A stretch of 64,000 nucleotides of DNA from Verrucomicrobiota bacterium (GTDB taxonomy: Bacteria > Verrucomicrobiota > Verrucomicrobiia > Opitutales > UBA953): the NCBI GenBank assembly GCA_015061905.1, contig SUVQ01000010.1, positions 54,284 to 118,283 on the forward strand, written 5' to 3'. Below the pieces are notes generated by a model. It was not told where the DNA came from. It saw only the letters and a program-made list of their open reading frames with translations, and made no database searches. Of the stretch, positions 1 to 64,000 are shown piece by piece (the stretch's first letter is position 1; every line of letters starts with the position of its first letter). Both the position numbers and the translations under genes were made by a program.

Positions 1-1290
1 CATGAAGTCCATGCCGCCGTGGCCGCCGACTTTTTTCGCCTTTTCTCCGATTTCGAGAATGAGCGGGTGTGTGTACTTCTGAACAAGAGCCTGCTGTGCA
101 TCTGCCGGGAGGAATCCGTGAGCATTCAGGTTTTCGTGATTCGGAATGCCTTCAATCGTGGAGGTTTTGCCCTGAACAGCATAACCTTGAACCGGATATT
201 TGTTCGCGAAACCGCTCGTTCCCGTAACCTGATATTTGCGGTTGTAGGGCTGCGGCGTCATGACGTTGTGCTGAATTTCGATGACTTTTCCCTTAGCGGT
301 GCGCATGAGCGTCGTCGTGTGGTCGCCGTTTTCAAAGTGAGTGCACTTTTCGCCGGTGGCTTTTTCAACGAGCTGCTTTCCGATGAAGGAATCCGTGTCC
401 ATCGCAACGAGCGTGGTAAGGCGGTCGCCGCGGTGAATATCCATCACTTGGCAGACGGGACCGAGACCGTGCGTCGCATAGACGTCGCCGCGGTGCGTGC
501 GGTTGTATTCCAAACGCCAGCCGAGCTTGTCGTTCGCGTCTTTTTTCCAGTAATAATTCCAGAAGTCGCTCAAGTCGTGAATGTAAGCGCCTTCGCCGCG
601 GATAACTTCGCCGAACACGCCTTTTTTCGCCATATTGAGCGTATTGAGTTCGAAGAAGTCGTAGCAGCAGTTTTCGAGCTGAATGCAATGCTTGCGCGTG
701 CGTTCCGACATATTGATGAGATCCCAGCAGTCCTGAACACTCATCGCGGACGGGACTTCAATCGCGGCGTGCTTGCCTTTTTCCATTGCGTAGAGAGCGA
801 CGGGAACGTGGTGATTCCAGTCGGTTGCGATGTAAACCAAGTCGATATCATCGCGTTCGCAAAGAGCTTTGTAGCCGTCTTCCCCGCTGTAAATTGCCGC
901 CGGTTTGAGACCTTTATTGATAAGCTTATTGTTCTGCCCTTCCGCGCGTTCCTTCACATAATCGCAAAGCGCAACGATTTCGACATTCAAGCCGACATCT
1001 TTCATCGCCAAAAAGCGATCGACCGCACCGGGACCGCGCATCCCCAAGCCGACGAAACCGACACGGACGACGTCCAATTTCGGGGTCTTGAGTTCAAGCA
1101 CGTGCTTTTGTCCGGCGGGACGGGCGGGAACGGTCGTGCGAATAACGCCGTCTTTACCGCGAGTCCACTTCGCTTTGAACTGCCAGTTCATGCCGTCATC
1201 GCTCTTCGTCGATTCCGGAGTCGGTTCGGGGCAACCGGTCAGAGTAAACACGACACAGGCTGCTGCCAGCAAGTAGTTTAGTTTTTTCAT
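1..1290 (-). CDS. GH109-type alpha-N-acetylgalactosaminidase, lipoprotein (3' end beyond window)
   Basis: Reads from ATG at 1290 to the window edge, in frame, so about 430 residues are present and the C-terminus is missing. The N-terminus MKKLNYLLAAACVVF..LTGC is a lipoprotein signal with Cys at about residue 21, so the enzyme should be membrane anchored on the outer or periplasmic side. After a linker comes a Rossmann fold of the Gfo/Idh/MocA type (RVGFVGLGMRGPGAV, about residues 72-86) and a region with CDYVKERA, YIATDWNHHVP and the THGLGPV segment typical of GH109. GH109 enzymes use NAD in a redox-assisted hydrolysis and remove terminal alpha-GalNAc, for example from blood group A glycans and mucin. 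The sugar kinase just upstream in the same direction fits use of the released amino sugar. Family call is firm; substrate is inference. Confidence 0.85.
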   Translation of the reverse strand, partial: MKKLNYLLAAACVVFTLTGCPEPTPESTKSDDGMNWQFKAKWTRGKDGVIRTTVPARPAGQKHVLELKTPKLDVVRVGFVGLGMRGPGAVDRFLAMKDVGLNVEIVALCDYVKERAEGQNNKLINKGLKPAAIYSGEDGYKALCERDDIDLVYIATDWNHHVPVALYAMEKGKHAAIEVPSAMSVQDCWDLINMSERTRKHCIQLENCCYDFFELNTLNMAKKGVFGEVIRGEGAYIHDLSDFWNYYWKKDANDKLGWRLEYNRTHRGDVYATHGLGPVCQVMDIHRGDRLTTLVAMDTDSFIGKQLVEKATGEKCTHFENGDHTTTLMRTAKGKVIEIQHNVMTPQPYNRKYQVTGTSGFANKYPVQGYAVQGKTSTIEGIPNHENLNAHGFLPADAQQALVQKYTHPLILEIGEKAKKVGGHGGMDFM

Positions 1291-1390
1291 TAGTTATATC
1301 TCGTTTTTTGGGAAAGTAAAAGTTTCTGAAATAGTCTCAAAAATTCAAACGGACGTAAAGGTGAAAGATGAAATATGAAAGATTAGAGAA

Positions 1391-1445
1391 GCGGGAGCCC
1401 GGGAACGCGGTAATTCCCGAGCCTCCGGTCTCCCGTTCCCGGTTT
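1391..1445. repeat. Inverted pair of CGGGAACG words between sugar kinase and GH109
   Basis: CGGGAACG at 1400-1407 faces CGTTCCCG at 1434-1441, inside a 55-base segment of further GGGA/TCCC complementarity that can fold in several ways. A T-run follows on the + side only, so for the genes on the - strand it could be a hairpin between the kinase and the GH109 gene rather than a strong terminator. It might protect or attenuate a shared transcript. Confidence 0.5.
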
Positions 1446-1467
1446 TTCCTTAAATTTCAAGCCCTCT

Positions 1468-2583
1468 TTACAGCGAAGCGACGAGCGCGTTCATCGCGTC
1501 CATCTGCTCTTCGATGCATTCGACGAGGCGGAATTGCGTGCGGCAACGATCGAGGTTGTGATCCGGACGCGCTGTTTTGAAATACAGGTCGCCGTCGAGG
1601 TAGTCCGTAAGGAAGCGCATTCCGCATTCGAGCGTGAGAAGTTTGCCCGAGAACGGGAGCAATTCGCGTTCCTTTGCGTTGAGGAAATCTCCGGCGGAGC
1701 TGATGTAGCCTTTCGCGAGTGCTTCGAAATATTGGAACTGCATGGCGACTTTCGACAAATCGACTTCGTCTTCCTTAGCGGGAGAAGTCGAAGTGCGCAC
1801 CATGTCGCCGAAGTCATAAAGCGCGGAGCCCGGCATCGACGTATCGAGGTCGATAACGCAAATTCCTTCAAGCGTATAGTCGTCGATGAGCACGTTGTTC
1901 AGCTTCGTGTCCTGGTGCGCGATGCGTTCGGGAATTTCGCCCTTCGCCATCGCGTCGAGCACAACGGAACAATCCGCTTCGCGCGCGAGAATGAAGTCGA
2001 TTTCCTTTTTGACGCCGGCGGCGCGGTTTTTCACGTCGGCAGCGAGCGATTTTTGGAAAGTTTCAAAGCGTTTGCGCGTGTTGTGGAAATCCGGAATGGT
2101 TTCGACGAGGCGTCCGTCCGGAATATCGACGAGAAGTTTTTGGAAGTTCCCGAAAGCGCGAGCCGCCTGAAACGCCTGTTCCGTCGTTTCGATCACGTCG
2201 TAGCCGCGGGCGCGTTCGATGAAAATGTAGCAACGCCAAACATTGCCTTCCGCGTCGACATACCAATCCTTGCCGGTTTTCGTCGGGATGAGCGTGAGCG
2301 TGCGGCGAGAAGCGTCGGGCGCGTTGTTAGCTTTGAGTTTGTCAAACGAATGACGGCAAATACGCGCGACGTTTTCCATCAATCCTTCCGGATTTTTGAA
2401 AATGTAGGAATTAACGCGCTGAATGATGTAGCGCACGCGGCAGGCGCCTTGGTCGAATACGGCGCAAAACGTGTCGTTAATGTGCCCGCTTCCATACGGG
2501 AACGCGTCGACGAAGTCGCCGTAAATGGCAAATTGCGCCGCGATGGCGGGAACGTTGTATTTGGTGTCTTTTGCTGAGGACAT
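1468..2583 (-). CDS. APH-fold sugar kinase, N-acetylhexosamine 1-kinase-like
   Basis: 371 residues, starting at ATG 2583. The aminoglycoside-phosphotransferase fold is shown by the catalytic loop around residue 223 (IAHQDTKLNNVLID; Asp as base, Asn as metal ligand) and the following VIDLDT metal-binding motif. The early YGSGHINDTF resembles the nucleotide loop of the family. This family includes NahK, which phosphorylates GalNAc and GlcNAc at C1 for salvage. The GH109 alpha-N-acetylgalactosaminidase directly downstream (178 bases, same strand) supports an N-acetylhexosamine substrate. It could also be a choline or homoserine kinase-type relative, but length and motifs fit NahK-like proteins better. 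Cytoplasmic. Substrate is inferred from context. Confidence 0.8.
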   Translation of the reverse strand: MSSAKDTKYNVPAIAAQFAIYGDFVDAFPYGSGHINDTFCAVFDQGACRVRYIIQRVNSYIFKNPEGLMENVARICRHSFDKLKANNAPDASRRTLTLIPTKTGKDWYVDAEGNVWRCYIFIERARGYDVIETTEQAFQAARAFGNFQKLLVDIPDGRLVETIPDFHNTRKRFETFQKSLAADVKNRAAGVKKEIDFILAREADCSVVLDAMAKGEIPERIAHQDTKLNNVLIDDYTLEGICVIDLDTSMPGSALYDFGDMVRTSTSPAKEDEVDLSKVAMQFQYFEALAKGYISSAGDFLNAKERELLPFSGKLLTLECGMRFLTDYLDGDLYFKTARPDHNLDRCRTQFRLVECIEEQMDAMNALVASL

Positions 2584-2707
2584 AAGTTCGTGGGTAGTTT
2601 TGTTAAAAAAATAAAATTTTGCGCGGAGCGAAATCGCGTTTCCGCGTGTCTCAGAGTCTCGTCTTTCCCGCCTGTAAGCGCAAGAAAGAATTACGTTCCC
2701 GCGACGG

Positions 2708-3445
2708 TTAGCGGCGAATCAGCCACTCGATTTTTGCTTTTTCGTCGAAAACCGTTACCGAAAATTCGTCATCGTCAAGGCATTGCGCCTTGAGTTCTTT
2801 TTCGGTCAGTTTGTCCGCCTTTTTCTTTCCCTGATTGTAAAGAGCAACGAGGCGTTTTAACTCTGCAGAGGTTTTCTTAGATATTTTCGAAACGTTAAAA
2901 ATCTTTTTTGTAAAACCTTCCCGCTCGGATTTCATTGCATCTTTGCCCTGCCGCTGAATTTCGATGGCTTCGGACGGGGAAAACTTTAGCTTTTTCAGCG
3001 TTTCCGCCTTCATGTTGTAAAGTAAAACGTTTTCGCCGCCCACAATTTCAAACACGGCGGAAAGTTGCTTAAAATCAGCTTTCCCGCCGAATGCCGTTCC
3101 CGCGTCGCCCGAATCCGGAAAATATTTTTTTGTAAACGCGTCAAAATCCTCCGGCGGCATCAAAACAAAAATAAGTCCTCCGGCGGCTTGTTTTTTGTCG
3201 CCTGTTTCAATCGGAACAACGGCGGCATCGGCGTCAGACATCACCGTTCCCGTTTCCGCAATATCCAGGACGAACGTATTTACCCGCGTCCCTTTAAAAT
3301 CCTTGATTTTCGCCGCCCAAACGTCAGCGCAGGAAACTTCCGTTTCCGCTTTTTTCCCGGCTTTCTTTTTAGGCGCGGCAACAACGGAAACCGGAACGAG
3401 CAGGGAAAACAGCAGAACAAAACCGAGCGTGAGTATTTTCTTCAT
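2708..3445 (-). CDS. Secreted Lys-rich protein of unknown function
   Basis: 245 residues from ATG 3445. The N-terminus (MKKILTLGFVLLFSLLVPVSVVAA) is a clear Sec signal with likely cleavage after VAA, followed by a basic stretch (PKKKAGKKAE). The mature part is about 220 residues, mixed alpha/beta by eye, with no catalytic motif that can be named, and is rich in Lys, Phe and Asp. A single Cys lies near residue 39 and another near 222. It sits 37 bases downstream of the antiporter on the same strand and may be co-transcribed with it. No family recognised. Confidence 0.7.
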   Translation of the reverse strand: MKKILTLGFVLLFSLLVPVSVVAAPKKKAGKKAETEVSCADVWAAKIKDFKGTRVNTFVLDIAETGTVMSDADAAVVPIETGDKKQAAGGLIFVLMPPEDFDAFTKKYFPDSGDAGTAFGGKADFKQLSAVFEIVGGENVLLYNMKAETLKKLKFSPSEAIEIQRQGKDAMKSEREGFTKKIFNVSKISKKTSAELKRLVALYNQGKKKADKLTEKELKAQCLDDDEFSVTVFDEKAKIEWLIRR

Positions 3446-3482
3446 GATAAAAAAGAGATTTCAGCTTTCGTTTTTTATTTTT

Positions 3483-4877
3483 TTATTGAGAAGAACTCAG
3501 AAAAATCCACGCGCAGAAAACCAGCACGGGAACGAGAATCGGCAAGCTGTAGCGGAAAATATAGCCGAAAAAGGACGGCATTTTCACGTTTTCCGCCTCG
3601 GCGATGGATTTCACCATAAAGTTCGGCCCGTTCCCGATGTATGTCAGCGCGCCGAAGAACACCGAGCCGAGCGAAATCGCAACCACCAGAAGACTGTATG
3701 CCGGATTTTCCGTATCGGTCATCCAGTCCACCTGTTCGGTTGCCGGGATTTCGGCGGGAACGATACTGCGAATCAAATCAAAGAAATTCGCATACGTGGG
3801 CGTATTGTCCAAAAAGCCCGAAAGCGCGCCCGAGGCAAAATAATAATGCGCCGGGCTTTTGAGCATTTCCGCAATTTGCGGACCGTGCGTTGTCAGGTAA
3901 GCCAACGCCGGAACCATCGTCAGAAAGATGCCGACAAACAAATAACCCACTTCCCGGATCGGCTCGAAGTTGAAATTATTTTCGCGGTGAATTTCCGGAT
4001 GCGTCTGGAAATAGGAAGCGACCGCCGCCAAAACCATTACGATTTCGCGCACGAAATACGTCTCCAAAACTTCGCGCACGGGAACGGAAACCTGTCCGGG
4101 CAAAAATACCGCGCAAACCACCACCAGCAAATACCCGATATTTTTAACTCCGCGCACGGAAAGCGCCATCCGCTCCGCCGATTTTTCCGCAAGACGGGAA
4201 CGCGCTCCCGCCTTCCGGAAACTCCGCAAATCTATCAGGTAAAATACGGCAAGCAACGCCCCGACGACAAAAGCCCACGGCAAATTTGCCTGTTCGAAAA
4301 TCCAGAAAAACTCCACACCTCGCAAATATCCGATGTAAAGCGGCGGATCGCCAATCGGCGTAAGCGCACCTCCGACATTGGAGACGATAAAAATGAAAAA
4401 AACAATGTGAAACGCCGAAAGCCGGTATTTGTTAATCTGCATCCACGGGCGAATAAGCACCATCGACGCTCCCGTCGTTCCGATAAGATTCGCCAACACC
4501 GCCCCGATTAACAGAAAAAGCACATTCGTTTTCGGCGTCGCTTCTCCCGGCAGGCGAATTGCGATCCCGCCCGAAATTACAAACAGCGAACCGACCAACG
4601 CGATGAACGAAATGTATTCTTTCAGCGAATGCCAAACATCGCCCGCGCCGCCCGGCACCAACGGAATGTAATACGCAGCGACGGCAAGCCCGAGAACCAG
4701 CGAAACCGCCGGATAAAAACGCTCCCAGCGGTGCTTCCACTTTTTGCCCGTCAAAGGCATTACCGCTATCAACGCCAACAACAGGACGAACGGAATCGAC
4801 ATCCAAAGCTGAACCGCTTCGTATTTTCCGCCCGACGCAATCAATGCAGGAAATTCCAAGATTCCTAAACTGCTCAT
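3483..4877 (-). CDS. NhaD-like sodium:proton antiporter family membrane protein
   Basis: 464 residues with about 11-12 hydrophobic segments spread over the whole length, so an inner-membrane carrier. The sequence around residues 138-188 (ANLIGTTGASMVLIRP, SNVGGALTPIGDPPLYIG) matches the conserved core of the ion transporter superfamily that includes NhaD, ArsB and CitM-type carriers; the TPIGDPP element is typical of putative Na+/H+ antiporters of this group. A second, inverted-repeat-like core is visible near residues 345-360 (SGFLDNTPTYANFF). Likely role: exchange of Na+ for H+ and pH or salt homeostasis. Ion specificity cannot be decided from sequence alone. Confidence 0.82.
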   Translation of the reverse strand: MSSLGILEFPALIASGGKYEAVQLWMSIPFVLLLALIAVMPLTGKKWKHRWERFYPAVSLVLGLAVAAYYIPLVPGGAGDVWHSLKEYISFIALVGSLFVISGGIAIRLPGEATPKTNVLFLLIGAVLANLIGTTGASMVLIRPWMQINKYRLSAFHIVFFIFIVSNVGGALTPIGDPPLYIGYLRGVEFFWIFEQANLPWAFVVGALLAVFYLIDLRSFRKAGARSRLAEKSAERMALSVRGVKNIGYLLVVVCAVFLPGQVSVPVREVLETYFVREIVMVLAAVASYFQTHPEIHRENNFNFEPIREVGYLFVGIFLTMVPALAYLTTHGPQIAEMLKSPAHYYFASGALSGFLDNTPTYANFFDLIRSIVPAEIPATEQVDWMTDTENPAYSLLVVAISLGSVFFGALTYIGNGPNFMVKSIAEAENVKMPSFFGYIFRYSLPILVPVLVFCAWIFLSSSQ

Positions 4878-4972
4878 AGATTATTCAATTCCAAAAAAAA
4901 ACTTTTACCGCGACAAGCGAAATCGCCACAAAAGTTTTGTCGACAACACTCGGCGTTGCGTTCTTTTTCTTG

Positions 4973-5024
4973 AAAAAAAAGCGTTCCCGCACAAGACGGC
5001 TTTTGCCGAGCGGGAACGCTTTTC
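4973..5024 (-). terminator. Intrinsic terminator of rpoD made from an inverted CGGGAACG pair
   Basis: GCGTTCCCGC at 4981-4990 pairs with GCGGGAACGC at 5010-5019 around a 19-base loop that itself has complementarity (AGACGGC/GCCGAG region). On the - strand it is followed by eight T (the A-run 4973-4980). It lies 35 bases beyond the rpoD stop codon. Textbook hairpin plus U-tract, both arms being complete copies of the iterated word. Confidence 0.9.
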
Positions 5025-5058
5025 TACGAAAACGGGAATGACTTCTCCGGGAAAGAAA

Positions 5059-7425
5059 TTATTCCTCCGCGTCCGAAAAATCGTCCTCGTCGGAATCGCT
5101 TTCCGAGGAAGGCGATTCGTCCCGGTTTCCGGCGGGAACGTCGGAGCGCGTAAACTGGTCGAAGCTCGGACCGGAGACGTCCTGATCCGCCTCGAAAAAC
5201 CCGTGAAGCTGGCGCAGACGCGTCGGGTGGCGCATTTTTCGGAGAGCCTTCGCTTCAATTTGGCGAATACGTTCACGCGTAACATTGAAGATTTTTCCGA
5301 CTTCTTCGAGCGTGCGGGAGTAACCGTCTTTCAGCCCGAAGCGATACGTGAGGACTTCGCGTTCTCGGTCGGTAAGCGATTTCAGCACGTCGATAATTTT
5401 TTCGCGCAGAAGTGCCGTTGCCGCGATGTCGTAGGGATTTTCCGCAGCTTTATCTTCGATGAAATCCCCGAAGCTGGTATCGTCTCCGTCGCCGACCGGA
5501 CTCTGAAGCGAAATCGGCTGTTGCGACATTTTCATGATTTGCTGAACGCGTTCGGGCGGCATCTGCATTTCGTTGGCGACTTCTTCCGGCGTCGGTTCGT
5601 GACCGAGTTCCTGGAAGAGTTGTTTCTGCACCTGCATTACTTTGTTCAGCGTTTCAATCATGTGAACGGGAATGCGGATTGTTCGTGCCTGATCCGCGAT
5701 GGAGCGCGTGATGGCTTGGCGAATCCACCAAGTGGCGTAAGTCGAAAACTTGTAGCCGCGGCGATATTCGAATTTTTCAACCGCTTTCATCAGCCCCATA
5801 TTTCCTTCCTGAATCAAATCGAGGAACGAAAGCCCGCGATTGGTGTATTTTTTGGCAATGGAAATAACGAGGCGCAAATTTGCCTCTACCATGTTGGTTT
5901 TGGCTTTGTTGGCGGCGGCAAGGCAAGTGCGGACTTCGCGATAAACGTCCAGCAGTTCCGAGGCGGAAATGCGATATTCCTTTTCGAGCGCGGAGAGTTC
6001 CCGCTGAATTTGTTTCGCGTCCAATTTGCGGGCGCGGCGGTCCTTGTGCTCAATGAGTTCAAGTTGCCAAACATAATCGCGGAATTTATCCAAAACCGGC
6101 TTAAACGTGCGCAACCATTCTTCAAGCACTTTAATTTTGAAGCAGAATTTACGCAAAAGCGGGCGAATATCTTTTTGCAATTTGATAAAGCGTGCGTGCC
6201 CTTTTTTGCGAATTTCCTCGTTCGCGCCGCCGATGTGTTCCATCCATGCCTTGTCGAGCTTCGCAGAGATGGCTTCGACGGCGGAAATGGCTTTCGGAAG
6301 CATGCGGAAATACCAGTCACGGGATTCGACTTTTTTGTCGAGAACGACTCTGTCGAAGCGTTCCGTTTTTTCATTGAGGCGGCGCGCCGTATCAAGCTGG
6401 ACGGGAAGCGAAAGCCAAATCGAGCAAAGTGCGTCTTGCGCTCGCGACTCGGCTTCTTCGATGCTTCGCGAAATTTGAATTTCCTGATCTCGGGAAAGTA
6501 ACGGCACCTGCCCCATTTGGCGCAAATACATGCGAACGGGATCGTCAAGAATGTCGACCTGCGCCATGCGGAGCGCATCTTCCTCTTCGGCGGAAAGGCG
6601 GAGCTTGTAGGCTTCCACTTCGTCGTTGTCGAGGATTTTGACGTCGAGGTTATCAAGAATGTTGATGATGCTGTCGAACGCTTCGTGGGACGATCCCGTT
6701 GCGGGAATGATGCGGTTGATGTCCTCAATCGTAACAAATCCCTGTTGCTTCGAAAGGGAATCCAGCTCGCGCACTTTTTCATTCATTTCCGCCTGATTTA
6801 CGGGCGCGGGAGCCTGTCCGGCGGCAACGTCTTCCGCAAAGTGCATTTTTTGCGACAATTCGCGGATTTTTTGTGCATCGGCGTCGGCGTGCTTGCGGCG
6901 GCGTTCCCGTTCGGCGTGTGTCAGAACGTCCGAGCGGTCCGGCGCGTATTTGATTTCGCCGACTTCCGCGACCGGCGGTTCCGTTACGACGGGAACGTTT
7001 TGCTTTGCCTTACTTTTTTTCGGCTTAGCAGGCGTAGTCGGCGCAGATTTCGGTTTGTTTTCGGAGACTTTTTTCGTGGCGGATTTTTTTTCCGAAACTT
7101 TTTTTGCCGGAGACGGCTGTTTTTTCAAACTTTTCTTGGTTGCCGGCTCTTTTTTCGCGGGAACGCTTTTTGCCGCCGATTCTTTTTTGGACAAAGTTTT
7201 TTTCGCGACTGCCGGCTTTTCAACGGATTTCGCTTTTTTCGCGGGAGCGGAGGCTGCGCTCGCTTTCTTTTGGGCAGATGCCGGAGCGGTTTTCTTACTC
7301 GCAAGCGCCTTGGACGGTGCCGGCTTCGAGGCGGCTACGGGCTTTTTTACGGGAACGGATTTGGAGGCTTTTTTTGCCGGAAGTTTTTTCTCGGGCGTTG
7401 CCTTGTTTTTTTTCTTCTCTGCCAT
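5059..7425 (-). CDS. rpoD: RNA polymerase primary sigma factor RpoD (SigA)
   Basis: 788 residues. The first about 150 residues are a low-complexity Lys/Ala/Pro/Ser extension (repeated PAKK, SKK, APAKK), unusual in length. After it come region 1.1-like sequence, region 1.2 ([17 protein letters not shown], about residue 288), a non-conserved insert rich in charged residues, region 2 ([36 protein letters not shown]) for -10 binding and melting, region 3 ([13 protein letters not shown]) and region 4 with the -35 helix-turn-helix ([20 protein letters not shown]). An acidic tail ([15 protein letters not shown]) ends the protein. It follows dnaG by 32 bases on the same strand, like the dnaG-rpoD order of the classical macromolecular synthesis operon. 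Terminator follows at 4973-5024. Confidence 0.97.
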
Positions 7426-7457
7426 AATTAGAATTCTTAAAAATGTTTTCTTTTTTT

Positions 7458-9383
7458 TTAAAGGGTTTGATTCAAATGAATACGCGGCGGATTTTTCAAA
7501 ATCCGTCTCAATTCGATGCGCCTCTTTTGTAGAGCGAGGAGCTCGGGAGAATCGCCGGGCAAAGATTCCATGCGCCTGTCAAGCTCCCGGCGTTCCCGCT
7601 CGCAACTCTTTGAGCAAAGCCGAGCAAGACACTCGTTGGCGATACTTTCCGCATCTTCCGACGCATTCCGGTCAAAGCCGTTCCCGATGCGAGCGACAAA
7701 ATCACGTTCTTCGTCCGTTTCAAGCAAGTCGTGTATGAACGCGGTGCCACGCCACTCCCCTTCCGAAATTTCCGCGAAAATGCGATTGAGAAGGCGGCCT
7801 GCGCAGGTAGTTGAATCAATCCAGCTCGGCGGGATTGTATGAGCAAGCAAGGGAGTAATGTCATCGTGATTGAGTGCGAGGATTAAAATGTCCTCCTCCG
7901 CAGTTGTCAAGGGGGAGTTCCCGCCCGATGTTGCTACGGCTCTTTCGGGAACGCGGACGGATGCGGTTCCGGCGCGCGCACGTTCTTCCGCAACTTTGTT
8001 GGCGGAGAATCTGGAAAAATCCCGTTCCACGGCAAGCCGCTCCAGTCCGGCAATTCGTGCCAGCGTTATCAGACAATCCGTTCGGAAAACCTCGGAAGTC
8101 GCTGCAGAAATAATTTCATAAATTTCCTCAAGCGCGCTTTGCGTCTGCGCCGGGCTGAGTTTTTCCCGTTCCGGAAAAAACTTTTTAGCAATAAATTGCA
8201 TCGCGGGAACGGCACTCCTGAGAATTACGGGAACGCCGCCGACACCGTTTTTCATCAAAAATTCGTCGGGGTCTTTTCCGCCGGGAACACTCAGAAAATG
8301 CAAATCCAGCCCGGCTTTGAACGCAAGCGGAGCAAGGCGCAGTGCCGCCTTTTGCCCGGCAACATCCGCGTCCAGCAAACAATCGAGCCTGTCGCTGTAA
8401 CGACGCAAAAGCAGAAGCTGATCTTCCGTGATTCCCGTTCCCTGCCCGGCAACCGCCGTGCGTAAGCCGCAAGTCCAGCAGCGAATGGCATCAAGTTGCC
8501 CTTCCACCAACACGAACGGAGCGGAAAAGGACTCGTCTGCGGGCTCGGTTCCTTTGCGCCGGTTCACAAAAACATCTTTGGCTTTGTCAATGTTAAACAG
8601 CGTTGAACCTTTATGAAAACATTCCGTTTCGGGAGAATTTATGTATTTGGCGACATTCATTCCGCGACCGTCATCCGGCGTAATTCCCGGAATTTTTCGG
8701 GCGGTAAACGCAATCACGCGTCCCTGAATATCCGATATCGGAATCATCAGCCGCGCCTCAAAACGGCAAAGCCACGCTTCCGGCGTTTTCGGTGCGCGCT
8801 CCATTCCGACAAACATTCCCGAAGCCGCCAACGCGCGCCCGGAAAAACCTTTCTTTCTCAGTGCTTCAACAAATGCCCGCGTCCCGTTTTTCGGGAGAAA
8901 TCCGACGCGAAAAGTTCGTGCCGTTTCCGCGTCAAATCCGCGTTCCCGCGTCCAATATTCGCGCACCTTGGCAGAGATTTCGTTTTCTCGGCGAAAACAC
9001 TCCGAAAAATATCCGGCGGCGAACTCGTGAATATCAAAAAGCTCTCCGCGCATCGAGCGCTCTCCGTTCCCGCCGGACGCGCCCTTTTCGTATTCAACGG
9101 TGATTCCGAAGCGTTTGGCAACGCGCTCGACCGACTCCGCAAAAGTCAGATTCTCACGCACCATTAAAAATTTAAAAATATCCCCGCCCTGTCCGGTGCT
9201 GAAGCAGTAATAAAATCCTTTTTCCGGATCTACAAAAAAGGACGGCGTATTTTCGTTCGCAAACGGACTGAGCCCTTTCCACTTCGAGCCGGAACGCCGC
9301 AAACCCGTATAATCCCCGATAAACGCCACGATGTCGGCGCGGGAACGGATTTCGTCAATACTTCTTCTGGAAATTAAAGGCAC
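7458..9383 (-). CDS. dnaG: DNA primase DnaG with degenerate zinc-binding domain
   Basis: 641 residues from a GTG at 9383 ([19 protein letters not shown]), which matches the usual DnaG start; the open frame runs on upstream to a TTG at 9461, but those residues come from a dispersed repeat. N-terminal region keeps the zinc-ribbon frame ([33 protein letters not shown]) yet three of the four usual CHCC zinc ligands are replaced (Ser, Ala, Thr in place of Cys, His, Cys). The TOPRIM core follows: [12 protein letters not shown], then [12 protein letters not shown] and [13 protein letters not shown] with the acidic metal triad. The C-terminal part should bind DnaB helicase. Makes RNA primers at the fork. 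Lies just upstream of rpoD. Confidence 0.93.
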
Positions 9384-9426
9384 GGCAGATGAAAGCGCGG
9401 AATCTTGCCAAACATTTGCCCTGCCC

Positions 9427-9607
9427 GCAAATTGAAATTTGTTGCCCGGAACGAGCAACAAATGCTGAAAAGCTGAAGAGCCTAGAAGTTTGGTTGTTTC
9501 GCTCGCGAAACAAGGAAAAGAATCTTTTTTATTTTATAAAAGTAAAACGCTCGGCGAAGTCGATTAAACTTTTCAGTTCCTCAGCTTTTAAACATTTGCC
9601 GAAGCGT
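9427..9607 (+). repeat. Dispersed intergenic repeat, copy 1 (about 180 bp)
   Basis: Lies between the divergent dnaG and beta-CASP genes. It is clearly similar, by direct reading, to the reverse complement of 59811-60011: shared runs include AACAAGGAAAAGAATC, TTTATAAAAGT, TCGGCGAAG.CGATTAAAC and ACATTTGCCGAAGCG. It begins with GCAAATTGAAATTTG, a near-palindrome also present at about 22371 and 33768. No reading frame is conserved between copies, so a non-coding element. Confidence 0.75.
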
Positions 9608-9632
9608 TGATGATTCCGTAAGTTTTCCCGTT

Positions 9633-10991
9633 ATGCAAATTACCGACTTGAATTGCGCCAAAGATATCGGTGCCAATTGTCTCCTGGCAGAAATCGGAAA
9701 CTTTCGCATTCTTTTCGATTGCGGACTGCATCCGAAAAAACTGGGACGGGACGCTTTGCCGCAACTCAATCTTGTGCGGGATTTGTCCATCGACTTCGTC
9801 ATCCTCTCGCATTGCCACTTGGATCACCTCGGCGGCTTGCCCGTTTTGTTGCGGGAACACCCGCAAACACGCGTGCTCTGCTCGCCGGCAAGCCGAATCG
9901 TCGCCACAAGAATACTCCGCAACAGCATCGGCGTCATGTTGCGGCAGCGCGACGAAAAACACATCAACGAGTATCCGCTTTATACTTACAGCGAGCTTGA
10001 CCGCGTGGATGACGCCCTGACGGCACTCCCGCTCGGTGTGCCGAAAACTTTTCACGACAACGACGATGAAATCACGTTCACGCTCTACCCTGCGGGTCAC
10101 GTCGCCGGTGCCGTCGGCTGTATGATTGAATATCGTCATCGAAAAATTTTCTTCACGGGAGATGTCTGTTTTCACGATCAGGAAACGGTTGACGGAGCCG
10201 CGTTCCCGGAGGAAAAAATTGACACTCTGATTTTGGAAACGACGCGCGGGGCGTCGGAACCGGAGGAGGCGACCCGGGAAGAAGAAGTGGCTCGCCTCGT
10301 TGAAGATGTCGCGGGAACGCTTTCCGGAGGCGGTAGCGTTCTCGTTCCCGCGTTCGCATTCGGGCGCATGCAGGAGCTCGCGCATATTTTTTATCAGGCG
10401 AAGGCAGACGGGCGCATTCCGAAAGAAATTCCGGTTTTTTGCACGGGGCTGGGGCTTGACTTGGCGGAATATTTTGACCTTATGGCAAAAAAAACGGGCG
10501 ATGTTAAATTTCATCGCGCCCTGATGAAAGATCTTGGCGTGCAGGCGTTGCGCACCTGGGAAGAAGCGGGTGTTGACGTTCCCGTTCAGGGAATTTACCT
10601 GCTCTCAAGCGGAATGCTTGTCGAACACACGCCCGCGTGGCATATCGCCGCGAACATGCTCGGACACGCGCATAATCTTATCGCCTTCGTCGGCTACTGC
10701 GATCCGGACACGCCGGGCGGCAGGCTCCTCACGCGCACGAATATTGACGAACTCCGTTTCGCCGACATGAACTTCATTTCCCGCGTGCTTGCCACAGTTT
10801 CAAAATACAATCTCAGCGGACACACTTCGCGGGAACGCATGATGGAATTTGTTTATTCCGTGGAACCGCGCGTCGCCGTGCTCACGCACGGAGATCCGGA
10901 AGCCCGGGAATGGTTCGAGGAAGAATTTGCCATCGAACTTCCGAAAACCAAAACCGTGAACTTAACGCCGGGCGTTCCCGTAGAAATCTGA
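9633..10991 (+). CDS. Metallo-beta-lactamase / beta-CASP family hydrolase (RNA-processing type)
   Basis: 452 residues. The MBL metal motif is intact: SHCHLDHLGG (HxHxDH, about residue 59), then AGHVAGAVG and FTGDVCFHD with the later His and Asp ligands. The beta-CASP part shows ETTRGAS, AFGRMQEL, SSGMLVEHTP and the C-terminal SGHTSRERMMEFV and LTHGDPEA (motif C-like His). Beta-CASP enzymes of this length are mostly ribonucleases (CPSF73/YSH1-like) acting as endo- or exonucleases with two zinc ions. Cytoplasmic. It overlaps tadA (TGATG), so the two are translationally coupled. RNase function is a family-based inference. Confidence 0.85.
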   Translation: MQITDLNCAKDIGANCLLAEIGNFRILFDCGLHPKKLGRDALPQLNLVRDLSIDFVILSHCHLDHLGGLPVLLREHPQTRVLCSPASRIVATRILRNSIGVMLRQRDEKHINEYPLYTYSELDRVDDALTALPLGVPKTFHDNDDEITFTLYPAGHVAGAVGCMIEYRHRKIFFTGDVCFHDQETVDGAAFPEEKIDTLILETTRGASEPEEATREEEVARLVEDVAGTLSGGGSVLVPAFAFGRMQELAHIFYQAKADGRIPKEIPVFCTGLGLDLAEYFDLMAKKTGDVKFHRALMKDLGVQALRTWEEAGVDVPVQGIYLLSSGMLVEHTPAWHIAANMLGHAHNLIAFVGYCDPDTPGGRLLTRTNIDELRFADMNFISRVLATVSKYNLSGHTSRERMMEFVYSVEPRVAVLTHGDPEAREWFEEEFAIELPKTKTVNLTPGVPVEI

Positions 10992-11494
10992 TGCTCTGCC
11001 CGTTTCAAAAAATCTTTCCCTCGGAACTTCTGCGCGACGACCGGTATTTCATGGCGCACGCGTTTAACGAAGCCGTCGAAGCCTGGAAAGAAGACGAAGT
11101 GCCCGTCGGCGCCGTCATCGTGCGCAACGGCGAAATTATCGCCTCTGCGCATAATCGCACCGTCGGGACAAAAGATCCGACGGCTCACGCGGAAATGCTC
11201 GCCATCACACAAGCGGCAAATTTCATCGGCGATTGGCGGCTCAACGACTGCACGCTTTACGTCACCAAAGAACCCTGCCCGATGTGCTCCGGAGCAAGCG
11301 TTATGGCGAGGCTCGGACGCGTCGTTTTCGCGTGGGGAGACCCGAAAATGGGTTGCCTCGGCGGAGCGTTCCCGCTTCATGATTTGCCCAAGCTCAACCA
11401 CCGTGTGAGCGTTTTTTCCGGCGTTATGGAGGAAGAATGCCGCACCATTATTCAGGCGTATTTCAAAATCAAGCGACAACCCGCCGCAGAGTAA
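10991..11494 (+). CDS. tadA: tRNA-specific adenosine-34 deaminase TadA
   Basis: 167 residues from ATG 10991, which overlaps the stop of the beta-CASP gene (TGATG). Deaminase motifs are complete: TAHAEMLAI (zinc His and proton-shuttling Glu) and EPCPMCSGA (two zinc Cys), with VPVGAVIVRNG at the start of the fold. Converts A34 to inosine in the wobble position of tRNA-Arg. Acts in the cytoplasm as a homodimer. An upstream in-frame extension exists but lies inside the preceding gene and is not conserved in the family. High confidence. Confidence 0.96.
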   Translation: MLCPFQKIFPSELLRDDRYFMAHAFNEAVEAWKEDEVPVGAVIVRNGEIIASAHNRTVGTKDPTAHAEMLAITQAANFIGDWRLNDCTLYVTKEPCPMCSGASVMARLGRVVFAWGDPKMGCLGGAFPLHDLPKLNHRVSVFSGVMEEECRTIIQAYFKIKRQPAAE

Positions 11495-11574
11495 GTTTTT
11501 GACATCCGACACAAACCCTTTAAAATTGCGTTCACGTTTTTTATTTTCACACGGTAAATTCAATCGATTCCGAC

Positions 11575-11988
11575 ATGACAAAAGTCCCCTTCTTCAGAAA
11601 AGCATTCACCCTGATTGAAACTCTTATCGCTGCGGTTCTCATCGGAATCGTCGTCGCTGTCGCGGTGTGGATTTTCCCGCAATATCAGGCGTCTTCCGCA
11701 TTGACGGAAGCGATTAACGACGGAGCTCGTATCGGCAACGCCGCGCAGGCGCACTTCGCGGAAACCTTGGAACGAACGGTTACCGTGCAATACAATCCTA
11801 CGAACGGAGTCATTACGGGACCGGACACATTCCGACTTCAGGACGGCAACAAAATAACGCCGGGCTACCTCATTCCCGGGAACGAATTGAAAATTTCTTT
11901 CGACAACAAAGAGTCGTTTACGCTGAAGCACCCCAAGGGCGGCGTTTATACGTTCAGCGATAAAGGCGAACTTTCCCACTCCGAATAA
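11575..11988 (+). CDS. Type IV pilin-like / pseudopilin protein
   Basis: 137 residues. The N-terminus MTKVPFFRKAFTLIETLIAAVLIGIVVAV is a class III prepilin signal: basic leader, then FTLIE with Glu at +5, then a long hydrophobic helix. Ala rather than Gly precedes the cleavage site, which prepilin peptidases tolerate less well. The globular part is short (about 95 residues) with ALTEAINDGARIGNAAQAHF following the helix, as in minor pilins or T2SS/verrucomicrobial secreted pseudopilins. It could be part of a type IV pilus, which is relevant because the window carries a candidate DNA uptake word, but no pilus assembly genes are next to it. Followed by a terminator at 12009-12037. Confidence 0.8.
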   Translation: MTKVPFFRKAFTLIETLIAAVLIGIVVAVAVWIFPQYQASSALTEAINDGARIGNAAQAHFAETLERTVTVQYNPTNGVITGPDTFRLQDGNKITPGYLIPGNELKISFDNKESFTLKHPKGGVYTFSDKGELSHSE

Positions 11989-12008
11989 TTTTTGAAAAAA
12001 TAAAACCG

Positions 12009-12037
12009 AGCGCGGTGTTTTTCGCCGCGCTTTTTTT
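12009..12037 (+). terminator. Intrinsic terminator after the pseudopilin gene
   Basis: AGCGCGG (12009-12015) pairs with CCGCGCT (12025-12031) around a 9-base T-rich loop, followed by seven T. It sits 20 bases beyond the pseudopilin stop and ahead of the MATE gene. This terminator does not use the CGGGAACG word. Confidence 0.85.
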
Positions 12038-12055
12038 GTCGGTAAAAGTATTTCG

Positions 12056-13390
12056 ATGTTTTCTGCTCTCCTCAAAGAGTTCAAATACACGTTCCGTCTG
12101 TCGGTTCCTATAACCGTCGGATTGCTCGGACAAGGGCTTTTCGGCATCATCGACACAGTAATGATTGCGAATTTGCTCGGGGAACATGCGCTCGCCGCCG
12201 CGACCTTGGGCAACAACGTCAATTGGGTTCCGCTACTTCTCGTCATCGGGCTTTCGGTTGCCGTTCCCGTGCTCACGGCGCAAGCGCGCGGCGCGGGAAC
12301 GGACGGAGAAGTGCCGGGGATTCTGCGCCACGGGCTTCTTGTGAATCTCCTCGCGGCGATTATCGGAGCGGCGGCGATTTGTGCTTTTATTCTTACCGGC
12401 GGGCTTTTGTGGCTCGGTCAGCCCGAAACCGTTTCCGAGGAAGCCGCAATGTTTTCCTGTATTATCGCGCTTTCGATCCCTGCCGCCGCCGGTTTTCAAA
12501 CCGTAAAATCTTTTCGGGACGCTTGCGGCGAACAATGGATTTCCCTGCTCTGGACGATTGCCGGGTTAATTGCCAATATTTTTCTGAACTGGGTGCTGAT
12601 GACCGGCGCGCTGGGTTTTCCGAACTGGGGCTTGGAAGGTGCGGCGGCGGGAACGCTTTTCTCCAGAATCATTTCGCTTGCGGGAATCGTTTTGCATAAA
12701 CGCTTGATTTGCCGCTGGCATCAAGGCTTTTCGTTGCGGGGAATCCGGCAGAATCTTCGCATCGCGGTCCCGAGCGCACTGCACGTGATTTTCGAAGCGG
12801 GGCTTTTTATCGCCGCGCCGTTTTTCATGGGTTGGATCAGCGAAGCTTCCATCGCCGCAAATCAGGTTGTTACCACGATTTCTTCGTTGGTTTACATGCT
12901 CCCGCTCGGCATTTCTCAAGCACTTTCCATTCGCGTCGGAGAAGCTTTCGGCAAGAAAAATTTTCCTCAAATTCGCACCGTTTTTGCGGGAGCGGCGATT
13001 TTCACTTTGCTTGCGATGAGTATTTCCGCCGTCGCATTCATCTTCTTCCGAGCCGAAGTTTCCGCAATCTTCAATCTTGAAAACGAGACCGCCGCGCTCG
13101 CCTCCTCTTTCCTCGTTGTCGTCTGCGCCTATATGATTTTTGACGGTTTTCAAACAATCGCCGCCGGTGCCTTGCGCGGAATCGGTGACGTCCGGATTAT
13201 CGCGGTCGCGGCGTTTGTGAGCTACTGGATTATCGGTTGCCCGACCGCCCTTTTTCTTGCTTTCGGAATCGGAATGGAAGGCGTCGGCATTTGGATAGGA
13301 CTCGCCGTCGGGCTCGCCGCAACTTCGGTTATCCTCGGTGTCCGGCTCCGTAGCGATCTTCGCCTTCCGATTCGGGAACGTAAATTTTAA
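12056..13390 (+). CDS. MATE-family multidrug/metabolite exporter
   Basis: 444 residues with 12 predicted membrane segments in two related halves. The first helix begins FRLSVPITVGLLGQGLFGIIDTVMIANLLGEHALAAATLGN, the usual start of MATE proteins (P in TM1, D near the end of TM1, the GxxxLAAAxxGN motif). The second half repeats this design at about residues 240-290 (FEAGLFIAAPFFMGW, SIAANQVVTTISSL). MATE pumps exchange Na+ or H+ for cationic drugs or metabolites. Substrate unknown. Stand-alone gene after the pseudopilin terminator, followed by a small unknown gene. Confidence 0.92.
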   Translation: MFSALLKEFKYTFRLSVPITVGLLGQGLFGIIDTVMIANLLGEHALAAATLGNNVNWVPLLLVIGLSVAVPVLTAQARGAGTDGEVPGILRHGLLVNLLAAIIGAAAICAFILTGGLLWLGQPETVSEEAAMFSCIIALSIPAAAGFQTVKSFRDACGEQWISLLWTIAGLIANIFLNWVLMTGALGFPNWGLEGAAAGTLFSRIISLAGIVLHKRLICRWHQGFSLRGIRQNLRIAVPSALHVIFEAGLFIAAPFFMGWISEASIAANQVVTTISSLVYMLPLGISQALSIRVGEAFGKKNFPQIRTVFAGAAIFTLLAMSISAVAFIFFRAEVSAIFNLENETAALASSFLVVVCAYMIFDGFQTIAAGALRGIGDVRIIAVAAFVSYWIIGCPTALFLAFGIGMEGVGIWIGLAVGLAATSVILGVRLRSDLRLPIRERKF

Positions 13391-13429
13391 GCAAAAATCC
13401 GCAACGGGAACGCGAATACAAAAAACAGG

Positions 13430-14071
13430 ATGTTCGGAAAAATCAAAATACGCACGCTCTTTTTCGCCGTCGCCTCCGGCGTTGCGGGCGGAGCATTGCT
13501 TGCTTTTTTGATTTTAAAAAACGAAGAATTTGAAAAGAGCACGGTTCCCGACAGCGAAAAATATTCTCTCCGAAATCTTCTTTATCCTAACGAAAACGAC
13601 GGAGAAAATTTTTCGGAAAGCGAGACGGCAAGCCGATTTGCGCACCGGGATTTTAGTTTCAACGGCGAAAACGTCGTCATAAAAAACGCTTCGGACGGGA
13701 ACGCCGAAAGCCGATTGGAATTTTCAAAAGGCGACCTCTACGAACGCTACGGCGGCGGAAGAGACAATCACCCGAGCAACACGCCCAATGCCAAGGACAA
13801 TCGTGTTTGGGTAGACGCCAAAATTCCGATAGAAATTTCTTCCCGCCTTAAACTTTACAGCGTCTCGACGATGACGCTCGGCACCACCGAATCAAACTCG
13901 CTCGAAACTTACACGCAAAATTACAGTTTGGGCGGCGGATTCGGTCTGTCCTACCGCGTTTCAGACAACGTGGAGTTTGATTTTGACTACCGGCGCACGC
14001 GCCCGATTGACTCCAAAAACGAAGATCCCGCCACTTCCGCCGCCGGAATTTCGGTAAAATTAAGCTTTTGA
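13430..14071 (+). CDS. Exported protein with beta-barrel-like C-terminus, unknown function
   Basis: 213 residues. A signal anchor spans about residues 6-28 (IRTLFFAVASGVAGGALLAFLIL). The C-terminal 100 residues alternate hydrophobic and polar residues (KIPIEISSRLKLYSVSTMTL, FGLSYRVSDNVEFDFDYRR) and end in SVKLSF with a terminal Phe, as outer-membrane barrels do. A low-complexity acidic/Asn region lies between. No family recognised. Its last 12 bases overlap the end of the convergent PfkB-type kinase gene. Confidence 0.65.
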   Translation: MFGKIKIRTLFFAVASGVAGGALLAFLILKNEEFEKSTVPDSEKYSLRNLLYPNENDGENFSESETASRFAHRDFSFNGENVVIKNASDGNAESRLEFSKGDLYERYGGGRDNHPSNTPNAKDNRVWVDAKIPIEISSRLKLYSVSTMTLGTTESNSLETYTQNYSLGGGFGLSYRVSDNVEFDFDYRRTRPIDSKNEDPATSAAGISVKLSF

Positions 14072-14959
14072 AAAACGATACGCGGGGGGAACGTCCGGCA
14101 TCGCGCCCGCCTGCGAACAAACGTATCCGGCGAGCTTCGCGGCGTGAAAATGCGCTTCCCGAACGCTTGCGCCCTGCAACAAGGCGGAAACGAACCCGGC
14201 GGAAAACGCATCTCCGGCTCCGACCGTATCGATTAATCGGATACTTTTCTCCGCTGCAATTTCGGAATGAGTCCCGTCGCGGGAACGCACGATGCTTCCG
14301 GCTTTTCCCAGAGTTTGCGCAATCATTTTTATTCCGGGATATTTTTCAAAAACAGCATCTAAAAACGTTTCACGGGAACGCAGATTTACGCCGAGAAGCT
14401 TAGAAACAACCGGCGTTTCGTCTTCGTTAATTTTCAAAACAGAACAACGTTCGAGCGAGCCGAGAATAATTTCTTCCGAGAAAAAATTCTGCCTCAAGTT
14501 CACGTCAAAAACGCGGATTGAAGAAGCCGGCATCGCGTCAAGAAAACGAAGAATCGCTTCGCGGGAACGCGGCCCGCGTTGCGCCAAGGTGCCGAAACAA
14601 ACCGCATCGGTCCGCTTTGCCAATTTTTCGTTTTCGGGAGAAAAAACAAGATAGTCCCATGCGCAATTTTCCGAAAACCGATAGGCGGCAACTCCTTTTG
14701 AATCCACGGCAACGTCAACGCGTCCCGTGGGTGCGGGAACGCGGCTCGTGTATTTCGTAGAAACGTGCTTTTGCGCCAGGAGCTTCAAAATCCCGTTCCC
14801 GCCGGCATCGTCTCCGACAGCGGAAACGAGCTCTGCCCGGAAACCCTGTTGCGCAAGATGATAGGAAAAATTCGCCGGCGCGCCGCCAAGCCTTTTCCCG
14901 GCCGGAAAAACATCCCAAAGCACTTCGCCCAGCCCGACTGCAATTATTTCTTTTTTCAT
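14060..14959 (-). CDS. PfkB-family carbohydrate kinase (fructokinase-like)
   Basis: 299 residues from ATG 14959 (MKKEIIAVGLGEVLWD); a TTG four codons upstream is less likely. Ribokinase-fold motifs: RLGGAPANFSYHLA (substrate side, about residue 27), VSAVGDDAGG, DVNLRQNFFS in the middle and DTVGAGDAFSAGF near residue 245 with the catalytic Asp. GEVLWDVFP..KRLGGAPANF is most like fructokinases, but ribose, ketodeoxygluconate or other sugars remain possible. Cytoplasmic, ATP-dependent. Convergent with the preceding exported-protein gene with a 12-base overlap. Confidence 0.85.
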   Translation of the reverse strand: MKKEIIAVGLGEVLWDVFPAGKRLGGAPANFSYHLAQQGFRAELVSAVGDDAGGNGILKLLAQKHVSTKYTSRVPAPTGRVDVAVDSKGVAAYRFSENCAWDYLVFSPENEKLAKRTDAVCFGTLAQRGPRSREAILRFLDAMPASSIRVFDVNLRQNFFSEEIILGSLERCSVLKINEDETPVVSKLLGVNLRSRETFLDAVFEKYPGIKMIAQTLGKAGSIVRSRDGTHSEIAAEKSIRLIDTVGAGDAFSAGFVSALLQGASVREAHFHAAKLAGYVCSQAGAMPDVPPAYRFSKA

Positions 14960-14965
14960 TTTCAA

Positions 14966-15006
14966 AAGCAAAAGCGCCCACCCTTACTCAAGAGGAGCGC
15001 TTTTGT
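14966..15006 (-). terminator. Hairpin after the PpiD-like gene
   Basis: AAAAGCGC (about 14970-14977) pairs with GCGCTTTT (14997-15004); the - strand arm ends in a T-rich run. It lies 20 bases past the stop of the PpiD-like gene and just upstream of the kinase start. Loop of about 19 bases, so moderate strength. Confidence 0.6.
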
Positions 15007-15025
15007 TTAATTTTTCGGAAAAATC

Positions 15026-16615
15026 TTATTCTTCTTCGGGAACGCCGAGCTTAGCTGCCAGTTCGGAAATTCCTTCAAAAAGTTGCATTTGAAACGTTTC
15101 CCACGAAGTTTGGCGGTCAAAAAGCTCCCAAACGCGCTTGAACTCTTCGCTGTTTTTATCCGGAGCGGGAACGTCCTTAGAAACGGCGCGCACGAAAAAT
15201 ACTTTATCGCCGACGCGAATCATCGGTGCGACCTGCCCTTCGGGAACGGATTTGAGCATGCCGATAAGGTCAGTTCCGACAAATTCCTCCGGAAGACTTT
15301 GCGCCGTAAAAGACGCTGTTGTTTTTGCGCTGAGCCCGCGTTCCGCCGCCGCCTGCGTCAGCGTTTTTCCGGCGGCGACACTTTCGCCCAGCAATTTCGC
15401 CTCGTTGCGCGCGGCTTCATCAAACTGCTCCGCCAAATCCGCCTCCGTCCACGCCGCAGAAACACGGATCAGCACTTCTTTGAGTTCGGGGATGCGAGAA
15501 GGCTCCGTTCCTCGAAAAACGACGACATAAACGGCATCCGAAGCGGGAATTGCATCCGTTCTCCAGAGCGTTTCATTCAATCCGCCGGCGGCAAGCGCAC
15601 GGAGAATTTCTTCGGGAACGCCGGCACCTGCCGGGATTTCATCACGCGGGAACGCAGGGATTTCGACAAATTCGAAGCCGGACTTGGCAAGCGTTTCCGG
15701 GAAATTTTCGTCGCGCGGGCTCACCATATCCGTCGGCAATTTTTCATACAAGCGGTTGGAAATTTCTGCCGCCGTTGTGTCCAGAAGTTGAGATTTTTTC
15801 CACTCGGCGACGCGTGATGCGCGATTGGTTTTCAAGTCTTCGGCGGCTTTTTCCGTGTCGCCGTCAAACGTTCCCGCCACAAACGAGGAGAGCTCAAAAT
15901 CCGTCGGCTCGGGAATATTTGCGAGGGTTGCGGCATCGGGAACGATTTTTGCGTAGGAAAGTTTCACGCGTTCGGCGATGCGATAATCTTCTTTGTTTTC
16001 GTTAAAATACACCGTAAGTTTTTCCGTAAGTTCCGCTTTGTCCTTCGGCATGCGCACCGCGAGCTTGGCGTTAGCGGAAGAGAACTCCGCAAATTCCACG
16101 ACCCAGCGCGCGTTGAGTTCCTTCCAAGCGAGTTCCACATCGGCTTCAAAAACGGAAGGCACGTTCCCGAAAGTTTGCATGAACTTTTGGATTTTCCAGC
16201 TGTGGATAATCGTTGTGCGCAAAACGTCTTCGGAAACGTCAAAGTTTCGGCGGATGCTCGTGAGCACTTCGGAAGAAAGCCCCTGCTCGGAAAGATATTC
16301 GCTGAGTTGCGCCTGCGTCGGCTCCGGCAACTGATAGGCTTCCGCCGTTTTTACCAAATAAATGCGCTGAATCAAATCCTGCGCCGAATACTGCCGCCCG
16401 CCGTTTGAAAGCAGAACGCCGGCGCGATACGGAGCCGTTTCCTCCGCGTTCCCGACATCAACGCCCATGACATTTGTCGAGCGGCGCATGCCCAGCAAAT
16501 CCGCCGCGCTTCCGGAGCCCGTATAAAACACGAACGAAACGACGATGAAAACAAGAAGCACGCCGAAAATCATCCGGTGGTGCTTTGCCATTGAATTTTG
16601 GAAGAAACCGATCAT
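15026..16615 (-). CDS. PpiD/SurA-like membrane-anchored periplasmic folding factor
   Basis: 529 residues. MIGFFQNSMAKHHRMIFGVLLVFIVVSFVFYTG is an N-terminal anchor as in PpiD and its relatives, followed by a SurA_N-like chaperone region (residues about 60-180: GRQYSAQDLIQRIYLVK, LSEYLSEQGLSSEVL). The middle and C-terminal parts have only weak resemblance to a parvulin domain (VFRGTEPSRIPELKEVLIRV, about residue 385), so isomerase activity is doubtful and a chaperone role more likely. It should work at the inner membrane on newly secreted proteins. It sits 31 bases downstream of hisC on the same strand. Family assignment moderate. Confidence 0.75.
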   Translation of the reverse strand: MIGFFQNSMAKHHRMIFGVLLVFIVVSFVFYTGSGSAADLLGMRRSTNVMGVDVGNAEETAPYRAGVLLSNGGRQYSAQDLIQRIYLVKTAEAYQLPEPTQAQLSEYLSEQGLSSEVLTSIRRNFDVSEDVLRTTIIHSWKIQKFMQTFGNVPSVFEADVELAWKELNARWVVEFAEFSSANAKLAVRMPKDKAELTEKLTVYFNENKEDYRIAERVKLSYAKIVPDAATLANIPEPTDFELSSFVAGTFDGDTEKAAEDLKTNRASRVAEWKKSQLLDTTAAEISNRLYEKLPTDMVSPRDENFPETLAKSGFEFVEIPAFPRDEIPAGAGVPEEILRALAAGGLNETLWRTDAIPASDAVYVVVFRGTEPSRIPELKEVLIRVSAAWTEADLAEQFDEAARNEAKLLGESVAAGKTLTQAAAERGLSAKTTASFTAQSLPEEFVGTDLIGMLKSVPEGQVAPMIRVGDKVFFVRAVSKDVPAPDKNSEEFKRVWELFDRQTSWETFQMQLFEGISELAAKLGVPEEE

Positions 16616-16646
16616 GGATAAAACTTAGACCTGAGAGTTTTTAATA

Positions 16647-17750
16647 TTATTTTTTCAAAATATCTTCGAGCGCGGCAAGGAACTTAGCGTTTTGCGACGG
16701 CGTTCCGACGGTAACGCGGAGGCTCTCCGGCATGCCGTAACCCTTCATCGGACGCACAATAACGCCGCATTTTTCGAGCTCCACGAAAACCGTTCCCGCG
16801 TTCGGACCGATATGAACGAGGATAAAATTCGTTTCCGTCGGCACGTAGGAAAGCCCCAATTTTTCAAAACCCGCGCAGAGTGTTTTCACGCCTTCCGCGT
16901 TCCCGCGCAGGGTTTTTTCGACAAATTCCGTATCGTCGAGCGCGGCGATTGCCGCCGCCTGAGCCGGCAAATTCACATTAAACGGCTGGCGCACGCGATT
17001 CATCAGCCCGATAACTTCCGCCGAGCCATACATGTATCCGATGCGGAAGCCCGCCAAGCCGTAAAGTTTCGAGAAAGTGCGAGTGCAAACCACCTTGCGC
17101 CCTTCGGCGATGAGCGGGCGCAAATCCGCCGCTTTTTTGGAAAATTCGGCGTAGGCTTCGTCCACCACGAGAATTACGTGTTCGGGCAAGCTTTTGGCGA
17201 AAGCAATCAGAGCTTCCGGCTCGCTTGCCGTGCCCTGCGGATTATTCGGCTCCGTGAGGATAATCATGCGCGTGCGTTCCGTAACGGCGGCGCGCATCGC
17301 TTCTAAGTCCGTGCGGAAATTCGGCATCGGCACGGGAACGGGTTTCGCGCCCGCGATCGTCGTCATAATTTTATAAACGACAAACGCCTGTTCTCCGTAA
17401 ATCACTTCGCAATCCGGATTTAAAAACGTTTGCCCGAGAATCATCAACGCCTCGTTCGAGCCGTTCCCGATAAAAAATTGCTCCGGAGCCAAACTCCAAA
17501 ATTTCGCCAATCGCTCCCGCAACAAAATCGTGCCGCCGTCCGGATACATATTGATTTCCGCAAGTGCCGCCTGCGCTGCCGCAACGGCTTTCGGCGAGGC
17601 TCCGAACGGATTTTCGTTGGATGCCATTTTTTCAATGGTTGACGGGTCTATCCCGAACTCCCGGGCAACATACTCAATCGGCTTTCCGGGCTCATAAACC
17701 GGCATTTTTTGCACGACTGCATTCGCAAGCTCTGTATAAGAAATGGACAT
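16647..17750 (-). CDS. hisC: Histidinol-phosphate aminotransferase
   Basis: 367 residues from ATG 17750 (MSISYTELANAVVQ). Fold type I PLP aminotransferase: YEPGKPIEYVAREFG and ASNENPFGASPKA at the start, GNGSNEALM phosphate-binding segment, EPNNPQGT, VVDEAYAEF, and the PLP lysine in TRTFSKLYGLAGFRIGY at about residue 226. C-terminal Arg binding the substrate carboxylate in PESLRVTVGTP. Uses histidinol phosphate and 2-oxoglutarate in histidine biosynthesis; related enzymes act on aromatic amino acids. No other his genes are nearby. Confidence 0.93.
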   Translation of the reverse strand: MSISYTELANAVVQKMPVYEPGKPIEYVAREFGIDPSTIEKMASNENPFGASPKAVAAAQAALAEINMYPDGGTILLRERLAKFWSLAPEQFFIGNGSNEALMILGQTFLNPDCEVIYGEQAFVVYKIMTTIAGAKPVPVPMPNFRTDLEAMRAAVTERTRMIILTEPNNPQGTASEPEALIAFAKSLPEHVILVVDEAYAEFSKKAADLRPLIAEGRKVVCTRTFSKLYGLAGFRIGYMYGSAEVIGLMNRVRQPFNVNLPAQAAAIAALDDTEFVEKTLRGNAEGVKTLCAGFEKLGLSYVPTETNFILVHIGPNAGTVFVELEKCGVIVRPMKGYGMPESLRVTVGTPSQNAKFLAALEDILKK

Positions 17751-17855
17751 AAAAAACGGAAGCCGCAATACTGCCCGTTTAACTGCGGGAACGCAAAGTT
17801 TTTATTCATAAAAAAACACGCAAGCAACGCGCCTTCATTGACGGGACCGTTCCTC

Positions 17856-17896
17856 AAAAAAAAATGCGTTCCCGTTGTCGGAAACGCATTTTTTGC
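17856..17896 (-). terminator. Terminator of the haemoglobin gene, one perfect and one degenerate CGGGAACG arm
   Basis: AATGCGTTCCCG (17863-17874) pairs with CGGAAACGCATT (17879-17890) with one G-T wobble, around a four-base loop, with A9 on the + strand giving a U-tract on the - transcript. It lies 22 bases past the haemoglobin stop. The second arm has GGAAACG instead of GGGAACG. Confidence 0.85.
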
Positions 17897-17917
17897 CGAG
17901 TAAAAAATCTTTCGGTT

Positions 17918-18367
17918 TTACACCGGAATCCCGCGCTTGGCGTAAACACCTTTTTCAACATCGATGAAAACGCGGGCTATCACGTCGTAGGCTTTTGCCC
18001 AAGCATCGATAATTTCCTTTGTCGCCGCTTCGCCCAAAACTTCTTTTATCGCCCACAAAAGATGTTTTCCGACTATCGGATAATGCTCTTCTTTCACCAT
18101 ACAGTCGCAGTGGACTTCCGCGATTTTCGCAACGGCGTTCCCGATGGCTCCAAGATTTTCAATATTTTGCGCTGCCGCCAAAACCGCCATCGCCAGCGCC
18201 TTCGGCTGCGCGCCGGATGCCTGCTTTGCCATATTGAACATCGGCTTCACTTCCGGGTTCTGTTCAAACATTCGCTTGTAAAAAACCTGCGTAATCTCCA
18301 ATCCCTTTTCCTTAAGGGCGGGAACGGTGCTTTTTACAAGCTCTACACTCTTTGCGTCTAACATCAT
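17918..18367 (-). CDS. Single-domain bacterial haemoglobin (Vitreoscilla type)
   Basis: 149 residues, full length for the family, without the FAD/NAD reductase domain of Hmp. Close in pattern to Vitreoscilla haemoglobin: [28 protein letters not shown] with the distal Gln (E7), the proximal His in [29 protein letters not shown], and C-terminal [14 protein letters not shown]. Binds O2 and NO through haem b; with a reductase partner it can convert NO to nitrate. The divergent neighbour is an NsrR-like regulator, which points to nitrosative stress. Start could be either of two adjacent ATG codons. Confidence 0.93.
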
Positions 18368-18434
18368 TATTTCTTTCTGTTTTTATTTTTTAGGAGAAAA
18401 GAAATCCTATTTTGTCGGTAGCAATAAAATACGC

Positions 18435-18447
18435 AAGTAAAATACTT
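18435..18447. promoter_or_regulatory. Candidate operator: 13-bp palindrome AAGTAAAATACTT
   Basis: AAGTA and TACTT arms around AAA, in an AT-rich stretch between the divergent haemoglobin and Rrf2 genes. Size and symmetry resemble NsrR sites (11-1-11 type with AAGNTG/AATAT cores), though not the exact E. coli consensus. Position suits control of both genes. Inference. Confidence 0.45.
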
Positions 18448-18516
18448 ATTTTTATTTTGCGGATTGATTTTCGAAAAATTATGACGCAAAGTTCACGAAG
18501 AACCCCGCTGGACAAA

Positions 18517-18915
18517 ATGCAACTTTCGAAATTTACGGACTATTCATTTCGCGCGCTTATTTATCTGGCAAAAAATCAGGATAAGCGGTGCACGGCGGAT
18601 ATGCTTGCCGAACAACTGGAAGCTTCGCCGCACCACATGAAAAAAGTTCTGCATAAGCTTGCGGGGCGCGGCTACGTTCTCGCCTCGAAAGGCAGAGTCG
18701 GCGGACTGCATTTGGCACGGACTCCGGAAGAAATTAACTTGGCGGAAATCCTGAAGCTGTCGGAGGAAAATATGGCACTTTTTGAATGCTACAATGCGTC
18801 CTGCCGCTCGTGTCCGCTCGGAATCGAACGCTGCAAATTAAAATCCGTTTCTCAAAGGGCACTTCGCCGCTTCATCGACGAATTTTCGAACTACACGCTA
18901 AAAGATATTTTGTAG
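18517..18915 (+). CDS. Rrf2-family Fe-S regulator, NsrR-like
   Basis: 132 residues if started at MQLSKFTDYSFRAL, the usual NsrR N-terminus (ATG 18517); an ATG at 18481 would add 12 residues. Winged helix with TADMLAEQLEASPHHMKKVLHKLAGRGYV as recognition region and the wing GRVGGLHLA. Four Cys (ECYNASCRSCPLGIERC, about residues 87-102) can hold an Fe-S cluster, as in NsrR and IscR, although spacing differs from E. coli NsrR (C-x4-C-x2-C-x6-C). Divergent from the haemoglobin gene, so probably the NO sensor that controls it. Confidence 0.85.
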   Translation: MQLSKFTDYSFRALIYLAKNQDKRCTADMLAEQLEASPHHMKKVLHKLAGRGYVLASKGRVGGLHLARTPEEINLAEILKLSEENMALFECYNASCRSCPLGIERCKLKSVSQRALRRFIDEFSNYTLKDIL

Positions 18916-18928
18916 AAAAATTTTCCTG

Positions 18929-18980
18929 AAAAAAAAAGCGTTCCCGCGTGGAAAAATCCTTGCGGGAACGCACTTTTTTT
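18929..18980. terminator. Bidirectional terminator built from an inverted CGGGAACG pair
   Basis: GCGTTCCCGC (18938-18947) pairs with GCGGGAACGC (18962-18971) around a 14-base loop; A-run on the left and T-run on the right serve both the Rrf2 gene (+) and secDF (-), which converge here. Confidence 0.9.
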
Positions 18981-18996
18981 CGGGAGAGAGGAATCG

Positions 18997-21786
18997 TTAT
19001 TTCTTCTTTTCGTTTCCTGCTTCCCAAGAATAAACGTAGGCTTTATCGCCTTCCTCAACTCGCTTGCGGTCGCCCTTGTGCCACCAATAGAAAATCGGAG
19101 AAGCGATATAAATCGAAGAAAACGTCCCGACAAGCACGCCGAAAATGAAGACTTTTCCGTATTCGGCAACATCGCCCGCGCCGAATACGGCAAGCGAAAT
19201 CGCGGAAAGGAAAACCGTCACGGACGTCAGCAAGGTGCGCGAAAGCGTGCGGTTAATCGAAAGATTAATCACGTCGCTAAGCTTCATGCCCGGATTGTTG
19301 GCAAGTTCTTCGCGAATACGGTCAAACACGACAATCGTGTCATTGATGGAATAACCGGCAACCATCAGAATCGCCGCAATCATCGATGCCGAAAATTGCC
19401 CGCCGCAAATCAAATAAAGCCAGGTAACCACCACGATATCGTGAATCGTGGAAATCATCGCTCCCACACCGAAGCCGACTTCGAAGCGGAGAGCTACGTA
19501 AATCATAATTCCGAGCACCGCGAGAATGAGCGAGATAATCGCCATTTTCACCAGTTGTGCACTGACCACGGCACCCACCGCCTGCTTTCCGACAATGATT
19601 TCCTCCACCGACTGCGTTCCCGCCGGGAACATTTCCGGATGCGTTTGCAAAAGCTTCGACGCAATTTTTTCGATGTTGGAAAATTCGCCCTGCGAGGCAT
19701 CTTTCGTCAGCTCACACTCAATATTGAGCGTCTGCTCCGAGGCACCGACTTTTTGCTGGTAAACCGCAGAAGAATCTTCAATGCCGACAGAGCGAATCAG
19801 CTGTTGAATCTCGCCGACGCCAATGTGCTTGCTTGTATCCTGAACAATACTCAGCGTAACGGATTCACCGCCCTTGAAGTCCTTACTCAAGCATTCGTCT
19901 CCCTTAATGAACGGGAACGCAACGCTGGCAACGACAAGAAGCGTTGAAATACCGATGGCACCGCGCCAATGCTCCATAAAGCGGAAATTCGGCGTTTTTT
20001 TCATCAGGCGAATCCCGAAGAGCCGCCGCGTAAGCCCGACATTTACAAGCAATTCCTGCAAACCTCGGCAAGTTACCAAGCAGGTAAAAAGCGTGGTTAC
20101 GATCCCGATGGCAAGCGTTACCCCGAAACCTTTGACGGAGCCCGTGCCCATCCAAATCAAAATGAGTGCCGTTACCAACGAGGTTAGCTGCGAGTCGAAA
20201 ATCGTGACGAATGCACGGTCGTAGCCAAGCTCAAGTGCCGTTTTGAGCGATTTTCCGTTGTTGAGCTCTTCGCGAATACGTTCGAAAACAAGAATGTTCG
20301 CGTCAACCGCCATGCCCATCGTCAAAACGAGAGCCGCGATTCCCGGCAAAGTAATCGTTGCGCCGATAGCGCACATCACGCCGAAAATCATGAGAATATT
20401 CAACGCGATCCCGATAACGGAAATGACACCGCCGGAAAGGTAAAACACCAGCATGAACACGACAATGAACCCGGTAGCGACCGCCGCCGCCGTCATTGAC
20501 TGGTTTTGAGCATCTTCCGCAAGTGTCGCGCCGACGTTGGTCATATCCTGAAGTTCCAGCGGGAACTCGAGCGGGTTGTTCAGTGCATTGGCAAGTTCCT
20601 GCGCTTCCTTTTGGTCAAAATTTCCGGTAATGGAAGCTACGCCGCCGTAAAGACCGACTTTGCGCCCTCCCGCGCCGGCGTTCAATGTCGGCGCAGACAT
20701 CAACTTCCCGTCGAGAACGATGGCGAAGCGGCCGTCGCCGCCCGTGCGGTTGTCTTCGTCGGCGATGCGCTGTGTTACGTCGCCGAAAATGCGTCCGCCG
20801 TCCGATGTAAAACGAATCCCGACCTGCAGGGTCAAGCCGTCCGGGCTTTCCACGTGCGCGCGTTCGACAATCGCGCCCGTCGCTTCCGGAGCTTTTTTTA
20901 CATAAAGCGGGAACGACGTGGCTTCGCCCGTTTTTTTGTCGATGTGATGATCGTAAAGCACTTCATAAGCGGCAACCGGCGAGGTCGCCAAGCGCGGATC
21001 CGCGCGCAGGCTTTTTATCGTGCCTTCCGGCGTTCCCGTTTCCGGCACCAAATAGCGGTGCACCATGCGAAATTCAAGCTTAGCCGGCTTTTTCAACGAA
21101 TTAATCGCTTCCGGATTGTTCGCCGTATCTTCGCCCGGAAGTTGAATTTCAATCGAATCGTTCCCGACCGGACGAATCACCGGCTCGCTCACGCCGAACT
21201 GATTAACACGGTCCTCCATGACGTTGACCGCCTGATTAATTTGGGAAAGTTTTTCCTCGGCGCGTTCCCGAATCGCCTGTTCGACAGCGATTTTTTCTTC
21301 CGGCGTTTTCGCCGCGGCAAGCGCACGTTTGTCCGCCTCCGCCGCTTCCGGATTAACGCGCAAGGTAAAGGAAATCCCGCCCTGCAAGTCAAGCCCGAGC
21401 TTCAGTTTCCCCTGAGAACGGCGCAAGAGTTCCTGCATGAGGATCTGATTTTGTTTTTCCAAAATCGGCTCGCGCACCATGCGGATATCCGGGAAAAATT
21501 GTGAAAGCGCAATCGGCGTTCCCGCGTTTCCCTTGCCCGCCGCGATGTCTTTCAACGCGGCGTAAGCGGTTGGCGATTTTTTATCGGCGGGAACGCTTTC
21601 GTCGCGGTAATCGGCAACGCGCCGATCCGCCTCTTCGAGAATGAGTTTAAACTCGTCCTGCCTCGCCGTTACGTGATTTTCAACATATTCACGGAAAGGC
21701 GTGCTTTTGAGCGGCATCATGCTGATCAACGCATAGCCCAAAAAAAGCAGAGACGCAAAAAGCCGCCAAAAAATCTTGGTCGTCAT
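18997..21786 (-). CDS. secDF: SecDF fusion, protein translocase accessory subunit
   Basis: 929 residues: SecD (about 1-600) and SecF (about 615-929) in one chain. SecD: first TM at the N-terminus, periplasmic P1 domain with KLGLDLQGGISFTLRV (D1), later INSLKKPAKLEF, QFGVSEPVIRPVG and GMAVDANILVFERIREEL in TM4-5. SecF: EHWRGAIGISTLLVV, DFKGGESVTL, GYSINDTIVVFDRIREELANNP. The conserved Asp residues for proton-driven pulling are present. The protein helps pull exported proteins across the inner membrane with SecYEG. It lies 127 bases downstream of yajC on the same strand, the usual order. C-terminus is Lys-rich. Confidence 0.96.
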   Translation of the reverse strand: MTTKIFWRLFASLLFLGYALISMMPLKSTPFREYVENHVTARQDEFKLILEEADRRVADYRDESVPADKKSPTAYAALKDIAAGKGNAGTPIALSQFFPDIRMVREPILEKQNQILMQELLRRSQGKLKLGLDLQGGISFTLRVNPEAAEADKRALAAAKTPEEKIAVEQAIRERAEEKLSQINQAVNVMEDRVNQFGVSEPVIRPVGNDSIEIQLPGEDTANNPEAINSLKKPAKLEFRMVHRYLVPETGTPEGTIKSLRADPRLATSPVAAYEVLYDHHIDKKTGEATSFPLYVKKAPEATGAIVERAHVESPDGLTLQVGIRFTSDGGRIFGDVTQRIADEDNRTGGDGRFAIVLDGKLMSAPTLNAGAGGRKVGLYGGVASITGNFDQKEAQELANALNNPLEFPLELQDMTNVGATLAEDAQNQSMTAAAVATGFIVVFMLVFYLSGGVISVIGIALNILMIFGVMCAIGATITLPGIAALVLTMGMAVDANILVFERIREELNNGKSLKTALELGYDRAFVTIFDSQLTSLVTALILIWMGTGSVKGFGVTLAIGIVTTLFTCLVTCRGLQELLVNVGLTRRLFGIRLMKKTPNFRFMEHWRGAIGISTLLVVASVAFPFIKGDECLSKDFKGGESVTLSIVQDTSKHIGVGEIQQLIRSVGIEDSSAVYQQKVGASEQTLNIECELTKDASQGEFSNIEKIASKLLQTHPEMFPAGTQSVEEIIVGKQAVGAVVSAQLVKMAIISLILAVLGIMIYVALRFEVGFGVGAMISTIHDIVVVTWLYLICGGQFSASMIAAILMVAGYSINDTIVVFDRIREELANNPGMKLSDVINLSINRTLSRTLLTSVTVFLSAISLAVFGAGDVAEYGKVFIFGVLVGTFSSIYIASPIFYWWHKGDRKRVEEGDKAYVYSWEAGNEKKK

Positions 21787-21805
21787 AAAAACGTGTTAAA
21801 ATGTA

Positions 21806-21871
21806 GAAATTAGAAATGACAAATCAGAAACCGGAGAGGGAACGGAAATCCCGCTCGCGGTTTCTAATTTC
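21806..21871. repeat. Long inverted repeat between yajC and secDF
   Basis: AGAAACCG (21826-21833) pairs with CGGTTTCT (21858-21865), and GAAATT further out pairs with AATTTC. The loop holds AGGGAACGG, a copy of the core word lacking the leading C. No U-tract, so an intercistronic hairpin rather than a terminator. Confidence 0.5.
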
Positions 21872-21913
21872 AAAATGTGCGAAACTGCGCACACAGCCGA
21901 TTGAGCGGAAAAA

Positions 21914-22321
21914 TTATTTCTTTTCCGGGGCGTTTACGAGCGCGCTCACCGCCGCACGCAGGAACGGAATACGCGTGCCTTCGGAAACCTGAAGCGTAAC
22001 CGTCGTTTCGTCCAAAGAAACAATTTTTCCGACAATTCCGCTCGTCGTGTAAACCGAATCTCCGACCTTGAGCTCGCTCTGCATCTTCTGCAAAGCCTTC
22101 TGACGCTTCGATTGCGGACGAATCAAGATAAAATAAAATCCGACAAAAATCAGAACCCAAATCAGAAGCGTGGACATTCCGAACGCGCCTTGCGGTTGTG
22201 CGGGAACGCCTTCCGAAGCCGGCGCGCCTTCAACGGCAACGGTTTCGACGACTTGGGTCGCGGGAGCGGCTTCAACCGCCTGTGCAAGAATCATTACATT
22301 ATTCATAGCTGTATTTTGCAT
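21914..22321 (-). CDS. yajC: Preprotein translocase subunit YajC
   Basis: 135 residues. One membrane helix at about residues 51-67 (LLIWVLIFVGFYFILIRP) followed by the family hallmark IRPQSKRQKALQKMQSELKVGDSVYTTSGIVGKIVSLDE. The N-terminal 48 residues before the helix are longer than in E. coli YajC and rich in Ala/Val/Glu. Forms the SecDF-YajC complex. Located directly upstream of secDF as in many bacteria. Confidence 0.95.
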   Translation of the reverse strand: MQNTAMNNVMILAQAVEAAPATQVVETVAVEGAPASEGVPAQPQGAFGMSTLLIWVLIFVGFYFILIRPQSKRQKALQKMQSELKVGDSVYTTSGIVGKIVSLDETTVTLQVSEGTRIPFLRAAVSALVNAPEKK

Positions 22322-22518
22322 TAATTATAAAAAATAAAGGCGCAAACTATGCCCCAGCCCGCGCGGGAACGCAAATTGAAATTTAGGAAAGAGGTGAAGA
22401 ACCCGTGCTTCATTCTAAAGCGTCCCGAATAAGGAATGAAACAGAGCAGACCGGCAATGAGCCTCACACGCCAAAAGAGAGTTTTTAAGGAGAAAGCTCC
22501 GGAAGTATCCGTTTTTGC

Positions 22519-22551
22519 ATAAACAACCAGCAGGAGAATGAGGTTGTTTTA
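22519..22551 (-). terminator. Hairpin after the 22.6-31.4 kb cluster
   Basis: AAACAACC (22521-22528) pairs with GGTTGTTT (22542-22549), loop 13 bases, 9 bases past the stop of the TM2 gene. The U-tract on the - strand is short, so a weak terminator or a processing hairpin. The rest of 22322-22559 (238 bases) holds one CGGGAACG word next to CAAATTGAAATTT at about 22371 and nothing else recognisable. Confidence 0.45.
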
Positions 22552-22559
22552 ATGAGGAA

Positions 22560-23030
22560 TCACGAACTAACACTTCCCAAGTCGACGCAGATCCACGCGA
22601 AACCGCCGAACACCCCGACGACGATTGCGACCAAAAGAAAAATTCCAATCTGGGCGACGCATCCGCACTTTTGCATCGGTAATCCCGTGGAATCTTTACG
22701 TTGCATAAAAATTTCCAAGAACGCCCAAATGCCACTGATTGTTCCCAATATCGGGAAACTAATTACGTCCCCGCGAACTTGCCACAAAATCCCGCCTGCA
22801 AGCGTCATTCCGAGCTGACAAAACGCTCGTCCGAAAAATCCGGCATAAAAATTATGCAATCCGAGCGTTCCCGTAAACAAGGCTAAAGACTGATAGGCGA
22901 TGCGAAGCACCTGCGATTCCGGCTCTCCAACCTTCGCTCCGCATCCCGCACAGAAGTTGTCGCCGTCGCGAATCATCTGCCCGCAATGCGGACAAAATTC
23001 AATCTCAATGGTTTTGTCGTCCGATTCCAT
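22560..23030 (-). CDS. Zinc-ribbon and TM2-domain membrane protein
   Basis: 156 residues. A double-CxxC zinc ribbon opens the protein (FCPHCGQMIRDGDNFCAGCGAKVG, residues about 12-36). Next comes a TM2-like domain (LALFTGTLGLHNFYAGFFGRAFCQLGMTL) and three hydrophobic segments, the last at about residues 127-152. TM2 proteins are small membrane proteins of unknown mechanism. It is the last gene of the cluster, 2 bases after the lipoprotein stop codon. The other end of the cluster also encodes a protein with a similar zinc ribbon. Confidence 0.75.
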   Translation of the reverse strand: MESDDKTIEIEFCPHCGQMIRDGDNFCAGCGAKVGEPESQVLRIAYQSLALFTGTLGLHNFYAGFFGRAFCQLGMTLAGGILWQVRGDVISFPILGTISGIWAFLEIFMQRKDSTGLPMQKCGCVAQIGIFLLVAIVVGVFGGFAWICVDLGSVSS

Positions 23031-23032
23031 TT

Positions 23033-23533
23033 TTAATCTTTCCTACGTTTAAACGTTTTTCCCAATAACGTTTCATTTGAACTGCCAATATCGAGAATGA
23101 TTTCAAAAAATCCGTCTTCCATTTCACGAATTTTCAAAAAACGCTTTTTGTAATTCTCATATTCGGGAATACGCATATCGACGAAACAGGATTTCGCGTC
23201 GGAATACGGCGAAAGAAAAACTACGCCAAATTCGATTATCTCCTCCCCATTTCTTTCTCCGCGAGAAAGCTTTCCGGTGTTCTCTGATTCATCCAATACC
23301 AAAGACCACTTCGGAAACTCCGCGCAGCGATAATCCCCCCAGAAATTCGGGGAAAGAGGCGGTTGTTCCGGTTCGATTTTTTGCTCCTTGCAGGAGCAAG
23401 TCGTTCCGCAACTTCCAACATCCGATCGAACTTTTACCTCCGAAGTCATATTGTTTTCCAATGCTGGAGTAGATGTACACCCGCACAAAACAGCCAAAGG
23501 TATAGTTGACAGAATTGTTTTTACAGTTTTCAT
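23033..23533 (-). CDS. Small Cys-rich lipoprotein of unknown function
   Basis: 166 residues. MKTVKTILSTIPLAVLCGC has a lipobox-like LCGC with Cys at residue 17 or 19, so probably lipid anchored. Further Cys occur in GSCGTTCSCKEQ (about residues 42-49), after which an acidic mixed region follows. No family recognised. Tightly packed in the cluster: 9 bases after the upstream gene and 2 bases before the TM2 gene. Confidence 0.7.
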   Translation of the reverse strand: MKTVKTILSTIPLAVLCGCTSTPALENNMTSEVKVRSDVGSCGTTCSCKEQKIEPEQPPLSPNFWGDYRCAEFPKWSLVLDESENTGKLSRGERNGEEIIEFGVVFLSPYSDAKSCFVDMRIPEYENYKKRFLKIREMEDGFFEIILDIGSSNETLLGKTFKRRKD

Positions 23534-23542
23534 GGTATATTT

Positions 23543-24637
23543 TTATAGTTTTTGTCTCTTAGAGGCAGACTGCTCATAATTGAATTCAATTTTCAAATCA
23601 GCACTCAGCGTTTTTATTTCTTCTTTGAAATCTCCGATTTTCGGCATTTCTCCGGAATATTTAGCATCTTTGATTTCAATGTTCGCTTCCTTTATAATTT
23701 TCAGCGCCTTGTCGATGTAAAAATTGCCGGAAATTTTATCTCTCGGAAGCCTGATTTCTTGTGGTTTCCCTTCTGCAGACATGAATAGAAATTTTAGATT
23801 TGTGGCATCGTTCCCGTGCGGACGCGGCCAAATCACAATTTTAGCATCATACTTTTCCAATTTCTGATCAGCCCTCTGTGTTTCCGGTGTCGACTCAACC
23901 CAACGCAAAAGAACCCGTCCGTCAAATTTAGCCTTATACAACATATGTTGTGGAACAATTCCGGAAAGGGCATCTGCATCAACCAACCAAAACTCTCTCC
24001 CGTTACGACCGTCACAAAGCCCCTCGTAACTGAAATTCACTTCGGATTTCACAAAATCCTGAACAAGCTCCGGAGCCTGTTCGTGACTGTTACAAGATTT
24101 ATAGACGCTCACTCCAGAAGCGTCAGAGGCTGATTCCCACCGGAAGCAATAAGCGAGGTCTTTCGCAAACAACGCCGACGTCTCCGCCGAAAAAGCATCC
24201 AGCCCTAAAATTTTATTTAAGCCGCCGGATTTTAATTTTAACGCTTCATAATCTTTATGTGTTTCGACCCATTCGATGAAATCGTCACCCCTGAAAATCA
24301 CCGACATTCCTTTGCCTTTTATATATTCCCAGTCATACCAAGGACGTTCTTCTATGTCTTTTCTAAATTCCGGAGGATTTTCCAAACGGAGCAAATCCGA
24401 CGACACGAATACGATATTTGCGGAATTTGAACCGCAACGTAATGTCTGGAATTCCGTATTCCCCGTATAGATAATGTTGTTCCCGTCCCACGCGTCGGCA
24501 CGAACTCGGGTAAATTCTACACGAAATTCCATTCTCGTTTGATAATCCCAATTCAGTTTCCACTCCGTAAGCGGAGCCCCGAAGAGAAGCGGAGACGAAA
24601 CGACGCACAAAGCCAATGTTGTTTTAACGAATCTCAT
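23543..24637 (-). CDS. Secreted protein A of the ABC/FtsK cluster
   Basis: 364 residues with a signal peptide (MRFVKTTLALCVVSSPLLFGAP). Unknown family, but its segment at about residues 217-255 (FWLVDADALSGIVPQ, KAKFDGRVLLRWVEST) closely resembles VWLADADFMNSFLHPE, KGKFKGRVLLKYES in the product of 26739-28208, so the two are paralogues in part. This domain may be the shared feature of a substrate pair. It overlaps the permease gene by 14 bases. The motif CGGGAACG occurs only once here (about 23808), fewer than in neighbouring housekeeping genes. Confidence 0.7.
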   Translation of the reverse strand: MRFVKTTLALCVVSSPLLFGAPLTEWKLNWDYQTRMEFRVEFTRVRADAWDGNNIIYTGNTEFQTLRCGSNSANIVFVSSDLLRLENPPEFRKDIEERPWYDWEYIKGKGMSVIFRGDDFIEWVETHKDYEALKLKSGGLNKILGLDAFSAETSALFAKDLAYCFRWESASDASGVSVYKSCNSHEQAPELVQDFVKSEVNFSYEGLCDGRNGREFWLVDADALSGIVPQHMLYKAKFDGRVLLRWVESTPETQRADQKLEKYDAKIVIWPRPHGNDATNLKFLFMSAEGKPQEIRLPRDKISGNFYIDKALKIIKEANIEIKDAKYSGEMPKIGDFKEEIKTLSADLKIEFNYEQSASKRQKL

Positions 24638-25700
24638 AATATTTTGATTTAAATTTTAGAAACCCGAACGCGAAAAGGAGGACACCGGCGCACCAGAGTG
24701 TCATAGCAAAGAGCTCCCCGAAAACGCGTGAAAAAAACATCTTCAAAATCTCGGGAACACACGTTGCTCGAATCTCGGAAAGCTTTTTCTCGTCCCCACC
24801 TTTTCGCCCAAATTTCCTCAACTCATTCCATACATCACTACTCTGTTGTTCTACTTCCTTTTCCACACTTTTATGTAGTGGGCAAAATCCTACATTGAAA
24901 AAATAGCGTTGCGGGAACGCAAATGATGCACCACTTAAAATTGTTTTTCCGAAATACCCATCTTCCCATGCGAACGGCAATTTTTTGCCCTCAGAATTTT
25001 CAAACAAAATTTCGGAAACATACTCGTAGTTTTTTTGTTCGTCCAAAACGATCGAAGACGAAATCATAATCAAAACGACAGTGGCCACAGACATCTTTAG
25101 TGCGGTTGAAGAACTCCCTATAGATGCGCTAAGTAAAATACCGAAAGCAACGCCGCAACAAGCGGCACTCAAAAATGAAAGAGATAAAAATAGACAGCTC
25201 GGAAGCCATTCCGGAAAAAACAATCCACATCCGAGAAAGCCCTTTAAGGCATTTTCCGTACTATCAAATCCGACTTCCAAAATATTATTTGTCTCCAACG
25301 TCCCCAAGTCGGCGAAAAACGAAAGTCCGAACAATACGACTAAAAATACCGCAATCTGCACCAACGTCCCCACACCTACAGAAAGCACGTTCGCCGTAAA
25401 ATAACGCAAGAACGAGCGCCGAAATCCCAAAACCCAATAGCTCCATTCTCCGGACTCCACGGCACCGTTGAGCGTTTGGCAGGCATTGAAAAGCCCGACC
25501 CAAAAACAATACAACGTTGAAAAAAACACAAAACGGTCAAAATCTTCACCCGGACTCTCCTGAAACAAGAATGCAAGCCAAACCAAAACGGCGACAAGAG
25601 CCGGAATTACAATCGCGGAAAACCACGCCTTTTTCGTTTTCGGCCATTGTCGCCGAAAACAACGCAGAAAATCCGTCTTCATTGTTGACAATTCTTTCAT
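24624..25700 (-). CDS. ABC-2-like transporter permease
   Basis: 358 residues with six or seven hydrophobic segments: about 27-47, 62-80, 103-130, 168-205, 208-226 and 333-350. The first loop NACQTLNGAVESGEWSYWVLGFRR has the amphipathic connecting-helix position of ABC-2 permeases. A large soluble segment (about residues 230-325) lies before the last helix. Overlaps the ATPase gene by 4 bases (ATGA), so translationally coupled to it. Together they should form an exporter; substrate unknown. Confidence 0.75.
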   Translation of the reverse strand: MKELSTMKTDFLRCFRRQWPKTKKAWFSAIVIPALVAVLVWLAFLFQESPGEDFDRFVFFSTLYCFWVGLFNACQTLNGAVESGEWSYWVLGFRRSFLRYFTANVLSVGVGTLVQIAVFLVVLFGLSFFADLGTLETNNILEVGFDSTENALKGFLGCGLFFPEWLPSCLFLSLSFLSAACCGVAFGILLSASIGSSSTALKMSVATVVLIMISSSIVLDEQKNYEYVSEILFENSEGKKLPFAWEDGYFGKTILSGASFAFPQRYFFNVGFCPLHKSVEKEVEQQSSDVWNELRKFGRKGGDEKKLSEIRATCVPEILKMFFSRVFGELFAMTLWCAGVLLFAFGFLKFKSKYYEIR

Positions 25701-26746
25701 TGTTGACAGCTAAAAATTTCGGGCATTTGCCTTTCCCATCTCTTTTGGAGTGCGCCCGCGCTTTCTGCGTTCTTTCCGTTTTCCCGTCGATTATTCCTTT
25801 CAAAAATTTCGAGAATGGTCTTTGTGTTCCCGCTTTCTCCACCGAAAACTTTTTTATAATCGCCGACGTTCCCGCAGAAAATTTCGCAACAGGTTTTGTC
25901 TTCCTTGAGATGCGTCGTCGTTTCGTCGTCTTCATCGTCTCGACGAATAGAAATTATTTCGTCGGCATAATCGTCCAAAAACTGCAAATCGTGCGTTGCT
26001 ATGACAAAGGCAACATCTTTGTCCTCTTTAGAGATGTTTTTAATAAACTCGAAAAAATATCTCGATCGAACCGGATCCAATCCGGCTGTCGGTTCATCTA
26101 AAAGAAACAGAGCCTTTCCGTCTTGATTAAAAAGTTCGAGCGCGATCAGCCTTGCACAAACCTCGAAGCGCTTGCGTTCGCCCCCGGAAAGTTTCCGAAC
26201 GGGCTCATGGCGTTCCTTATCCCAATCAAAGAATCGCGAACCGGATTTCTTGTTTAATTTATCAAAAAACGTTTCGGCGGCATTGCAAACCTCTTTCGGA
26301 GACTTATTTGGATTTGTTGCCCGAACAATTTCAAAAAGCGTTTTTTCAACTGAAACGGAATCCGCGCGGCTAATCGGAAGATGCTGAGGCACATACCAAA
26401 TGTTGCCTTGGCTTTTATTCAAGGCGCTTCGCATCTTCGAAGAATATTTTCCCGCAAAACCAAAATCGTGCTCTGAAAATTTTTCTCCGAACCAAGAAAA
26501 GGACAATATTTCCGGATGTCTCGGTTTCACCCAAGTCTTGGGCGGGAACGTCGAGAGCAAGCTCAACAGTAAAGACTTCCCGCACCCGCTCCCGCCGACG
26601 AGAGCATGAATGCGCCCCGGCGAGATTGAAAGATACGGTAAACTTAATCCGGGAATTTTGCTACGCCCTTTTGATTTTTCATCAAACCCAAATTCCAGAT
26701 TCCGAATTTCAATGATAGGCTTCTGTTTTTGAGAAGAATTACCCAT
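25697..26746 (-). CDS. ABC transporter ATPase subunit
   Basis: 349 residues. Walker A GGSGCGKS (about residue 52), Q-loop region, signature LSGGERKR (about residue 190), Walker B ALFLLDEPTAGLDP and switch His in ATHDLQ. A long insertion between Walker A and signature and a C-terminal tail of about 80 charged residues are unusual. Pairs with the permease gene through a 4-base overlap; its own start overlaps the secreted-protein gene upstream by 8 bases. Drives export by ATP hydrolysis at the inner membrane. Confidence 0.9.
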   Translation of the reverse strand: MGNSSQKQKPIIEIRNLEFGFDEKSKGRSKIPGLSLPYLSISPGRIHALVGGSGCGKSLLLSLLSTFPPKTWVKPRHPEILSFSWFGEKFSEHDFGFAGKYSSKMRSALNKSQGNIWYVPQHLPISRADSVSVEKTLFEIVRATNPNKSPKEVCNAAETFFDKLNKKSGSRFFDWDKERHEPVRKLSGGERKRFEVCARLIALELFNQDGKALFLLDEPTAGLDPVRSRYFFEFIKNISKEDKDVAFVIATHDLQFLDDYADEIISIRRDDEDDETTTHLKEDKTCCEIFCGNVGDYKKVFGGESGNTKTILEIFERNNRRENGKNAESAGALQKRWERQMPEIFSCQQ

Positions 26747-28208
26747 TGTCAGTCGATGATTCCCGACAGTGATAGTTCATGTTGCATTCAATATCACCGT
26801 TCAATTTCAAGCCTCGCGTAAAAATCGAATTCGGTAATCCGCCGGCGGAAACATCGCTTTCTGCTTTTAGACGAACTTCGCGAACAACAAGCGTTTCCTT
26901 ATCCAAGAAAATTTCAAGCGATGTGCGTTGTCCGTTCAAAGAAAGTGAAAATTCTTCTTCTTCGTAAGCGGCATTGGTCGAATCGTCCCCGCTTCGGCGA
27001 AGCATAATTAACTTCCGTGCGCTGAAGAAATTTCCCCAGTAATCCTGAGCTCGCGTATCTGATTCATATTTGAGCAAAACCCGTCCTTTAAATTTTCCTT
27101 TCAGTTCCGGATGCAGAAAGCTGTTCATAAAATCCGCATCTGCAAGCCAAACTTCTCCAATCTTGCGCTCCTTCCCTCCGAGGATTTTCTCGTTCAGTCC
27201 GAGGGATTCGCGTTTAAAACAACTTTCGGCATCCGAGGCAACCGCACCGTCGAGATTCTTTAATGCTCCAATGTTTTGAGAAAGCTGTCCATTCTCAGAA
27301 AGTTCCATCAAATCTTCAATCGTCTTGGATGATATCCGTTTTGACGAAACATTACCTCCCTTATCTGAAAAAATGAGGTAATCGCGATTGTTAAAACTTT
27401 CCGCAAGTTTGAGAGCAAAATTCGCTTTCGTATTAAGCGATCCGAAAAGCTTGCCCGCCTTAGATTTGTTTCGAACGGTATAAACGACCTCGCCGTCGAG
27501 TTCCGATGCGCCAAGCCCGGCATCTTGTAATTTACCTTGAACGTATTCTTCAAGACGTCCGCCGGCATCCGTTGATTTCGCGACAGCGATTAAAGCAGCC
27601 TTGGTGCTCGCGTATGCGGCAGCAAGTGCTTCCGTTGCGGCAACAGTTCCTAGACTTCCTCCGGACGCACCAATTGTTGCGACTTCCGCTGCAAGAAACG
27701 CAGCGATTCCGGCTTTGATTCCCGCACCGACAGCAATAGCCTCTGTCAACCGCTTGTTCACGAGCGTTTTAATTTCACCATCCGTCATCAGTGTTTTCAT
27801 TACAAAACCGACGACGGGAGAATCTTTTATTTCAAAATAGAAATTTGGTTGAAGATCCGTTGTTCCGAAATTGCGAACGAGGAGCGTTTCACCGTTTTCG
27901 GTTTTATGGGCAACCGTTGTAAACGCGCTCGTCGTTCCGCCCAACTGCATGTGTCCGGAAATGTCCTCGTAAGCCATCCCGCAAAGCTTTTCGAGCCACG
28001 AAGCATCTTTCCTTGAAGACGCTTTTACCGCCGCATCAATCTCAAACGTAGCAAGGTGCTGATATTCCTTCCCGAGTTGCCACGAATCTTTCCATAAATC
28101 GGCGGCAACGATGTCCGGTGTTTTTACATAATCGCCATATTCGTTTTCCGCAATGGCGGGAACACAAACAAGCGATGCAATTCCAAGAGCGATGAGATAA
28201 TTTTTCAT
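26739..28208 (-). CDS. Secreted protein B of the ABC/FtsK cluster, with internal Ala/Gly helix region
   Basis: 489 residues with signal peptide (MKNYLIALGIASLVCVPAIA). Around residues 155-215 lies an unusual Ala/Gly-rich hydrophobic stretch (IAVGAGIKAGIAAFLAAEVATIG, AATEALAAAYASTKAALIAVA), which could insert into membranes. The C-terminal third shares the WLADAD..KFKGRVLLK domain with the protein of 23543-24637. No catalytic motif seen. Position next to the ABC genes with an 8-base overlap suggests it is a partner or substrate of the exporter. A pore- or bacteriocin-like role is possible but not shown. Confidence 0.7.
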   Translation of the reverse strand: MKNYLIALGIASLVCVPAIAENEYGDYVKTPDIVAADLWKDSWQLGKEYQHLATFEIDAAVKASSRKDASWLEKLCGMAYEDISGHMQLGGTTSAFTTVAHKTENGETLLVRNFGTTDLQPNFYFEIKDSPVVGFVMKTLMTDGEIKTLVNKRLTEAIAVGAGIKAGIAAFLAAEVATIGASGGSLGTVAATEALAAAYASTKAALIAVAKSTDAGGRLEEYVQGKLQDAGLGASELDGEVVYTVRNKSKAGKLFGSLNTKANFALKLAESFNNRDYLIFSDKGGNVSSKRISSKTIEDLMELSENGQLSQNIGALKNLDGAVASDAESCFKRESLGLNEKILGGKERKIGEVWLADADFMNSFLHPELKGKFKGRVLLKYESDTRAQDYWGNFFSARKLIMLRRSGDDSTNAAYEEEEFSLSLNGQRTSLEIFLDKETLVVREVRLKAESDVSAGGLPNSIFTRGLKLNGDIECNMNYHCRESSTDNG

Positions 28209-28238
28209 GATTTGTAAGATTGGTTTGTCTGATTAAAA

Positions 28239-28820
28239 TTAGAGATTTTCAGGAACGCGTTCTGATTGCTCAATAATTTCGCGAACGCGTTCGAGAGTTG
28301 TCTTTCCGGAGATAAAATCATCAGTAAAGATTCCTGAATCAAAATTTCGATAAACGGAAGTTCCTCGTGCTTTCATCATCGAGGCACCGATTTCTCCGTA
28401 GAGTGCGATAAAATACGGAGGTTTCCCGTTGGCGGGAACAGCAAGCACAACGGCGCGTTTACCGTTTTTAAGAGAAAACGTCGTAAAAAAATAACCTTCA
28501 CTCGCAACACGATCCGGACTCTGCCAATTCGCGTTCCAAACACGCTCTAGCATGACATCGCCGCGTTCCCGCACAAATCCGAGTTCATTCATATTCGCGG
28601 CAAAGCGTCCTCGCGTTTTGTGCACGCAGTAGGACGACTGCGATTCGACAAGTGATTTCACGCAAAGGCGAACATCATCGTAATTCGGAGGAGGCGACAC
28701 CATTTTGAAGTATCGGCAGGCGACAATACCGGCAACAACGACGACAGCCGCAATCAGCAAAACGATCAAAAAACGAACCATTCCGCCGCCTAATTTTTTT
28801 AAGTTATTTTTGTTCTTCAT
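28239..28820 (-). CDS. Pilin-like single-pass membrane protein
   Basis: 193 residues. One N-terminal helix (residues about 15-35, VRFLIVLLIAAVVVVAGIVAC) preceded by a basic GG-containing leader (KNNLKKLGGGMV). After it comes DDVRLCVKSLVESQSSYCVHKTRGRFAANMNELGFV, the pattern found after the helix in verrucomicrobial type IV pilin-like proteins (residues that start with an amphipathic helix and a growing-chain YAADLAEL-like segment). A classical FTLIE site is missing. Part of the same-strand cluster. Confidence 0.65.
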   Translation of the reverse strand: MKNKNNLKKLGGGMVRFLIVLLIAAVVVVAGIVACRYFKMVSPPPNYDDVRLCVKSLVESQSSYCVHKTRGRFAANMNELGFVRERGDVMLERVWNANWQSPDRVASEGYFFTTFSLKNGKRAVVLAVPANGKPPYFIALYGEIGASMMKARGTSVYRNFDSGIFTDDFISGKTTLERVREIIEQSERVPENL

Positions 28821-28842
28821 AAGATTTTACATTTACTAATTG

Positions 28843-28992
28843 TCAGAATAGAAACACGCTTAGCAGATAAAAAATCCCGCCAACGCCCATAATGCACAGA
28901 CCTACTTTCCGGTTCCCGCCGATAAGAAAAACACCACCAAAGAACCAAAGCAAAAACGCGACAATTAGGAGTAAATACGCGAGAATAATCAT
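28843..28992 (-). CDS. 49-residue membrane protein
   Basis: ATG at 28992, stop TGA at 28843-28845. Two hydrophobic helices (MIILAYLLLIVAFLLWFF and CIMGVGGIFYLLSVFLF) joined by a short polar turn GGNRKVG. It fills the otherwise empty gap between the FtsK-like and pilin-like genes, 18 bases after the former, on the same strand. Many cluster genes are similarly packed, which supports it being real. Function unknown; small accessory subunit of a membrane complex would fit. Confidence 0.6.
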   Translation of the reverse strand: MIILAYLLLIVAFLLWFFGGVFLIGGNRKVGLCIMGVGGIFYLLSVFLF

Positions 28993-29010
28993 ATTTTTTC
29001 TGTTTCGGAT

Positions 29011-29775
29011 TCAGGATTCCTCCGACAACTCGGGGGCGCGGAGTTTGATAACGGGGGGATTCTCAGGAATCGTGGCATCGGGCGAATAGAGAAATTCGCG
29101 TTCCCGTAGAGATTCCGCACCGGATTGGTCGAGGATGATTTTTGAAGCTTTCGCCGTTCCCGTGCGAAACGCGATGCGCGCGTTCAGATTGGATTTGATT
29201 AGTTCTGTGATGCATTTCGGATCCGCATGTTGCGTCGAGAGAACGAGAAAAATTCCGTAGGCACGGCTTAGTGCGGCAAGACGCACAATCGAAGCTTCAA
29301 AGTTTTCGAAATCTTGAATTAGAAAATCCGCAAATTCATCAATAACGAAAACGATGTTCGGCAGCTTTTCTTCGGGAATCGTTCCCGCGCAAACCGCTTC
29401 GTTAAACGTAGCGATGTTTCGGCATCCGTATTTCCCGAAAAGATTAAAGCGGTACTCGTATTCTGCAAAAAGCCAATCAAACGTTTCCGCCATGTGCTCT
29501 GCGTCCGTGACAACCGGACGTAGCAAATACGGACTATCTTCGTAATCCGAATATTCGACAATTTTCGGATCCGCGATGAGAAGGCGAACCTCTTCCGGCG
29601 TGTGTTCCCGCGTAAGCGTCGCAAGAATATGCCGAGTCAGGCAGGATTTCCCGCTTCCGGATTCTCCGCCGATCAAAACGGACTTCACACACGCGAGATC
29701 GAGCGTGATAGTGTTGCCCGTTCCCGTCCACTTCCCGATTTTCGCGGGAACAAGATTCTTCCAAGCGTTGGTCAT
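29011..29775 (-). CDS. Stand-alone FtsK/SpoIIIE-type ATPase domain
   Basis: 254 residues, only the motor domain: Walker A GGESGSGKS (about residue 36), RLLIADPKIVEYSDYEDSPYLLRPVVTDAEHMAETF matching the FtsK family core, Walker B NIVFVIDEFADF (about 139), LSTQHADPKCITELIKSNLNARIAFRTG and ILDQSGAESL. It lacks the four-helix membrane anchor and the gamma DNA-orienting domain of true FtsK, so it is not the chromosome segregation translocase. Related short motors drive plasmid transfer or protein secretion. Sits in the cluster between the Sel1/zinc-ribbon gene and the 49-residue membrane protein. Unlike the genes around it, it has several CGGGAACG words. Confidence 0.85.
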   Translation of the reverse strand: MTNAWKNLVPAKIGKWTGTGNTITLDLACVKSVLIGGESGSGKSCLTRHILATLTREHTPEEVRLLIADPKIVEYSDYEDSPYLLRPVVTDAEHMAETFDWLFAEYEYRFNLFGKYGCRNIATFNEAVCAGTIPEEKLPNIVFVIDEFADFLIQDFENFEASIVRLAALSRAYGIFLVLSTQHADPKCITELIKSNLNARIAFRTGTAKASKIILDQSGAESLREREFLYSPDATIPENPPVIKLRAPELSEES

Positions 29776-29808
29776 TGTTAGAGAATTTTGGTTTTTGAAA
29801 TATTCGGG

Positions 29809-31386
29809 TTAATCTTCGTCCTTAAAGATCTCCTCGCCGCATTTGTAGCAGAAATTTGCACCTTCCGGATTTCTCGTCCCGCAGGAAGCGCAAAAAACGT
29901 AATCATCGTCTTCTTCATCCTCCTCCTCGTCCCCATCCTCCCAGGCGTCTTCGTATTCCTCATCGTCGTCTTCGTATTCGAAAATAAGACCGACAACAGT
30001 ATTCACCAACGTTTGGAAGAAAGCCCATTTCGCCACAGGAAAACGTAACGTATGCTTCTTGACCATTTTGGGAGCCGATAGCAGAGCCCTAGCATTTTCA
30101 ATCATTCCGCCACTATCCGCATCTGCTGTGTAATTGACCAAGTCCGCATCCATCTCCTTGATAATCTTTTTGAGCGCAGTAAATTCTTTTCTGATTTTTT
30201 GATTCAAGATTTCCGCCGCGTCAGAAATTCCAAAATGTGTTTTTAATATGTCTTCCAAATCGCCGATAAGATTTTTGACGGTTTCCAGCGCTCCTGCCAT
30301 ACCTGTCCACCATGTAATGATGTGACCAAATTCTTCTACATTGCATTCTACATTGCATTCGCCCTTCTTGCGTTCTCCTAAATCATACAGCCACATTTGG
30401 TGGGCGAAAAAGAGTGAGGCTTCGATTTGACGGAGTTTTTCGTTCATCTTCCCAACCGCCCATTCCTTAGCATCCTCGTCTTCCGAAGGCTCGTCTCTCC
30501 AATTTCCGGAGAGAAATTCCCGCACGTCTTCGGAAACGTATTTTTTCCCGATTTCTATGATTTTGTTAAAACAAAATTTTGCTTCATCCAAATCTTGCGG
30601 GACATAAACTCCGTCGCGGAAACATTCGCCCATTTTTTCCCATGCGAGAACAGCGATGCCGGTGTCCCAATAATTTCGCAGATGAAGCAATGTTTCAAAG
30701 CCGCGAGCCCGCTTCAAGGGCGTGTTTTTGCTTAAATTCTCTACAGCTTGAAGAAATAGCACAAAAGGATCATCTGTTTCCGTTTTTTTCAAAAATTGTT
30801 CGTATCGAAGTTTCGCCGCCTTAAGTTCTTCTTCTGGCGCATTTTCTTTCGCGCACACGACGAGATCGTCTATTAGCAAACAACTTTTCGCCCGAACGCT
30901 TCCTCGTTTTGCCGCTTTTTCTAACAGCTTCCTTTGTTCTGTGCTAAACGGTTTAGGGGCTTCATCGTCGCCTGTCCCTACATGAACATATCCGACGCCG
31001 GCATCGGCGTAACCGAGTTCGAATGATTTTTTGAAATACGCACGCGCTTTTTCCGGATCGTTCGGCATTCCCATACCGAAGTCATCATGTAAGACACCGA
31101 GGTAATAAAGCTCCTCGGCACTTGCGGAATCCCCGAGCGCAAGCAATTTTTCCAACGCGAGCGCATATCGTTTTTCCTCAAGCAAGGTTTTTACCGGTCG
31201 CGCCAACGCGTTCTCGTGAACGAGCGAGTCAACATTTGCCGTTCCCGCGTCAATTTGTTCGAGAATTTCAGTCGCACGTTGCTTTTCGTTTTCGCTACCG
31301 AAATCCTTTGCGTAGCCGAAATATTTACGTGCTTCTTCGAGCTTTCCCGCTTCGAAGAAATGAAGAGCCTGTTCAAAATAAGTCAT
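29809..31386 (-). CDS. Sel1/TPR-repeat protein with acidic tail and C-terminal zinc ribbon
   Basis: 525 residues, first gene of the cluster. TPR-like start (YFEQALHFFEAGKLEEARKYFGYAKDFG) and Sel1-like helices (LYYLGVLHDDFGMGMPNDPEKARAYFKKSFELGYADA, about residues 90-130; FRDGVYVPQDLDEAKFCFNKI, about 258). Then a helical middle, a strongly acidic run at about residues 470-495 (EYEDDDEEYED.. DEEEDEEDDD) and a double-CxxC zinc ribbon (FCASCGTRNPEGANFCYKCGE). No signal peptide. Probably a cytoplasmic scaffold binding partners of the cluster. The zinc ribbon mirrors that of the TM2 protein at the other end. Confidence 0.8.
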   Translation of the reverse strand: MTYFEQALHFFEAGKLEEARKYFGYAKDFGSENEKQRATEILEQIDAGTANVDSLVHENALARPVKTLLEEKRYALALEKLLALGDSASAEELYYLGVLHDDFGMGMPNDPEKARAYFKKSFELGYADAGVGYVHVGTGDDEAPKPFSTEQRKLLEKAAKRGSVRAKSCLLIDDLVVCAKENAPEEELKAAKLRYEQFLKKTETDDPFVLFLQAVENLSKNTPLKRARGFETLLHLRNYWDTGIAVLAWEKMGECFRDGVYVPQDLDEAKFCFNKIIEIGKKYVSEDVREFLSGNWRDEPSEDEDAKEWAVGKMNEKLRQIEASLFFAHQMWLYDLGERKKGECNVECNVEEFGHIITWWTGMAGALETVKNLIGDLEDILKTHFGISDAAEILNQKIRKEFTALKKIIKEMDADLVNYTADADSGGMIENARALLSAPKMVKKHTLRFPVAKWAFFQTLVNTVVGLIFEYEDDDEEYEDAWEDGDEEEDEEDDDYVFCASCGTRNPEGANFCYKCGEEIFKDED

Positions 31387-31708
31387 AAGTTTGCGTTTTT
31401 GTTAGGAGGTTTCTCAGAAGATTGTGCGCATCGAATTACTCATTCGGTGGGCTTCGACGCTTTCATAGGAGTGCAGAGATGCGAAGGTCCGAGTAAAAAT
31501 ACTCGTCCTCTTTCTCGAACGATATCGTAAAATAATAGATTGGAAGCGGGATACAAGGCGTTCCCGTGCGACTCTGCGCCTCCGCGAGAAAATCTTCTTT
31601 TAACTTCCGTTAAAGTTGCAGTTCGCGTTTAACGCCCAAATGTAATTCTCAAAAAAAAACTCGAAAAATCTCCTTTTTTGCTTTTAAAATGGAGCACGGT
31701 TGAAAGAT

Positions 31709-31741
31709 GCCCACCGAATGAGTAATTCGGTGGGCTTTTTT
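31709..31741 (+). terminator. Intrinsic terminator in the 31.4-32.1 kb gap
   Basis: GCCCACCGAAT (31709-31719) pairs with ATTCGGTGGGC (31725-31735), followed by six T. There is no + strand gene directly upstream, so it may end an unannotated small RNA or be left from a lost gene. A related half hairpin (CGAATTACTCATTCGGTGGGCTT) lies at about 31431-31453. Confidence 0.75.
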
Positions 31742-31774
31742 GCTGTTTCAGCTGTAAAAACACCGCATAATTGA

Positions 31775-32014
31775 CGGTGTGAAACCGTTTTCCGTGTCCG
31801 AAAGATTATAAAAGCATTGCTTCCTGCGTCAGGTCTGACGTAGGAAGCTTTTGTCGAGCTCGCGGAAATGGACTACAAAACGTATCAGCACATTGAAGCC
31901 GGGAGACGCCCGAGTGTCCGCCTGTGCAGTATCGAAAAGATTTGTGCCGCATATCACATCAAGTAGTTGAAAATCACGCAGGAACACAAACTGCAAAGTT
32001 TTTCATCCGATTAG
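31775..32014 (+). pseudogene. Broken XRE-family helix-turn-helix regulator
   Basis: Reading the frame of 31868-31870 through its stops gives LLPASGLT-stop-EAFVELAEMDYKTYQHIEAG then RRPSVRLCSIEKICAAYHIK-stop, the typical XRE pattern (SGLTQEAFAELA..YQRIEAGRR). A TAG at 31841-31843 replaces the expected CAG for Gln, and a second TAG follows at 31964-31966. The rest of 31387-32081 (695 bases without an intact gene) has one terminator hairpin and one CGGGAACG word at about 31559. Probably a decayed regulator or remnant of a mobile region. Confidence 0.75.
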
Positions 32015-32081
32015 AAATCCCTGTGTTTAATAGTTAAAATAGTGCCTATAGACATCTATTCGAGGGTTTTATTTCTTTTGT

Positions 32082-33728
32082 CTAAACCCCGAAAACTTGG
32101 CGGACGGTTTCGCCGACGCGGTCTTTCGCGCAAACCAAATCGTGGAGCACGGGCGCAGCTTCGAGCTCGGCAAAGCGCGGCGAGAAATTTTCCCTTTCTT
32201 CCGGACTCAACTCGCGGGCGAGGTAATCGGCGAGATTTTTCAAATTTTCAAAATCCGAAGTTTCCGAAGGTTTTTTCAAACCGCGCGGATTAAAAGAACC
32301 TTGGCGCAAACCTTCAATCACGGTTTTGGGAAACTTCCACGGAGTCGCCGTTTCCGCAATGACGACAGGCACACAAGGAGCGGCATCTTCGGCGTTCGTC
32401 ACGGCGACCTTGAGACCGATTGCCGTGTGCGGATCCAAAAGATTTTTGAACCTCCTCCACGCTTCCTGAATTCCGTATAGCGTTTTACCCTGCCCCGCAA
32501 ATCCGGAATCAAATCCCGCCTCTTTCAGCCCGGCTTCGGCGATGGCATCAAGCACGAACTCGCCTTTTTCTTTGAGAGCCGCCATTGATTCACGAACGAA
32601 TTCGGAATTTCTCCCGGAAATTTCAAAAATGAAACGCTCGATGTTCGACGAAACGAGAATGTCCATCGAAGGGGAATTAGTTACTTTGAATGTTCTCGGA
32701 CTACGCTTCTTCAACACGTGGCATTTCACGTTATAAATCCCGCGCTGAATAAATTCTGCAACGACGTTGTTTTCGTTCGAGGCGACGATGAAGCGGCGAA
32801 TCGGGGCGCCGAGCTTTTTCGCATAAAATGCGGCAAGAATGTTCCCGAAATTGCCCGTCGGGACGACGACATCGAAACCGTCTTCGCCGAGAACGCACGA
32901 AAAATGCAGCTGCCGCCACGCCATGAGGTAGTAGCAAACCTGCGGGAACAAACGCCCGATGTTGATGGAATTGGCACTGGAAAGGAAAATGCCTTTCGCG
33001 GCGGCGTCCGCGCGGATTTTTTCGTCGGCAAAAACGGCTTTCACGCCTGCCTGCGCGTCGTCGAAATTACCTTCAATGGCGCAGGCATGCACGTTCCCGC
33101 CCTCGCAACAAACCATTTGGCGACGCTGAATTTCGGACGTTCCCGTCTTCGGGAAAAACACGAGCACTTCCGTTCCCGCGACACCCGCGAATCCGCGCAT
33201 CGCCGCCGAGCCGGTGTCTCCGCTCGTCGCCGTCAAAATCGCCGCTTTTTTCAGTCCTGCCTGCTCCGCAGCGTATTGCAGAAGCGTCGGCAAAATCGTC
33301 AGCGCAACATCCTTAAACGCGCCGGTCGGTCCCTGTGTCAGGTCCAGAAAATAAAGGTTGGAGTCGACGATTTCGGTCTTTTCTTCTTCTTCGCTCTCGT
33401 CGAAAAAATCGTTTTCCTCAGCTTCGACAATCCGTTCCTCTTTTCCTGCCCAACGAAGCGAGACCGGTTCTTTCGGATTTGCGAAGCGCGCCACGGAGCG
33501 CTCGACGGCGGCGTTGCGCACGTTTTCCGGAATATCGTCAAAAAACAGCGCGAGGAGTTTGCGCATCGTTCCCGCGTAATCGCAATCGGCTTCGAGCCAA
33601 TTCGGGAGTGCGTCGTTGGAGGGAATTTCGACGGGAACGTAAAGCCCGCCGTCGGGTGCGATACCGTTTAGAAGTGCTTCGGTTGAGGAAACTTCGGGCG
33701 CGAGTCCGCGCGTGGAAATGTATTTCAT
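32082..33728 (-). CDS. thrC: Threonine synthase
   Basis: 548 residues from ATG 33728 (MKYISTRG). PLP-dependent fold type II: LTQGPTGAFKDVAL with the PLP lysine at about residue 153, ATSGDTGSAAMRGF, VVPTGNFGNILAAFYAKK, and C-terminal NPRGLKKP. Converts phosphohomoserine to threonine. An acidic insertion of about 20 residues (EENDFFDESEEEEK, about residues 109-122) lies before the catalytic segment and is not usual in ThrC. A threonine dehydrogenase gene is nearby on the other strand. Confidence 0.95.
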   Translation of the reverse strand: MKYISTRGLAPEVSSTEALLNGIAPDGGLYVPVEIPSNDALPNWLEADCDYAGTMRKLLALFFDDIPENVRNAAVERSVARFANPKEPVSLRWAGKEERIVEAEENDFFDESEEEEKTEIVDSNLYFLDLTQGPTGAFKDVALTILPTLLQYAAEQAGLKKAAILTATSGDTGSAAMRGFAGVAGTEVLVFFPKTGTSEIQRRQMVCCEGGNVHACAIEGNFDDAQAGVKAVFADEKIRADAAAKGIFLSSANSINIGRLFPQVCYYLMAWRQLHFSCVLGEDGFDVVVPTGNFGNILAAFYAKKLGAPIRRFIVASNENNVVAEFIQRGIYNVKCHVLKKRSPRTFKVTNSPSMDILVSSNIERFIFEISGRNSEFVRESMAALKEKGEFVLDAIAEAGLKEAGFDSGFAGQGKTLYGIQEAWRRFKNLLDPHTAIGLKVAVTNAEDAAPCVPVVIAETATPWKFPKTVIEGLRQGSFNPRGLKKPSETSDFENLKNLADYLARELSPEERENFSPRFAELEAAPVLHDLVCAKDRVGETVRQVFGV

Positions 33729-33840
33729 GACGCGCAACTCTAATTGCGTTCCCGCGTTCCCGCAAATTGAAATTTGCCGAACACGGCGCGAGAAACGTCC
33801 TTTTCGCTTATTTCCGCTCGCTCGCGCGGACGCGCAAAGC

Positions 33841-36195
33841 TTATTTCGAAAAATTAATTTCTCCCGGAACGGTCATTTCCAGGCGGCAATCATTCAGCGA
33901 CCAATTCTGCGGCTTGAGTCGGGTTTCGCCGACGCGTTTCACCTTGTTCCCGCGAATGAGAACGTCCGCGCAGCGGCGGAATTGGAACGGCGGCTGGTTC
34001 CAGCCCTTGAAATCCTCGTTGTAAAAAATTTTATTGTCCGTGAAACGGATTTTCTCCGTCGAAATCGCAAAGAGTAGCGGCACGTCAAAAGTCCGGAAAA
34101 CATTATCCGAAATTTCGATATTGCGGTGATAAAAACGCTTTTGCGAAGCCAAGTCGCGCACTTCCGGATAAATCGAAATAATCGCATTCGTAAACTGGAA
34201 GCGCGAAGTCAGGTTGTTTTCAAAAATATTTTCTCGGATAACAACGTCCTCGCACGCGCCGCTCTCATACCAGCCCTGCGCGTCGCCCGCGAGCAAGATT
34301 GCCGAACCGGCGACGTTTCGGAAAATATTGTCCTCAACGAGCACTTTGCGCGGCGTCGTGAACAAGGCTCCGCGCGCGCGATTGTTCTGCACCACGTTCC
34401 CGCGGAAAATCACTTCCGGCTGGTAATCCGCATTTTCGACGGCGTCGCCCGGCTTCACGCTCGCGGGAACGCTTTCGGAAAGCGTAATCAAAACTTCCGT
34501 CGGCGAAATGCGCCGAACGGCTTTCACGGGAACGGTTTCCGTTGCGTTTTCCAAGGTTTTTCCTGCGATAAAACACAGATTTTCTCCGGGCTCAAAAATC
34601 TCGAAACCGATCGCCTGTCCGTGTCGATAACGGCAGCGAATCGTGTCCGGAGCAACGATTTCCGCAATATCCAAGCAAGTGGAATGCACGTTTATCGCGT
34701 CGTCCATCATTGTTTCAAAGAACGAATTTTCGACACATACCAGACCTTTGACATTGGAAAAATGCGTCGCGTCCGCACTTGCCGAGTAAACGCGTCCGGT
34801 TTCGGGGCGCGGGAACATACCGCTTGTTTTCGCCTCCGCCGTTTTCGTTCCCGCAATCGTAATGTTTTCCGAGCGCTGAGCGAGCAAAGTCATTCCGAAG
34901 CTCGAGTGAATCGAAACATCGCGGAGTGTTGTGTCTTTCGCGCGATAAATTACGCACGCCGGAGCCGGGCGCCACCATGTGCGGAGCGTGAGCGTGTCGC
35001 CGACCGCCACGCCGTCGCCGTCTCTGCTGAAATCGCGGTGCAAAGCGATTTTCCCGTCGGGCAAAACCGTAACGGTGTTTCCGCAACCGATGTCCGCCGT
35101 GTTCGAAACAATATTTTTCGTTCCCGCTCGAAACGCGATCGCGGAATGAATCGGCTGGAGCGAATAATTTTCGCCGACGAAGAAAAGTTTGTCCCCGTGA
35201 ATTTCATACGGGAACGCTTTTTTGTCGATGGAAACGACGGTCTTTCCGTCTTGGAAGCCAAGCACTTTCGCCTCGGAATAGAGCGGACGCGCGAAATCGA
35301 TGCGCACGCCTTCGAGCATTACGTTTTCGCAGTCCATGAAAAGCACCGGCAAACATTTTCCGTGAAAAATAAACGTCGAACCGTTCCCGCGAATTTTCAA
35401 ATTGTGCAAATCGACGAGCGGCAGCATGACTTGCTGTGTCGGTTGCTGGTCGTGATTGGAAATCCAAAGCGATATATCGAGCGCGTTTTCCGCGTAAAAG
35501 TGATACGTTCCCGGCTCAAGCACGATTTCTCCGGCTCCGTCTCTGCGGGCATCGCTCAAAATCTTCCGAAAAACCTCGGATTGGTCTTTTTCGATATTCG
35601 GAAGAAGCCCCTTTGCCTTTGCCGACAAAGATTCCGCGCGCAATCCGGGACGGGGGACGTGCCCTTTTTTCCACTTCAAATCCACCCAGTTCGCGTGGTC
35701 GGCATTGTTCGTTTTTCCCGCGAGCGTAAGCAGATAAAGTTTTTTTGAAGCGTGCGGCACGGCGACGCTGAATTTTTTCGCCGGCTCGCCGCTTTTCATT
35801 ACACCGGACGACCAAAGCACCTGCGTTCCCGAAAGCACGCGAAACTCCACGCCGTCGCCGCCGGGCGCTTCATCGTCGAGCCCGACTTTTCCGATGAGTT
35901 TCAGCTCGAATTGACGTCCGGAATGCGGCACCTCAAGCGGAATCATCGAACAAGCGTGCGTGCCGATACCGCGCTCGTAGGTTTTTCCCGCAATGCGAAG
36001 CGCGTTCCCGTCCACGGATTTATCAATACGCGTTTCGCCGAAATCCTGCTTCCCGCGAATCAGGGAAACGGCATAAAATTCGGCGGCTGAAACGGGTTTT
36101 GCCTTTTCAAGAGCATTCTCAAAAGTATTCGCAAAAATCGGGGCGATACACGCGGCGGAAAAAGCGGTCAGGGCGAGAGTTTTAAGCAATTTCAT
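33841..36195 (-). CDS. NPCBM domain and GH110-like alpha-1,3-galactosidase, secreted
   Basis: 784 residues from ATG 36195 ([22 protein letters not shown], signal peptide). Residues about 35-160 form an NPCBM-like carbohydrate-binding domain ([24 protein letters not shown].. [11 protein letters not shown]). The rest is a right-handed beta-helix: [53 protein letters not shown] and repeated R-N strands. The segments match GH110, whose members cut alpha-1,3-linked galactose (blood group B, linear B). Catalytic acidic residues probably in the MDDAINVH region. An unclassified beta-helix glycosidase is the alternative. Fits the GH109 at the window start in a host-glycan role. Confidence 0.8.
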
Positions 36196-36322
36196 GCCCC
36201 GAATTATCAAAATCGCTACCGACTCCGTCAACGCGCTTTTTTGTAGCTCTCCGCAAAAAATCGTCCTAAAATCGCCGCACATTTTACATTTTTCATTCCG
36301 AATTATTATCAAATTAAAAAAC

Positions 36323-37354
36323 ATGAAAGCGCTCGTTAAAAAAGAAGCAAAACCCGGTCTCTGGCTAATGGACGTTCCCGAACCCGTTTGCGGTCCGGAC
36401 GATGTTTTGATTCGCATCAAAAAAACCGCCATTTGCGGAACCGACGTGCATATTTACAAGTGGGACGAGTGGTCGCAGAAGACCATTCCCGTGCCGATGG
36501 TCGTCGGGCACGAATACGTCGGGCACATCGAAAAAGTCGGCGAAAACATTCGCCACCTCAAGGTCGGGCAGCGCGTTTCCGGCGAAGGACACATCGTTTG
36601 CGGCTACTGCCGTAACTGCCGCGCCGGGCGCCGCCATCTTTGCCCGAACACGCAGGGCGTCGGCGTCAATCGTGCGGGAGCGTTCGCCGAATTGCTCGCG
36701 ATTCCGGCGAAAAACGTCGTGCCGCTCGCCGATGATATTCCGGACGATATCGCCGCCATCCTCGACCCGCTCGGGAACGCCGCTCACACCGCCCTTTCGT
36801 TCAATATGGTCGGAGAAGACGTGCTCATTACCGGCGCGGGGCCGATCGGCATCATGGCAATCGCCCTCGCCAAGGCCGCGGGAGCGCGCTACGTCGTCAT
36901 TACCGACGTGAACGACACGCGCCTTGCGCTCGCGCGCAAAATGGGCCCGACGCTCGCCGTCAACACAATGCAAACTTCGCTCAAGGACGTGATGACTCAA
37001 CTCGGCATGACGGAAGGCTTCGACGTCGGTTGCGAAATGTCCGGCAATATTCACGCGCTCAACGGCATGCTTGAAGTCATGTCCTGCGGCGGTCGCATCG
37101 CTCAGCTCGGCATTCCGCCCGGGAACGCGGCGATTGACATGAGCAAATTCATCTTCAAAGGTTTGACGATGAAAGGCATTTACGGGCGCGAAATGTTCGA
37201 AACCTGGTATAAAATGATGGCGCTGATTCAGGCGGGCATGGACGTTTCGCCGATTATCACGCACCATCTCCGCTACGACGAATTTGAAAAAGGCTTCGAA
37301 GCCATGCTCAACGGCACGGCAGGCAAAGTCATTCTCGATTGGTCGAATATTTAA
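36323..37354 (+). CDS. tdh: L-threonine 3-dehydrogenase
   Basis: 343 residues from ATG 36323, as in E. coli Tdh (341). Zinc-dependent MDR dehydrogenase: catalytic zinc ligands Cys in [15 protein letters not shown] and HE in VVGHEYVG, structural zinc Cys in [18 protein letters not shown] site [25 protein letters not shown] is specific for Tdh. Oxidises threonine to 2-amino-3-ketobutyrate; usually followed by kbl, but no kbl lies here. The upstream frame contains a longer extension that does not match the family. Terminator follows at 37376. Confidence 0.96.
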
Positions 37355-37375
37355 CGGGAACGCAGGTTCATCAAC

Positions 37376-37417
37376 GGGAGGGAAGACATTTTTCAGTCTT
37401 CCCTCCCATTTTTTTTT
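37376..37417 (+). terminator. Strong terminator of tdh
   Basis: GGGAGGGAAGAC (37378-37387 area) pairs perfectly with GTCTTCCCTCCC around an 8-base loop and is followed by nine T. It lies 20 bases past the tdh stop. Not built from the CGGGAACG word, although one copy precedes it at 37356. Confidence 0.93.
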
Positions 37418-37590
37418 GAACCACGGAAAACACCGAAATACACGGAATCTTTAAAAGAAAACAGGCGTTCCCGGCAAAGAATCCCTTTACGGGACATCGC
37501 GCAGAGACGCTAAGACGCAAAGAATAGAAAAAACACAAAATCTTTCCTAAAAAATCCGTGAGATTCTGTGTTCATCCGTAGTTTCTAAAA
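37417..37590 (+). repeat. MITE-like repeat, copy A (about 175 bp)
   Basis: Starts GAACCACGGAAAACAC and ends ATTCTGTGTTCATCCGTAGTTTC, so its termini are imperfect inverted repeats. Shares most of its sequence, in the same orientation, with 39997-40171, including CGTTCCCGGCAAAGAATCCC and GAATAGAAAAAACACA. It has no reading frame. Together the copies bracket the PEP-CTERM gene. Similar CCACGGAAAACAC elements are common in many environmental bacterial genomes (recollection, not a search). Confidence 0.85.
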
Positions 37591-37603
37591 ACTATGAAAA
37601 TAT

Positions 37604-37645
37604 AAAGCGTTCCCGCTGGGAAATCCCGACGGGAACGTCTTTCTT
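37604..37645 (-). terminator. Terminator of the PEP-CTERM gene from an inverted CGGGAACG pair
   Basis: GCGTTCCCG (37608-37616) faces CGGGAACG (37630-37637) with inner GGGAAATCCC complementarity; the - strand reading ends in a T-rich run. 17 bases past the stop at 37662. Confidence 0.8.
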
Positions 37646-37661
37646 TAGACATTAAGAATTC

Positions 37662-39782
37662 TTACTTGCGACGTCGACGCGATGCCACCAGTGCCAAGGC
37701 GCCCAAACCCGCCAACAGACCAAACGCCGACGGCTCGGGAGCCGCGACCGTTTCCACTGCCGTGTAGTCCGAGAACGAAGTCGCCGTAAACGTCAATTTT
37801 CCGTCAACAAGCGTAATGTCCGACACGATGTCCGTGTAATCTTCCCATGCGGAATTTGAGTCTTCGCGGTGGAAAATCTTAATCGTGCTCACATCCACAT
37901 TTTCACCGACATCCATTGTAACCGTAACGCCGGAACCGCCGTTTTCTACCTCAAACGACCATGCCGCAAGAACGTTTTCCACGACAACGCCTTCCACGCT
38001 AATTTCAACATCGCTCGTCGCAATCTGCTCCGCCTTGTTGACCACAACTCCTTCTGCCGAGGAAGTAAGCGTAACAGAAATCGTATCTGACGCTTTCACC
38101 GTAACGGAAGCATTCGTCGTCAACGTAACGGAAGAACCTTCGCTGAGCGAGCCTCCGGAGATTTCGAGATTGTTTCCCGAAGAAACCGCCGTTTCGAGTT
38201 TCAGCGTGCTGGTATCCTTAAGTGAAACCTTGCCGACATTTTCGATTTTAACGATGCCGTCATTCGCGCCCGTAACTGCGGAAGCGTTTTTAACCACGAG
38301 TTCGTCGAAGTTCGCAATCGTTCCCGCGAATACGCCCGTATAGCCGTCAAACGTGAACGTGCTCGTTCCCGTCGCCGACGTTCCCGCACCGGAACCGTCG
38401 CCGGAAACCGTTCCTGTAAAGGTCAAATTCGAACCTGCGCCCGTAAACGTTACATTCGCCGTAGCGACCGTCGCCGTGCTCTTCGCCGTATCCGCGCGCC
38501 CGCCGCCATAGATGTTCCCGCTAATCGAAACAGCGTTTGTCGCATCAATCGTGATGCTCGCGGATTCTACGGTAGACGATGCAACATAGTTGTTCCCTTG
38601 TGCGATTCCGCCGCCATAAATATCTCCTGTGATTGTTCCGCCGGAGATAGAGATTTCAGACGTTCCCATCGTATAGCTCGCTGCCTGCTGAACCCCGAGC
38701 GCAATATTTCCTCCTACAATCGCATTATCCACTTCTACAATGCCGACGTATTTCTGCGATCCGGTAGCTTTAATCGTTCCGCCGTTGATGGTGATCTTGC
38801 TGTTTTCTACACGAACGCCTTCCGTGTGTCCGGCACTCCCACCCGCGATACCGCCGGAAACATCCGCAGTATCATTGATCGTGATATTCGTCGTTCCCGT
38901 AACGTTCGTGTTTGCGCCGCCGCCGATGATACCGTTGATGACGTTATTTGAAAGCCAGGAAGTCTTTACCTGAACAGTCCCGCTGACATTAATGGAAATA
39001 TCTCCATCAATCGTGCTGGTTGAGCTAAGAGTGTCGTGAACATAATTTCCTCCGAGAATTCCTCCGACGCTTCCGCCGCTTTCAACGCAAAGGGAAATGC
39101 TTCCCGTCAGATTTGCCGCCATGCGATTCCCGCCGGCGATGAACGACGTGTCCCCGCCGTTCCCGACCGTTACGCTCGTATTCCCGACGAGAGATGCGCA
39201 TCCTCCACTCGCACCGGAAACACCACCGAAAACACCCATGCCCAATCCGTTAGAAATTTTTCCTAAAATATGGATGTCGGTATTCGCAGTGTGCGTTCCG
39301 CTCTGTGCCATTCCAAGACCTGTGATATCCGAGTTGAACGTCCCTCCGGAAATATACATGTGCCCGGTATTGAGATTCACAGCCCCATTGTAGGTAATTT
39401 TATTCAATGTATTATCTACGGCTGAAACCTTATCTGTATAAGTACCACCGTTAATCCACACGTAAGAATCCTGCGTTTTCGTTTCATCTGTCGCTAACCC
39501 TAAAAGCGCACCTCTAAAAACGACCGGTTTTGCTCCGATACCCAGGAAGCCGGACGAACCAAGGGTCGCATTAAGAACTGTATTCTCTGTTCCTCCGTAA
39601 ACGTTTTTTCCATTCGTATCCTGTTTAATCGAGCCAGATATGTATTTGTTTGCCTCTGTCGTGGACGTTGTATTTGAGCTCCAGTTCTCATATCCTTCCG
39701 GAATAGACGGAATTTCCGTGCCCATTGCCGAGGCGGCGAAAAGTGCGGTGAAACTGAAGGCTAATAGTTGTTTTTTATTCAT
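37662..39782 (-). CDS. PEP-CTERM surface protein with repetitive beta-structure
   Basis: 706 residues from ATG 39782 (MNKKQLLAFSFTALFAASAMG, signal peptide). The body is rich in Gly, Thr, Ser, Asn and Val with recurring segments such as ISGGTITGDIYGGG, ITINGGTIKA and SISGNIYGGG, as in beta-helical adhesin or autotransporter passenger domains. The C-terminus APEPSAFGLLAGLGALALVASRRRRK is a PEP-CTERM sorting tripartite signal (PEP, helix, basic tail), recognised by exosortase in Gram-negative bacteria. Predicted cell-surface or matrix protein. It is flanked by the two copies of a MITE-like repeat and the codon use and motif density differ little from the surroundings. Confidence 0.88.
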   Translation of the reverse strand: MNKKQLLAFSFTALFAASAMGTEIPSIPEGYENWSSNTTSTTEANKYISGSIKQDTNGKNVYGGTENTVLNATLGSSGFLGIGAKPVVFRGALLGLATDETKTQDSYVWINGGTYTDKVSAVDNTLNKITYNGAVNLNTGHMYISGGTFNSDITGLGMAQSGTHTANTDIHILGKISNGLGMGVFGGVSGASGGCASLVGNTSVTVGNGGDTSFIAGGNRMAANLTGSISLCVESGGSVGGILGGNYVHDTLSSTSTIDGDISINVSGTVQVKTSWLSNNVINGIIGGGANTNVTGTTNITINDTADVSGGIAGGSAGHTEGVRVENSKITINGGTIKATGSQKYVGIVEVDNAIVGGNIALGVQQAASYTMGTSEISISGGTITGDIYGGGIAQGNNYVASSTVESASITIDATNAVSISGNIYGGGRADTAKSTATVATANVTFTGAGSNLTFTGTVSGDGSGAGTSATGTSTFTFDGYTGVFAGTIANFDELVVKNASAVTGANDGIVKIENVGKVSLKDTSTLKLETAVSSGNNLEISGGSLSEGSSVTLTTNASVTVKASDTISVTLTSSAEGVVVNKAEQIATSDVEISVEGVVVENVLAAWSFEVENGGSGVTVTMDVGENVDVSTIKIFHREDSNSAWEDYTDIVSDITLVDGKLTFTATSFSDYTAVETVAAPEPSAFGLLAGLGALALVASRRRRK

Positions 39783-39996
39783 TGATTTACTGATTTTAAT
39801 TTTTAAAAGTTGTTCTAAAAGCCTACCGTTTTTTTTTTGTCGCAACGCAATATCAAATTTGAGACAAAAAGTTTCATTTTATACTAATCCGGTAGAAATA
39901 GTGTTTTATGGTGCATGGAATCTGCGTTCCCGCTCGGAGCACCACGGAAACAGTCGGATTAATTTTTTCGCAAAAATCTTTTTCGCGTGACTTTTT

Positions 39997-40171
39997 TGAA
40001 CCACGGAAAACACTGAAATGCACGGAAATTTTAAAAGGAAACGGCGTTCCCGGCAAAGAATCCCTTTACGAAACATCGAGCAAAGACGCGAAGAAGCAAA
40101 GAATAGAAAAAACACACAATCTTTCCCAAAAAATCCGTGTGAATCTGTGTACATCCGTGGTTCCTAAAAGC
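39997..40171 (+). repeat. MITE-like repeat, copy B
   Basis: Direct-orientation copy of 37417-37590; starts GAACCACGGAAAACAC and ends ATCCGTGGTTCC, giving better terminal inverted repeats than copy A. The remainder of 39783-40282 (500 bases) shows only AT-rich leader DNA of the PEP-CTERM gene and two CGGGAACG words at about 39925 and 40250. Confidence 0.85.
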
Positions 40172-40282
40172 TTCGCGGCTTGGCGCGAGTTTCCCGACTC
40201 GCTTCGCCGTTGCAATGGAAGATCGCTCAAAAAAACGGCTTTCGCCGCGCGGGAACGTTTTTTATATTCTTACGTTTTAAAC

Positions 40283-42385
40283 GTGTTTGATTTCAGCGAA
40301 AGTTTTGAGGCGGGCGTTCCCGTGGGCGGAGCGGAGACAATTGCGCTTACGGAGCGCATTTTCTCCGGGGATTCCCCATGGCTGAAAAAATGCCTGCACA
40401 TGGAAGCCCGCCCGCAACAAACTAATATGGCACTCGCCGCCGCGCGCGCGTTTTCCGCTTCCGCCGCCCTGCTCTTCGAGGCGGGAACGGGTGTCGGGAA
40501 AAGCCTCGCGTATCTGCTTCCCGGAATTATTTTTTCGCTTCTTTCGGGAAAAAAATTGGTTGTATCCACAAATACGATACCGCTCCAGGAGCAAATTCTG
40601 AAAAAGGATTTGCCGATTTGCCGCAAGCTTTTTTCACGCGTTCCCGAGCTCCGAAAATACGAAAACTTTAAAGTCGTGCTCATGGTCGGCAAAGCGAATT
40701 ACCTTTGCGGCACGCGGCTCGCTCAGGCACTCAAACGCCACGAAGGGATTTTCGACGGGAACGACGGCTCCGACACCGCGCGCGAACTGCTCCTCATCCG
40801 CGATTGGGCGGCGCAGCCCGACTGCACCGGACTGCGCGAACATTTGCCGCAGCGCGTAAGCGATGAAGTTTGGGAAATGGTCAACGCTGATTCCGCCGCT
40901 TGCTCCCGCAAAAACTGTTCGCACAAAAATTGTTTTTACCAACGTGCACGGGCCGCGCTCGACGCCGCGAACCTCGTCGTTGTCAATCACCACCTGCTCT
41001 TTTCGCTCATCGGCGCGGGTGCGGTGCCGCAGGGCGACGAAACGGGAATACTCTACCCGAACGATTTCGTCGTCATCGACGAAGCGCACCGCGTTCCCGA
41101 CGTTGCCACGGATTATTTCGGCGTGGAAATTTCCTCCACCGGCTTGCTACGCCTCCTCTCGCGCGTTGCCAACGCCTACAAAAAAGGCGGCGTTTTGCGC
41201 GAATACGGGCGCAACGAAGGTCTCAATCTCATCACCGAAGCGAAATCCGCCGTCGAAGATTTTTTCTCGGATCTGCGCTTTCGTTTTCTCGAAAAAAACA
41301 AAACTTTCCGTTTTCGGGAACGCGACTGGGCGCAAAATGTTTGCGAAATTCCGCTCGGCAAGCTCGAAAACAAGCTCAAGCAAATCGCGCAAATTGAGGA
41401 ACGCTCGCACGCGAAAGACGAAATCAACGATTTTGCCAAGCGCATCGAAGCGCACCGCCTCGCGATTCGCGAATGCCTCGAACTGCGCAACGCACCGCAA
41501 AACGTTTATTGGGCGACACTCGGCACGGGCAAGTTCCGCACCGTTACGCTCTGCGGAAAGCCGGTCGACGTCGCCAAGCAACTCGCCGCCACGCTTTTTT
41601 CCCGAAAAACCGGCATTGTGCTTTCCTCCGCCACACTAAGCGACGGGAACGCAATGACGCGTTTCCGCAAGCGTTGCGGAGCAGATTTGGTTGACGAAAA
41701 CATTCTTTCCCTGCGGGAAAATTCTCCCTTTGATTACGAGAAAAACATGGAAATTTTTCTCGCCAAAAATTTACCCGAGCCGGACAAGGAAAACGGCGCA
41801 CTCGCCACAGAACACCTCGCCGAAATTTGCGCGCACTGCGTAAAAAACGTTCCCGCCGGCGGCACGCTCGTTCTTTGCACCAGCTACGAAATTTGCCGCG
41901 CGCTCGCTCACGGCTTGCGGGAACGCATTTCCGACGCTTCGCGAAAAATCCTCGTGCAGGGTGAAGATTTTTCCCGGCAGGAGCTCATGGCGCGCTTCGT
42001 CGCCGACGGGAACGCCGTGCTCATCGGCACATCGAGCTTTTGGACGGGAATCGACGTGCCCGGAGCCGCGCTTTCGCAGGTGATTATCACGCGACTGCCT
42101 TTTGCCAACCCGCGCGAACCGCTCGTAGAAGCGCGCGGCGAATGGATTGCCGAAAACGGCGGGAAACCGTTTTTTGAAATGTCCGTTCCCGACGCCGTGC
42201 TGCAGTTTCGCCAAGGTATCGGGAGGCTCATACGCAAGGCGAGCGACCGTGGGCGTATCGTCATTCTCGATTCCCGCATGCTCAACAAAACCTACGGGAA
42301 ACGCTTCCTTGCCGCGCTCCCGCATTCGCGGCACTGCGTTTTTATGCGTGAAAATTTCCGCGAGGCGATTACGCCCTTTGAGTGA
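40283..42385 (+). CDS. DinG/XPD-family Fe-S helicase
   Basis: 700 residues from GTG 40283 (start inferred: upstream frame runs through the MITE-like repeat, so it is not real coding). Walker A FEAGTGVGKSLAYLLP (about residue 62), Fe-S domain with four Cys in YLCGTRLAQ and ACSRKNCSHKNCFYQ, motif II VVIDEAHRVPD, then motif III SSATLSDG and the C-terminal motifs GTSSFWTGIDVPG (V) and QFRQGIGRLIRK (VI). DinG-type 5'-3' helicases unwind R-loops, D-loops and forks. Very dense in CGGGAACG words (about 12). Convergent with infC. Confidence 0.9.
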   Translation: MFDFSESFEAGVPVGGAETIALTERIFSGDSPWLKKCLHMEARPQQTNMALAAARAFSASAALLFEAGTGVGKSLAYLLPGIIFSLLSGKKLVVSTNTIPLQEQILKKDLPICRKLFSRVPELRKYENFKVVLMVGKANYLCGTRLAQALKRHEGIFDGNDGSDTARELLLIRDWAAQPDCTGLREHLPQRVSDEVWEMVNADSAACSRKNCSHKNCFYQRARAALDAANLVVVNHHLLFSLIGAGAVPQGDETGILYPNDFVVIDEAHRVPDVATDYFGVEISSTGLLRLLSRVANAYKKGGVLREYGRNEGLNLITEAKSAVEDFFSDLRFRFLEKNKTFRFRERDWAQNVCEIPLGKLENKLKQIAQIEERSHAKDEINDFAKRIEAHRLAIRECLELRNAPQNVYWATLGTGKFRTVTLCGKPVDVAKQLAATLFSRKTGIVLSSATLSDGNAMTRFRKRCGADLVDENILSLRENSPFDYEKNMEIFLAKNLPEPDKENGALATEHLAEICAHCVKNVPAGGTLVLCTSYEICRALAHGLRERISDASRKILVQGEDFSRQELMARFVADGNAVLIGTSSFWTGIDVPGAALSQVIITRLPFANPREPLVEARGEWIAENGGKPFFEMSVPDAVLQFRQGIGRLIRKASDRGRIVILDSRMLNKTYGKRFLAALPHSRHCVFMRENFREAITPFE

Positions 42386-42412
42386 AAGTTTAAAAGCCGA
42401 GAAGCCGGAAAG

Positions 42413-42464
42413 TAAAAAAAAAACGTTCCCGAATTTTTTCTTCGCGGGAACGCATTTTTTTTAG
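42413..42464. terminator. Bidirectional terminator from an inverted CGGGAACG pair (dinG / infC)
   Basis: AACGTTCCCG (42422-42431) pairs with CGGGAACGC (42444-42452), loop about 12 bases, A-run left and T-run right, serving both converging genes. Confidence 0.9.
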
Positions 42465-42481
42465 GGGAAAAATAACAAAAA

Positions 42482-43159
42482 TTATTCTTCGTCGCCGATG
42501 TCTTCTTCGTCGCCCAAATCGTCGTCCTCAAGCGGCGAGGAATTGTGCACGAGCTTGCGCTTTGCCTGCGCGACGGGAGAAAGCATCGCGGTAATTGCGC
42601 GACCCTGCAACTTCGGCTTGCTGTCGAGCACTCCAATGTGGGAAATGGCTTCGACGAGGCGCTGAACGGCTTCGTAGCCGAATTCCGGATGTTCAAGCTC
42701 GCGGATGCGGAACATCAGCGTAACTTTAACTTTGTTGCCGTTGAAAAGGAACATTTCCGCGCGGCGCACTTTCACCATGAGGTCGTGCTCGTCAATGCGC
42801 GGACGCATTTTCACTTCCTTGAGCTTCGTTGCAGACTGCTTTTGCTGTTTCTGCTTTTTGGCTTCTTCGTAGAGATATTTTCCGTAATCAACGATGCGGC
42901 AAACCGGCGGCTGCGCATTCGGTGCGATTTCGAGCAAATCCAAATCATGCGCCTTGGCAAGCGAAAGAGCAGACGAAGTTGCCATAATCCCGAGCTGTTC
43001 TCCTCGCGGACCGATAACGCGAATTTCGGGAACGCGAATGCGTTCGTTGCGGCGCGGACCCGTGTCCCGGCGATTGTTATTGCGATTGTTATACGATCCG
43101 CGGTTCTGACCCGGACGGGCGGAATTATTGTTTCCGCCGAACTGCTTCGGTGCTGCCAT
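42482..43159 (-). CDS. infC: Translation initiation factor IF-3
   Basis: 225 residues, longer than the usual 170-180 because of an Asn/Arg/Gly-rich N-terminus (residues 1-36) and an acidic tail (EDDDLGDEEDIGDEE). Core: NERIRVPEIRVIGPRGEQLGIM, AKAHDLDLLEIAPNAQPPVCRIVDYGKYLYE, linker KKQKQQKQSATKLKEVKMRPRIDEHDLMVK, then FNGNKVKVTLMFRIRELEHPEFG. Normal ATG start rather than the regulatory AUU of E. coli. The rpmI-rplT genes that usually follow infC are absent; a terminator and the helicase gene are there instead. Confidence 0.96.
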   Translation of the reverse strand: MAAPKQFGGNNNSARPGQNRGSYNNRNNNRRDTGPRRNERIRVPEIRVIGPRGEQLGIMATSSALSLAKAHDLDLLEIAPNAQPPVCRIVDYGKYLYEEAKKQKQQKQSATKLKEVKMRPRIDEHDLMVKVRRAEMFLFNGNKVKVTLMFRIRELEHPEFGYEAVQRLVEAISHIGVLDSKPKLQGRAITAMLSPVAQAKRKLVHNSSPLEDDDLGDEEDIGDEE

Positions 43160-43346
43160 TCAGTGATTGGATATTTTTTATGGAAAAATAGCTTGGATTC
43201 GCGAAATCCTGCCCAAAAACAGTCGAAGATTCAACATAAATCCGCATAAAAGCGGGTTTGCGAGCGTTCTTTTTATTCTTATTTTCAAAAATTTTCTTTA
43301 CTTCCCGAAACTTCGTAGAAAACTTATACGGTAGTCATTTACACCT

Positions 43347-44336
43347 ATGCAAAAAATCAAAATCGGAATCTTAGGTTACGGAAATCTCGGTCGCGGCGTT
43401 GAGCTCGCGGTCGCCCAAAACGACGATATGGAACTCGTCGGCGTATTCTCCCGCCGCAATCCGGCAAACGTAAAGCCGGCACTCGCGGGAACGAAAGTTT
43501 TCGCCCTCGACGCGATGAACGATTTCGTCGGAAAAATCGACGTGATGATTCTCTGCGGCGGGAGCGCAACGGACCTCCCGAAACAAACGCCGGAATGCGT
43601 CGCGAAATTTAATTGTATCGACAGTTTCGATACGCACGCAAAAATTCCGGAACACTTCGCCGCCGTCGACGCCGCCGCAAAAGCCGCGGGAACGGTCGGC
43701 ATCATCTCCGTCGGTTGGGATCCGGGCATGTTTTCTCTGAATCGCCTTTACGGGAACGCCCTGCTCCCGCAAGGAAAAGATTACACGTTTTGGGGGAAAG
43801 GCGTCAGCCAAGGACACTCGGACGCGATTCGCCGCGTCGAAGGCGTTGCCGACGGCAAGCAATACACCGTTCCCGTGCAGGACGCGCTTGATGCCGTGCG
43901 CGCCGGGAAAAATCCGGAACTTTCCACGCGCCAAAAGCACACGCGCGAATGCTTCGTCGTCGCCAAGCCCGGAGCGGATTTAGCCCGCATCGAAAACGAA
44001 ATTAAGACGATGCCGAATTATTTCGCCGACTACGACACGACCGTGCATTTCATTTCGCAGGAAGAACTTGACCGCGATCACGCGGGCATTCCGCACGGCG
44101 GATTCGTTTTGCGTAGCGGCGCGACGGGCGTGAACGGCGAAACGCAACACGTGGTCGAATACGGCATCAAGCTCGGCTCGAACCCGGAATTTACGGCGAG
44201 CGTGCTCGTCGCCTATGCGCGTGCGGCAATGCGCTTGGCTGCGCACGGAGGCAAAGGCGCTTACACGGTTTTCGACATCGCTCCCGCGTGGCTTTCACCG
44301 AAATCCGGTGCCGAGCTCCGCGCAGAATTGCTGTAA
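43347..44336 (+). CDS. ddh: meso-Diaminopimelate D-dehydrogenase
   Basis: 329 residues. NADP site GILGYGNLGRGVE, VGVFSRRNP, CGGSATDLPKQTPE, SFDTHAKIPEHFAAVDAAAKAAGTVGIISVGWDPGMFSLNR and GKGVSQGHSDAIRRVEGVADGKQYTVP are characteristic of Ddh. Makes meso-DAP from tetrahydrodipicolinate in one step for lysine and peptidoglycan synthesis. Divergent from infC with 187 bases between; the region upstream is AT-rich and should hold promoters for both, but no clear boxes were chosen. Terminator at 44374-44420. Confidence 0.96.
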   Translation: MQKIKIGILGYGNLGRGVELAVAQNDDMELVGVFSRRNPANVKPALAGTKVFALDAMNDFVGKIDVMILCGGSATDLPKQTPECVAKFNCIDSFDTHAKIPEHFAAVDAAAKAAGTVGIISVGWDPGMFSLNRLYGNALLPQGKDYTFWGKGVSQGHSDAIRRVEGVADGKQYTVPVQDALDAVRAGKNPELSTRQKHTRECFVVAKPGADLARIENEIKTMPNYFADYDTTVHFISQEELDRDHAGIPHGGFVLRSGATGVNGETQHVVEYGIKLGSNPEFTASVLVAYARAAMRLAAHGGKGAYTVFDIAPAWLSPKSGAELRAELL

Positions 44337-44373
44337 AAATCAGGATACTTTCCGAGAACGTTAATCGGAAAAT

Positions 44374-44420
44374 AAAAAAAAGGGAAACGGTTTTATTAAC
44401 TGTTTCCCTTTAATTTTTTT
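44374..44420. terminator. Bidirectional terminator between ddh and dus
   Basis: AAAGGGAAAC (about 44379-44388) pairs with GTTTCCCTTT (44402-44411) around an AT-rich loop (GGTTTTATTAACT); A8 on the left and T7 on the right. The GGGAAAC arm is one base from the core word. The dus stop codon is within the hairpin. Confidence 0.85.
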
Positions 44421-45387
44421 CCAAAAGGCGGCGAAGATCGTCGAGCGTTGTGCACGAAGAAAGTTCGGCGCGAATGCGTTTCCCGCCGGGAACGCCGTAA
44501 GTGAAGGGATGAAGCCGCGCAAGCAACCAGCGGATATTTTCCGTTCCCGTGTCGCCGCGTGTTTTCGCTAAAGTTTCCGCATAGCGAAACAGCGTCGAAA
44601 AAACGATTTCCGGCGGAGGCGTTCCCGCGCCGGGCTCCGCGTCCTTTCCGCGCAAAGCGTTTTTGATTTGGGCGAAAAGCCACGGCTTGCCGAGCGCGCC
44701 GCGCCCGACCATCAGCCCGGCAACACCGGTTTCGCGCACCCGTCGAACAGCGGTTTCCGCATCGCGAATGTCTCCGTTGCCGACAACGGGAATTTGCACC
44801 GCGCGAACGACCTCGGCAATTTTCTCCCAATCCGCTTCGCCGGAATACCCCTGCGCTTTTGTTCTTCCGTGAACGGCGAGCACGCGGATTCCCGCGTCTT
44901 CCAAGCATTTTGCCGCATCAATGTGCACGAGCGAATGCGAGTCCCAACCGAGGCGCATTTTTGCCGTTACGCTCGTCGCGGGAACGGCGGAGACCACGGC
45001 GCGGGCAACTTTTTCTAACAACGGCAAATCCCGCAAAAGTCCGGAACCGGCATTTTGCTCAACCACTTTGCGCGCCGGGCAACCGAAATTAATATCGATA
45101 AAATCCGGCGCCAAACGGGTTTCCAACAATGCCGCTGCCCGCGCCATCGAATCCGGATTTGCGCCGAAAATCTGAATTCCCATCGGGCGCTGTTCGGGCG
45201 TGAAATCCACGTCCCGCCAAGTGCGCTCGCGATCACGAATCAGCGGCTCGCTTTGAACAAATTCGGAAACGAGCACGTCCGCTCCGTATTCCTTACACAA
45301 CGCACGAAACGCGATATCGGTAAATCCGGACATCGGCGCAAGATAAAGCGGCGTTCCCGTCCGAAAAATTTCCTCGAAACGCCGCAT
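44410..45387 (-). CDS. tRNA-dihydrouridine synthase (DusB-like)
   Basis: 325 residues. TIM-barrel FMN enzyme: YLAPMSGFTDIAFRALC at the start, DINFGCPARKVVEQNAGSGLLRD with the catalytic Cys (about residue 99), TAKMRLGWD, VHGRTKAQGYSG and VVGNGDIRD with GLMVGRGALGKPW for FMN phosphate. Reduces U to D in tRNA. Closest by motif to DusB (NFGCPARKVV), but DusA/C-type cannot be excluded without alignment. Upstream gene is the small conserved unknown. Confidence 0.92.
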   Translation of the reverse strand: MRRFEEIFRTGTPLYLAPMSGFTDIAFRALCKEYGADVLVSEFVQSEPLIRDRERTWRDVDFTPEQRPMGIQIFGANPDSMARAAALLETRLAPDFIDINFGCPARKVVEQNAGSGLLRDLPLLEKVARAVVSAVPATSVTAKMRLGWDSHSLVHIDAAKCLEDAGIRVLAVHGRTKAQGYSGEADWEKIAEVVRAVQIPVVGNGDIRDAETAVRRVRETGVAGLMVGRGALGKPWLFAQIKNALRGKDAEPGAGTPPPEIVFSTLFRYAETLAKTRGDTGTENIRWLLARLHPFTYGVPGGKRIRAELSSCTTLDDLRRLLEKN

Positions 45388-45423
45388 TTTTCAAAAAAAC
45401 TCGTTTCTCCGAACCTCACCGGC

Positions 45424-45891
45424 TTACGCCAAGCCGAGCTTGCGCAACTCCGCAACCAGCTTCTGCTGAAATTCCGGCACGTCTGCCTGCGGCGGGCGGT
45501 AGCCTTCGGGAAATTCCGCCAAGCCGGGGCGACCGCTTTGGTCGATGAGCCATTTGCCGCGAACGCCGTCGGAAAACGTAACGTCCCCGCTGGCGATTAC
45601 GCCGGGAATCTGAACCGCGTCAACGCTGAGCGAGACTTCTCCCGGCGCGGGAACGGACGCCGCCGCTTCGGGCTTGATGTTCGCTTCTTCCGCAGGTTTT
45701 TCGGTTTCCTGCGGCACTGAGGACGGAGCGGAATCCTGCAATTCTAAATCCAAGTCGTCGACAAGGAAACGCACGTCCATGTAAGTCATGGGAATGTTCA
45801 GCTCGTCGTTGATTTTTGTTTGAATTTGCGCGAGCGAAAGTCCTTCGGCAACCCATGCCGCCACCTGTTTTTTCTGTAAATCCGTAAGCAT
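45424..45891 (-). CDS. Conserved protein of unknown function with N-terminal helical domain
   Basis: 155 residues from ATG 45891 (MLTDLQKKQVAAWVAEGLSLAQIQTKINDEL); an ATG at 45927 is possible. The first 45 residues look like a small helix-turn-helix-like domain ending in MTYMDVRFLVDDLDLEL, a pattern remembered from Opitutae hypothetical proteins. Then an Ala/Pro/Glu linker and a C-terminal domain of about 90 residues (GEVSLSVDAVQIPGVIASGDVTFSDGVRGKWLIDQSGRPGLA). No membrane segment. Lies between dus and yraN on one strand; function unknown. Confidence 0.7.
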   Translation of the reverse strand: MLTDLQKKQVAAWVAEGLSLAQIQTKINDELNIPMTYMDVRFLVDDLDLELQDSAPSSVPQETEKPAEEANIKPEAAASVPAPGEVSLSVDAVQIPGVIASGDVTFSDGVRGKWLIDQSGRPGLAEFPEGYRPPQADVPEFQQKLVAELRKLGLA

Positions 45892-45952
45892 AAATTTTTC
45901 TTTTTTGTGCGCGGGATTATCCGTCATAGGCGGCGAACTATCAACCGCCAAT

Positions 45953-46390
45953 TTAGCGGCGGGAACGCCAGCTCAAGGCGCGATGGAGCACGGCACGCAT
46001 CGCGCCGTCGGATTCGCGCACGTAAACTTCGACCACGTCTAAGCGAGTCGATTTCGGGCGTTCCCGCAATCCGTGCAAATACGCATCGGCGGCACGGCGC
46101 AAGGCGGCTCTTTTTCGGGCATCCACAGCGAAAACCGCGCCGCGCGTGTCATTTTCCGAGCGTGTTTTTACTTCGACAAAAACGAGGGTTTCGGAGTCTG
46201 TCGCGACGATGTCGATTTCGTCCTTTCCCGCGCGGAAATTGCGGCAGAGAATTTGCATGCCGCATTGTTTTTTCAGAAAATCGGCGGCAAATTTTTCTCC
46301 CGCATCCCCGCGTTCCCGCCGCCATGTTTTCTTTTTCGCGGGAACGTCTTTTTTGAAGATTTTTTGAAAAATGCGCTCAAAAAAACTCAC
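45953..46390 (-). CDS. yraN: YraN / UPF0102 family putative nuclease
   Basis: 145 residues from GTG 46390; the GTG shares bases with the TGA stop of the propeller gene (GTGA), so translation is coupled. PD-(D/E)xK nuclease-like core: RGDAGEKFAADFLKKQCGMQILCRNFRAGKDEIDIVATDSETLVFVEVKTR, with the E, D and ExK residues in place. Members are common in bacteria and may act in DNA recombination or repair; the role is not established. The open frame extends further upstream, but inside the previous gene. Confidence 0.88.
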   Translation of the reverse strand: MSFFERIFQKIFKKDVPAKKKTWRRERGDAGEKFAADFLKKQCGMQILCRNFRAGKDEIDIVATDSETLVFVEVKTRSENDTRGAVFAVDARKRAALRRAADAYLHGLRERPKSTRLDVVEVYVRESDGAMRAVLHRALSWRSRR

Positions 46391-48804
46391 TTCTTGTTTT
46401 CCTTTTTCGCTTTGATTTCCCTGATTTTCTTTTTCATTTCTTCGACGGATATTTCCGGGTTTCCGCCGGGACGATATTGCTTCCAATCAATCCCCGCCCA
46501 CGCCATTTGGTCAATTTCGTCTGAGGTAAACGGAATCACGTTCGGGCTGTAGGGGTAAAAATTTTCGCTGTTGGCAAAACGGTTAACTTCCTGAAATTTA
46601 TCCCAACCCGCCCTCATTTTTCTGACAAATTCTTCGCGTTCGCCGGGAAGTTCAAGCCCGATATGCCAGCCCCAATTTTCCAGAAGACATTCGGGAGCGG
46701 CGACTTGCCGGGCGCGGACATAGGCGAGATTTCGTCCGAATTGGCGCATCTGCAAGCCGAGGCGGCTACCGTCATGAGACGTCGCCGTTCGCCAAAGCTC
46801 CAGTGCTGCCGGCGGAAAATCCTCTTCCGAAAGGCTGTCGAGCGATGCCGGGCGCGGGATGAGTTCGTCGCCGCGATAAGCGCGATACGTCCAGCCTTCC
46901 CGGTCTTTGTCTTTTACGGGTTCGTTGAGGCGGCTTACAAAAACGCCGTTTAAAATTGTATTGAAAGAATAATTACGGCAAACGCGAAAGGCGAAAACGC
47001 CGCCGCCGCTCACGGCAAAATTTTTATAAACGCCGCTTCCCGCAAAATCCGAAACGCGGGCGCGCGCCAGCACTTCGCCGTCCGTGTTATTGTCTCGCTG
47101 AAAACGCACTTCTATCGGGAAATCACGATATTTTGAGCGCGGCATTTCCGGATTCGGGCAATAAAAATACAGCGAAACGAGCTGCGTTCCCGCCGGAACT
47201 TTGACGTAAGCCCAGACGTCGGGTCCTTCCTGCTCAAACGGATAAGCTTCTCCGTGATCGTCCCACTCCGCTTCTTCGCGCATGTGGCTTTCGGGTTCAA
47301 AAAGAATATTTTCGTTGTCCATTTTGTTCACCCAGTGAACCCAATGGCGCAGTGCGTCCGGCTTGGCACTTTTCCCGATTCCGCCCCGGACGTAATACGC
47401 GTGATCAAAGGTATATCGGCAAACTTCGTTCGGAGCAAAAACAGCACAGAGGTTCGCACTGCGTTGCCCGTAGCGTTCACACCAGTTCCCGCGCGTTTCC
47501 CAATCCTCACCGAGAAAAACCGCCCACGGTTTCCCGCTCGGCAGTTCCGGCGCATTTTCCAGGCGTTCCCGCATCACTGCGACTTCATTTTCCTCGCTCG
47601 GGGAAAAATCAAACGCCGGAGCCTTTTCGCTCTCATTTTTCAAAATTTCGGGCATGCCGTCGCTCTGTCCTCGAATTGACTTTAGCCCGTTCCCGTAGCT
47701 TGCAACGAGCAAGGTTTCTTCGCCAATCGGCAAAACGGACCTCACCCAAACACCGTCTGCCTGGCGGGAATCAAGCCCTTCCCGGATTTTCGGAGCGAAG
47801 CCGTTTTCCGGATCAAGCAACACTAAACCCCGCCGACGCGTTCCCGCCCAAAGCCCGTCTTTCGTCGCCTTCAGATAAGTTATAAAATCCTCCGGCAGAA
47901 GCTTCTTCTTCGTCTCCGCATCGGGAAACTCGATTTTGTCCGGCTTCCCGTTGATGAGCAGTTCCGCCTTTTTCGGAAAATCCGCGCCGCGCAGAAATTC
48001 CCAAGCTCCGTTCACGTTTGTGAATCCGAGTCCGGAAACCGTTCCGCAAGCCACGTTATTTTCGCCGAAGGCGCAAACCCAATTCACGAAATTGGAAGGA
48101 AGCCCCGTTCCCGCCGCCGAAGTCGGGAAAAGCACGTTGTTTTTTCCGCCGAAGCTCCACGGAGCAGCGAATTTTTTCCAGCTCGCATAAGCGTTTTTTG
48201 ACGAAGCGGAAGCCACGCCGCCGCACTGAAATCCCGCCCAGAGCGTTCCGTCGACGGAAAAACTCACGCACGAGGGTTGGTTTGTCGGCAATCCGTCTAA
48301 AATCGTGAAATGCTTCCATTTTCCCGTTTCGCCGAAGCAGACGGAAATTCCGCAATCGTGGGCAACGGCAACGTCGCCGCTACGCGGGGACGCCGCGAGC
48401 GAAAAAACCCGCGTTGCCGGCAACCCGCTTCTCCGATTGAGCGTTTGCCAGTTTTTCCCGTCAAAAACAGCCACGCCGCGGCGATCCGTCCCCGCCCAGA
48501 TGCGACCGAATTTATCGCGACAAAGCGCATAAAAATGTTCCGTTTCGGGAAATCCTTTTTGCGCGGGAACGCGTTTCCACGTCCACTCTCCGTTTTCTTT
48601 CTTCATGCGAAAAAGACCTTGCCGCTCCGTTGCGATCCAAATTTCGCCGTCGTTCCCGCGTTCAAGCGCGGTTACGAATTGAGCCGGAAACTTCTTTTGC
48701 AGGGCTTCCGGAAATGCGGATTTCCACTCCGAGGCGATCAGAGAAAGCGCAAAGAGCCAAAAAGATACTCCGAGAAAAATTGTTTTTTTAAAGAAGTCTG
48801 ACAT
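46387..48804 (-). CDS. Secreted two-component-regulator-type beta-propeller protein
   Basis: 805 residues from ATG 48804 (MSDFFKKTIFLGVSFWLFALSLIAS, signal). The first half holds Reg_prop-like blades (GEIWIATERQGLFRM, GRIWAGTDRRGVAVFDG, DGLPTNQPSCVSFSVDGTLWAGFQCGGV, DGLWAGTRRRGLVLLD). The second half (residues about 430-800) has a jelly-roll-like region (RVSDFAGSGVYKNFAVSGGGVFAFRVCRN) and no histidine kinase domain. Extracellular or periplasmic, function unknown; the propeller may bind sugars or protein partners. Ends inside the yraN start. Confidence 0.78.
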   Translation of the reverse strand: MSDFFKKTIFLGVSFWLFALSLIASEWKSAFPEALQKKFPAQFVTALERGNDGEIWIATERQGLFRMKKENGEWTWKRVPAQKGFPETEHFYALCRDKFGRIWAGTDRRGVAVFDGKNWQTLNRRSGLPATRVFSLAASPRSGDVAVAHDCGISVCFGETGKWKHFTILDGLPTNQPSCVSFSVDGTLWAGFQCGGVASASSKNAYASWKKFAAPWSFGGKNNVLFPTSAAGTGLPSNFVNWVCAFGENNVACGTVSGLGFTNVNGAWEFLRGADFPKKAELLINGKPDKIEFPDAETKKKLLPEDFITYLKATKDGLWAGTRRRGLVLLDPENGFAPKIREGLDSRQADGVWVRSVLPIGEETLLVASYGNGLKSIRGQSDGMPEILKNESEKAPAFDFSPSEENEVAVMRERLENAPELPSGKPWAVFLGEDWETRGNWCERYGQRSANLCAVFAPNEVCRYTFDHAYYVRGGIGKSAKPDALRHWVHWVNKMDNENILFEPESHMREEAEWDDHGEAYPFEQEGPDVWAYVKVPAGTQLVSLYFYCPNPEMPRSKYRDFPIEVRFQRDNNTDGEVLARARVSDFAGSGVYKNFAVSGGGVFAFRVCRNYSFNTILNGVFVSRLNEPVKDKDREGWTYRAYRGDELIPRPASLDSLSEEDFPPAALELWRTATSHDGSRLGLQMRQFGRNLAYVRARQVAAPECLLENWGWHIGLELPGEREEFVRKMRAGWDKFQEVNRFANSENFYPYSPNVIPFTSDEIDQMAWAGIDWKQYRPGGNPEISVEEMKKKIREIKAKKENKK

Positions 48805-48823
48805 AAGGGTTGTTTTTTGAGGT

Positions 48824-50182
48824 TTAAAAGTTTTCGGGGAGATAAAATTCAACGGCGCGGGACGCGTCGCCCTCAAGGAGCTGTTTATCTAAGAGGCGAG
48901 CGAGCGGGAGCGCGGAAGAATCCGTGTGGTGGGAGCGCACGCAAACCGTTGTCGTGCCGCGAATAAAGATAATGAGCGATTCCGCGCTTTTTTCCTCGGG
49001 ATAAAATGAAGAAGTCATGCGCCCGCGCCAGGAAATATTGAGGTCGCCCAAGTTCGGGAACGCATTTCGGTGCGTGGCGCGCGCTAATTGTTTCATCGTA
49101 AGCCGTGCACGTTGCTCCGTGTCCTCGCTGTATTTGAGACGAAAATACAGTGCCCAATCCCAAGCATCTTCAAAGGTTTTCGCGTGCGCGATTTCAACAT
49201 CGTAGTGAATTCCGTTGGGCTTCGTCTTCTTTATTTCGGCGTCAGTTCGCCAGACACCGAACTCAGGCGTGAGCGGAGTGTCATCACGCACACGAGATTT
49301 ATATTTTCTAAAAAGCGGACTTATCGTTTTCGGAGAGAGCTTTTTCCATGCGTCAGGATCGTGCATTCCGGCGGGAACGCTTTTCGGTTTTAAGTGGTTT
49401 TTCAAAAGCTCAAAACGCGTTTCCAATTTTTTGTAAGCATCACGTTCCTGCTCCGGTTTGACCGCAAAAGTTTTCAAGTTTTCTATTTTCTTTTTGCGTT
49501 GTTGCTCCTTCCATTCGCGTTCCCGCTTCGCACTTTCCTCCGCCGCAATCCTACGACGACGCACAAGCTCCGCCTCATACGCCTTGCGAATCTCCATAAA
49601 CTCCGGAGTGTCCTCCGGCAAAAATTCTGCCTCGCCTCTGAGAAGAGCAGAGAGAGACTTTGCCAAGTCCGAAAACGCTGAAAAAGGCGCAGGGCATAGT
49701 CGCTCTTCATCCATCGCCACACATACATTCCCGCAAGCAAAGTAAGCTCTATCCTTACTTTTAGAAATAACGCCGTAATCTCCGAGATCGGCAAGCTCAT
49801 AATCCTTCTCTATTTCAAACCATGCAGGATACGTTTCCAGTAAGAGGTCAAGAAAGGTCAACCGAGTTTCATCAGCACTCTTTGTCCAGTAAATATAAAG
49901 CAGGATTTCTTTGTTTAGGCGAGACGAATATAGTGCGTAATATTCCCGTTTACTCTTCTCCTCTATAAGGACCCATCCGGGAAGACCGAAGAATTTCTTT
50001 TTAAACTCGCCCTCTTCGTAATATTCCCGATTCTCTTCAGGAAAGACAAGACCGAGCCTTTTCTCAACGCCTTTCAGTTGTTCTTCAAAAAACGGAGTGC
50101 GAGCAAATCCGTCAAAAGGGCGCGCAGTAGACGGCAATGTCGCACAAAAAATTAAAGTCAAAAGCAAAATTATTTTTTTCAT
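48824..50182 (-). CDS. Cassette 1, gene 2: secreted protein with variable N-terminus and constant C-terminus
   Basis: 452 residues with signal peptide (MKKIILLLTLIFCATLPSTA). Residues about 20-185 are specific to this copy. From about residue 186 (EFLPEDTPEF) to the end the protein is nearly identical to the product of 51664-53073 (last block differs at one visible residue, DASRAVEF versus DASRPVEF). The constant part opens with a charged coiled-coil (RKAYEAELVRRRRIAAEESAKREREWKEQQRKKK-type run, read in pieces) and ends in a small domain. No known family. Overlaps gene 1 of the cassette by 4 bases (ATGA). Confidence 0.75.
   Translation of the reverse strand: MKKIILLLTLIFCATLPSTARPFDGFARTPFFEEQLKGVEKRLGLVFPEENREYYEEGEFKKKFFGLPGWVLIEEKSKREYYALYSSRLNKEILLYIYWTKSADETRLTFLDLLLETYPAWFEIEKDYELADLGDYGVISKSKDRAYFACGNVCVAMDEERLCPAPFSAFSDLAKSLSALLRGEAEFLPEDTPEFMEIRKAYEAELVRRRRIAAEESAKREREWKEQQRKKKIENLKTFAVKPEQERDAYKKLETRFELLKNHLKPKSVPAGMHDPDAWKKLSPKTISPLFRKYKSRVRDDTPLTPEFGVWRTDAEIKKTKPNGIHYDVEIAHAKTFEDAWDWALYFRLKYSEDTEQRARLTMKQLARATHRNAFPNLGDLNISWRGRMTSSFYPEEKSAESLIIFIRGTTTVCVRSHHTDSSALPLARLLDKQLLEGDASRAVEFYLPENF
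48826..49628. repeat. Constant block C, copy 1 of the tandem cassette (803 bp)
   Basis: Nearly identical to 51666-52468 (offset 2840), with only a few substitutions visible by eye. It encodes the C-terminal part of cassette gene 2 and contains three CGGGAACG words. Similarity stops sharply at CAAAAATTCTG. Confidence 0.9.
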
Positions 50183-51603
50183 TTTATTTCTGTTATCGGT
50201 AAATCCTTAATTTCAGAATCCCATCTTGGTTTAATTAGTTTTTGATAGTGATTAAAATCCAGTCCGTTAATCAATAAGCTCATGGCACTACAGGCATCGT
50301 AGACTTGATTGTTAAACACTACATAGCTGTGTTCTCCCCAATAAGTATTCGGATAAGGACCTTGTATCCATGTTTGTTCTTTGGGGGAAACATGAATACC
50401 GACTAAACCGGCAACAATCGTTAACCCTGCAGCGGAATCGAAGCAATTTACATTTTTTTCGGGTCGTATATATTCAGACAATTTAAAGCGTCCGCTACGG
50501 TTGTAGCATGCAGAATTGCTTTGATAAGGTTTTTTGTACAGTGCACTTGTTGTGGACATTAATGTCTCCTTGCTTTTCAGCTTTCCTTTTGTTCCGCATT
50601 TTTCTATCGCGAAGTCCAGTGCGTCCGTCCAAGGCTTTTGCGTTCCCGCACCTTCTTTCCACGGAGACTGCGGCTGTCCTAAGATTTTATAAACAGAAAC
50701 TGTCGTCGTCCGAACATCGTCCCAGCCGTAGGCGGGAACGCCGTTAAAACCCGTAACAGCCCATTTCCAAGACACATCGCCCTTATCTATTTGCGGAGAA
50801 ACCGCCGTAACTCCCGAAAAAATTCCGCTCGAAGAAGTGCTCCATGATTCCGAAATTCCCCACGTTAAACCCATCCCGCTCTCTTCCGCCTTCGCCCGAA
50901 CTCTATTCAGCCTTGTCGGACGAATCTTGAAATCCACCTTCACCGTCGGGCGAACGCCCGCCCGATACGCTACCGGTTGCGTTCCCGCGAGGCTCCATTC
51001 CGGTCCGACGAAATCCGGGGCCGAGTAGCTTTTTCTCAAATCTATCCCGTCAGAATCGCTGTTCCCGGGAACGTGATTAAACGTTATGCTCTCAAGAGAA
51101 ACTTCCGGCGCAACCACTACCAACGATTTCGTATCGCTTCCCGCAAAATAAGGTCCGTTGTCCGCAGGTGAACCGTCACGCTTCGGCGGCAACGGATGTT
51201 CCCGAACCTGATAATACGTTACCGTTGCAGAAAATTTGTCTTCTTTGCCCCAATCCGAGGCTTTATCCAAAACCACCAATTTGCTGAATTGGTCAATTTC
51301 CCCTTTATCGTCCAAAACATCCTCAACTCGCCACACGTTCCCGTGTGCCCACTCGGCTTTAGGCGGCTCGACGAGAATAAACTCTTTGCGCGGAATCGGC
51401 TTTTTCTCAATCGTTACCCAAACTTTCGCTTTTGAGCCGTAATCCAATCTCGAATTGAAAATCGCCACACGTTCCGAATTTCCCGTCTCCGCGATTGGAA
51501 GATCCGAGTGTATTTTTATCTCCATCGGTTTGGCAAAGAGCGGGAACGCCGAAAGAACAAAAAACAAAAATCCGATTTTTCGGGCAAGCAAGGAGTAGAG
51601 CAT
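50179..51603 (-). CDS. Cassette 1, gene 1: secreted protein, constant N-terminus and variable papain/transglutaminase-like C-terminus
   Basis: 474 residues from ATG 51603 (MLYSLLARKIGFLFF), chosen because the paralogue at 54493 starts there; an ATG at 51633 is also open. Signal peptide, then about 330 residues almost identical to the paralogue (Ig-like/beta-rich, FILVEPPKAEW, GPEWSLAGTQPVAYRAGV, SPWKEGAGTQKPWTDALDF). From about residue 340 the copies diverge but keep KKPYQ, NCFDSA, an isolated His and YDACSA, i.e. a Cys-His-Asp arrangement as in transglutaminase-like cysteine peptidases. Activity is inference. Coupled to gene 2. Confidence 0.78.
   Translation of the reverse strand: MLYSLLARKIGFLFFVLSAFPLFAKPMEIKIHSDLPIAETGNSERVAIFNSRLDYGSKAKVWVTIEKKPIPRKEFILVEPPKAEWAHGNVWRVEDVLDDKGEIDQFSKLVVLDKASDWGKEDKFSATVTYYQVREHPLPPKRDGSPADNGPYFAGSDTKSLVVVAPEVSLESITFNHVPGNSDSDGIDLRKSYSAPDFVGPEWSLAGTQPVAYRAGVRPTVKVDFKIRPTRLNRVRAKAEESGMGLTWGISESWSTSSSGIFSGVTAVSPQIDKGDVSWKWAVTGFNGVPAYGWDDVRTTTVSVYKILGQPQSPWKEGAGTQKPWTDALDFAIEKCGTKGKLKSKETLMSTTSALYKKPYQSNSACYNRSGRFKLSEYIRPEKNVNCFDSAAGLTIVAGLVGIHVSPKEQTWIQGPYPNTYWGEHSYVVFNNQVYDACSAMSLLINGLDFNHYQKLIKPRWDSEIKDLPITEIK
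50584..51603. repeat. Constant block N, copy 1 of the tandem cassette (about 1 kb)
   Basis: Nearly identical to 53476-54493. Encodes the N-terminal two thirds of cassette gene 1 and carries about six CGGGAACG words. The similarity starts at CCTTTTGTTCCGCATTTTT and runs through the start codon to the shared CATGCGGCGATGATG. Confidence 0.9.
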
Positions 51604-51663
51604 GCGGCGATGATGTGAGTCCGCATTTACCACGTCAATTAAATTCTACCCACAAGGTATTAT

Positions 51664-53073
51664 TTAAAAGTTTTCGGGGAGATAAAATTCAACGGGGCGG
51701 GAAGCGTCGCCTTCGAGAAGTTGTTTATCTAAGAGGCGAGCGAGTGGGAGCGCGGAAGAATCCGTGTGGTGGGAGCGCACGCAAACCGTCGTCGTGCCGC
51801 GAATAAAGATAATGAGCGATTCCGCGCTTTTTTCCTCGGGATAAAATGAAGAAGTCATGCGCCCGCGCCAGGAAATATTGAGGTCGCCCAAGTTCGGGAA
51901 CGCATTTCGGTGCGTGGCGCGCGCTAATTGTTTCATCGTAAGCCGTGCACGTTGCTCCGTGTCCTCGCTGTATTTGAGACGAAAATACAGTGCCCAATCC
52001 CAAGCATCTTCAAAGGTTTTCGCGTGCGCGATTTCAACATCGTAGTGAATTCCGTTGGGCTTCGTCTTCTTTATTTCGGCGTCAGTTCGCCAGACACCGA
52101 ACTCAGGCGTGAGCGGAGTGTCATCACGCACACGAGATTTATATTTTCTAAAAAGCGGACTTATCGTTTTCGGAGAGAGCTTTTTCCATGCGTCAGGATC
52201 GTGCATTCCGGCGGGAACGCTTTTCGGTTTTAAGTGGTTTTTCAAAAGCTCAAAACGCGTTTCCAATTTTTTGTAAGCATCACGTTCCTGCTCCGGTTTG
52301 ACCGCAAAAGTTTTCAAGTTTTCTATTTTCTTTTTGCGTTGTTGCTCCTTCCATTCGCGTTCCCGCTTCGCACTTTCCTCCGCCGCAATCCTACGACGAC
52401 GCACAAGCTCCGCCTCATACGCCTTGCGAATCTCCAAAAACTCCGGAGTATCCTCCGGCAAAAATTCTGATTTTCCGCAAAGAAGATTATCTATTTCCTG
52501 CAATAATTTTATAACTTTTTCCCGAGAGCACGGCGTTTTAAAATAAAAATTCCCGGAGACGTTGTTCCGATAAAAATACAAGCGTTGACATTCATTGTCT
52601 TTGGGGACAAGCGCAAAAGTCCCAAGCGACATAGACTGATAATACTCCGAAATCCTAAGTATCTGCGAGCAATTCTTAACAGACGCTAAAAGCATGGATT
52701 TTCTTGCAGACTCTTCGTCCCTATGCCAATGCAAGTTAACCCTTACTTCTTTTCCGAAAACAGAAAATAATAGCAGGGACAACACCTTTACGGATTCTGT
52801 TTCAATGCCACGTTTTCCGGACTTTCCTTCGCGACAAACCGTTGACCATGAATCAACGCCTTCAAAATTTTTGTAGAAATCATTATAAGAAGTTTTTGTA
52901 ACAAGATTGGAAAATACGGTCGGACAGTTTGTAAGAGAGAGCAACTTATCTCCGTAGTGCGTCCAAATGAATTGTTCCTCTTCCTTGTCATATGCAAAAC
53001 AAATACCTTCACATCCGAACATTAACAATAACACGAGAGCGATATGTTTTTTTTTATTCTTAATTGATTTCAT
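51664..53073 (-). CDS. Cassette 2, gene 2: secreted protein with variable N-terminus and constant C-terminus
   Basis: 469 residues. Signal-like N-terminus (KKHIALVLLLMFGCEGICFA). Residues about 25-200 share no evident similarity with cassette 1 gene 2; the rest (from EFLPEDTPEF) is nearly identical to it. The variable part contains several Cys (NCPTVF, STVC, NCSQIL, NECQRLY, TPCSREK), unlike copy 1. Overlaps the gene 1 end by 14 bases. Function unknown. By arrangement it could be a cognate partner or inhibitor of the gene 1 product. Confidence 0.75.
   Translation of the reverse strand: MKSIKNKKKHIALVLLLMFGCEGICFAYDKEEEQFIWTHYGDKLLSLTNCPTVFSNLVTKTSYNDFYKNFEGVDSWSTVCREGKSGKRGIETESVKVLSLLLFSVFGKEVRVNLHWHRDEESARKSMLLASVKNCSQILRISEYYQSMSLGTFALVPKDNECQRLYFYRNNVSGNFYFKTPCSREKVIKLLQEIDNLLCGKSEFLPEDTPEFLEIRKAYEAELVRRRRIAAEESAKREREWKEQQRKKKIENLKTFAVKPEQERDAYKKLETRFELLKNHLKPKSVPAGMHDPDAWKKLSPKTISPLFRKYKSRVRDDTPLTPEFGVWRTDAEIKKTKPNGIHYDVEIAHAKTFEDAWDWALYFRLKYSEDTEQRARLTMKQLARATHRNAFPNLGDLNISWRGRMTSSFYPEEKSAESLIIFIRGTTTVCVRSHHTDSSALPLARLLDKQLLEGDASRPVEFYLPENF
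51666..52468. repeat. Constant block C, copy 2 of the tandem cassette
   Basis: Direct-repeat partner of 48826-49628; carries the same three CGGGAACG words at equivalent positions (about 51896, 52213, 52359). Confidence 0.9.
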
Positions 53074-54493
53074 AACTGTAAATTTCGGATATAAATTCGA
53101 ACTCTTTTTTTTCTACACTACTAAGATAAACATCTTTCAAAAGCCCCAAACAGAATTCCTCCGGGATGGCACTGCAACTATCAAAAATAATCCTGTCCTC
53201 GTAGCATGTGTAGCAATGAAGTGTAAAGGCGGCAACGGAGGTAACAAACGGCTCGTGCTTAATACCGACTAACGGGACACCCAATAACCTCGAAGTTAGA
53301 GATAGTCCGTATGCAGAATCAAAACAATTTACTCTCCCGTTTTTCATGTAATCCGAATACAAGAAAATACTTTCTAATAGCCCTTTGGAATAGTAACAAC
53401 TCGACACCTCCTGATACGGTTTTTTATGTAAATATTTTGTAGCAAAATACAGTGCCCTTAACGGATCCTTTATTCCTTTTGTTCCGCATTTTTCTATCGC
53501 GAAGTCCAGTGCGTCCGTCCAAGGCTTTTGCGTTCCCGCACCTTCTTTCCACGGAGACTGCGGCTGTCCTAAGATTTTATAAACAGAAACGGTCGTCGTC
53601 CGAACATCGTCCCAGCCGTAGGCGGGAACGCCGTTAAAACCCGTAACAGCCCATTTCCAAGACACATCGCCCTTATCTATTTGCGGAGAAACCGCCGCAA
53701 CTCCCGAAAAAATTCCGCCCGAAGAAGTGCTCCAGGATTCCGAAATTCCCCACGTTAAACCCATTCCGCTCTCTTCCGCCTTCGCCCGAACTCTATTCAG
53801 CCTTGTCGGACGAATCTTGAAATCCACTTGTACCGTAGGACGAACGCCCGCCCGATACGCTACCGGTTGCGTTCCCGCGAGACTCCATTCCGGTCCGATA
53901 ATATCCGGACCCGAGTAGTTTTTTCTCAAATCTATCCCGTCAGAATCACTATTCCCGGGAACGTGGTTAAACGTTATGCTTTCAAGAGAAACTTCCGGCG
54001 CAACCACTACCAACGATTTCGTATCGCTTCCCGCAAAATAAGGTCCGTTGTCCGCAGGAGAACCGTCACGCTTCGGCGGCAACGGATGTTCCCGAACCTG
54101 ATAATACGTTACCGTTGCAGAAAATTTGTCTTCTTTACCCCAATCCGAGGCTTTATCCAAAACCACCAATTTACTGAATTGGTCAATTTCCCCTTTGTCA
54201 TCGAAAACCTCCTCAACTCGCCACACGTTCCCGTGTGACCACTCGGCTTTCGGCGGCTCGACGAGAATAAACTCTTTGCGCGGAATCGGCTTTTTCTCAA
54301 TCGTTACCCAAACTTTCGCTTCGCTTTTCCGGGATTTTCTCGAATTAAAAATCGCCACCCGCTCCGAATTTCCCGTCTCCGCGATCGGAAGATCCGAGTG
54401 TATTTTTATCTCCATCGCTCTGGCAAAGAGCGGGAACGCCGAAAGAACAAAAAACAAAAATCCTATTTTTCGGGCAAGCAAGGAGTAGAGCAT
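53060..54493 (-). CDS. Cassette 2, gene 1: secreted protein, constant N-terminus and variable papain/transglutaminase-like C-terminus
   Basis: 477 residues from ATG 54493. Signal peptide, then the constant beta-rich region shared with 50179-51603. The C-terminal domain (residues about 340-477) is a divergent relative: KKPYQEVSSCYY, VNCFDSAYGLSLTSRLLGVPLVG, LHCYTCYEDRIIFDSCSA, so Cys, His and Asp of a possible catalytic triad are kept while most other positions differ. First gene of the tandem array; about 70 bases downstream of murF end on the same strand. Role unknown; effector/partner logic is inference. Confidence 0.78.
   Translation of the reverse strand: MLYSLLARKIGFLFFVLSAFPLFARAMEIKIHSDLPIAETGNSERVAIFNSRKSRKSEAKVWVTIEKKPIPRKEFILVEPPKAEWSHGNVWRVEEVFDDKGEIDQFSKLVVLDKASDWGKEDKFSATVTYYQVREHPLPPKRDGSPADNGPYFAGSDTKSLVVVAPEVSLESITFNHVPGNSDSDGIDLRKNYSGPDIIGPEWSLAGTQPVAYRAGVRPTVQVDFKIRPTRLNRVRAKAEESGMGLTWGISESWSTSSGGIFSGVAAVSPQIDKGDVSWKWAVTGFNGVPAYGWDDVRTTTVSVYKILGQPQSPWKEGAGTQKPWTDALDFAIEKCGTKGIKDPLRALYFATKYLHKKPYQEVSSCYYSKGLLESIFLYSDYMKNGRVNCFDSAYGLSLTSRLLGVPLVGIKHEPFVTSVAAFTLHCYTCYEDRIIFDSCSAIPEEFCLGLLKDVYLSSVEKKEFEFISEIYSYEIN
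53476..54493. repeat. Constant block N, copy 2 of the tandem cassette
   Basis: Direct-repeat partner of 50584-51603, differing by scattered substitutions (for example a SRKSRKSE versus SRLDYGSK codon run near the N-terminus). Confidence 0.9.
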
Positions 54494-54560
54494 GCGGCGA
54501 TGATGGAATCCCGCATGTCTATCGTCAAATTTAATCTACCGCAAAAGTAGAAATTAAAAA

Positions 54561-55997
54561 TCACGCAGGGATTGCACGCTCAAGGGCAAAAGCACGCGAG
54601 CCTTTGAGCATGACGTTCCCGCGAAACGCGGCGATAAATTCGCGAAGCGCGTCAATTTCCGCAAACACGTGCACGCGTTCCCGCGGGAAACCCGCCGCGA
54701 TTGCGCCCTGCCCGATTTGCGCAGCGTTCCCGCCGAAAAGCGCAAGAAAATCCGTCTCCGCACAAAGCGGCAATTTTTCGCCGACTTCGCGATGAAGAGT
54801 TTCCGAAGTTTCCCCCAGTTCTCCCATGCCGCCGAGCACGAAAAGGCGCGGCATTTCCTGCGTTCCCGCAAAACGCTTCGCAAAAGCATCCGCCGAATCC
54901 AGCATCGATGCCGGAGACGCATTGTAGCAATCGACAAAAATTTTTCCGCCGCACGCGCGTTCCCGCACTTCGCCGCGATTCGCAGACGGTTTCCACGCGT
55001 CGAGCGCCGCCTGAATTTTTTCCGGCGAAACGAATTCGCTCGCGGCTTGAATCGCCAAAGCCGCGTTTTCAGCCAAGCCGCGCGAAACATTTCGCACGGT
55101 AAAAACACCTTCCTTTTCGTGCGTCGCCTGTATTTTTAAATAAAATACATTATTTCCCGCATCCAGAATTTCGCAAGCGACGCTATCCGCAAAATAAGCG
55201 ATTCCGAATTCATCGCTTTGCTTCCATGATTCTACAAGCGTCGCTTCTTCCGCATTGCGGGAAAGCACATCGGCAACTGCCGCGCGAATCTTCCGGAAAC
55301 TTTCGTATTGCAACAAATCCGCATTGAAAATCACGCGCCCGTCGTGAACATCCGCCGCGAGCGAGGCTTTTTCCCGCGCGATGTTTTCCATTGAGCCCAA
55401 GCCTTCGAGGTGCGCCGGCTTGACATTGGTAACCAACGCGACATCCGGAAAAATCATTTGCGCGGAAACGCCGAGTTCGCCGGGAACGCTCATGCCCGCT
55501 TCAACCACAGCAAAGCGGTGGACTTCCGGATTTATTTTCAAAAGCGTAAGCGGCACGCCGAGCGTGTTGTTCAAATTTTTCTCCGTAGCCAAAGTCGGTG
55601 CTTCCTGCGACAAAATCAGCGCGAGTAAATCCTTCGTCGAAGTTTTCCCGACGCTTCCCGTAACGCCGAAAACCGTTTTCCCGACGCGGAAATTTTCGAT
55701 GCGATGCGCCGCCGCGAGTTTCTGCAGAGCCGCGACCGTGTCGGGAACGACAATTTGCGGAAGCGCGACTTCGGGAACGAAACGAGAAACAAGCGCACCC
55801 GCCGCGCCGCGTTCCCGCGCCGTTTCGAGAAAATCGTGCCCGTCGCGATTTGCGGTTTTGATGGCGATAAAAATTTCACCGGGCGAAACTTTTCGCGTAT
55901 CAATTGCCGCGCCCGCGATTTTCCCGGGAACGTTCCCGCCGCGCCATTTCGCGCCGAGCGTTTTTTCGACAAATGCGCCGTTTAAAACATTTTCCAT
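54561..55997 (-). CDS. murF: UDP-MurNAc-tripeptide:D-Ala-D-Ala ligase MurF
   Basis: 478 residues. Mur ligase order: N-terminal UDP-binding domain (AIDTRKVSPGEIFIAIKTANRDGHDFL), ATP loop GVTGSVGKTSTKDLL (about residue 113), ATEKNLNNTLGVPLTLL, VVEAGMSVPGELG, TNVKPAHLEGLGSMENIAREKAS with the carbamylated-Lys type segment, and C-terminal VDCYNASPASMLDSADAF with LGGMGELGE. The DCYNASP and LGxMxELG elements are specific to MurF. Last cytoplasmic amino-acid addition in peptidoglycan precursor synthesis. No other mur genes are in the window. Confidence 0.96.
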   Translation of the reverse strand: MENVLNGAFVEKTLGAKWRGGNVPGKIAGAAIDTRKVSPGEIFIAIKTANRDGHDFLETARERGAAGALVSRFVPEVALPQIVVPDTVAALQKLAAAHRIENFRVGKTVFGVTGSVGKTSTKDLLALILSQEAPTLATEKNLNNTLGVPLTLLKINPEVHRFAVVEAGMSVPGELGVSAQMIFPDVALVTNVKPAHLEGLGSMENIAREKASLAADVHDGRVIFNADLLQYESFRKIRAAVADVLSRNAEEATLVESWKQSDEFGIAYFADSVACEILDAGNNVFYLKIQATHEKEGVFTVRNVSRGLAENAALAIQAASEFVSPEKIQAALDAWKPSANRGEVRERACGGKIFVDCYNASPASMLDSADAFAKRFAGTQEMPRLFVLGGMGELGETSETLHREVGEKLPLCAETDFLALFGGNAAQIGQGAIAAGFPRERVHVFAEIDALREFIAAFRGNVMLKGSRAFALERAIPA

Positions 55998-56082
55998 GCG
56001 CTAAAATTTAGAATCGCCGCAAGTTTTTTTACAGAAGAAAAATCGAATTGGAAAGCTTTGTGCTTCGTGGTTTCTTCTTTTT

Positions 56083-56874
56083 ATGCAAAAGAAAACGCCA
56101 AGCGGAAAACCCTTTAACGCAATTCCGGAAGGATTCACGCGCTACCGTTGTATCGTCGCCTACGACGGCACGGATTTTCACGGTTGGCAGAGTCAGGTTT
56201 GCGGGCTCGCCGTGCAGGATTTTCTCGAAAAACGCTTAGCGCAAATTACGCGCGAGGAAATTCGCATTCACGGAAGCGGGCGCACGGACTCCGGCGTTCA
56301 CGCGCGCGGGCAATGTTTCCATTTCGACTCTCGCTGGAATTACCCGCCGGAAACACTTCTGCGCGCACTTCACAGCGGAATGCCGTCGGGGATTACGGTT
56401 TTGCGCGCAGCGAAGGCGAAAAACGGATTCCACGCGCGCTTTTCCGTCAAAGGCAAACGCTACTGCTACCACATTCGAGAAGGTTTCCCGACTCCGTTTC
56501 AGGCGCGCTACTGCTGGGGCGTGGGGGAAAGAAAACTCGACGTTCCCGCGATGGAGCGCGCGGGAAAACTCCTGCTCGGCGTGCACGATTTTTCCGCCTT
56601 CGGCGCAAATCACGCGGCGGCGGAACGCGAAAATCCGATTAAGGACTTACGGCGGCTCGATGTTGTGCGCCGCGGTAAAGAGATTTTAATTACAACGGAA
56701 GCAAGCGGCTACCTTTACAAAATGGTGCGCCGGCTCGTCGGCGGGCTTTACGCCGTGGGTATCGGAAAAATGTCACCGGAAGATTTACTCGCTTACCGCG
56801 AAGCGAAAATCTGCGACGCGCGCGTTTCCACTGCTCCCGCGCGCGGGCTTTTCATGGAAAAAGTCTTTTATTAA
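56083..56874 (+). CDS. truA: tRNA pseudouridine(38-40) synthase TruA
   Basis: 263 residues. YDGTDFHGWQSQ, catalytic Asp in GSGRTDSGVHARGQ (about residue 66), FHARFSVKGKRYCYHI, LLLGVHDFSAFGA and FLYKMVRRLVGGLYAVGIG-type C-terminus (read as YLYKMVRRLVG). Modifies U38-40 in the anticodon arm. Divergent from murF with 85 bases between. Downstream at 56886 a CGGGAACG word is followed by a T-run but the second arm is incomplete. Confidence 0.96.
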   Translation: MQKKTPSGKPFNAIPEGFTRYRCIVAYDGTDFHGWQSQVCGLAVQDFLEKRLAQITREEIRIHGSGRTDSGVHARGQCFHFDSRWNYPPETLLRALHSGMPSGITVLRAAKAKNGFHARFSVKGKRYCYHIREGFPTPFQARYCWGVGERKLDVPAMERAGKLLLGVHDFSAFGANHAAAERENPIKDLRRLDVVRRGKEILITTEASGYLYKMVRRLVGGLYAVGIGKMSPEDLLAYREAKICDARVSTAPARGLFMEKVFY

Positions 56875-56954
56875 CCGCCTGCGCGGGAACGTATTTTTCC
56901 CGGAAAATTTTAGAGGAAACCGAAGAAAAGTCTCTCACCCGAAAGTTAAGTATT

Positions 56955-57758
56955 TCACCCGTTGGCGGGACTTGCAAAATATTCCGTAAGCAACTCGGAA
57001 AAAAAGTGTTTTCGCGCAGGCGTTTCGGCGCGATCCCGGCAGGCTTCCAAAAATGCTTTTGCGGACGCGCGTTCGGCGGGAACGTGCTCGCCTACAAATC
57101 GCGCGTAGCTCGCAAACGCGAACAGCGGCGCATTCGGGCATTCGCAAGCGCGACGATAATAGGCGGCGGATTTTGCGTAATCGGGCGCGCCGTAAATCCT
57201 GTCGGTTTTAATGGCGGTCAGCTGCGCGGCGAGAATATAAATTTGGGGATTTTCGGAAGCGGCAAGGCTCGCCCTGTCCAAAATTTCCAGTGCGTTCGCG
57301 AGTGCTTTTTTGTGAATTTCGCGCTGAACGCTTTCGGGAACCTGCAAAAAGCCGCCGCGTTTGCGAATTTCCCAAACCGGAAATTCAAAGGCGACGTAGT
57401 TTGCCGTATTTTCGAGGAAAAATAATTGCTCCGGAGCAAGCGTCATCGCCAAATCACAATATTTCAGGCAAGCGGCGGGATCGCGTTTTCCCCAAAAATG
57501 AAACGCGCGCAACCACGCAATATCCGCCAGCACCGTGCGAAAACCGCCCAAGGTGCCGAGCGCAACTCCCGTTCCCGCCGAACGCTCAAGCGCTTCCGGA
57601 GAAAACGTGCCGATGCGTTCCCGCGCCTCGTTCCAAGCAATTTCGCCAAGCGGAAAAGAAAGCGTTCCCGCGATTCCGAGACACAAGACCGCCGCACCGA
57701 ATTTCATTTTTCGGCGAAAAACATCAAAGAGCGAGTCGCTGTCCGGGGCGTTTTTCAC
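56955..57758 (-). CDS. Membrane-anchored TPR-like protein linked to an ABC transporter
   Basis: 267 residues from GTG 57758, chosen for a good ribosome-binding site (GGAG eight to nine bases upstream); an upstream start would overlap the permease gene. One membrane helix (MKFGAAVLCLGIAGTLSFPLGEIAW, about residues 18-42), then soluble helices: FRTVLADIAWLRAFHFWGKRDPAACLKYCDLAMTLAPEQ and ALANALEILDRASLAASENPQIYILAAQL, a TPR-like pattern. Probably periplasmic or membrane-peripheral. Last gene of the acyP-ABC operon, 19 bases after the permease. Family unnamed. Confidence 0.7.
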   Translation of the reverse strand: MKNAPDSDSLFDVFRRKMKFGAAVLCLGIAGTLSFPLGEIAWNEARERIGTFSPEALERSAGTGVALGTLGGFRTVLADIAWLRAFHFWGKRDPAACLKYCDLAMTLAPEQLFFLENTANYVAFEFPVWEIRKRGGFLQVPESVQREIHKKALANALEILDRASLAASENPQIYILAAQLTAIKTDRIYGAPDYAKSAAYYRRACECPNAPLFAFASYARFVGEHVPAERASAKAFLEACRDRAETPARKHFFSELLTEYFASPANG

Positions 57759-57777
57759 AAAAAAAATCTCCGTTTTA

Positions 57778-58608
57778 TCAAATTTCTCGGGAACGGAAAA
57801 ACCACATTCCGACAAAAACAAGCGCAGCGATCCAAATCACGCCGTAGCCCAAGGCACTCCAAGTTGCGCCGACCGACAAGCCGTCGGGCACGAGCACGAG
57901 TGCTTCCCCGACGTTAAAAAGCTGAAGATTCGGAATAAATTTCGTCGCCGCCTGTGCGAGCGTTTTTATCCAAATCTCCGATTTTCCCTCCGAGACGAAA
58001 TCGGAAAGCACGTATTGAAGTTGCCCGATAAGCAGCGCGACAAACGAGACGACAACCGCGTAAAGATACGTCTGCGCAAAACTTGATACCGCAATCGTCA
58101 TCGCCGCCACGATTCCGAGGCGAACCCATTGAAACGCCGCAAAAACCGCGAGCCCGCCAAAATTCAAAACCGGCATAGGCAAGCCGCGAGTTGCGGCAAT
58201 TTCCGCCACCGTTCCCGCGCGCCATGCCAAAACTGCCGCCAAAACGCCGCACATCAGCACGACAAACACGCCGAGCAAAAGCCACACGCCCAAAAATTTT
58301 CCGAACAAAAATTCACCTCTGCGCACCGGTTTCGCAAGCATCGTAAGCGCCGTGCGGTTTTCTATTTCCGTGAAAAAAAGCTGCACGGACGTTACGACCG
58401 CCAAAACGGAACCGAAGAGGAAAATTCCGCCGAAACCGAAGTCGGCAATGAATTTGAGCTCGGAATCGCCGAAATCAAAATGCGTCAACGAAAGCGACAC
58501 GCACATCAGCCCGCCGCCGAGCAAAACCAAAAAGCTGAAAAATTTCTGCCGCGCCGCCTCCGTAAACGTATTGCGGGCAATCCAAAAGATTTTTTTCAAA
58601 AAACTCAC
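57778..58608 (-). CDS. ABC-2-type transporter permease
   Basis: 276 residues from GTG 58608, preceded by AGGA. Six hydrophobic segments (about 22-42, 58-80, 105-135, 148-168, 176-200, 245-270). Early segment FWIARNTFTEAARQKFFSFLVLLGG and EIENRTALTMLAKPVRRGEFLFGKFLGVW are typical of ABC-2/NosY-like permeases. 14 bases after the ATPase gene and probably co-translated with it. Exporter for an unknown substrate. Confidence 0.88.
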   Translation of the reverse strand: MSFLKKIFWIARNTFTEAARQKFFSFLVLLGGGLMCVSLSLTHFDFGDSELKFIADFGFGGIFLFGSVLAVVTSVQLFFTEIENRTALTMLAKPVRRGEFLFGKFLGVWLLLGVFVVLMCGVLAAVLAWRAGTVAEIAATRGLPMPVLNFGGLAVFAAFQWVRLGIVAAMTIAVSSFAQTYLYAVVVSFVALLIGQLQYVLSDFVSEGKSEIWIKTLAQAATKFIPNLQLFNVGEALVLVPDGLSVGATWSALGYGVIWIAALVFVGMWFFRSREI

Positions 58609-58622
58609 CTTCCTGTCCTTTT

Positions 58623-59492
58623 CTATTTTTTAAGATTTTCGAGAAAATATTTTTCAAGCGAAATACGCGGCTGAGACACGCGCTCAATGCGGATTCCGTA
58701 ACGTTCTCGAAGTTCTGCACAAAGCTCCGGCGTCAGCGGAGTGCCGTTTCCGATGACCGCGAGTTGCTTGTCGCGTTGCGTCAGCACTTCATCGAGCGTT
58801 CCCGCCACGGAGAGTTTTCCCCGATTCATGATGGCAACGCGGTCGCAAAGTTCTTCGATTTGCCCGAGCAAATGCGAGCACAGCACGACGGTTTTTCCCC
58901 GGGATTTCATTGTGCGAATCGCGTCTCCGATTTCCGCCGAGCCGATAGGGTCTATTCCTGCCGTAGGTTCATCCAAAATCACCAAATCCGGATTGTGCAC
59001 TACGGCTTGTGCGACGCCGATGCGCTGGAGCATGCCCTTGGAGTAAGTTTTCACGCGGCGCGCGGCGGCAGCGGTCATTCCGGTCAGCGCAAGCGCGTCT
59101 TCCGTGGCTTCCTCGATTTTTTGAGCGGGAACGCCGCTCATGCGGGCGTAGTATTTCACCAGCTCGCGTCCGGTAAGATAACCGTAGAAATACGGTGCCT
59201 CCGGCAAAAAACCTATGCGGGAACGCACGGAAATATCCGAGCTTTTTTTACCGAAAATACGGCATTCGCCGGAAGTCGGGCGAAGAAGCCCGAGAATGAT
59301 TTTCAGCGTCGTGCTTTTTCCGGAGCCATTCGGTCCGAGCAGTCCGAAAATCTCGCCCGGATTCACAAAAAAAGAGACGTTGTCGACGGCGCGCAATTTT
59401 ACGCCGCGCATTCCGACGCGAAAATCCTTGGTCAGATTTTCAATTTCTATTGCCGAAATCTTGTTTCCTTTTTCTGAATCCGCGTTTTTCAT
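58623..59492 (-). CDS. ABC transporter ATPase (ABC-2/NosF-like exporter)
   Basis: 289 residues. Walker A GPNGSGKST (about residue 53), Q-loop GFLPEAPYFYGYLTGRE, signature YSKGMLQR (Ser-Lys-Gly variant common in ABC-2 exporters), Walker B DLVILDEPTAGIDP and switch His CSHLLGQ. A C-terminal extension of about 60 residues follows (TQRDKQLAVIGNG..). Partner of the permease downstream. Six bases after acyP. Confidence 0.94.
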   Translation of the reverse strand: MKNADSEKGNKISAIEIENLTKDFRVGMRGVKLRAVDNVSFFVNPGEIFGLLGPNGSGKSTTLKIILGLLRPTSGECRIFGKKSSDISVRSRIGFLPEAPYFYGYLTGRELVKYYARMSGVPAQKIEEATEDALALTGMTAAAARRVKTYSKGMLQRIGVAQAVVHNPDLVILDEPTAGIDPIGSAEIGDAIRTMKSRGKTVVLCSHLLGQIEELCDRVAIMNRGKLSVAGTLDEVLTQRDKQLAVIGNGTPLTPELCAELRERYGIRIERVSQPRISLEKYFLENLKK

Positions 59493-59498
59493 CGTCGC

Positions 59499-59783
59499 TT
59501 ATCCCGCAATGGAAAATCCGTAAACGGAAGCGTTGCCCGTTCCCGTTTTTTTCTCCGTCTCGCGGATGAAAGATTTCATTTCGTCCTCGACGGCGGAAAC
59601 GAAGGCGAGCACATCGCGTTCCCGACCTTCGGCGTGCAAATGCACGCGCCCGTCGGCGAGATTTCGCACCGTTCCCGAAACGTCAAACTCGCGGGCGATT
59701 TTAAGCGTCTGCCAGCGAAATCCTACGCCCTGCACGCGTCCGCCGAACCACGCGTCGGCAAAAAAAACGGCTTTCGTTTCCAT
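59499..59783 (-). CDS. acyP: Acylphosphatase
   Basis: 94 residues, full length. Catalytic Arg in [11 protein letters not shown] (about residue 22) and Asn in [15 protein letters not shown] (about residue 40). Hydrolyses acyl phosphates such as acetyl phosphate or carbamoyl phosphate. First gene of a four-gene operon with the ABC transporter and TPR-like protein; a functional link is not known. Confidence 0.95.
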
Positions 59784-59810
59784 ATTTTTCCAATAAAACC
59801 AAGCTTTCCG

Positions 59811-60011
59811 CGCTTCGGCAAATGTTTAAAGTTTAAAAGCTGAGAAGCTGAAAAGTTTAATCGGCTTCGCCGAGAGTTTCACTTTTATAAAACAAAAAAA
59901 AGATTCTTTTCCTTGTTCCGCTTGCGAAACAGCTAAACTTCTAAGCTCCTAAGCTTTCTCAGATCTTGTTGCTCGTTGCTCGCTAAACGAGCGACAAATT
60001 TCTATTTGCTT
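59811..60011 (-). repeat. Dispersed intergenic repeat, copy 2 (about 200 bp)
   Basis: Inverted copy of 9427-9607 relative to the + strand; it begins CGCTTCGGCAAATGTTTAAA and contains GCTGAGAAGCTGAAAAG and ATTCTTTTCCTTGTT. Lies between divergent acyP and the M3 peptidase. A fragment (AGTTTAAAAGCCGAGAAGCCGGAAAG) is also found after dinG at about 42388. Non-coding. Confidence 0.75.
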
Positions 60012-60046
60012 GTTGTTTGGTCTTTTTTATAGAGTTTTCGCTAATT

Positions 60047-62302
60047 ATGAATATGAAAAACAGCCTTATTCTTCTTTCCGGACTGGCAATCATGCCCTTT
60101 TTCGCCTCTTGCGGAAACGTCGACGTTCCCGCCGAAAAACCGGCGCAAACCGCCGTCGGCGTTCCCGAGGAACTCGATTACGAAAAACACCCTTTCCTGA
60201 ATCCGTCGCTGAACATCGCGTGGTCGCGCCTCACGCCGGATAAAATCGTCCCCGACGTCAGAATCGCGCTCAAACGCGCACGCGCAAATATCGAAAAAAT
60301 CGCCGCGCTCCCGACTGACGTTCCCGGCGCACTGACCTACGAAAACACCGTCGGCGCACTTTGGGAAAACGCGGCGGAATTTGACTTCGTTTGGGGAAAA
60401 GTAACACACCTCGAAAGCGTCGCCATGTCCGACGAGTTCCGCAAAGCCTACGCGGAAATTTTGCCGGAGGTTTCTGAATACGAAACGAAAACCGGTCTCG
60501 ACGAACGCCTTTGGTCCGTCATCAAAGCTTATTCCGAAACTGAAGACGCCAAAAAACTTTCCCCGCAAAAAGCACGCCACTTGAAAAAAGTTTGCGACGG
60601 ATTCCGCGACGGCGGCGCAGACCTTCCCGCCGCACAAAAACGCGAGCTCACGGAAATTTCCAAGGAACTGACCACCGTCACGCAAAAATTCTCGCAAAAC
60701 GTGCTCGATGCCACGAACGCGTGGCGCAAGCTCGTTACGGACGAATCCCTGCTCGCAGGCTTGCCGGAATCCGATAAAGCCGCCGCCCTCGCCGCCGCGA
60801 AAAAAGCCGGCTTGGCAACAGACGAAAATCCGGCGTGGCTTTTCACGCTCCAGAGCATTTCCTACGGTCCCGCGCTGAAATATCTCGAAAACGAAGCACT
60901 TCGGAAAGAAATTTGGAACGCAACGGACAAACTTTGCATCGGCGGCAAGTTTGACAATTCTCAAAACATGCTCCGCATTCTTGAATTACGCCAGCGCGAA
61001 GCCGAAATCCTCGGCGAAAAGAATTTTTCCGACCTCGTCTTAAAACGCCGCATGGCGAAAAACGGCGACACCGCGATGGAGTTTATCAACAAACTCTACA
61101 TGCAAACAAAAATCGCGTTCGACCGCGAATACGACGAGTTGAAAGCCTTCCGCAAAGCCAACGATCCCGCCTACGACGGCGGAGATTTTAAGCCTTGGGA
61201 TTTGGCGTTTTGGACGGAAAAAATGCGCCGCACCAACTACGCCTTCAACGCAGATGCCGTAAAACCCTATTTCTCCGAAGACAACGTCATGAAAGGCATG
61301 TTCGACTTGCACGAACGCCTTTACAATATCGATATCGTCGAAGAAAAATCCGTTTACATCGAGCCCGGCTCCGGAAAAACCGCTCCGGCGGGAACGTTTG
61401 AAGTCTGGCATCCGCAGGTCAAATTCTATTCCCTTTACGATAAAGCGACGGGCAAAAAACTCGGCATTTTCTACACGGACTGGTTCCCGCGCGAATCCAA
61501 GCGCAACGGAGCATGGATGAATCCCTGCTACGCCGGAGACCGTTCCCGCGGCGAAATCAATTACGGGCTCGTTTGCGGCAACATGACCGCGCCCATCGGC
61601 AACGCGCCCGCGCTTTTCACTCACTACGACGTTACGACAATTTATCACGAGTTCGGACACCTGATGCACCACCTGCTCGGGAACGCGGAAGTTCCCGCGC
61701 TCAACGGCACAAGCGTCGCGTGGGACTTTGTCGAACTGCCCTCCCAACTCAACGAAAACTGGTGCTGGGAACCGGAAGTGCTCGCATCCTTCGCTAAACA
61801 CTACGAAACCGGCGAACCGTTCCCGCCCGAACTCGTTGAAAAAATGACGCGCGCACGCAATTTCCAAAGTGCTTATCAGCAAATGCGCCAACTCAGCTTC
61901 GCGTATGCCGATATGTTCCTCCACATGAACGCAAAGGACCTGCTCAAAGGCGGAAAAAAACTCAACGACATCGGCATCGAAATTACCGTGCCGCTCACGT
62001 GGAAAATGTCGCCGACGCCGAACACCAACCTGAATCGCTTTACGCACCTCTTCCGTAGCCCGGTCGCCTACGCCTCCGGATACTATTCCTACAAATGGGC
62101 GGAAGCACTCGAAGCCGATGCTTTTTACTCCGTTTTCCGCAACGCCGACGGCTCGCTCAACTACGACAAAGGCATGGATTTTCGTAAAAAAATCCTCGAA
62201 AAAGGCGACACGGAAGACGCAGACAAACTCTTCCGCGACTTCGTCGGGCGCGATCCCGACTGGAACGCCATCAACGTTCTTCACGGCATTTCGGACAAGT
62301 AA
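60047..62302 (+). CDS. M3-family zinc oligopeptidase, lipoprotein
   Basis: 751 residues from ATG 60047. Lipobox at MPFFASCGN (Cys about residue 22), so membrane anchored outside the cytoplasm, which differs from the mostly cytosolic OpdA/Dcp. Zinc site HEFGHLMHH (about residue 546) with downstream Glu in the EL region; GIFYTDWFPRESKRNGAWMNPC, and YASGYYSYKWAEALEADAF near the end, as in Dcp and oligopeptidase A. Breaks down short peptides. An upstream in-frame start at 60017 lies partly outside the natural signal. Single gene with its own hairpin after it. Confidence 0.93.
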   Translation: MNMKNSLILLSGLAIMPFFASCGNVDVPAEKPAQTAVGVPEELDYEKHPFLNPSLNIAWSRLTPDKIVPDVRIALKRARANIEKIAALPTDVPGALTYENTVGALWENAAEFDFVWGKVTHLESVAMSDEFRKAYAEILPEVSEYETKTGLDERLWSVIKAYSETEDAKKLSPQKARHLKKVCDGFRDGGADLPAAQKRELTEISKELTTVTQKFSQNVLDATNAWRKLVTDESLLAGLPESDKAAALAAAKKAGLATDENPAWLFTLQSISYGPALKYLENEALRKEIWNATDKLCIGGKFDNSQNMLRILELRQREAEILGEKNFSDLVLKRRMAKNGDTAMEFINKLYMQTKIAFDREYDELKAFRKANDPAYDGGDFKPWDLAFWTEKMRRTNYAFNADAVKPYFSEDNVMKGMFDLHERLYNIDIVEEKSVYIEPGSGKTAPAGTFEVWHPQVKFYSLYDKATGKKLGIFYTDWFPRESKRNGAWMNPCYAGDRSRGEINYGLVCGNMTAPIGNAPALFTHYDVTTIYHEFGHLMHHLLGNAEVPALNGTSVAWDFVELPSQLNENWCWEPEVLASFAKHYETGEPFPPELVEKMTRARNFQSAYQQMRQLSFAYADMFLHMNAKDLLKGGKKLNDIGIEITVPLTWKMSPTPNTNLNRFTHLFRSPVAYASGYYSYKWAEALEADAFYSVFRNADGSLNYDKGMDFRKKILEKGDTEDADKLFRDFVGRDPDWNAINVLHGISDK

Positions 62303-62315
62303 AATCCGGGAATTA

Positions 62316-62369
62316 CGGGAGGCGCGGCGCGAATGTCGCGTCTCCCGCAGTTCATTTCCGTTTTTTTTC
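62316..62369 (+). terminator. Hairpin and T-run after the M3 peptidase
   Basis: CGGGAG (62316-62321) pairs with CTCCCG (62342-62347) and GCGCGA with TCGCG inside it; the T-run (62361-62368) comes after a 13-base spacer, so termination efficiency is uncertain. Confidence 0.55.
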
Positions 62370-62422
62370 AAAAACGAATTTTAAAAACAAAATATCTTTC
62401 CGTATCGCTTTATTAATCGATT

Positions 62423-63346
62423 ATGAAACACACTATGAAAACATTCATTCCTGCAATCGCGGCATTCGCCATCGCTCCGTTTATCTTCGCAGCAGAAGAC
62501 ACCGTGCCGTCTTTGACCGCCGCTCCGGCTGATGCCGAAGTTTCAGCGAAAAAAGTCGAAATCACACCCGAACAGCGTCAGCTTTTCCTGAAAGGTCTGG
62601 GCTGGCTCGTAGGGCAACAAAGCGGGCTCGTCCAAGAGCTTCGCATTTCCAAGGAAGACGTTCCCGCCATCGCGGAAGGATTCCGCCTCGCACTCATCGG
62701 CGAAGGTAAAGACATCCCGACGCAAGTAATGGCAAATAACGACGCCTACGGAAAATTTATCGAAGAAATGCAGGCTCACGCCGCCGCCCAAGTTGAAGCC
62801 GAAATGAAGGCCGCCGCCGAAGGAAATAAAAAAATCGGCGCAGAATTTATCGCCAAAACTAAAGCGGACGACAAAGCCTACGCCGCGCTCCCGTCCGGCG
62901 TTTTGATGAAGACAACAAAAGCCGGCAACGCCGACAAAAAACCGACCGATAAAGACACCGTTTCCGTGCGCTACACGGGGAAACTCGTCGACGGAACGAT
63001 TTTCGATAGCTCCGCGCGCGACGAAAACGGCGTTCCCGTTCAATTCGTCGCCGGAGAAGGAGAAACTGTCGACCTCCCGCTCGGTCAGCTCATTAAGGCT
63101 TGGGCAGAAGCGATTCCTCTTCTCGGCGTCGGCGGACAATGCACGATTATCGTTCCCGCAGATCAGGCTTACGGCGACAACGCCGTCGGAATTATTCCGC
63201 CCGGGTCCACGCTCATTTTTGACATTGAGCTCGACGGCATCGCCGCTCCCGAAACAACGGACAGCGCAGACGCCGATGAAAACGCTGAAGAAAACGATGC
63301 TCCCGTCGCTGAAGAAATCGATCTCGTCGAAATCGACGAAGACTAA
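62423..63346 (+). CDS. FKBP-type peptidyl-prolyl isomerase, exported
   Basis: 307 residues from ATG 62423 (an ATG four codons later is an option). Signal peptide (TFIPAIAAFAIAPFIFAAED). N-terminal dimerisation-like helices (QRQLFLKGLGWLVGQQSGL, residues about 50-150) as in FkpA/Mip, then the FKBP domain at about residues 160-270: DTVSVRYTGKLVDGTIFDSS, GQLIKAWAEAIPLLGVGG, VPADQAYGDN, IPPGSTLIFDIEL. An acidic tail of about 35 residues ends the protein. Folding of periplasmic proteins. Terminator of the CGGGAACG type follows. Confidence 0.95.
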   Translation: MKHTMKTFIPAIAAFAIAPFIFAAEDTVPSLTAAPADAEVSAKKVEITPEQRQLFLKGLGWLVGQQSGLVQELRISKEDVPAIAEGFRLALIGEGKDIPTQVMANNDAYGKFIEEMQAHAAAQVEAEMKAAAEGNKKIGAEFIAKTKADDKAYAALPSGVLMKTTKAGNADKKPTDKDTVSVRYTGKLVDGTIFDSSARDENGVPVQFVAGEGETVDLPLGQLIKAWAEAIPLLGVGGQCTIIVPADQAYGDNAVGIIPPGSTLIFDIELDGIAAPETTDSADADENAEENDAPVAEEIDLVEIDED

Positions 63347-63363
63347 GCCCTTCTAAACCTAAA

Positions 63364-63406
63364 CAAAAAAGCGTTCCCGTGAGATAGTCACGGGAACGCT
63401 TTTTTT
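63364..63406. terminator. Perfect terminator from an inverted CGGGAACG pair
   Basis: AGCGTTCCCGTGA (63369-63381) pairs without mismatch with TCACGGGAACGCT (63387-63399) around GATAG, with six A on the left and seven T on the right. 17 bases past the FKBP stop. The clearest example in the window. Confidence 0.95.
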
Positions 63407-63469
63407 ATGCGCTGTCTTCTTCTACTTGCGCTTCTGATGTCGGAATACTGTCAATAATTGGTATCACTC

Positions 63470-63955
63470 CTATTGCAACGATACCCACGCCGATTCCGAA
63501 GCCGCCGCCGATAGCAAGCCGTAGGTGAACCACGTGCCGTCTTTTTGAATCGCAAGCGGACGCGTCGCCGTCGGTTGCGACGGATCCCAGGTAACGAACC
63601 AAAGCGCCGGATGACCGGAACGCGTGCAATCCACGCAGGCAATTTGCAAATAACCGCGATAGATGTAGCGATGGTGAAGCGTTACCGTTCCCGCGACCGT
63701 TACTTTTTTGAAGTAGCGCCGACCTTGCGAGTCGTAGCCGCATTCAACCGTTGTATCCGTTTCTTCATTACGGAAATGCACAGGACGATTCGCGCCGTTG
63801 TAGGTAATCGCCCACGTTCCCGTGGAGGTTTGAATCAGCGTAGCGTTCCCGAGTGTTGCGGAAACAAGTTCCAAACACGAGGGGCGAACCCAAGCATTAT
63901 TTTTCACTTTTTTGCAACAATAGTCCCAATAGTTTTTCCTGAGCATGAACGACAT
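63470..63955 (-). pseudogene. RHS/YD-repeat protein fragment
   Basis: Frame from ATG 63955 gives 161 residues. The part from about residue 45 (WAITYNGANRPVHFRNEE, CGYDSQGRRYFKKVTV, HHRYIYRGYLQIA) and the following VTWDPSQPTATRPLAIQKDGTWFTYG is the conserved core of RHS/YD-repeat proteins. After WFTYG the usual DLTKNV segment is missing and the frame ends; an overlapping frame carries a Gly/Ile-rich tail (GGGFGIGVGIVAIG) down to 63405. Upstream stops exist too. So a truncated or frameshifted remnant of a large polymorphic-toxin-type protein. Confidence 0.75.
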
Positions 63956-64000
63956 AATCTTCCTCAAGATAATATGGATGATTCTTTAGTATCCACTTGT

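What the first reader, a model, noticed from the sequence alone, without database searches (positions are those of the whole stretch)
1..64000. Hyper-iterated 8-base word CGGGAACG, candidate DNA uptake sequence or HIP1-like element
About 215-220 copies of core GGGAACG/CGTTCCC in 64 kb by hand count (expected near 8), both orientations, genes and gaps alike, almost always with a leading C. Density of roughly one per 300 bases exceeds the known DUS/USS systems (about one per kb). Non-palindromic, so unlike HIP1. No such element is known to me for Verrucomicrobiota. A pseudopilin gene is at 11575, but no competence genes are in the window. Function is inference: uptake signal, methylation/recognition site or recombination signal.
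Basis: partly seen in the sequence, partly recalled or inferred. Interest (0 to 1): 0.95.

Follow-up and report, generated by a model that had tools for sequence, protein, structure and literature searches.

The report
Gut bacteria's likely DNA uptake word
The eight-letter DNA word CGGGAACG is repeated every 260 to 370 bases through six of eight genomes of one genus of gut-associated bacteria (Opitutales, near Candidatus Spyradosoma) and is at least fifteen times rarer in the 87 other genera counted; it is likely an uptake tag by which these cells would recognise and take in DNA of their own kind.

Summary
CGGGAACG occurs 215 times in the window (order-3 Markov expectation 19) and 6,550 times in the 2.08 Mb genome (3,233 forward, 3,317 reverse; the word read backwards: 85). 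It is nearly as dense in genes as between them and exceeds a synonymous-codon shuffle tenfold, so codon use does not explain it. Of 317 genomes counted in the order, only one genus is rich in it: six of eight members at 2,700-3,850 per Mb; the other two keep a remnant that looks decayed. At matching gene positions the word is intact 1.4-2.5 times as often as comparable 8-mers in three close relatives, while its flanks are slightly less conserved than average. Pairs in one inverted order form terminator-like hairpins, mostly near gene ends. These are published traits of Neisseria uptake sequences. ComEC, DprA, pilus-type ATPases and pilins occur in all eight. The word is not palindromic, and four methyltransferase families show no enzyme shared by the six word-rich genomes, against a HIP1-like account. 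Best reading: a DNA uptake signal, apparently the first outside Pseudomonadota. Uptake is untested and no receptor was identified.

The parts
1..64000 (.). 215 copies of CGGGAACG (95 on +, 120 on -), first at 217 (-), last at 63844 (-)
   Evidence: 181 wholly inside called genes and 34 outside, called genes covering 85.7% of the window
4982..5018 (.). inverted word pair CGTTCCCG..CGGGAACG flanked by an A-run and a T-run near a gene end: likely terminator hairpin
18939..18970 (.). inverted word pair between convergent gene ends: likely terminator hairpin
37608..37637 (.). inverted word pair near a gene end: possible hairpin, T-run weak
42424..42452 (.). inverted word pair between convergent gene ends, T-run follows: likely terminator hairpin
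46311..46346 (.). inverted word pair near a gene end, T-run follows: likely terminator hairpin
63372..63398 (.). inverted word pair AAAAAGCGTTCCCG..CGGGAACGCTTTTT between convergent gene ends: likely bidirectional terminator
55925..55938 (.). two words overlapping head to head (CGGGAACGTTCCCG) inside a called gene
33747..33762 (-). two words abutting in tandem (CGTTCCCGCGTTCCCG)
11575..11988 (+). 137-aa type IV pilin-like protein, full length only in this genus within the family; a possible, unproven receptor candidate
   Evidence: PF07963 N-terminus; relatives over nearly the whole length in 8 of 8 genus members (48-100% identity), elsewhere in the family weak or partial matches only, the best 31% over residues 3-105 in G010; acidic

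Best explanation
CGGGAACG is likely a DNA uptake signal: a short word scattered through the genome that a surface DNA-binding protein of the type IV pilus/competence machinery would prefer, so that the cells would take up mainly DNA of their own genus. Shown here: the word is genome-wide, strand-symmetric, restricted to one genus of those counted, more conserved at matching positions than comparable 8-mers, often paired in terminator-like hairpins, and reduced to a remnant in two sister species. Inferred: biased uptake followed by homologous recombination (molecular drive, perhaps with selection) keeps words in place and lets them accumulate to one per 260-370 bp; where that bias is lost the words would erode by point mutation, as G014 and G016 suggest. 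The receptor is not identified; by analogy with ComP and the proposed ComN it would be a minor pilin.
For: Genus restriction: six of eight genus members at 2,717-3,850 per Mb (sizes of relatives rounded by the tool); none of the 309 other genomes counted (71 of the same family, 238 of other families of the order) exceeds about 170 per Mb. Symmetry: 3,233/3,317. Nearly position-blind: 3.12 per kb in called genes, 3.31 outside, all six frame classes. Conservation in codon-aligned genes: intact in 496 of 589 sites in G013 (control 61%), 158 of 244 in G012 (33%), 81 of 120 in G015 (27%). Word identity 0.897 and 0.905 against 0.822 and 0.803 overall and 0.796 and 0.772 in the nearest 10 flanking bases (G012, G015); same direction in G013 and for G012 against G015. 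This is the pattern reported for Neisseria DUS (PMC2397512, passages). Terminators: pairs within 45 bp outside genes number 39 in the order CGTTCCCG..CGGGAACG against 9 in the opposite order, and 31 of the 39 have a called gene end nearby; 50 of 124 noncoding hairpin-plus-T sites hold the pair; DUS do the same (PMC3630211, passages). Remnant: in G014 and G016 intact words stand at 6.4 and 4.7 times the order-2 expectation, with one-letter variants in excess (550 against 352; 444 against 249; in G000 1,265 against 891 beside 1,344 intact); 19 of the 24 words of G014 in aligned genes lie on G000 word sites; a ComEC tree puts both beside word-rich G017. Machinery: ComEC, DprA, PilB/PilT-type ATPases and 7-11 pilin-like genes in all eight genus members.
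Against: No uptake data exist. ComEC is also in 65 of the 71 family members outside the genus, and G014 and G016 keep ComEC, DprA and the ATPases, so machinery does not discriminate. The ATPase cluster could belong to a secretion system: its PilB-type members fall below the curated cut-offs and the neighbouring gene matches GspF; only the PilT-type member passes its own. No receptor was found: all 22 pilin-like proteins measured, from five genomes (6 of the 7 in G000), are acidic (mature pI 4.2-5.3), unlike what one expects of a DNA binder, and the model of the small genus-specific pilin has no significant fold match. Words of G000 are intact in G014 and G016 less often than control 8-mers (19 of 180 against 18%; 5 of 81 against 14%), so many may have arisen after that split rather than been lost there; in G017 the excess is not significant alone (6 of 29 against 10%, P 0.11). 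A stretch with a Mu-type portal gene (L119) still holds 30 words in 20 kb, fewer than the average of 63 but far more than chance. Word position within genes shows no clear end bias. Orientation correlates weakly with GC skew in 10-kb bins (r 0.49; 0.37 after correcting for gene strand).
Confidence: 0.65

Rival explanations
1. HIP1-like element: an orphan DNA methyltransferase marks the word, and methylation-directed repair or selection for methylated sites makes it accumulate.
For: Density and sharpness resemble HIP1, at 300-2,700 per Mb in most cyanobacteria outside one group (PMC4390886). All eight genus members have at least one PF01555 methyltransferase.
Against: HIP elements are palindromes (PMC4390886 abstract); this word is not. 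In the four families searched no enzyme is shared by the six word-rich genomes: PF00145 has no match in G011 and G015, PF02086 none in G012 and G013, PF07669 none in G017, and the main PF01555 group has no counterpart in G012 and G013, whose single PF01555 proteins resemble it and each other only weakly. Two enzyme groups are shared with word-poor G014.
Confidence: 0.13
2. Chromosomal recognition site of another kind: a Chi-like recombination signal, a segregation (KOPS-like) signal or a nucleoid-protein site.
For: Genome-wide and dense; weak local correlation of orientation with GC skew (r 0.49).
Against: Chi and KOPS are polar along the replichore and much sparser (recalled); here the G-rich and C-rich strands carry 740 and 725 and the genome 3,233 and 3,317. 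Terminator pairing is not predicted.
Confidence: 0.12
3. The word began as a common intrinsic-terminator stem and spread by transcription-related use.
For: 50 of 124 noncoding hairpin-plus-T sites contain the pair.
Against: 1,071 of 1,344 copies in the sample lie inside called genes, in both orientations; a stem function does not explain lone coding copies.
Confidence: 0.04
4. Composition or codon-use artefact.
Against: Synonymous shuffle 113 against 1,075; order-2 Markov 59 against 1,344; other genera lack the excess. The dipeptide excess may itself follow from the word.
Confidence: 0.01

Closest known systems
DNA uptake sequence (DUS) dialects of Neisseriaceae (receptor ComP)
   Same: Asymmetric word, thousands of copies on both strands, inverted pairs in terminator-like hairpins, high conservation with less conserved flanks, clade-restricted; type IV pilus-type and ComEC genes present
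   Different: Unrelated word, 8 bases instead of 10-12; 3,146 per Mb against about 2,470 for the densest DUS seen (kingDUS, PMC3630211); nearly as dense in genes as outside; different phylum; no ComP counterpart identified; uptake untested
Uptake signal sequence (USS) of Pasteurellaceae (proposed receptor PpdA/ComN, PMC12616744)
   Same: Short asymmetric core, genome-wide, both strands, inside and outside genes
   Different: Unrelated word and phylum; about three times denser than the roughly one per kb of H. influenzae (recalled); no end-of-gene bias like that described for Pasteurellaceae (PMC2346458); receptor unknown
HIP1 and alternate HIPs of cyanobacteria
   Same: Sharp 8-mer at extreme density through genes and gaps; reduced in some relatives
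   Different: HIPs are palindromic and go with cognate methyltransferases; here the word is asymmetric and no shared methyltransferase was found in four families
Chi and KOPS
   Same: Short asymmetric over-represented words
   Different: Those are polar and much sparser (recalled); this word shows no overall replichore polarity

Membership tests
DUS/USS uptake sequences | Hyper-represented short word, both strands, genome-wide | tested here: met
   6,550 copies, 3,233/3,317
DUS/USS uptake sequences | Confined to a clade | tested here: met
   One genus of the 88 counted in the order; genomes outside the order were not counted
DUS/USS uptake sequences | Inverted pairs associated with transcription terminators | tested here: met
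   39 against 9 outside genes; 50 of 124 hairpin sites; 11 of 29 convergent gaps, 13 of 97 co-directional, 2 of 35 divergent
DUS/USS uptake sequences | Word more conserved than its surroundings, flanks in permissive sequence | tested here: met
   Four of four comparisons among word-rich species, not against word-poor G014; DUS pattern in PMC2397512
DUS/USS uptake sequences | Rare in recently acquired DNA | tested here: inconclusive
   4,491-bp gap in a low-GC stretch beside a glycosyltransferase gene; a stretch with a Mu-type portal gene has half density, not none
DUS/USS uptake sequences | Natural competence machinery present | tested here: met
   ComEC, DprA, PilB/PilT-type ATPases and pilin-like genes in 8 of 8 genus members; PilQ, ComEA and ComF not searched
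DUS/USS uptake sequences | Specific minor-pilin receptor | tested here: inconclusive
   Genus-restricted 137-aa pilin found, but acidic and present in the word-poor species too
DUS/USS uptake sequences | Preferential uptake or transformation of DNA bearing the word | not testable with these tools
   needs experiment
HIP1-like elements | Palindromic word | tested here: not met
   CGGGAACG differs from its reverse complement CGTTCCCG
HIP1-like elements | Cognate methyltransferase in the genomes that carry it | tested here: inconclusive
   No enzyme of PF00145, PF01555, PF02086 or PF07669 shared by all six; other families not searched and assemblies incomplete
Chi/KOPS-type signals | Orientation polar along the replichore | tested here: not met
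   740 against 725 by GC-skew sign in 46 bins of 10 kb; weak local correlation noted

The most novel reading that the evidence does not exclude
An independently evolved DNA self-recognition system in Verrucomicrobiota: the densest uptake word yet described, with a receptor unrelated to ComP or ComN, ancestral to the genus and lost within it, so that its gain, maintenance and decay can be followed across eight sister species.
Probability: 0.53. Interest if true: 0.92.

Novelty: new variant of a known kind. Interest (0 to 1): 0.84.

Why it matters
Genome-wide uptake words are known experimentally only from Neisseriaceae and Pasteurellaceae (recalled). The rows listed by my paper searches (20 of 683, 20 of 20, 1 of 1, 12 of 236, 12 of 134, 12 of 54) show no report for Verrucomicrobiota. 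A third, unrelated origin in a gut-associated Verrucomicrobiota genus, at higher density and with living word-poor relatives, would allow a direct test of whether such words spread as a selfish consequence of biased uptake or by selection for taking in kin DNA. It would show that much of this genus's sequence, perhaps even its protein make-up, is shaped by DNA exchange, and it offers a simple genomic marker of genetic exchange in uncultured bacteria.

Tried and rejected
A dialect switch in G016: its top words (GGGTTGGTGGTG and variants) proved to be clustered, often at contig ends, not evenly dispersed (whether they are intergenic was not tested). After a synonymous shuffle other words also rank above CGGGAACG in G016 (for example CGCCGGAA 85 against 26; CGGGAACG 51 against 19), none near the enrichment seen in word-rich species; not followed. 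A dialect switch in G014: CGGGAACG is still the top word (122 against 27). The window's small pilin as the gene lost in word-poor species: a direct search found it in G014 and G016 too, correcting the impression. Its predicted fold gave no significant match (best E 0.4, minor pilin PilW). Relatives of the portal protein in viral contigs: none. Searching papers for the word itself: the 20 of 762 listed look unrelated. tRNA, Rfam and tandem repeats in the window: nothing relevant. Position bias within genes as in Pasteurellaceae: no clear bias. My first comparison of methyltransferases read one strand only and was redone.

Caveats on counts: gene calls are home-made (open frames plus hexamer scores). 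Control 8-mers (6 G+C, two CpG) overlap and are not independent, and the P values use rounded fractions. Sites with a gap in either sequence were dropped. In one search each strand is scanned, so a bidirectional hairpin can count twice, pairs were recognised by their 7-base cores, and 4 of 195 sites of mixed coding status were left out. Conservation samples are partial: 37-490 kb per genome.

Full report
Observation. The window holds 215 CGGGAACG (95 forward, 120 reverse) and 219 of the 7-mer core, against 6-19 expected by Markov models of order 1-3. The genome that contains it (2,081,963 bp) holds 3,233 + 3,317, against 46 + 39 for the word read backwards: 3,146 per Mb, 89 times the expectation from base composition. 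The word is sharp: flanks show only a mild preference for G before (53% in the window) and C after (52%).

Where it sits. In a 425,468-bp sample of the genome (window plus 19 stretches) there are 1,344 copies, 3.12 per kb in called genes and 3.31 per kb outside. Within genes all six frame classes are used (VP 302, GT 287, GN 190, RE 124, FP 99, RS 69). Shuffling synonymous codons within genes gives 113 (sd 10) against 1,075, and the word is the top 8-mer by this measure. Dipeptides VP (1.65-fold) and GT (1.48-fold) are in excess, which may be an imprint of the word on the proteome; I did not compare this with relatives. Counts in 2-kb bins are close to Poisson (variance/mean 1.07) with a few gaps, the largest 4,491 bp in low-GC sequence of L121 next to a glycosyltransferase gene.

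Who has it. In 79 genomes of the family, only genus g1 is rich in the word: G000, G011, G012, G013, G015 and G017 hold 5,192-6,550 copies, G014 1,362 and G016 546. Of 273 genomes in 88 genera of the order, no other genus is enriched; together the two calls counted 317 genomes, 309 of them outside the genus. A SecDF search names the nearest relatives: three Opitutales bacteria from sheep, goat and water-deer rectum and Candidatus Spyradosoma merdigallinarum (85-99% identity). These four loci carry 2.1-4.2 words per kb; the other 76 loci of that scan carry at most 2 words each.

How it evolves. In codon-aligned genes, words of G000 are intact in 496 of 589 sites in G013 (control 61%), 158 of 244 in G012 (33%), 81 of 120 in G015 (27%), 5 of 15 in G011 (13%; P 0.04) and 6 of 29 in G017 (10%; P 0.11). 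Words are more alike than their genes and their nearest flanks less alike in all four comparisons among word-rich species, the pattern published for Neisseria DUS (PMC2397512, abstract and passages). In G014 and G016 only 19 of 180 and 5 of 81 are intact, below control, which fits loss there, late gain in the other lineage, or both. Yet 19 of the 24 words of G014 in aligned genes sit at G000 word sites, and one-letter variants are in excess there. A ComEC tree places G014 and G016 (81/82 support) beside word-rich G017 (95/94). The simplest reading is that the word is ancestral to the genus and has decayed in G014 and G016; separate gains in G017 and the other five are not excluded.

Terminator pairs. 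Neighbouring words within 45 bp favour the order CGTTCCCG..CGGGAACG: 60 against 24 in the opposite order overall, and 39 against 9 outside genes; 31 of those 39 lie near a called gene end. Many read AAAAAGCGTTCCCGC-loop-GCGGGAACGCTTTTT. Of 124 noncoding hairpin-plus-T sites, 50 contain such a pair; of intergenic gaps of 40-600 bp, 11 of 29 convergent, 13 of 97 co-directional and 2 of 35 divergent ones hold a pair. Inverted DUS pairs linked to terminators are described for the genomes with DUS dialects (PMC3630211, passages).

Machinery. ComEC is in 73 of 79 family genomes and all eight genus members. DprA is in 8 of 8. Strong PilB/PilT-type ATPase hits number three in each word-rich genome and four in G014 and G016; in G000 they lie with a gene that matches GspF/PilC, and only the PilT-type member passes its curated cut-off, so a secretion role for part of the cluster is not excluded. 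Pilin-like N-termini number 7 in each word-rich genome, 10 in G014 and 11 in G016. Of these, only the pilin at 11575 lies in the window. That 137-aa pilin is full length only in this genus within the family. It has 24 database relatives, of which 18 were aligned with it and share many invariant positions. It is acidic and also present in the word-poor species, so I hold it only as one candidate receptor among several.

Rivals. HIP1-like methylation: palindromy fails, and no methyltransferase of PF00145, PF01555, PF02086 or PF07669 is common to the six word-rich genomes; PF02384 and PF13659 were not searched and assemblies are 92-98% complete, so this is disfavoured, not excluded. Chi/KOPS: no overall polarity, with a weak local correlation to GC skew that I report against my reading. 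Composition and codon use are excluded.

Verdict. The word behaves like an uptake sequence in most of the indirect tests: symmetry, clade restriction, terminator pairing, conservation, machinery. Rarity in foreign DNA is inconclusive, since a stretch with a Mu-type portal gene has half density, and end-of-gene bias is not seen. Membership in the uptake-sequence class is likely but not established, since uptake and receptor, its defining features, are untested or unfound. I saw no earlier report in the rows listed; the single paper naming Spyradosoma (PMC8035907) was seen only in the listing. Papers read in part: PMC4390886 (abstract, section 2.2 and part 1 of section 3.4), PMC3630211 (passages), PMC12616744 (abstract and outline), PMC2346458 (first of three parts), PMC2397512 (abstract and passages).

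Noticed in passing
G016 stretches L014-L018 and L146-L155: Clusters of GGGTTGGTGGTG-type units, many at contig ends; a different repeat system in a species where CGGGAACG is down to a remnant.
   Followed up: partly
L119 (G000 contig 3, 1-20000): Stretch with a Mu-type portal gene, likely part of a prophage (most other proteins scanned had no family match), with word density half the genome average but far above chance.
   Followed up: partly
L121:10080-17355: Low-GC, gene-poor stretch with a glycosyltransferase and one word between 10081 and 17356, including a 4,491-bp gap; possibly acquired DNA.
   Followed up: partly
G014 contigs 36 and 66; G016 contigs 62 and 75: An extra PilB/GspE-type ATPase and an extra pilin cluster, seen only in the two word-poor species of the genus.
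   Followed up: no
called genes of the 425-kb G000 sample (window, L117-L135): Excess of dipeptides VP, GT and GN, possibly written into proteins by the word.
   Followed up: partly
G001 stretches L019-L021: About 50-110 copies of words such as GAACCGGG and GGATTGAA; from the ATTGAAAC ending I guess a CRISPR array.
   Followed up: no
G015 contig 37, G017 contig 18, G011 contig 164, G014 contig 59: Neighbouring PF02086 and PF01555 methyltransferase genes, which recall a DpnII-type pair; a 50%-identical PF01555 relative in G000.
   Followed up: partly
ComEC proteins of the genus (L132, L142, L155, L174): ComEC of G000 is only 31-36% identical to those of G014, G016 and G017 although aligned genes average 66-70% nucleotide identity; seemingly fast change in a DNA-uptake protein.
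   Followed up: no
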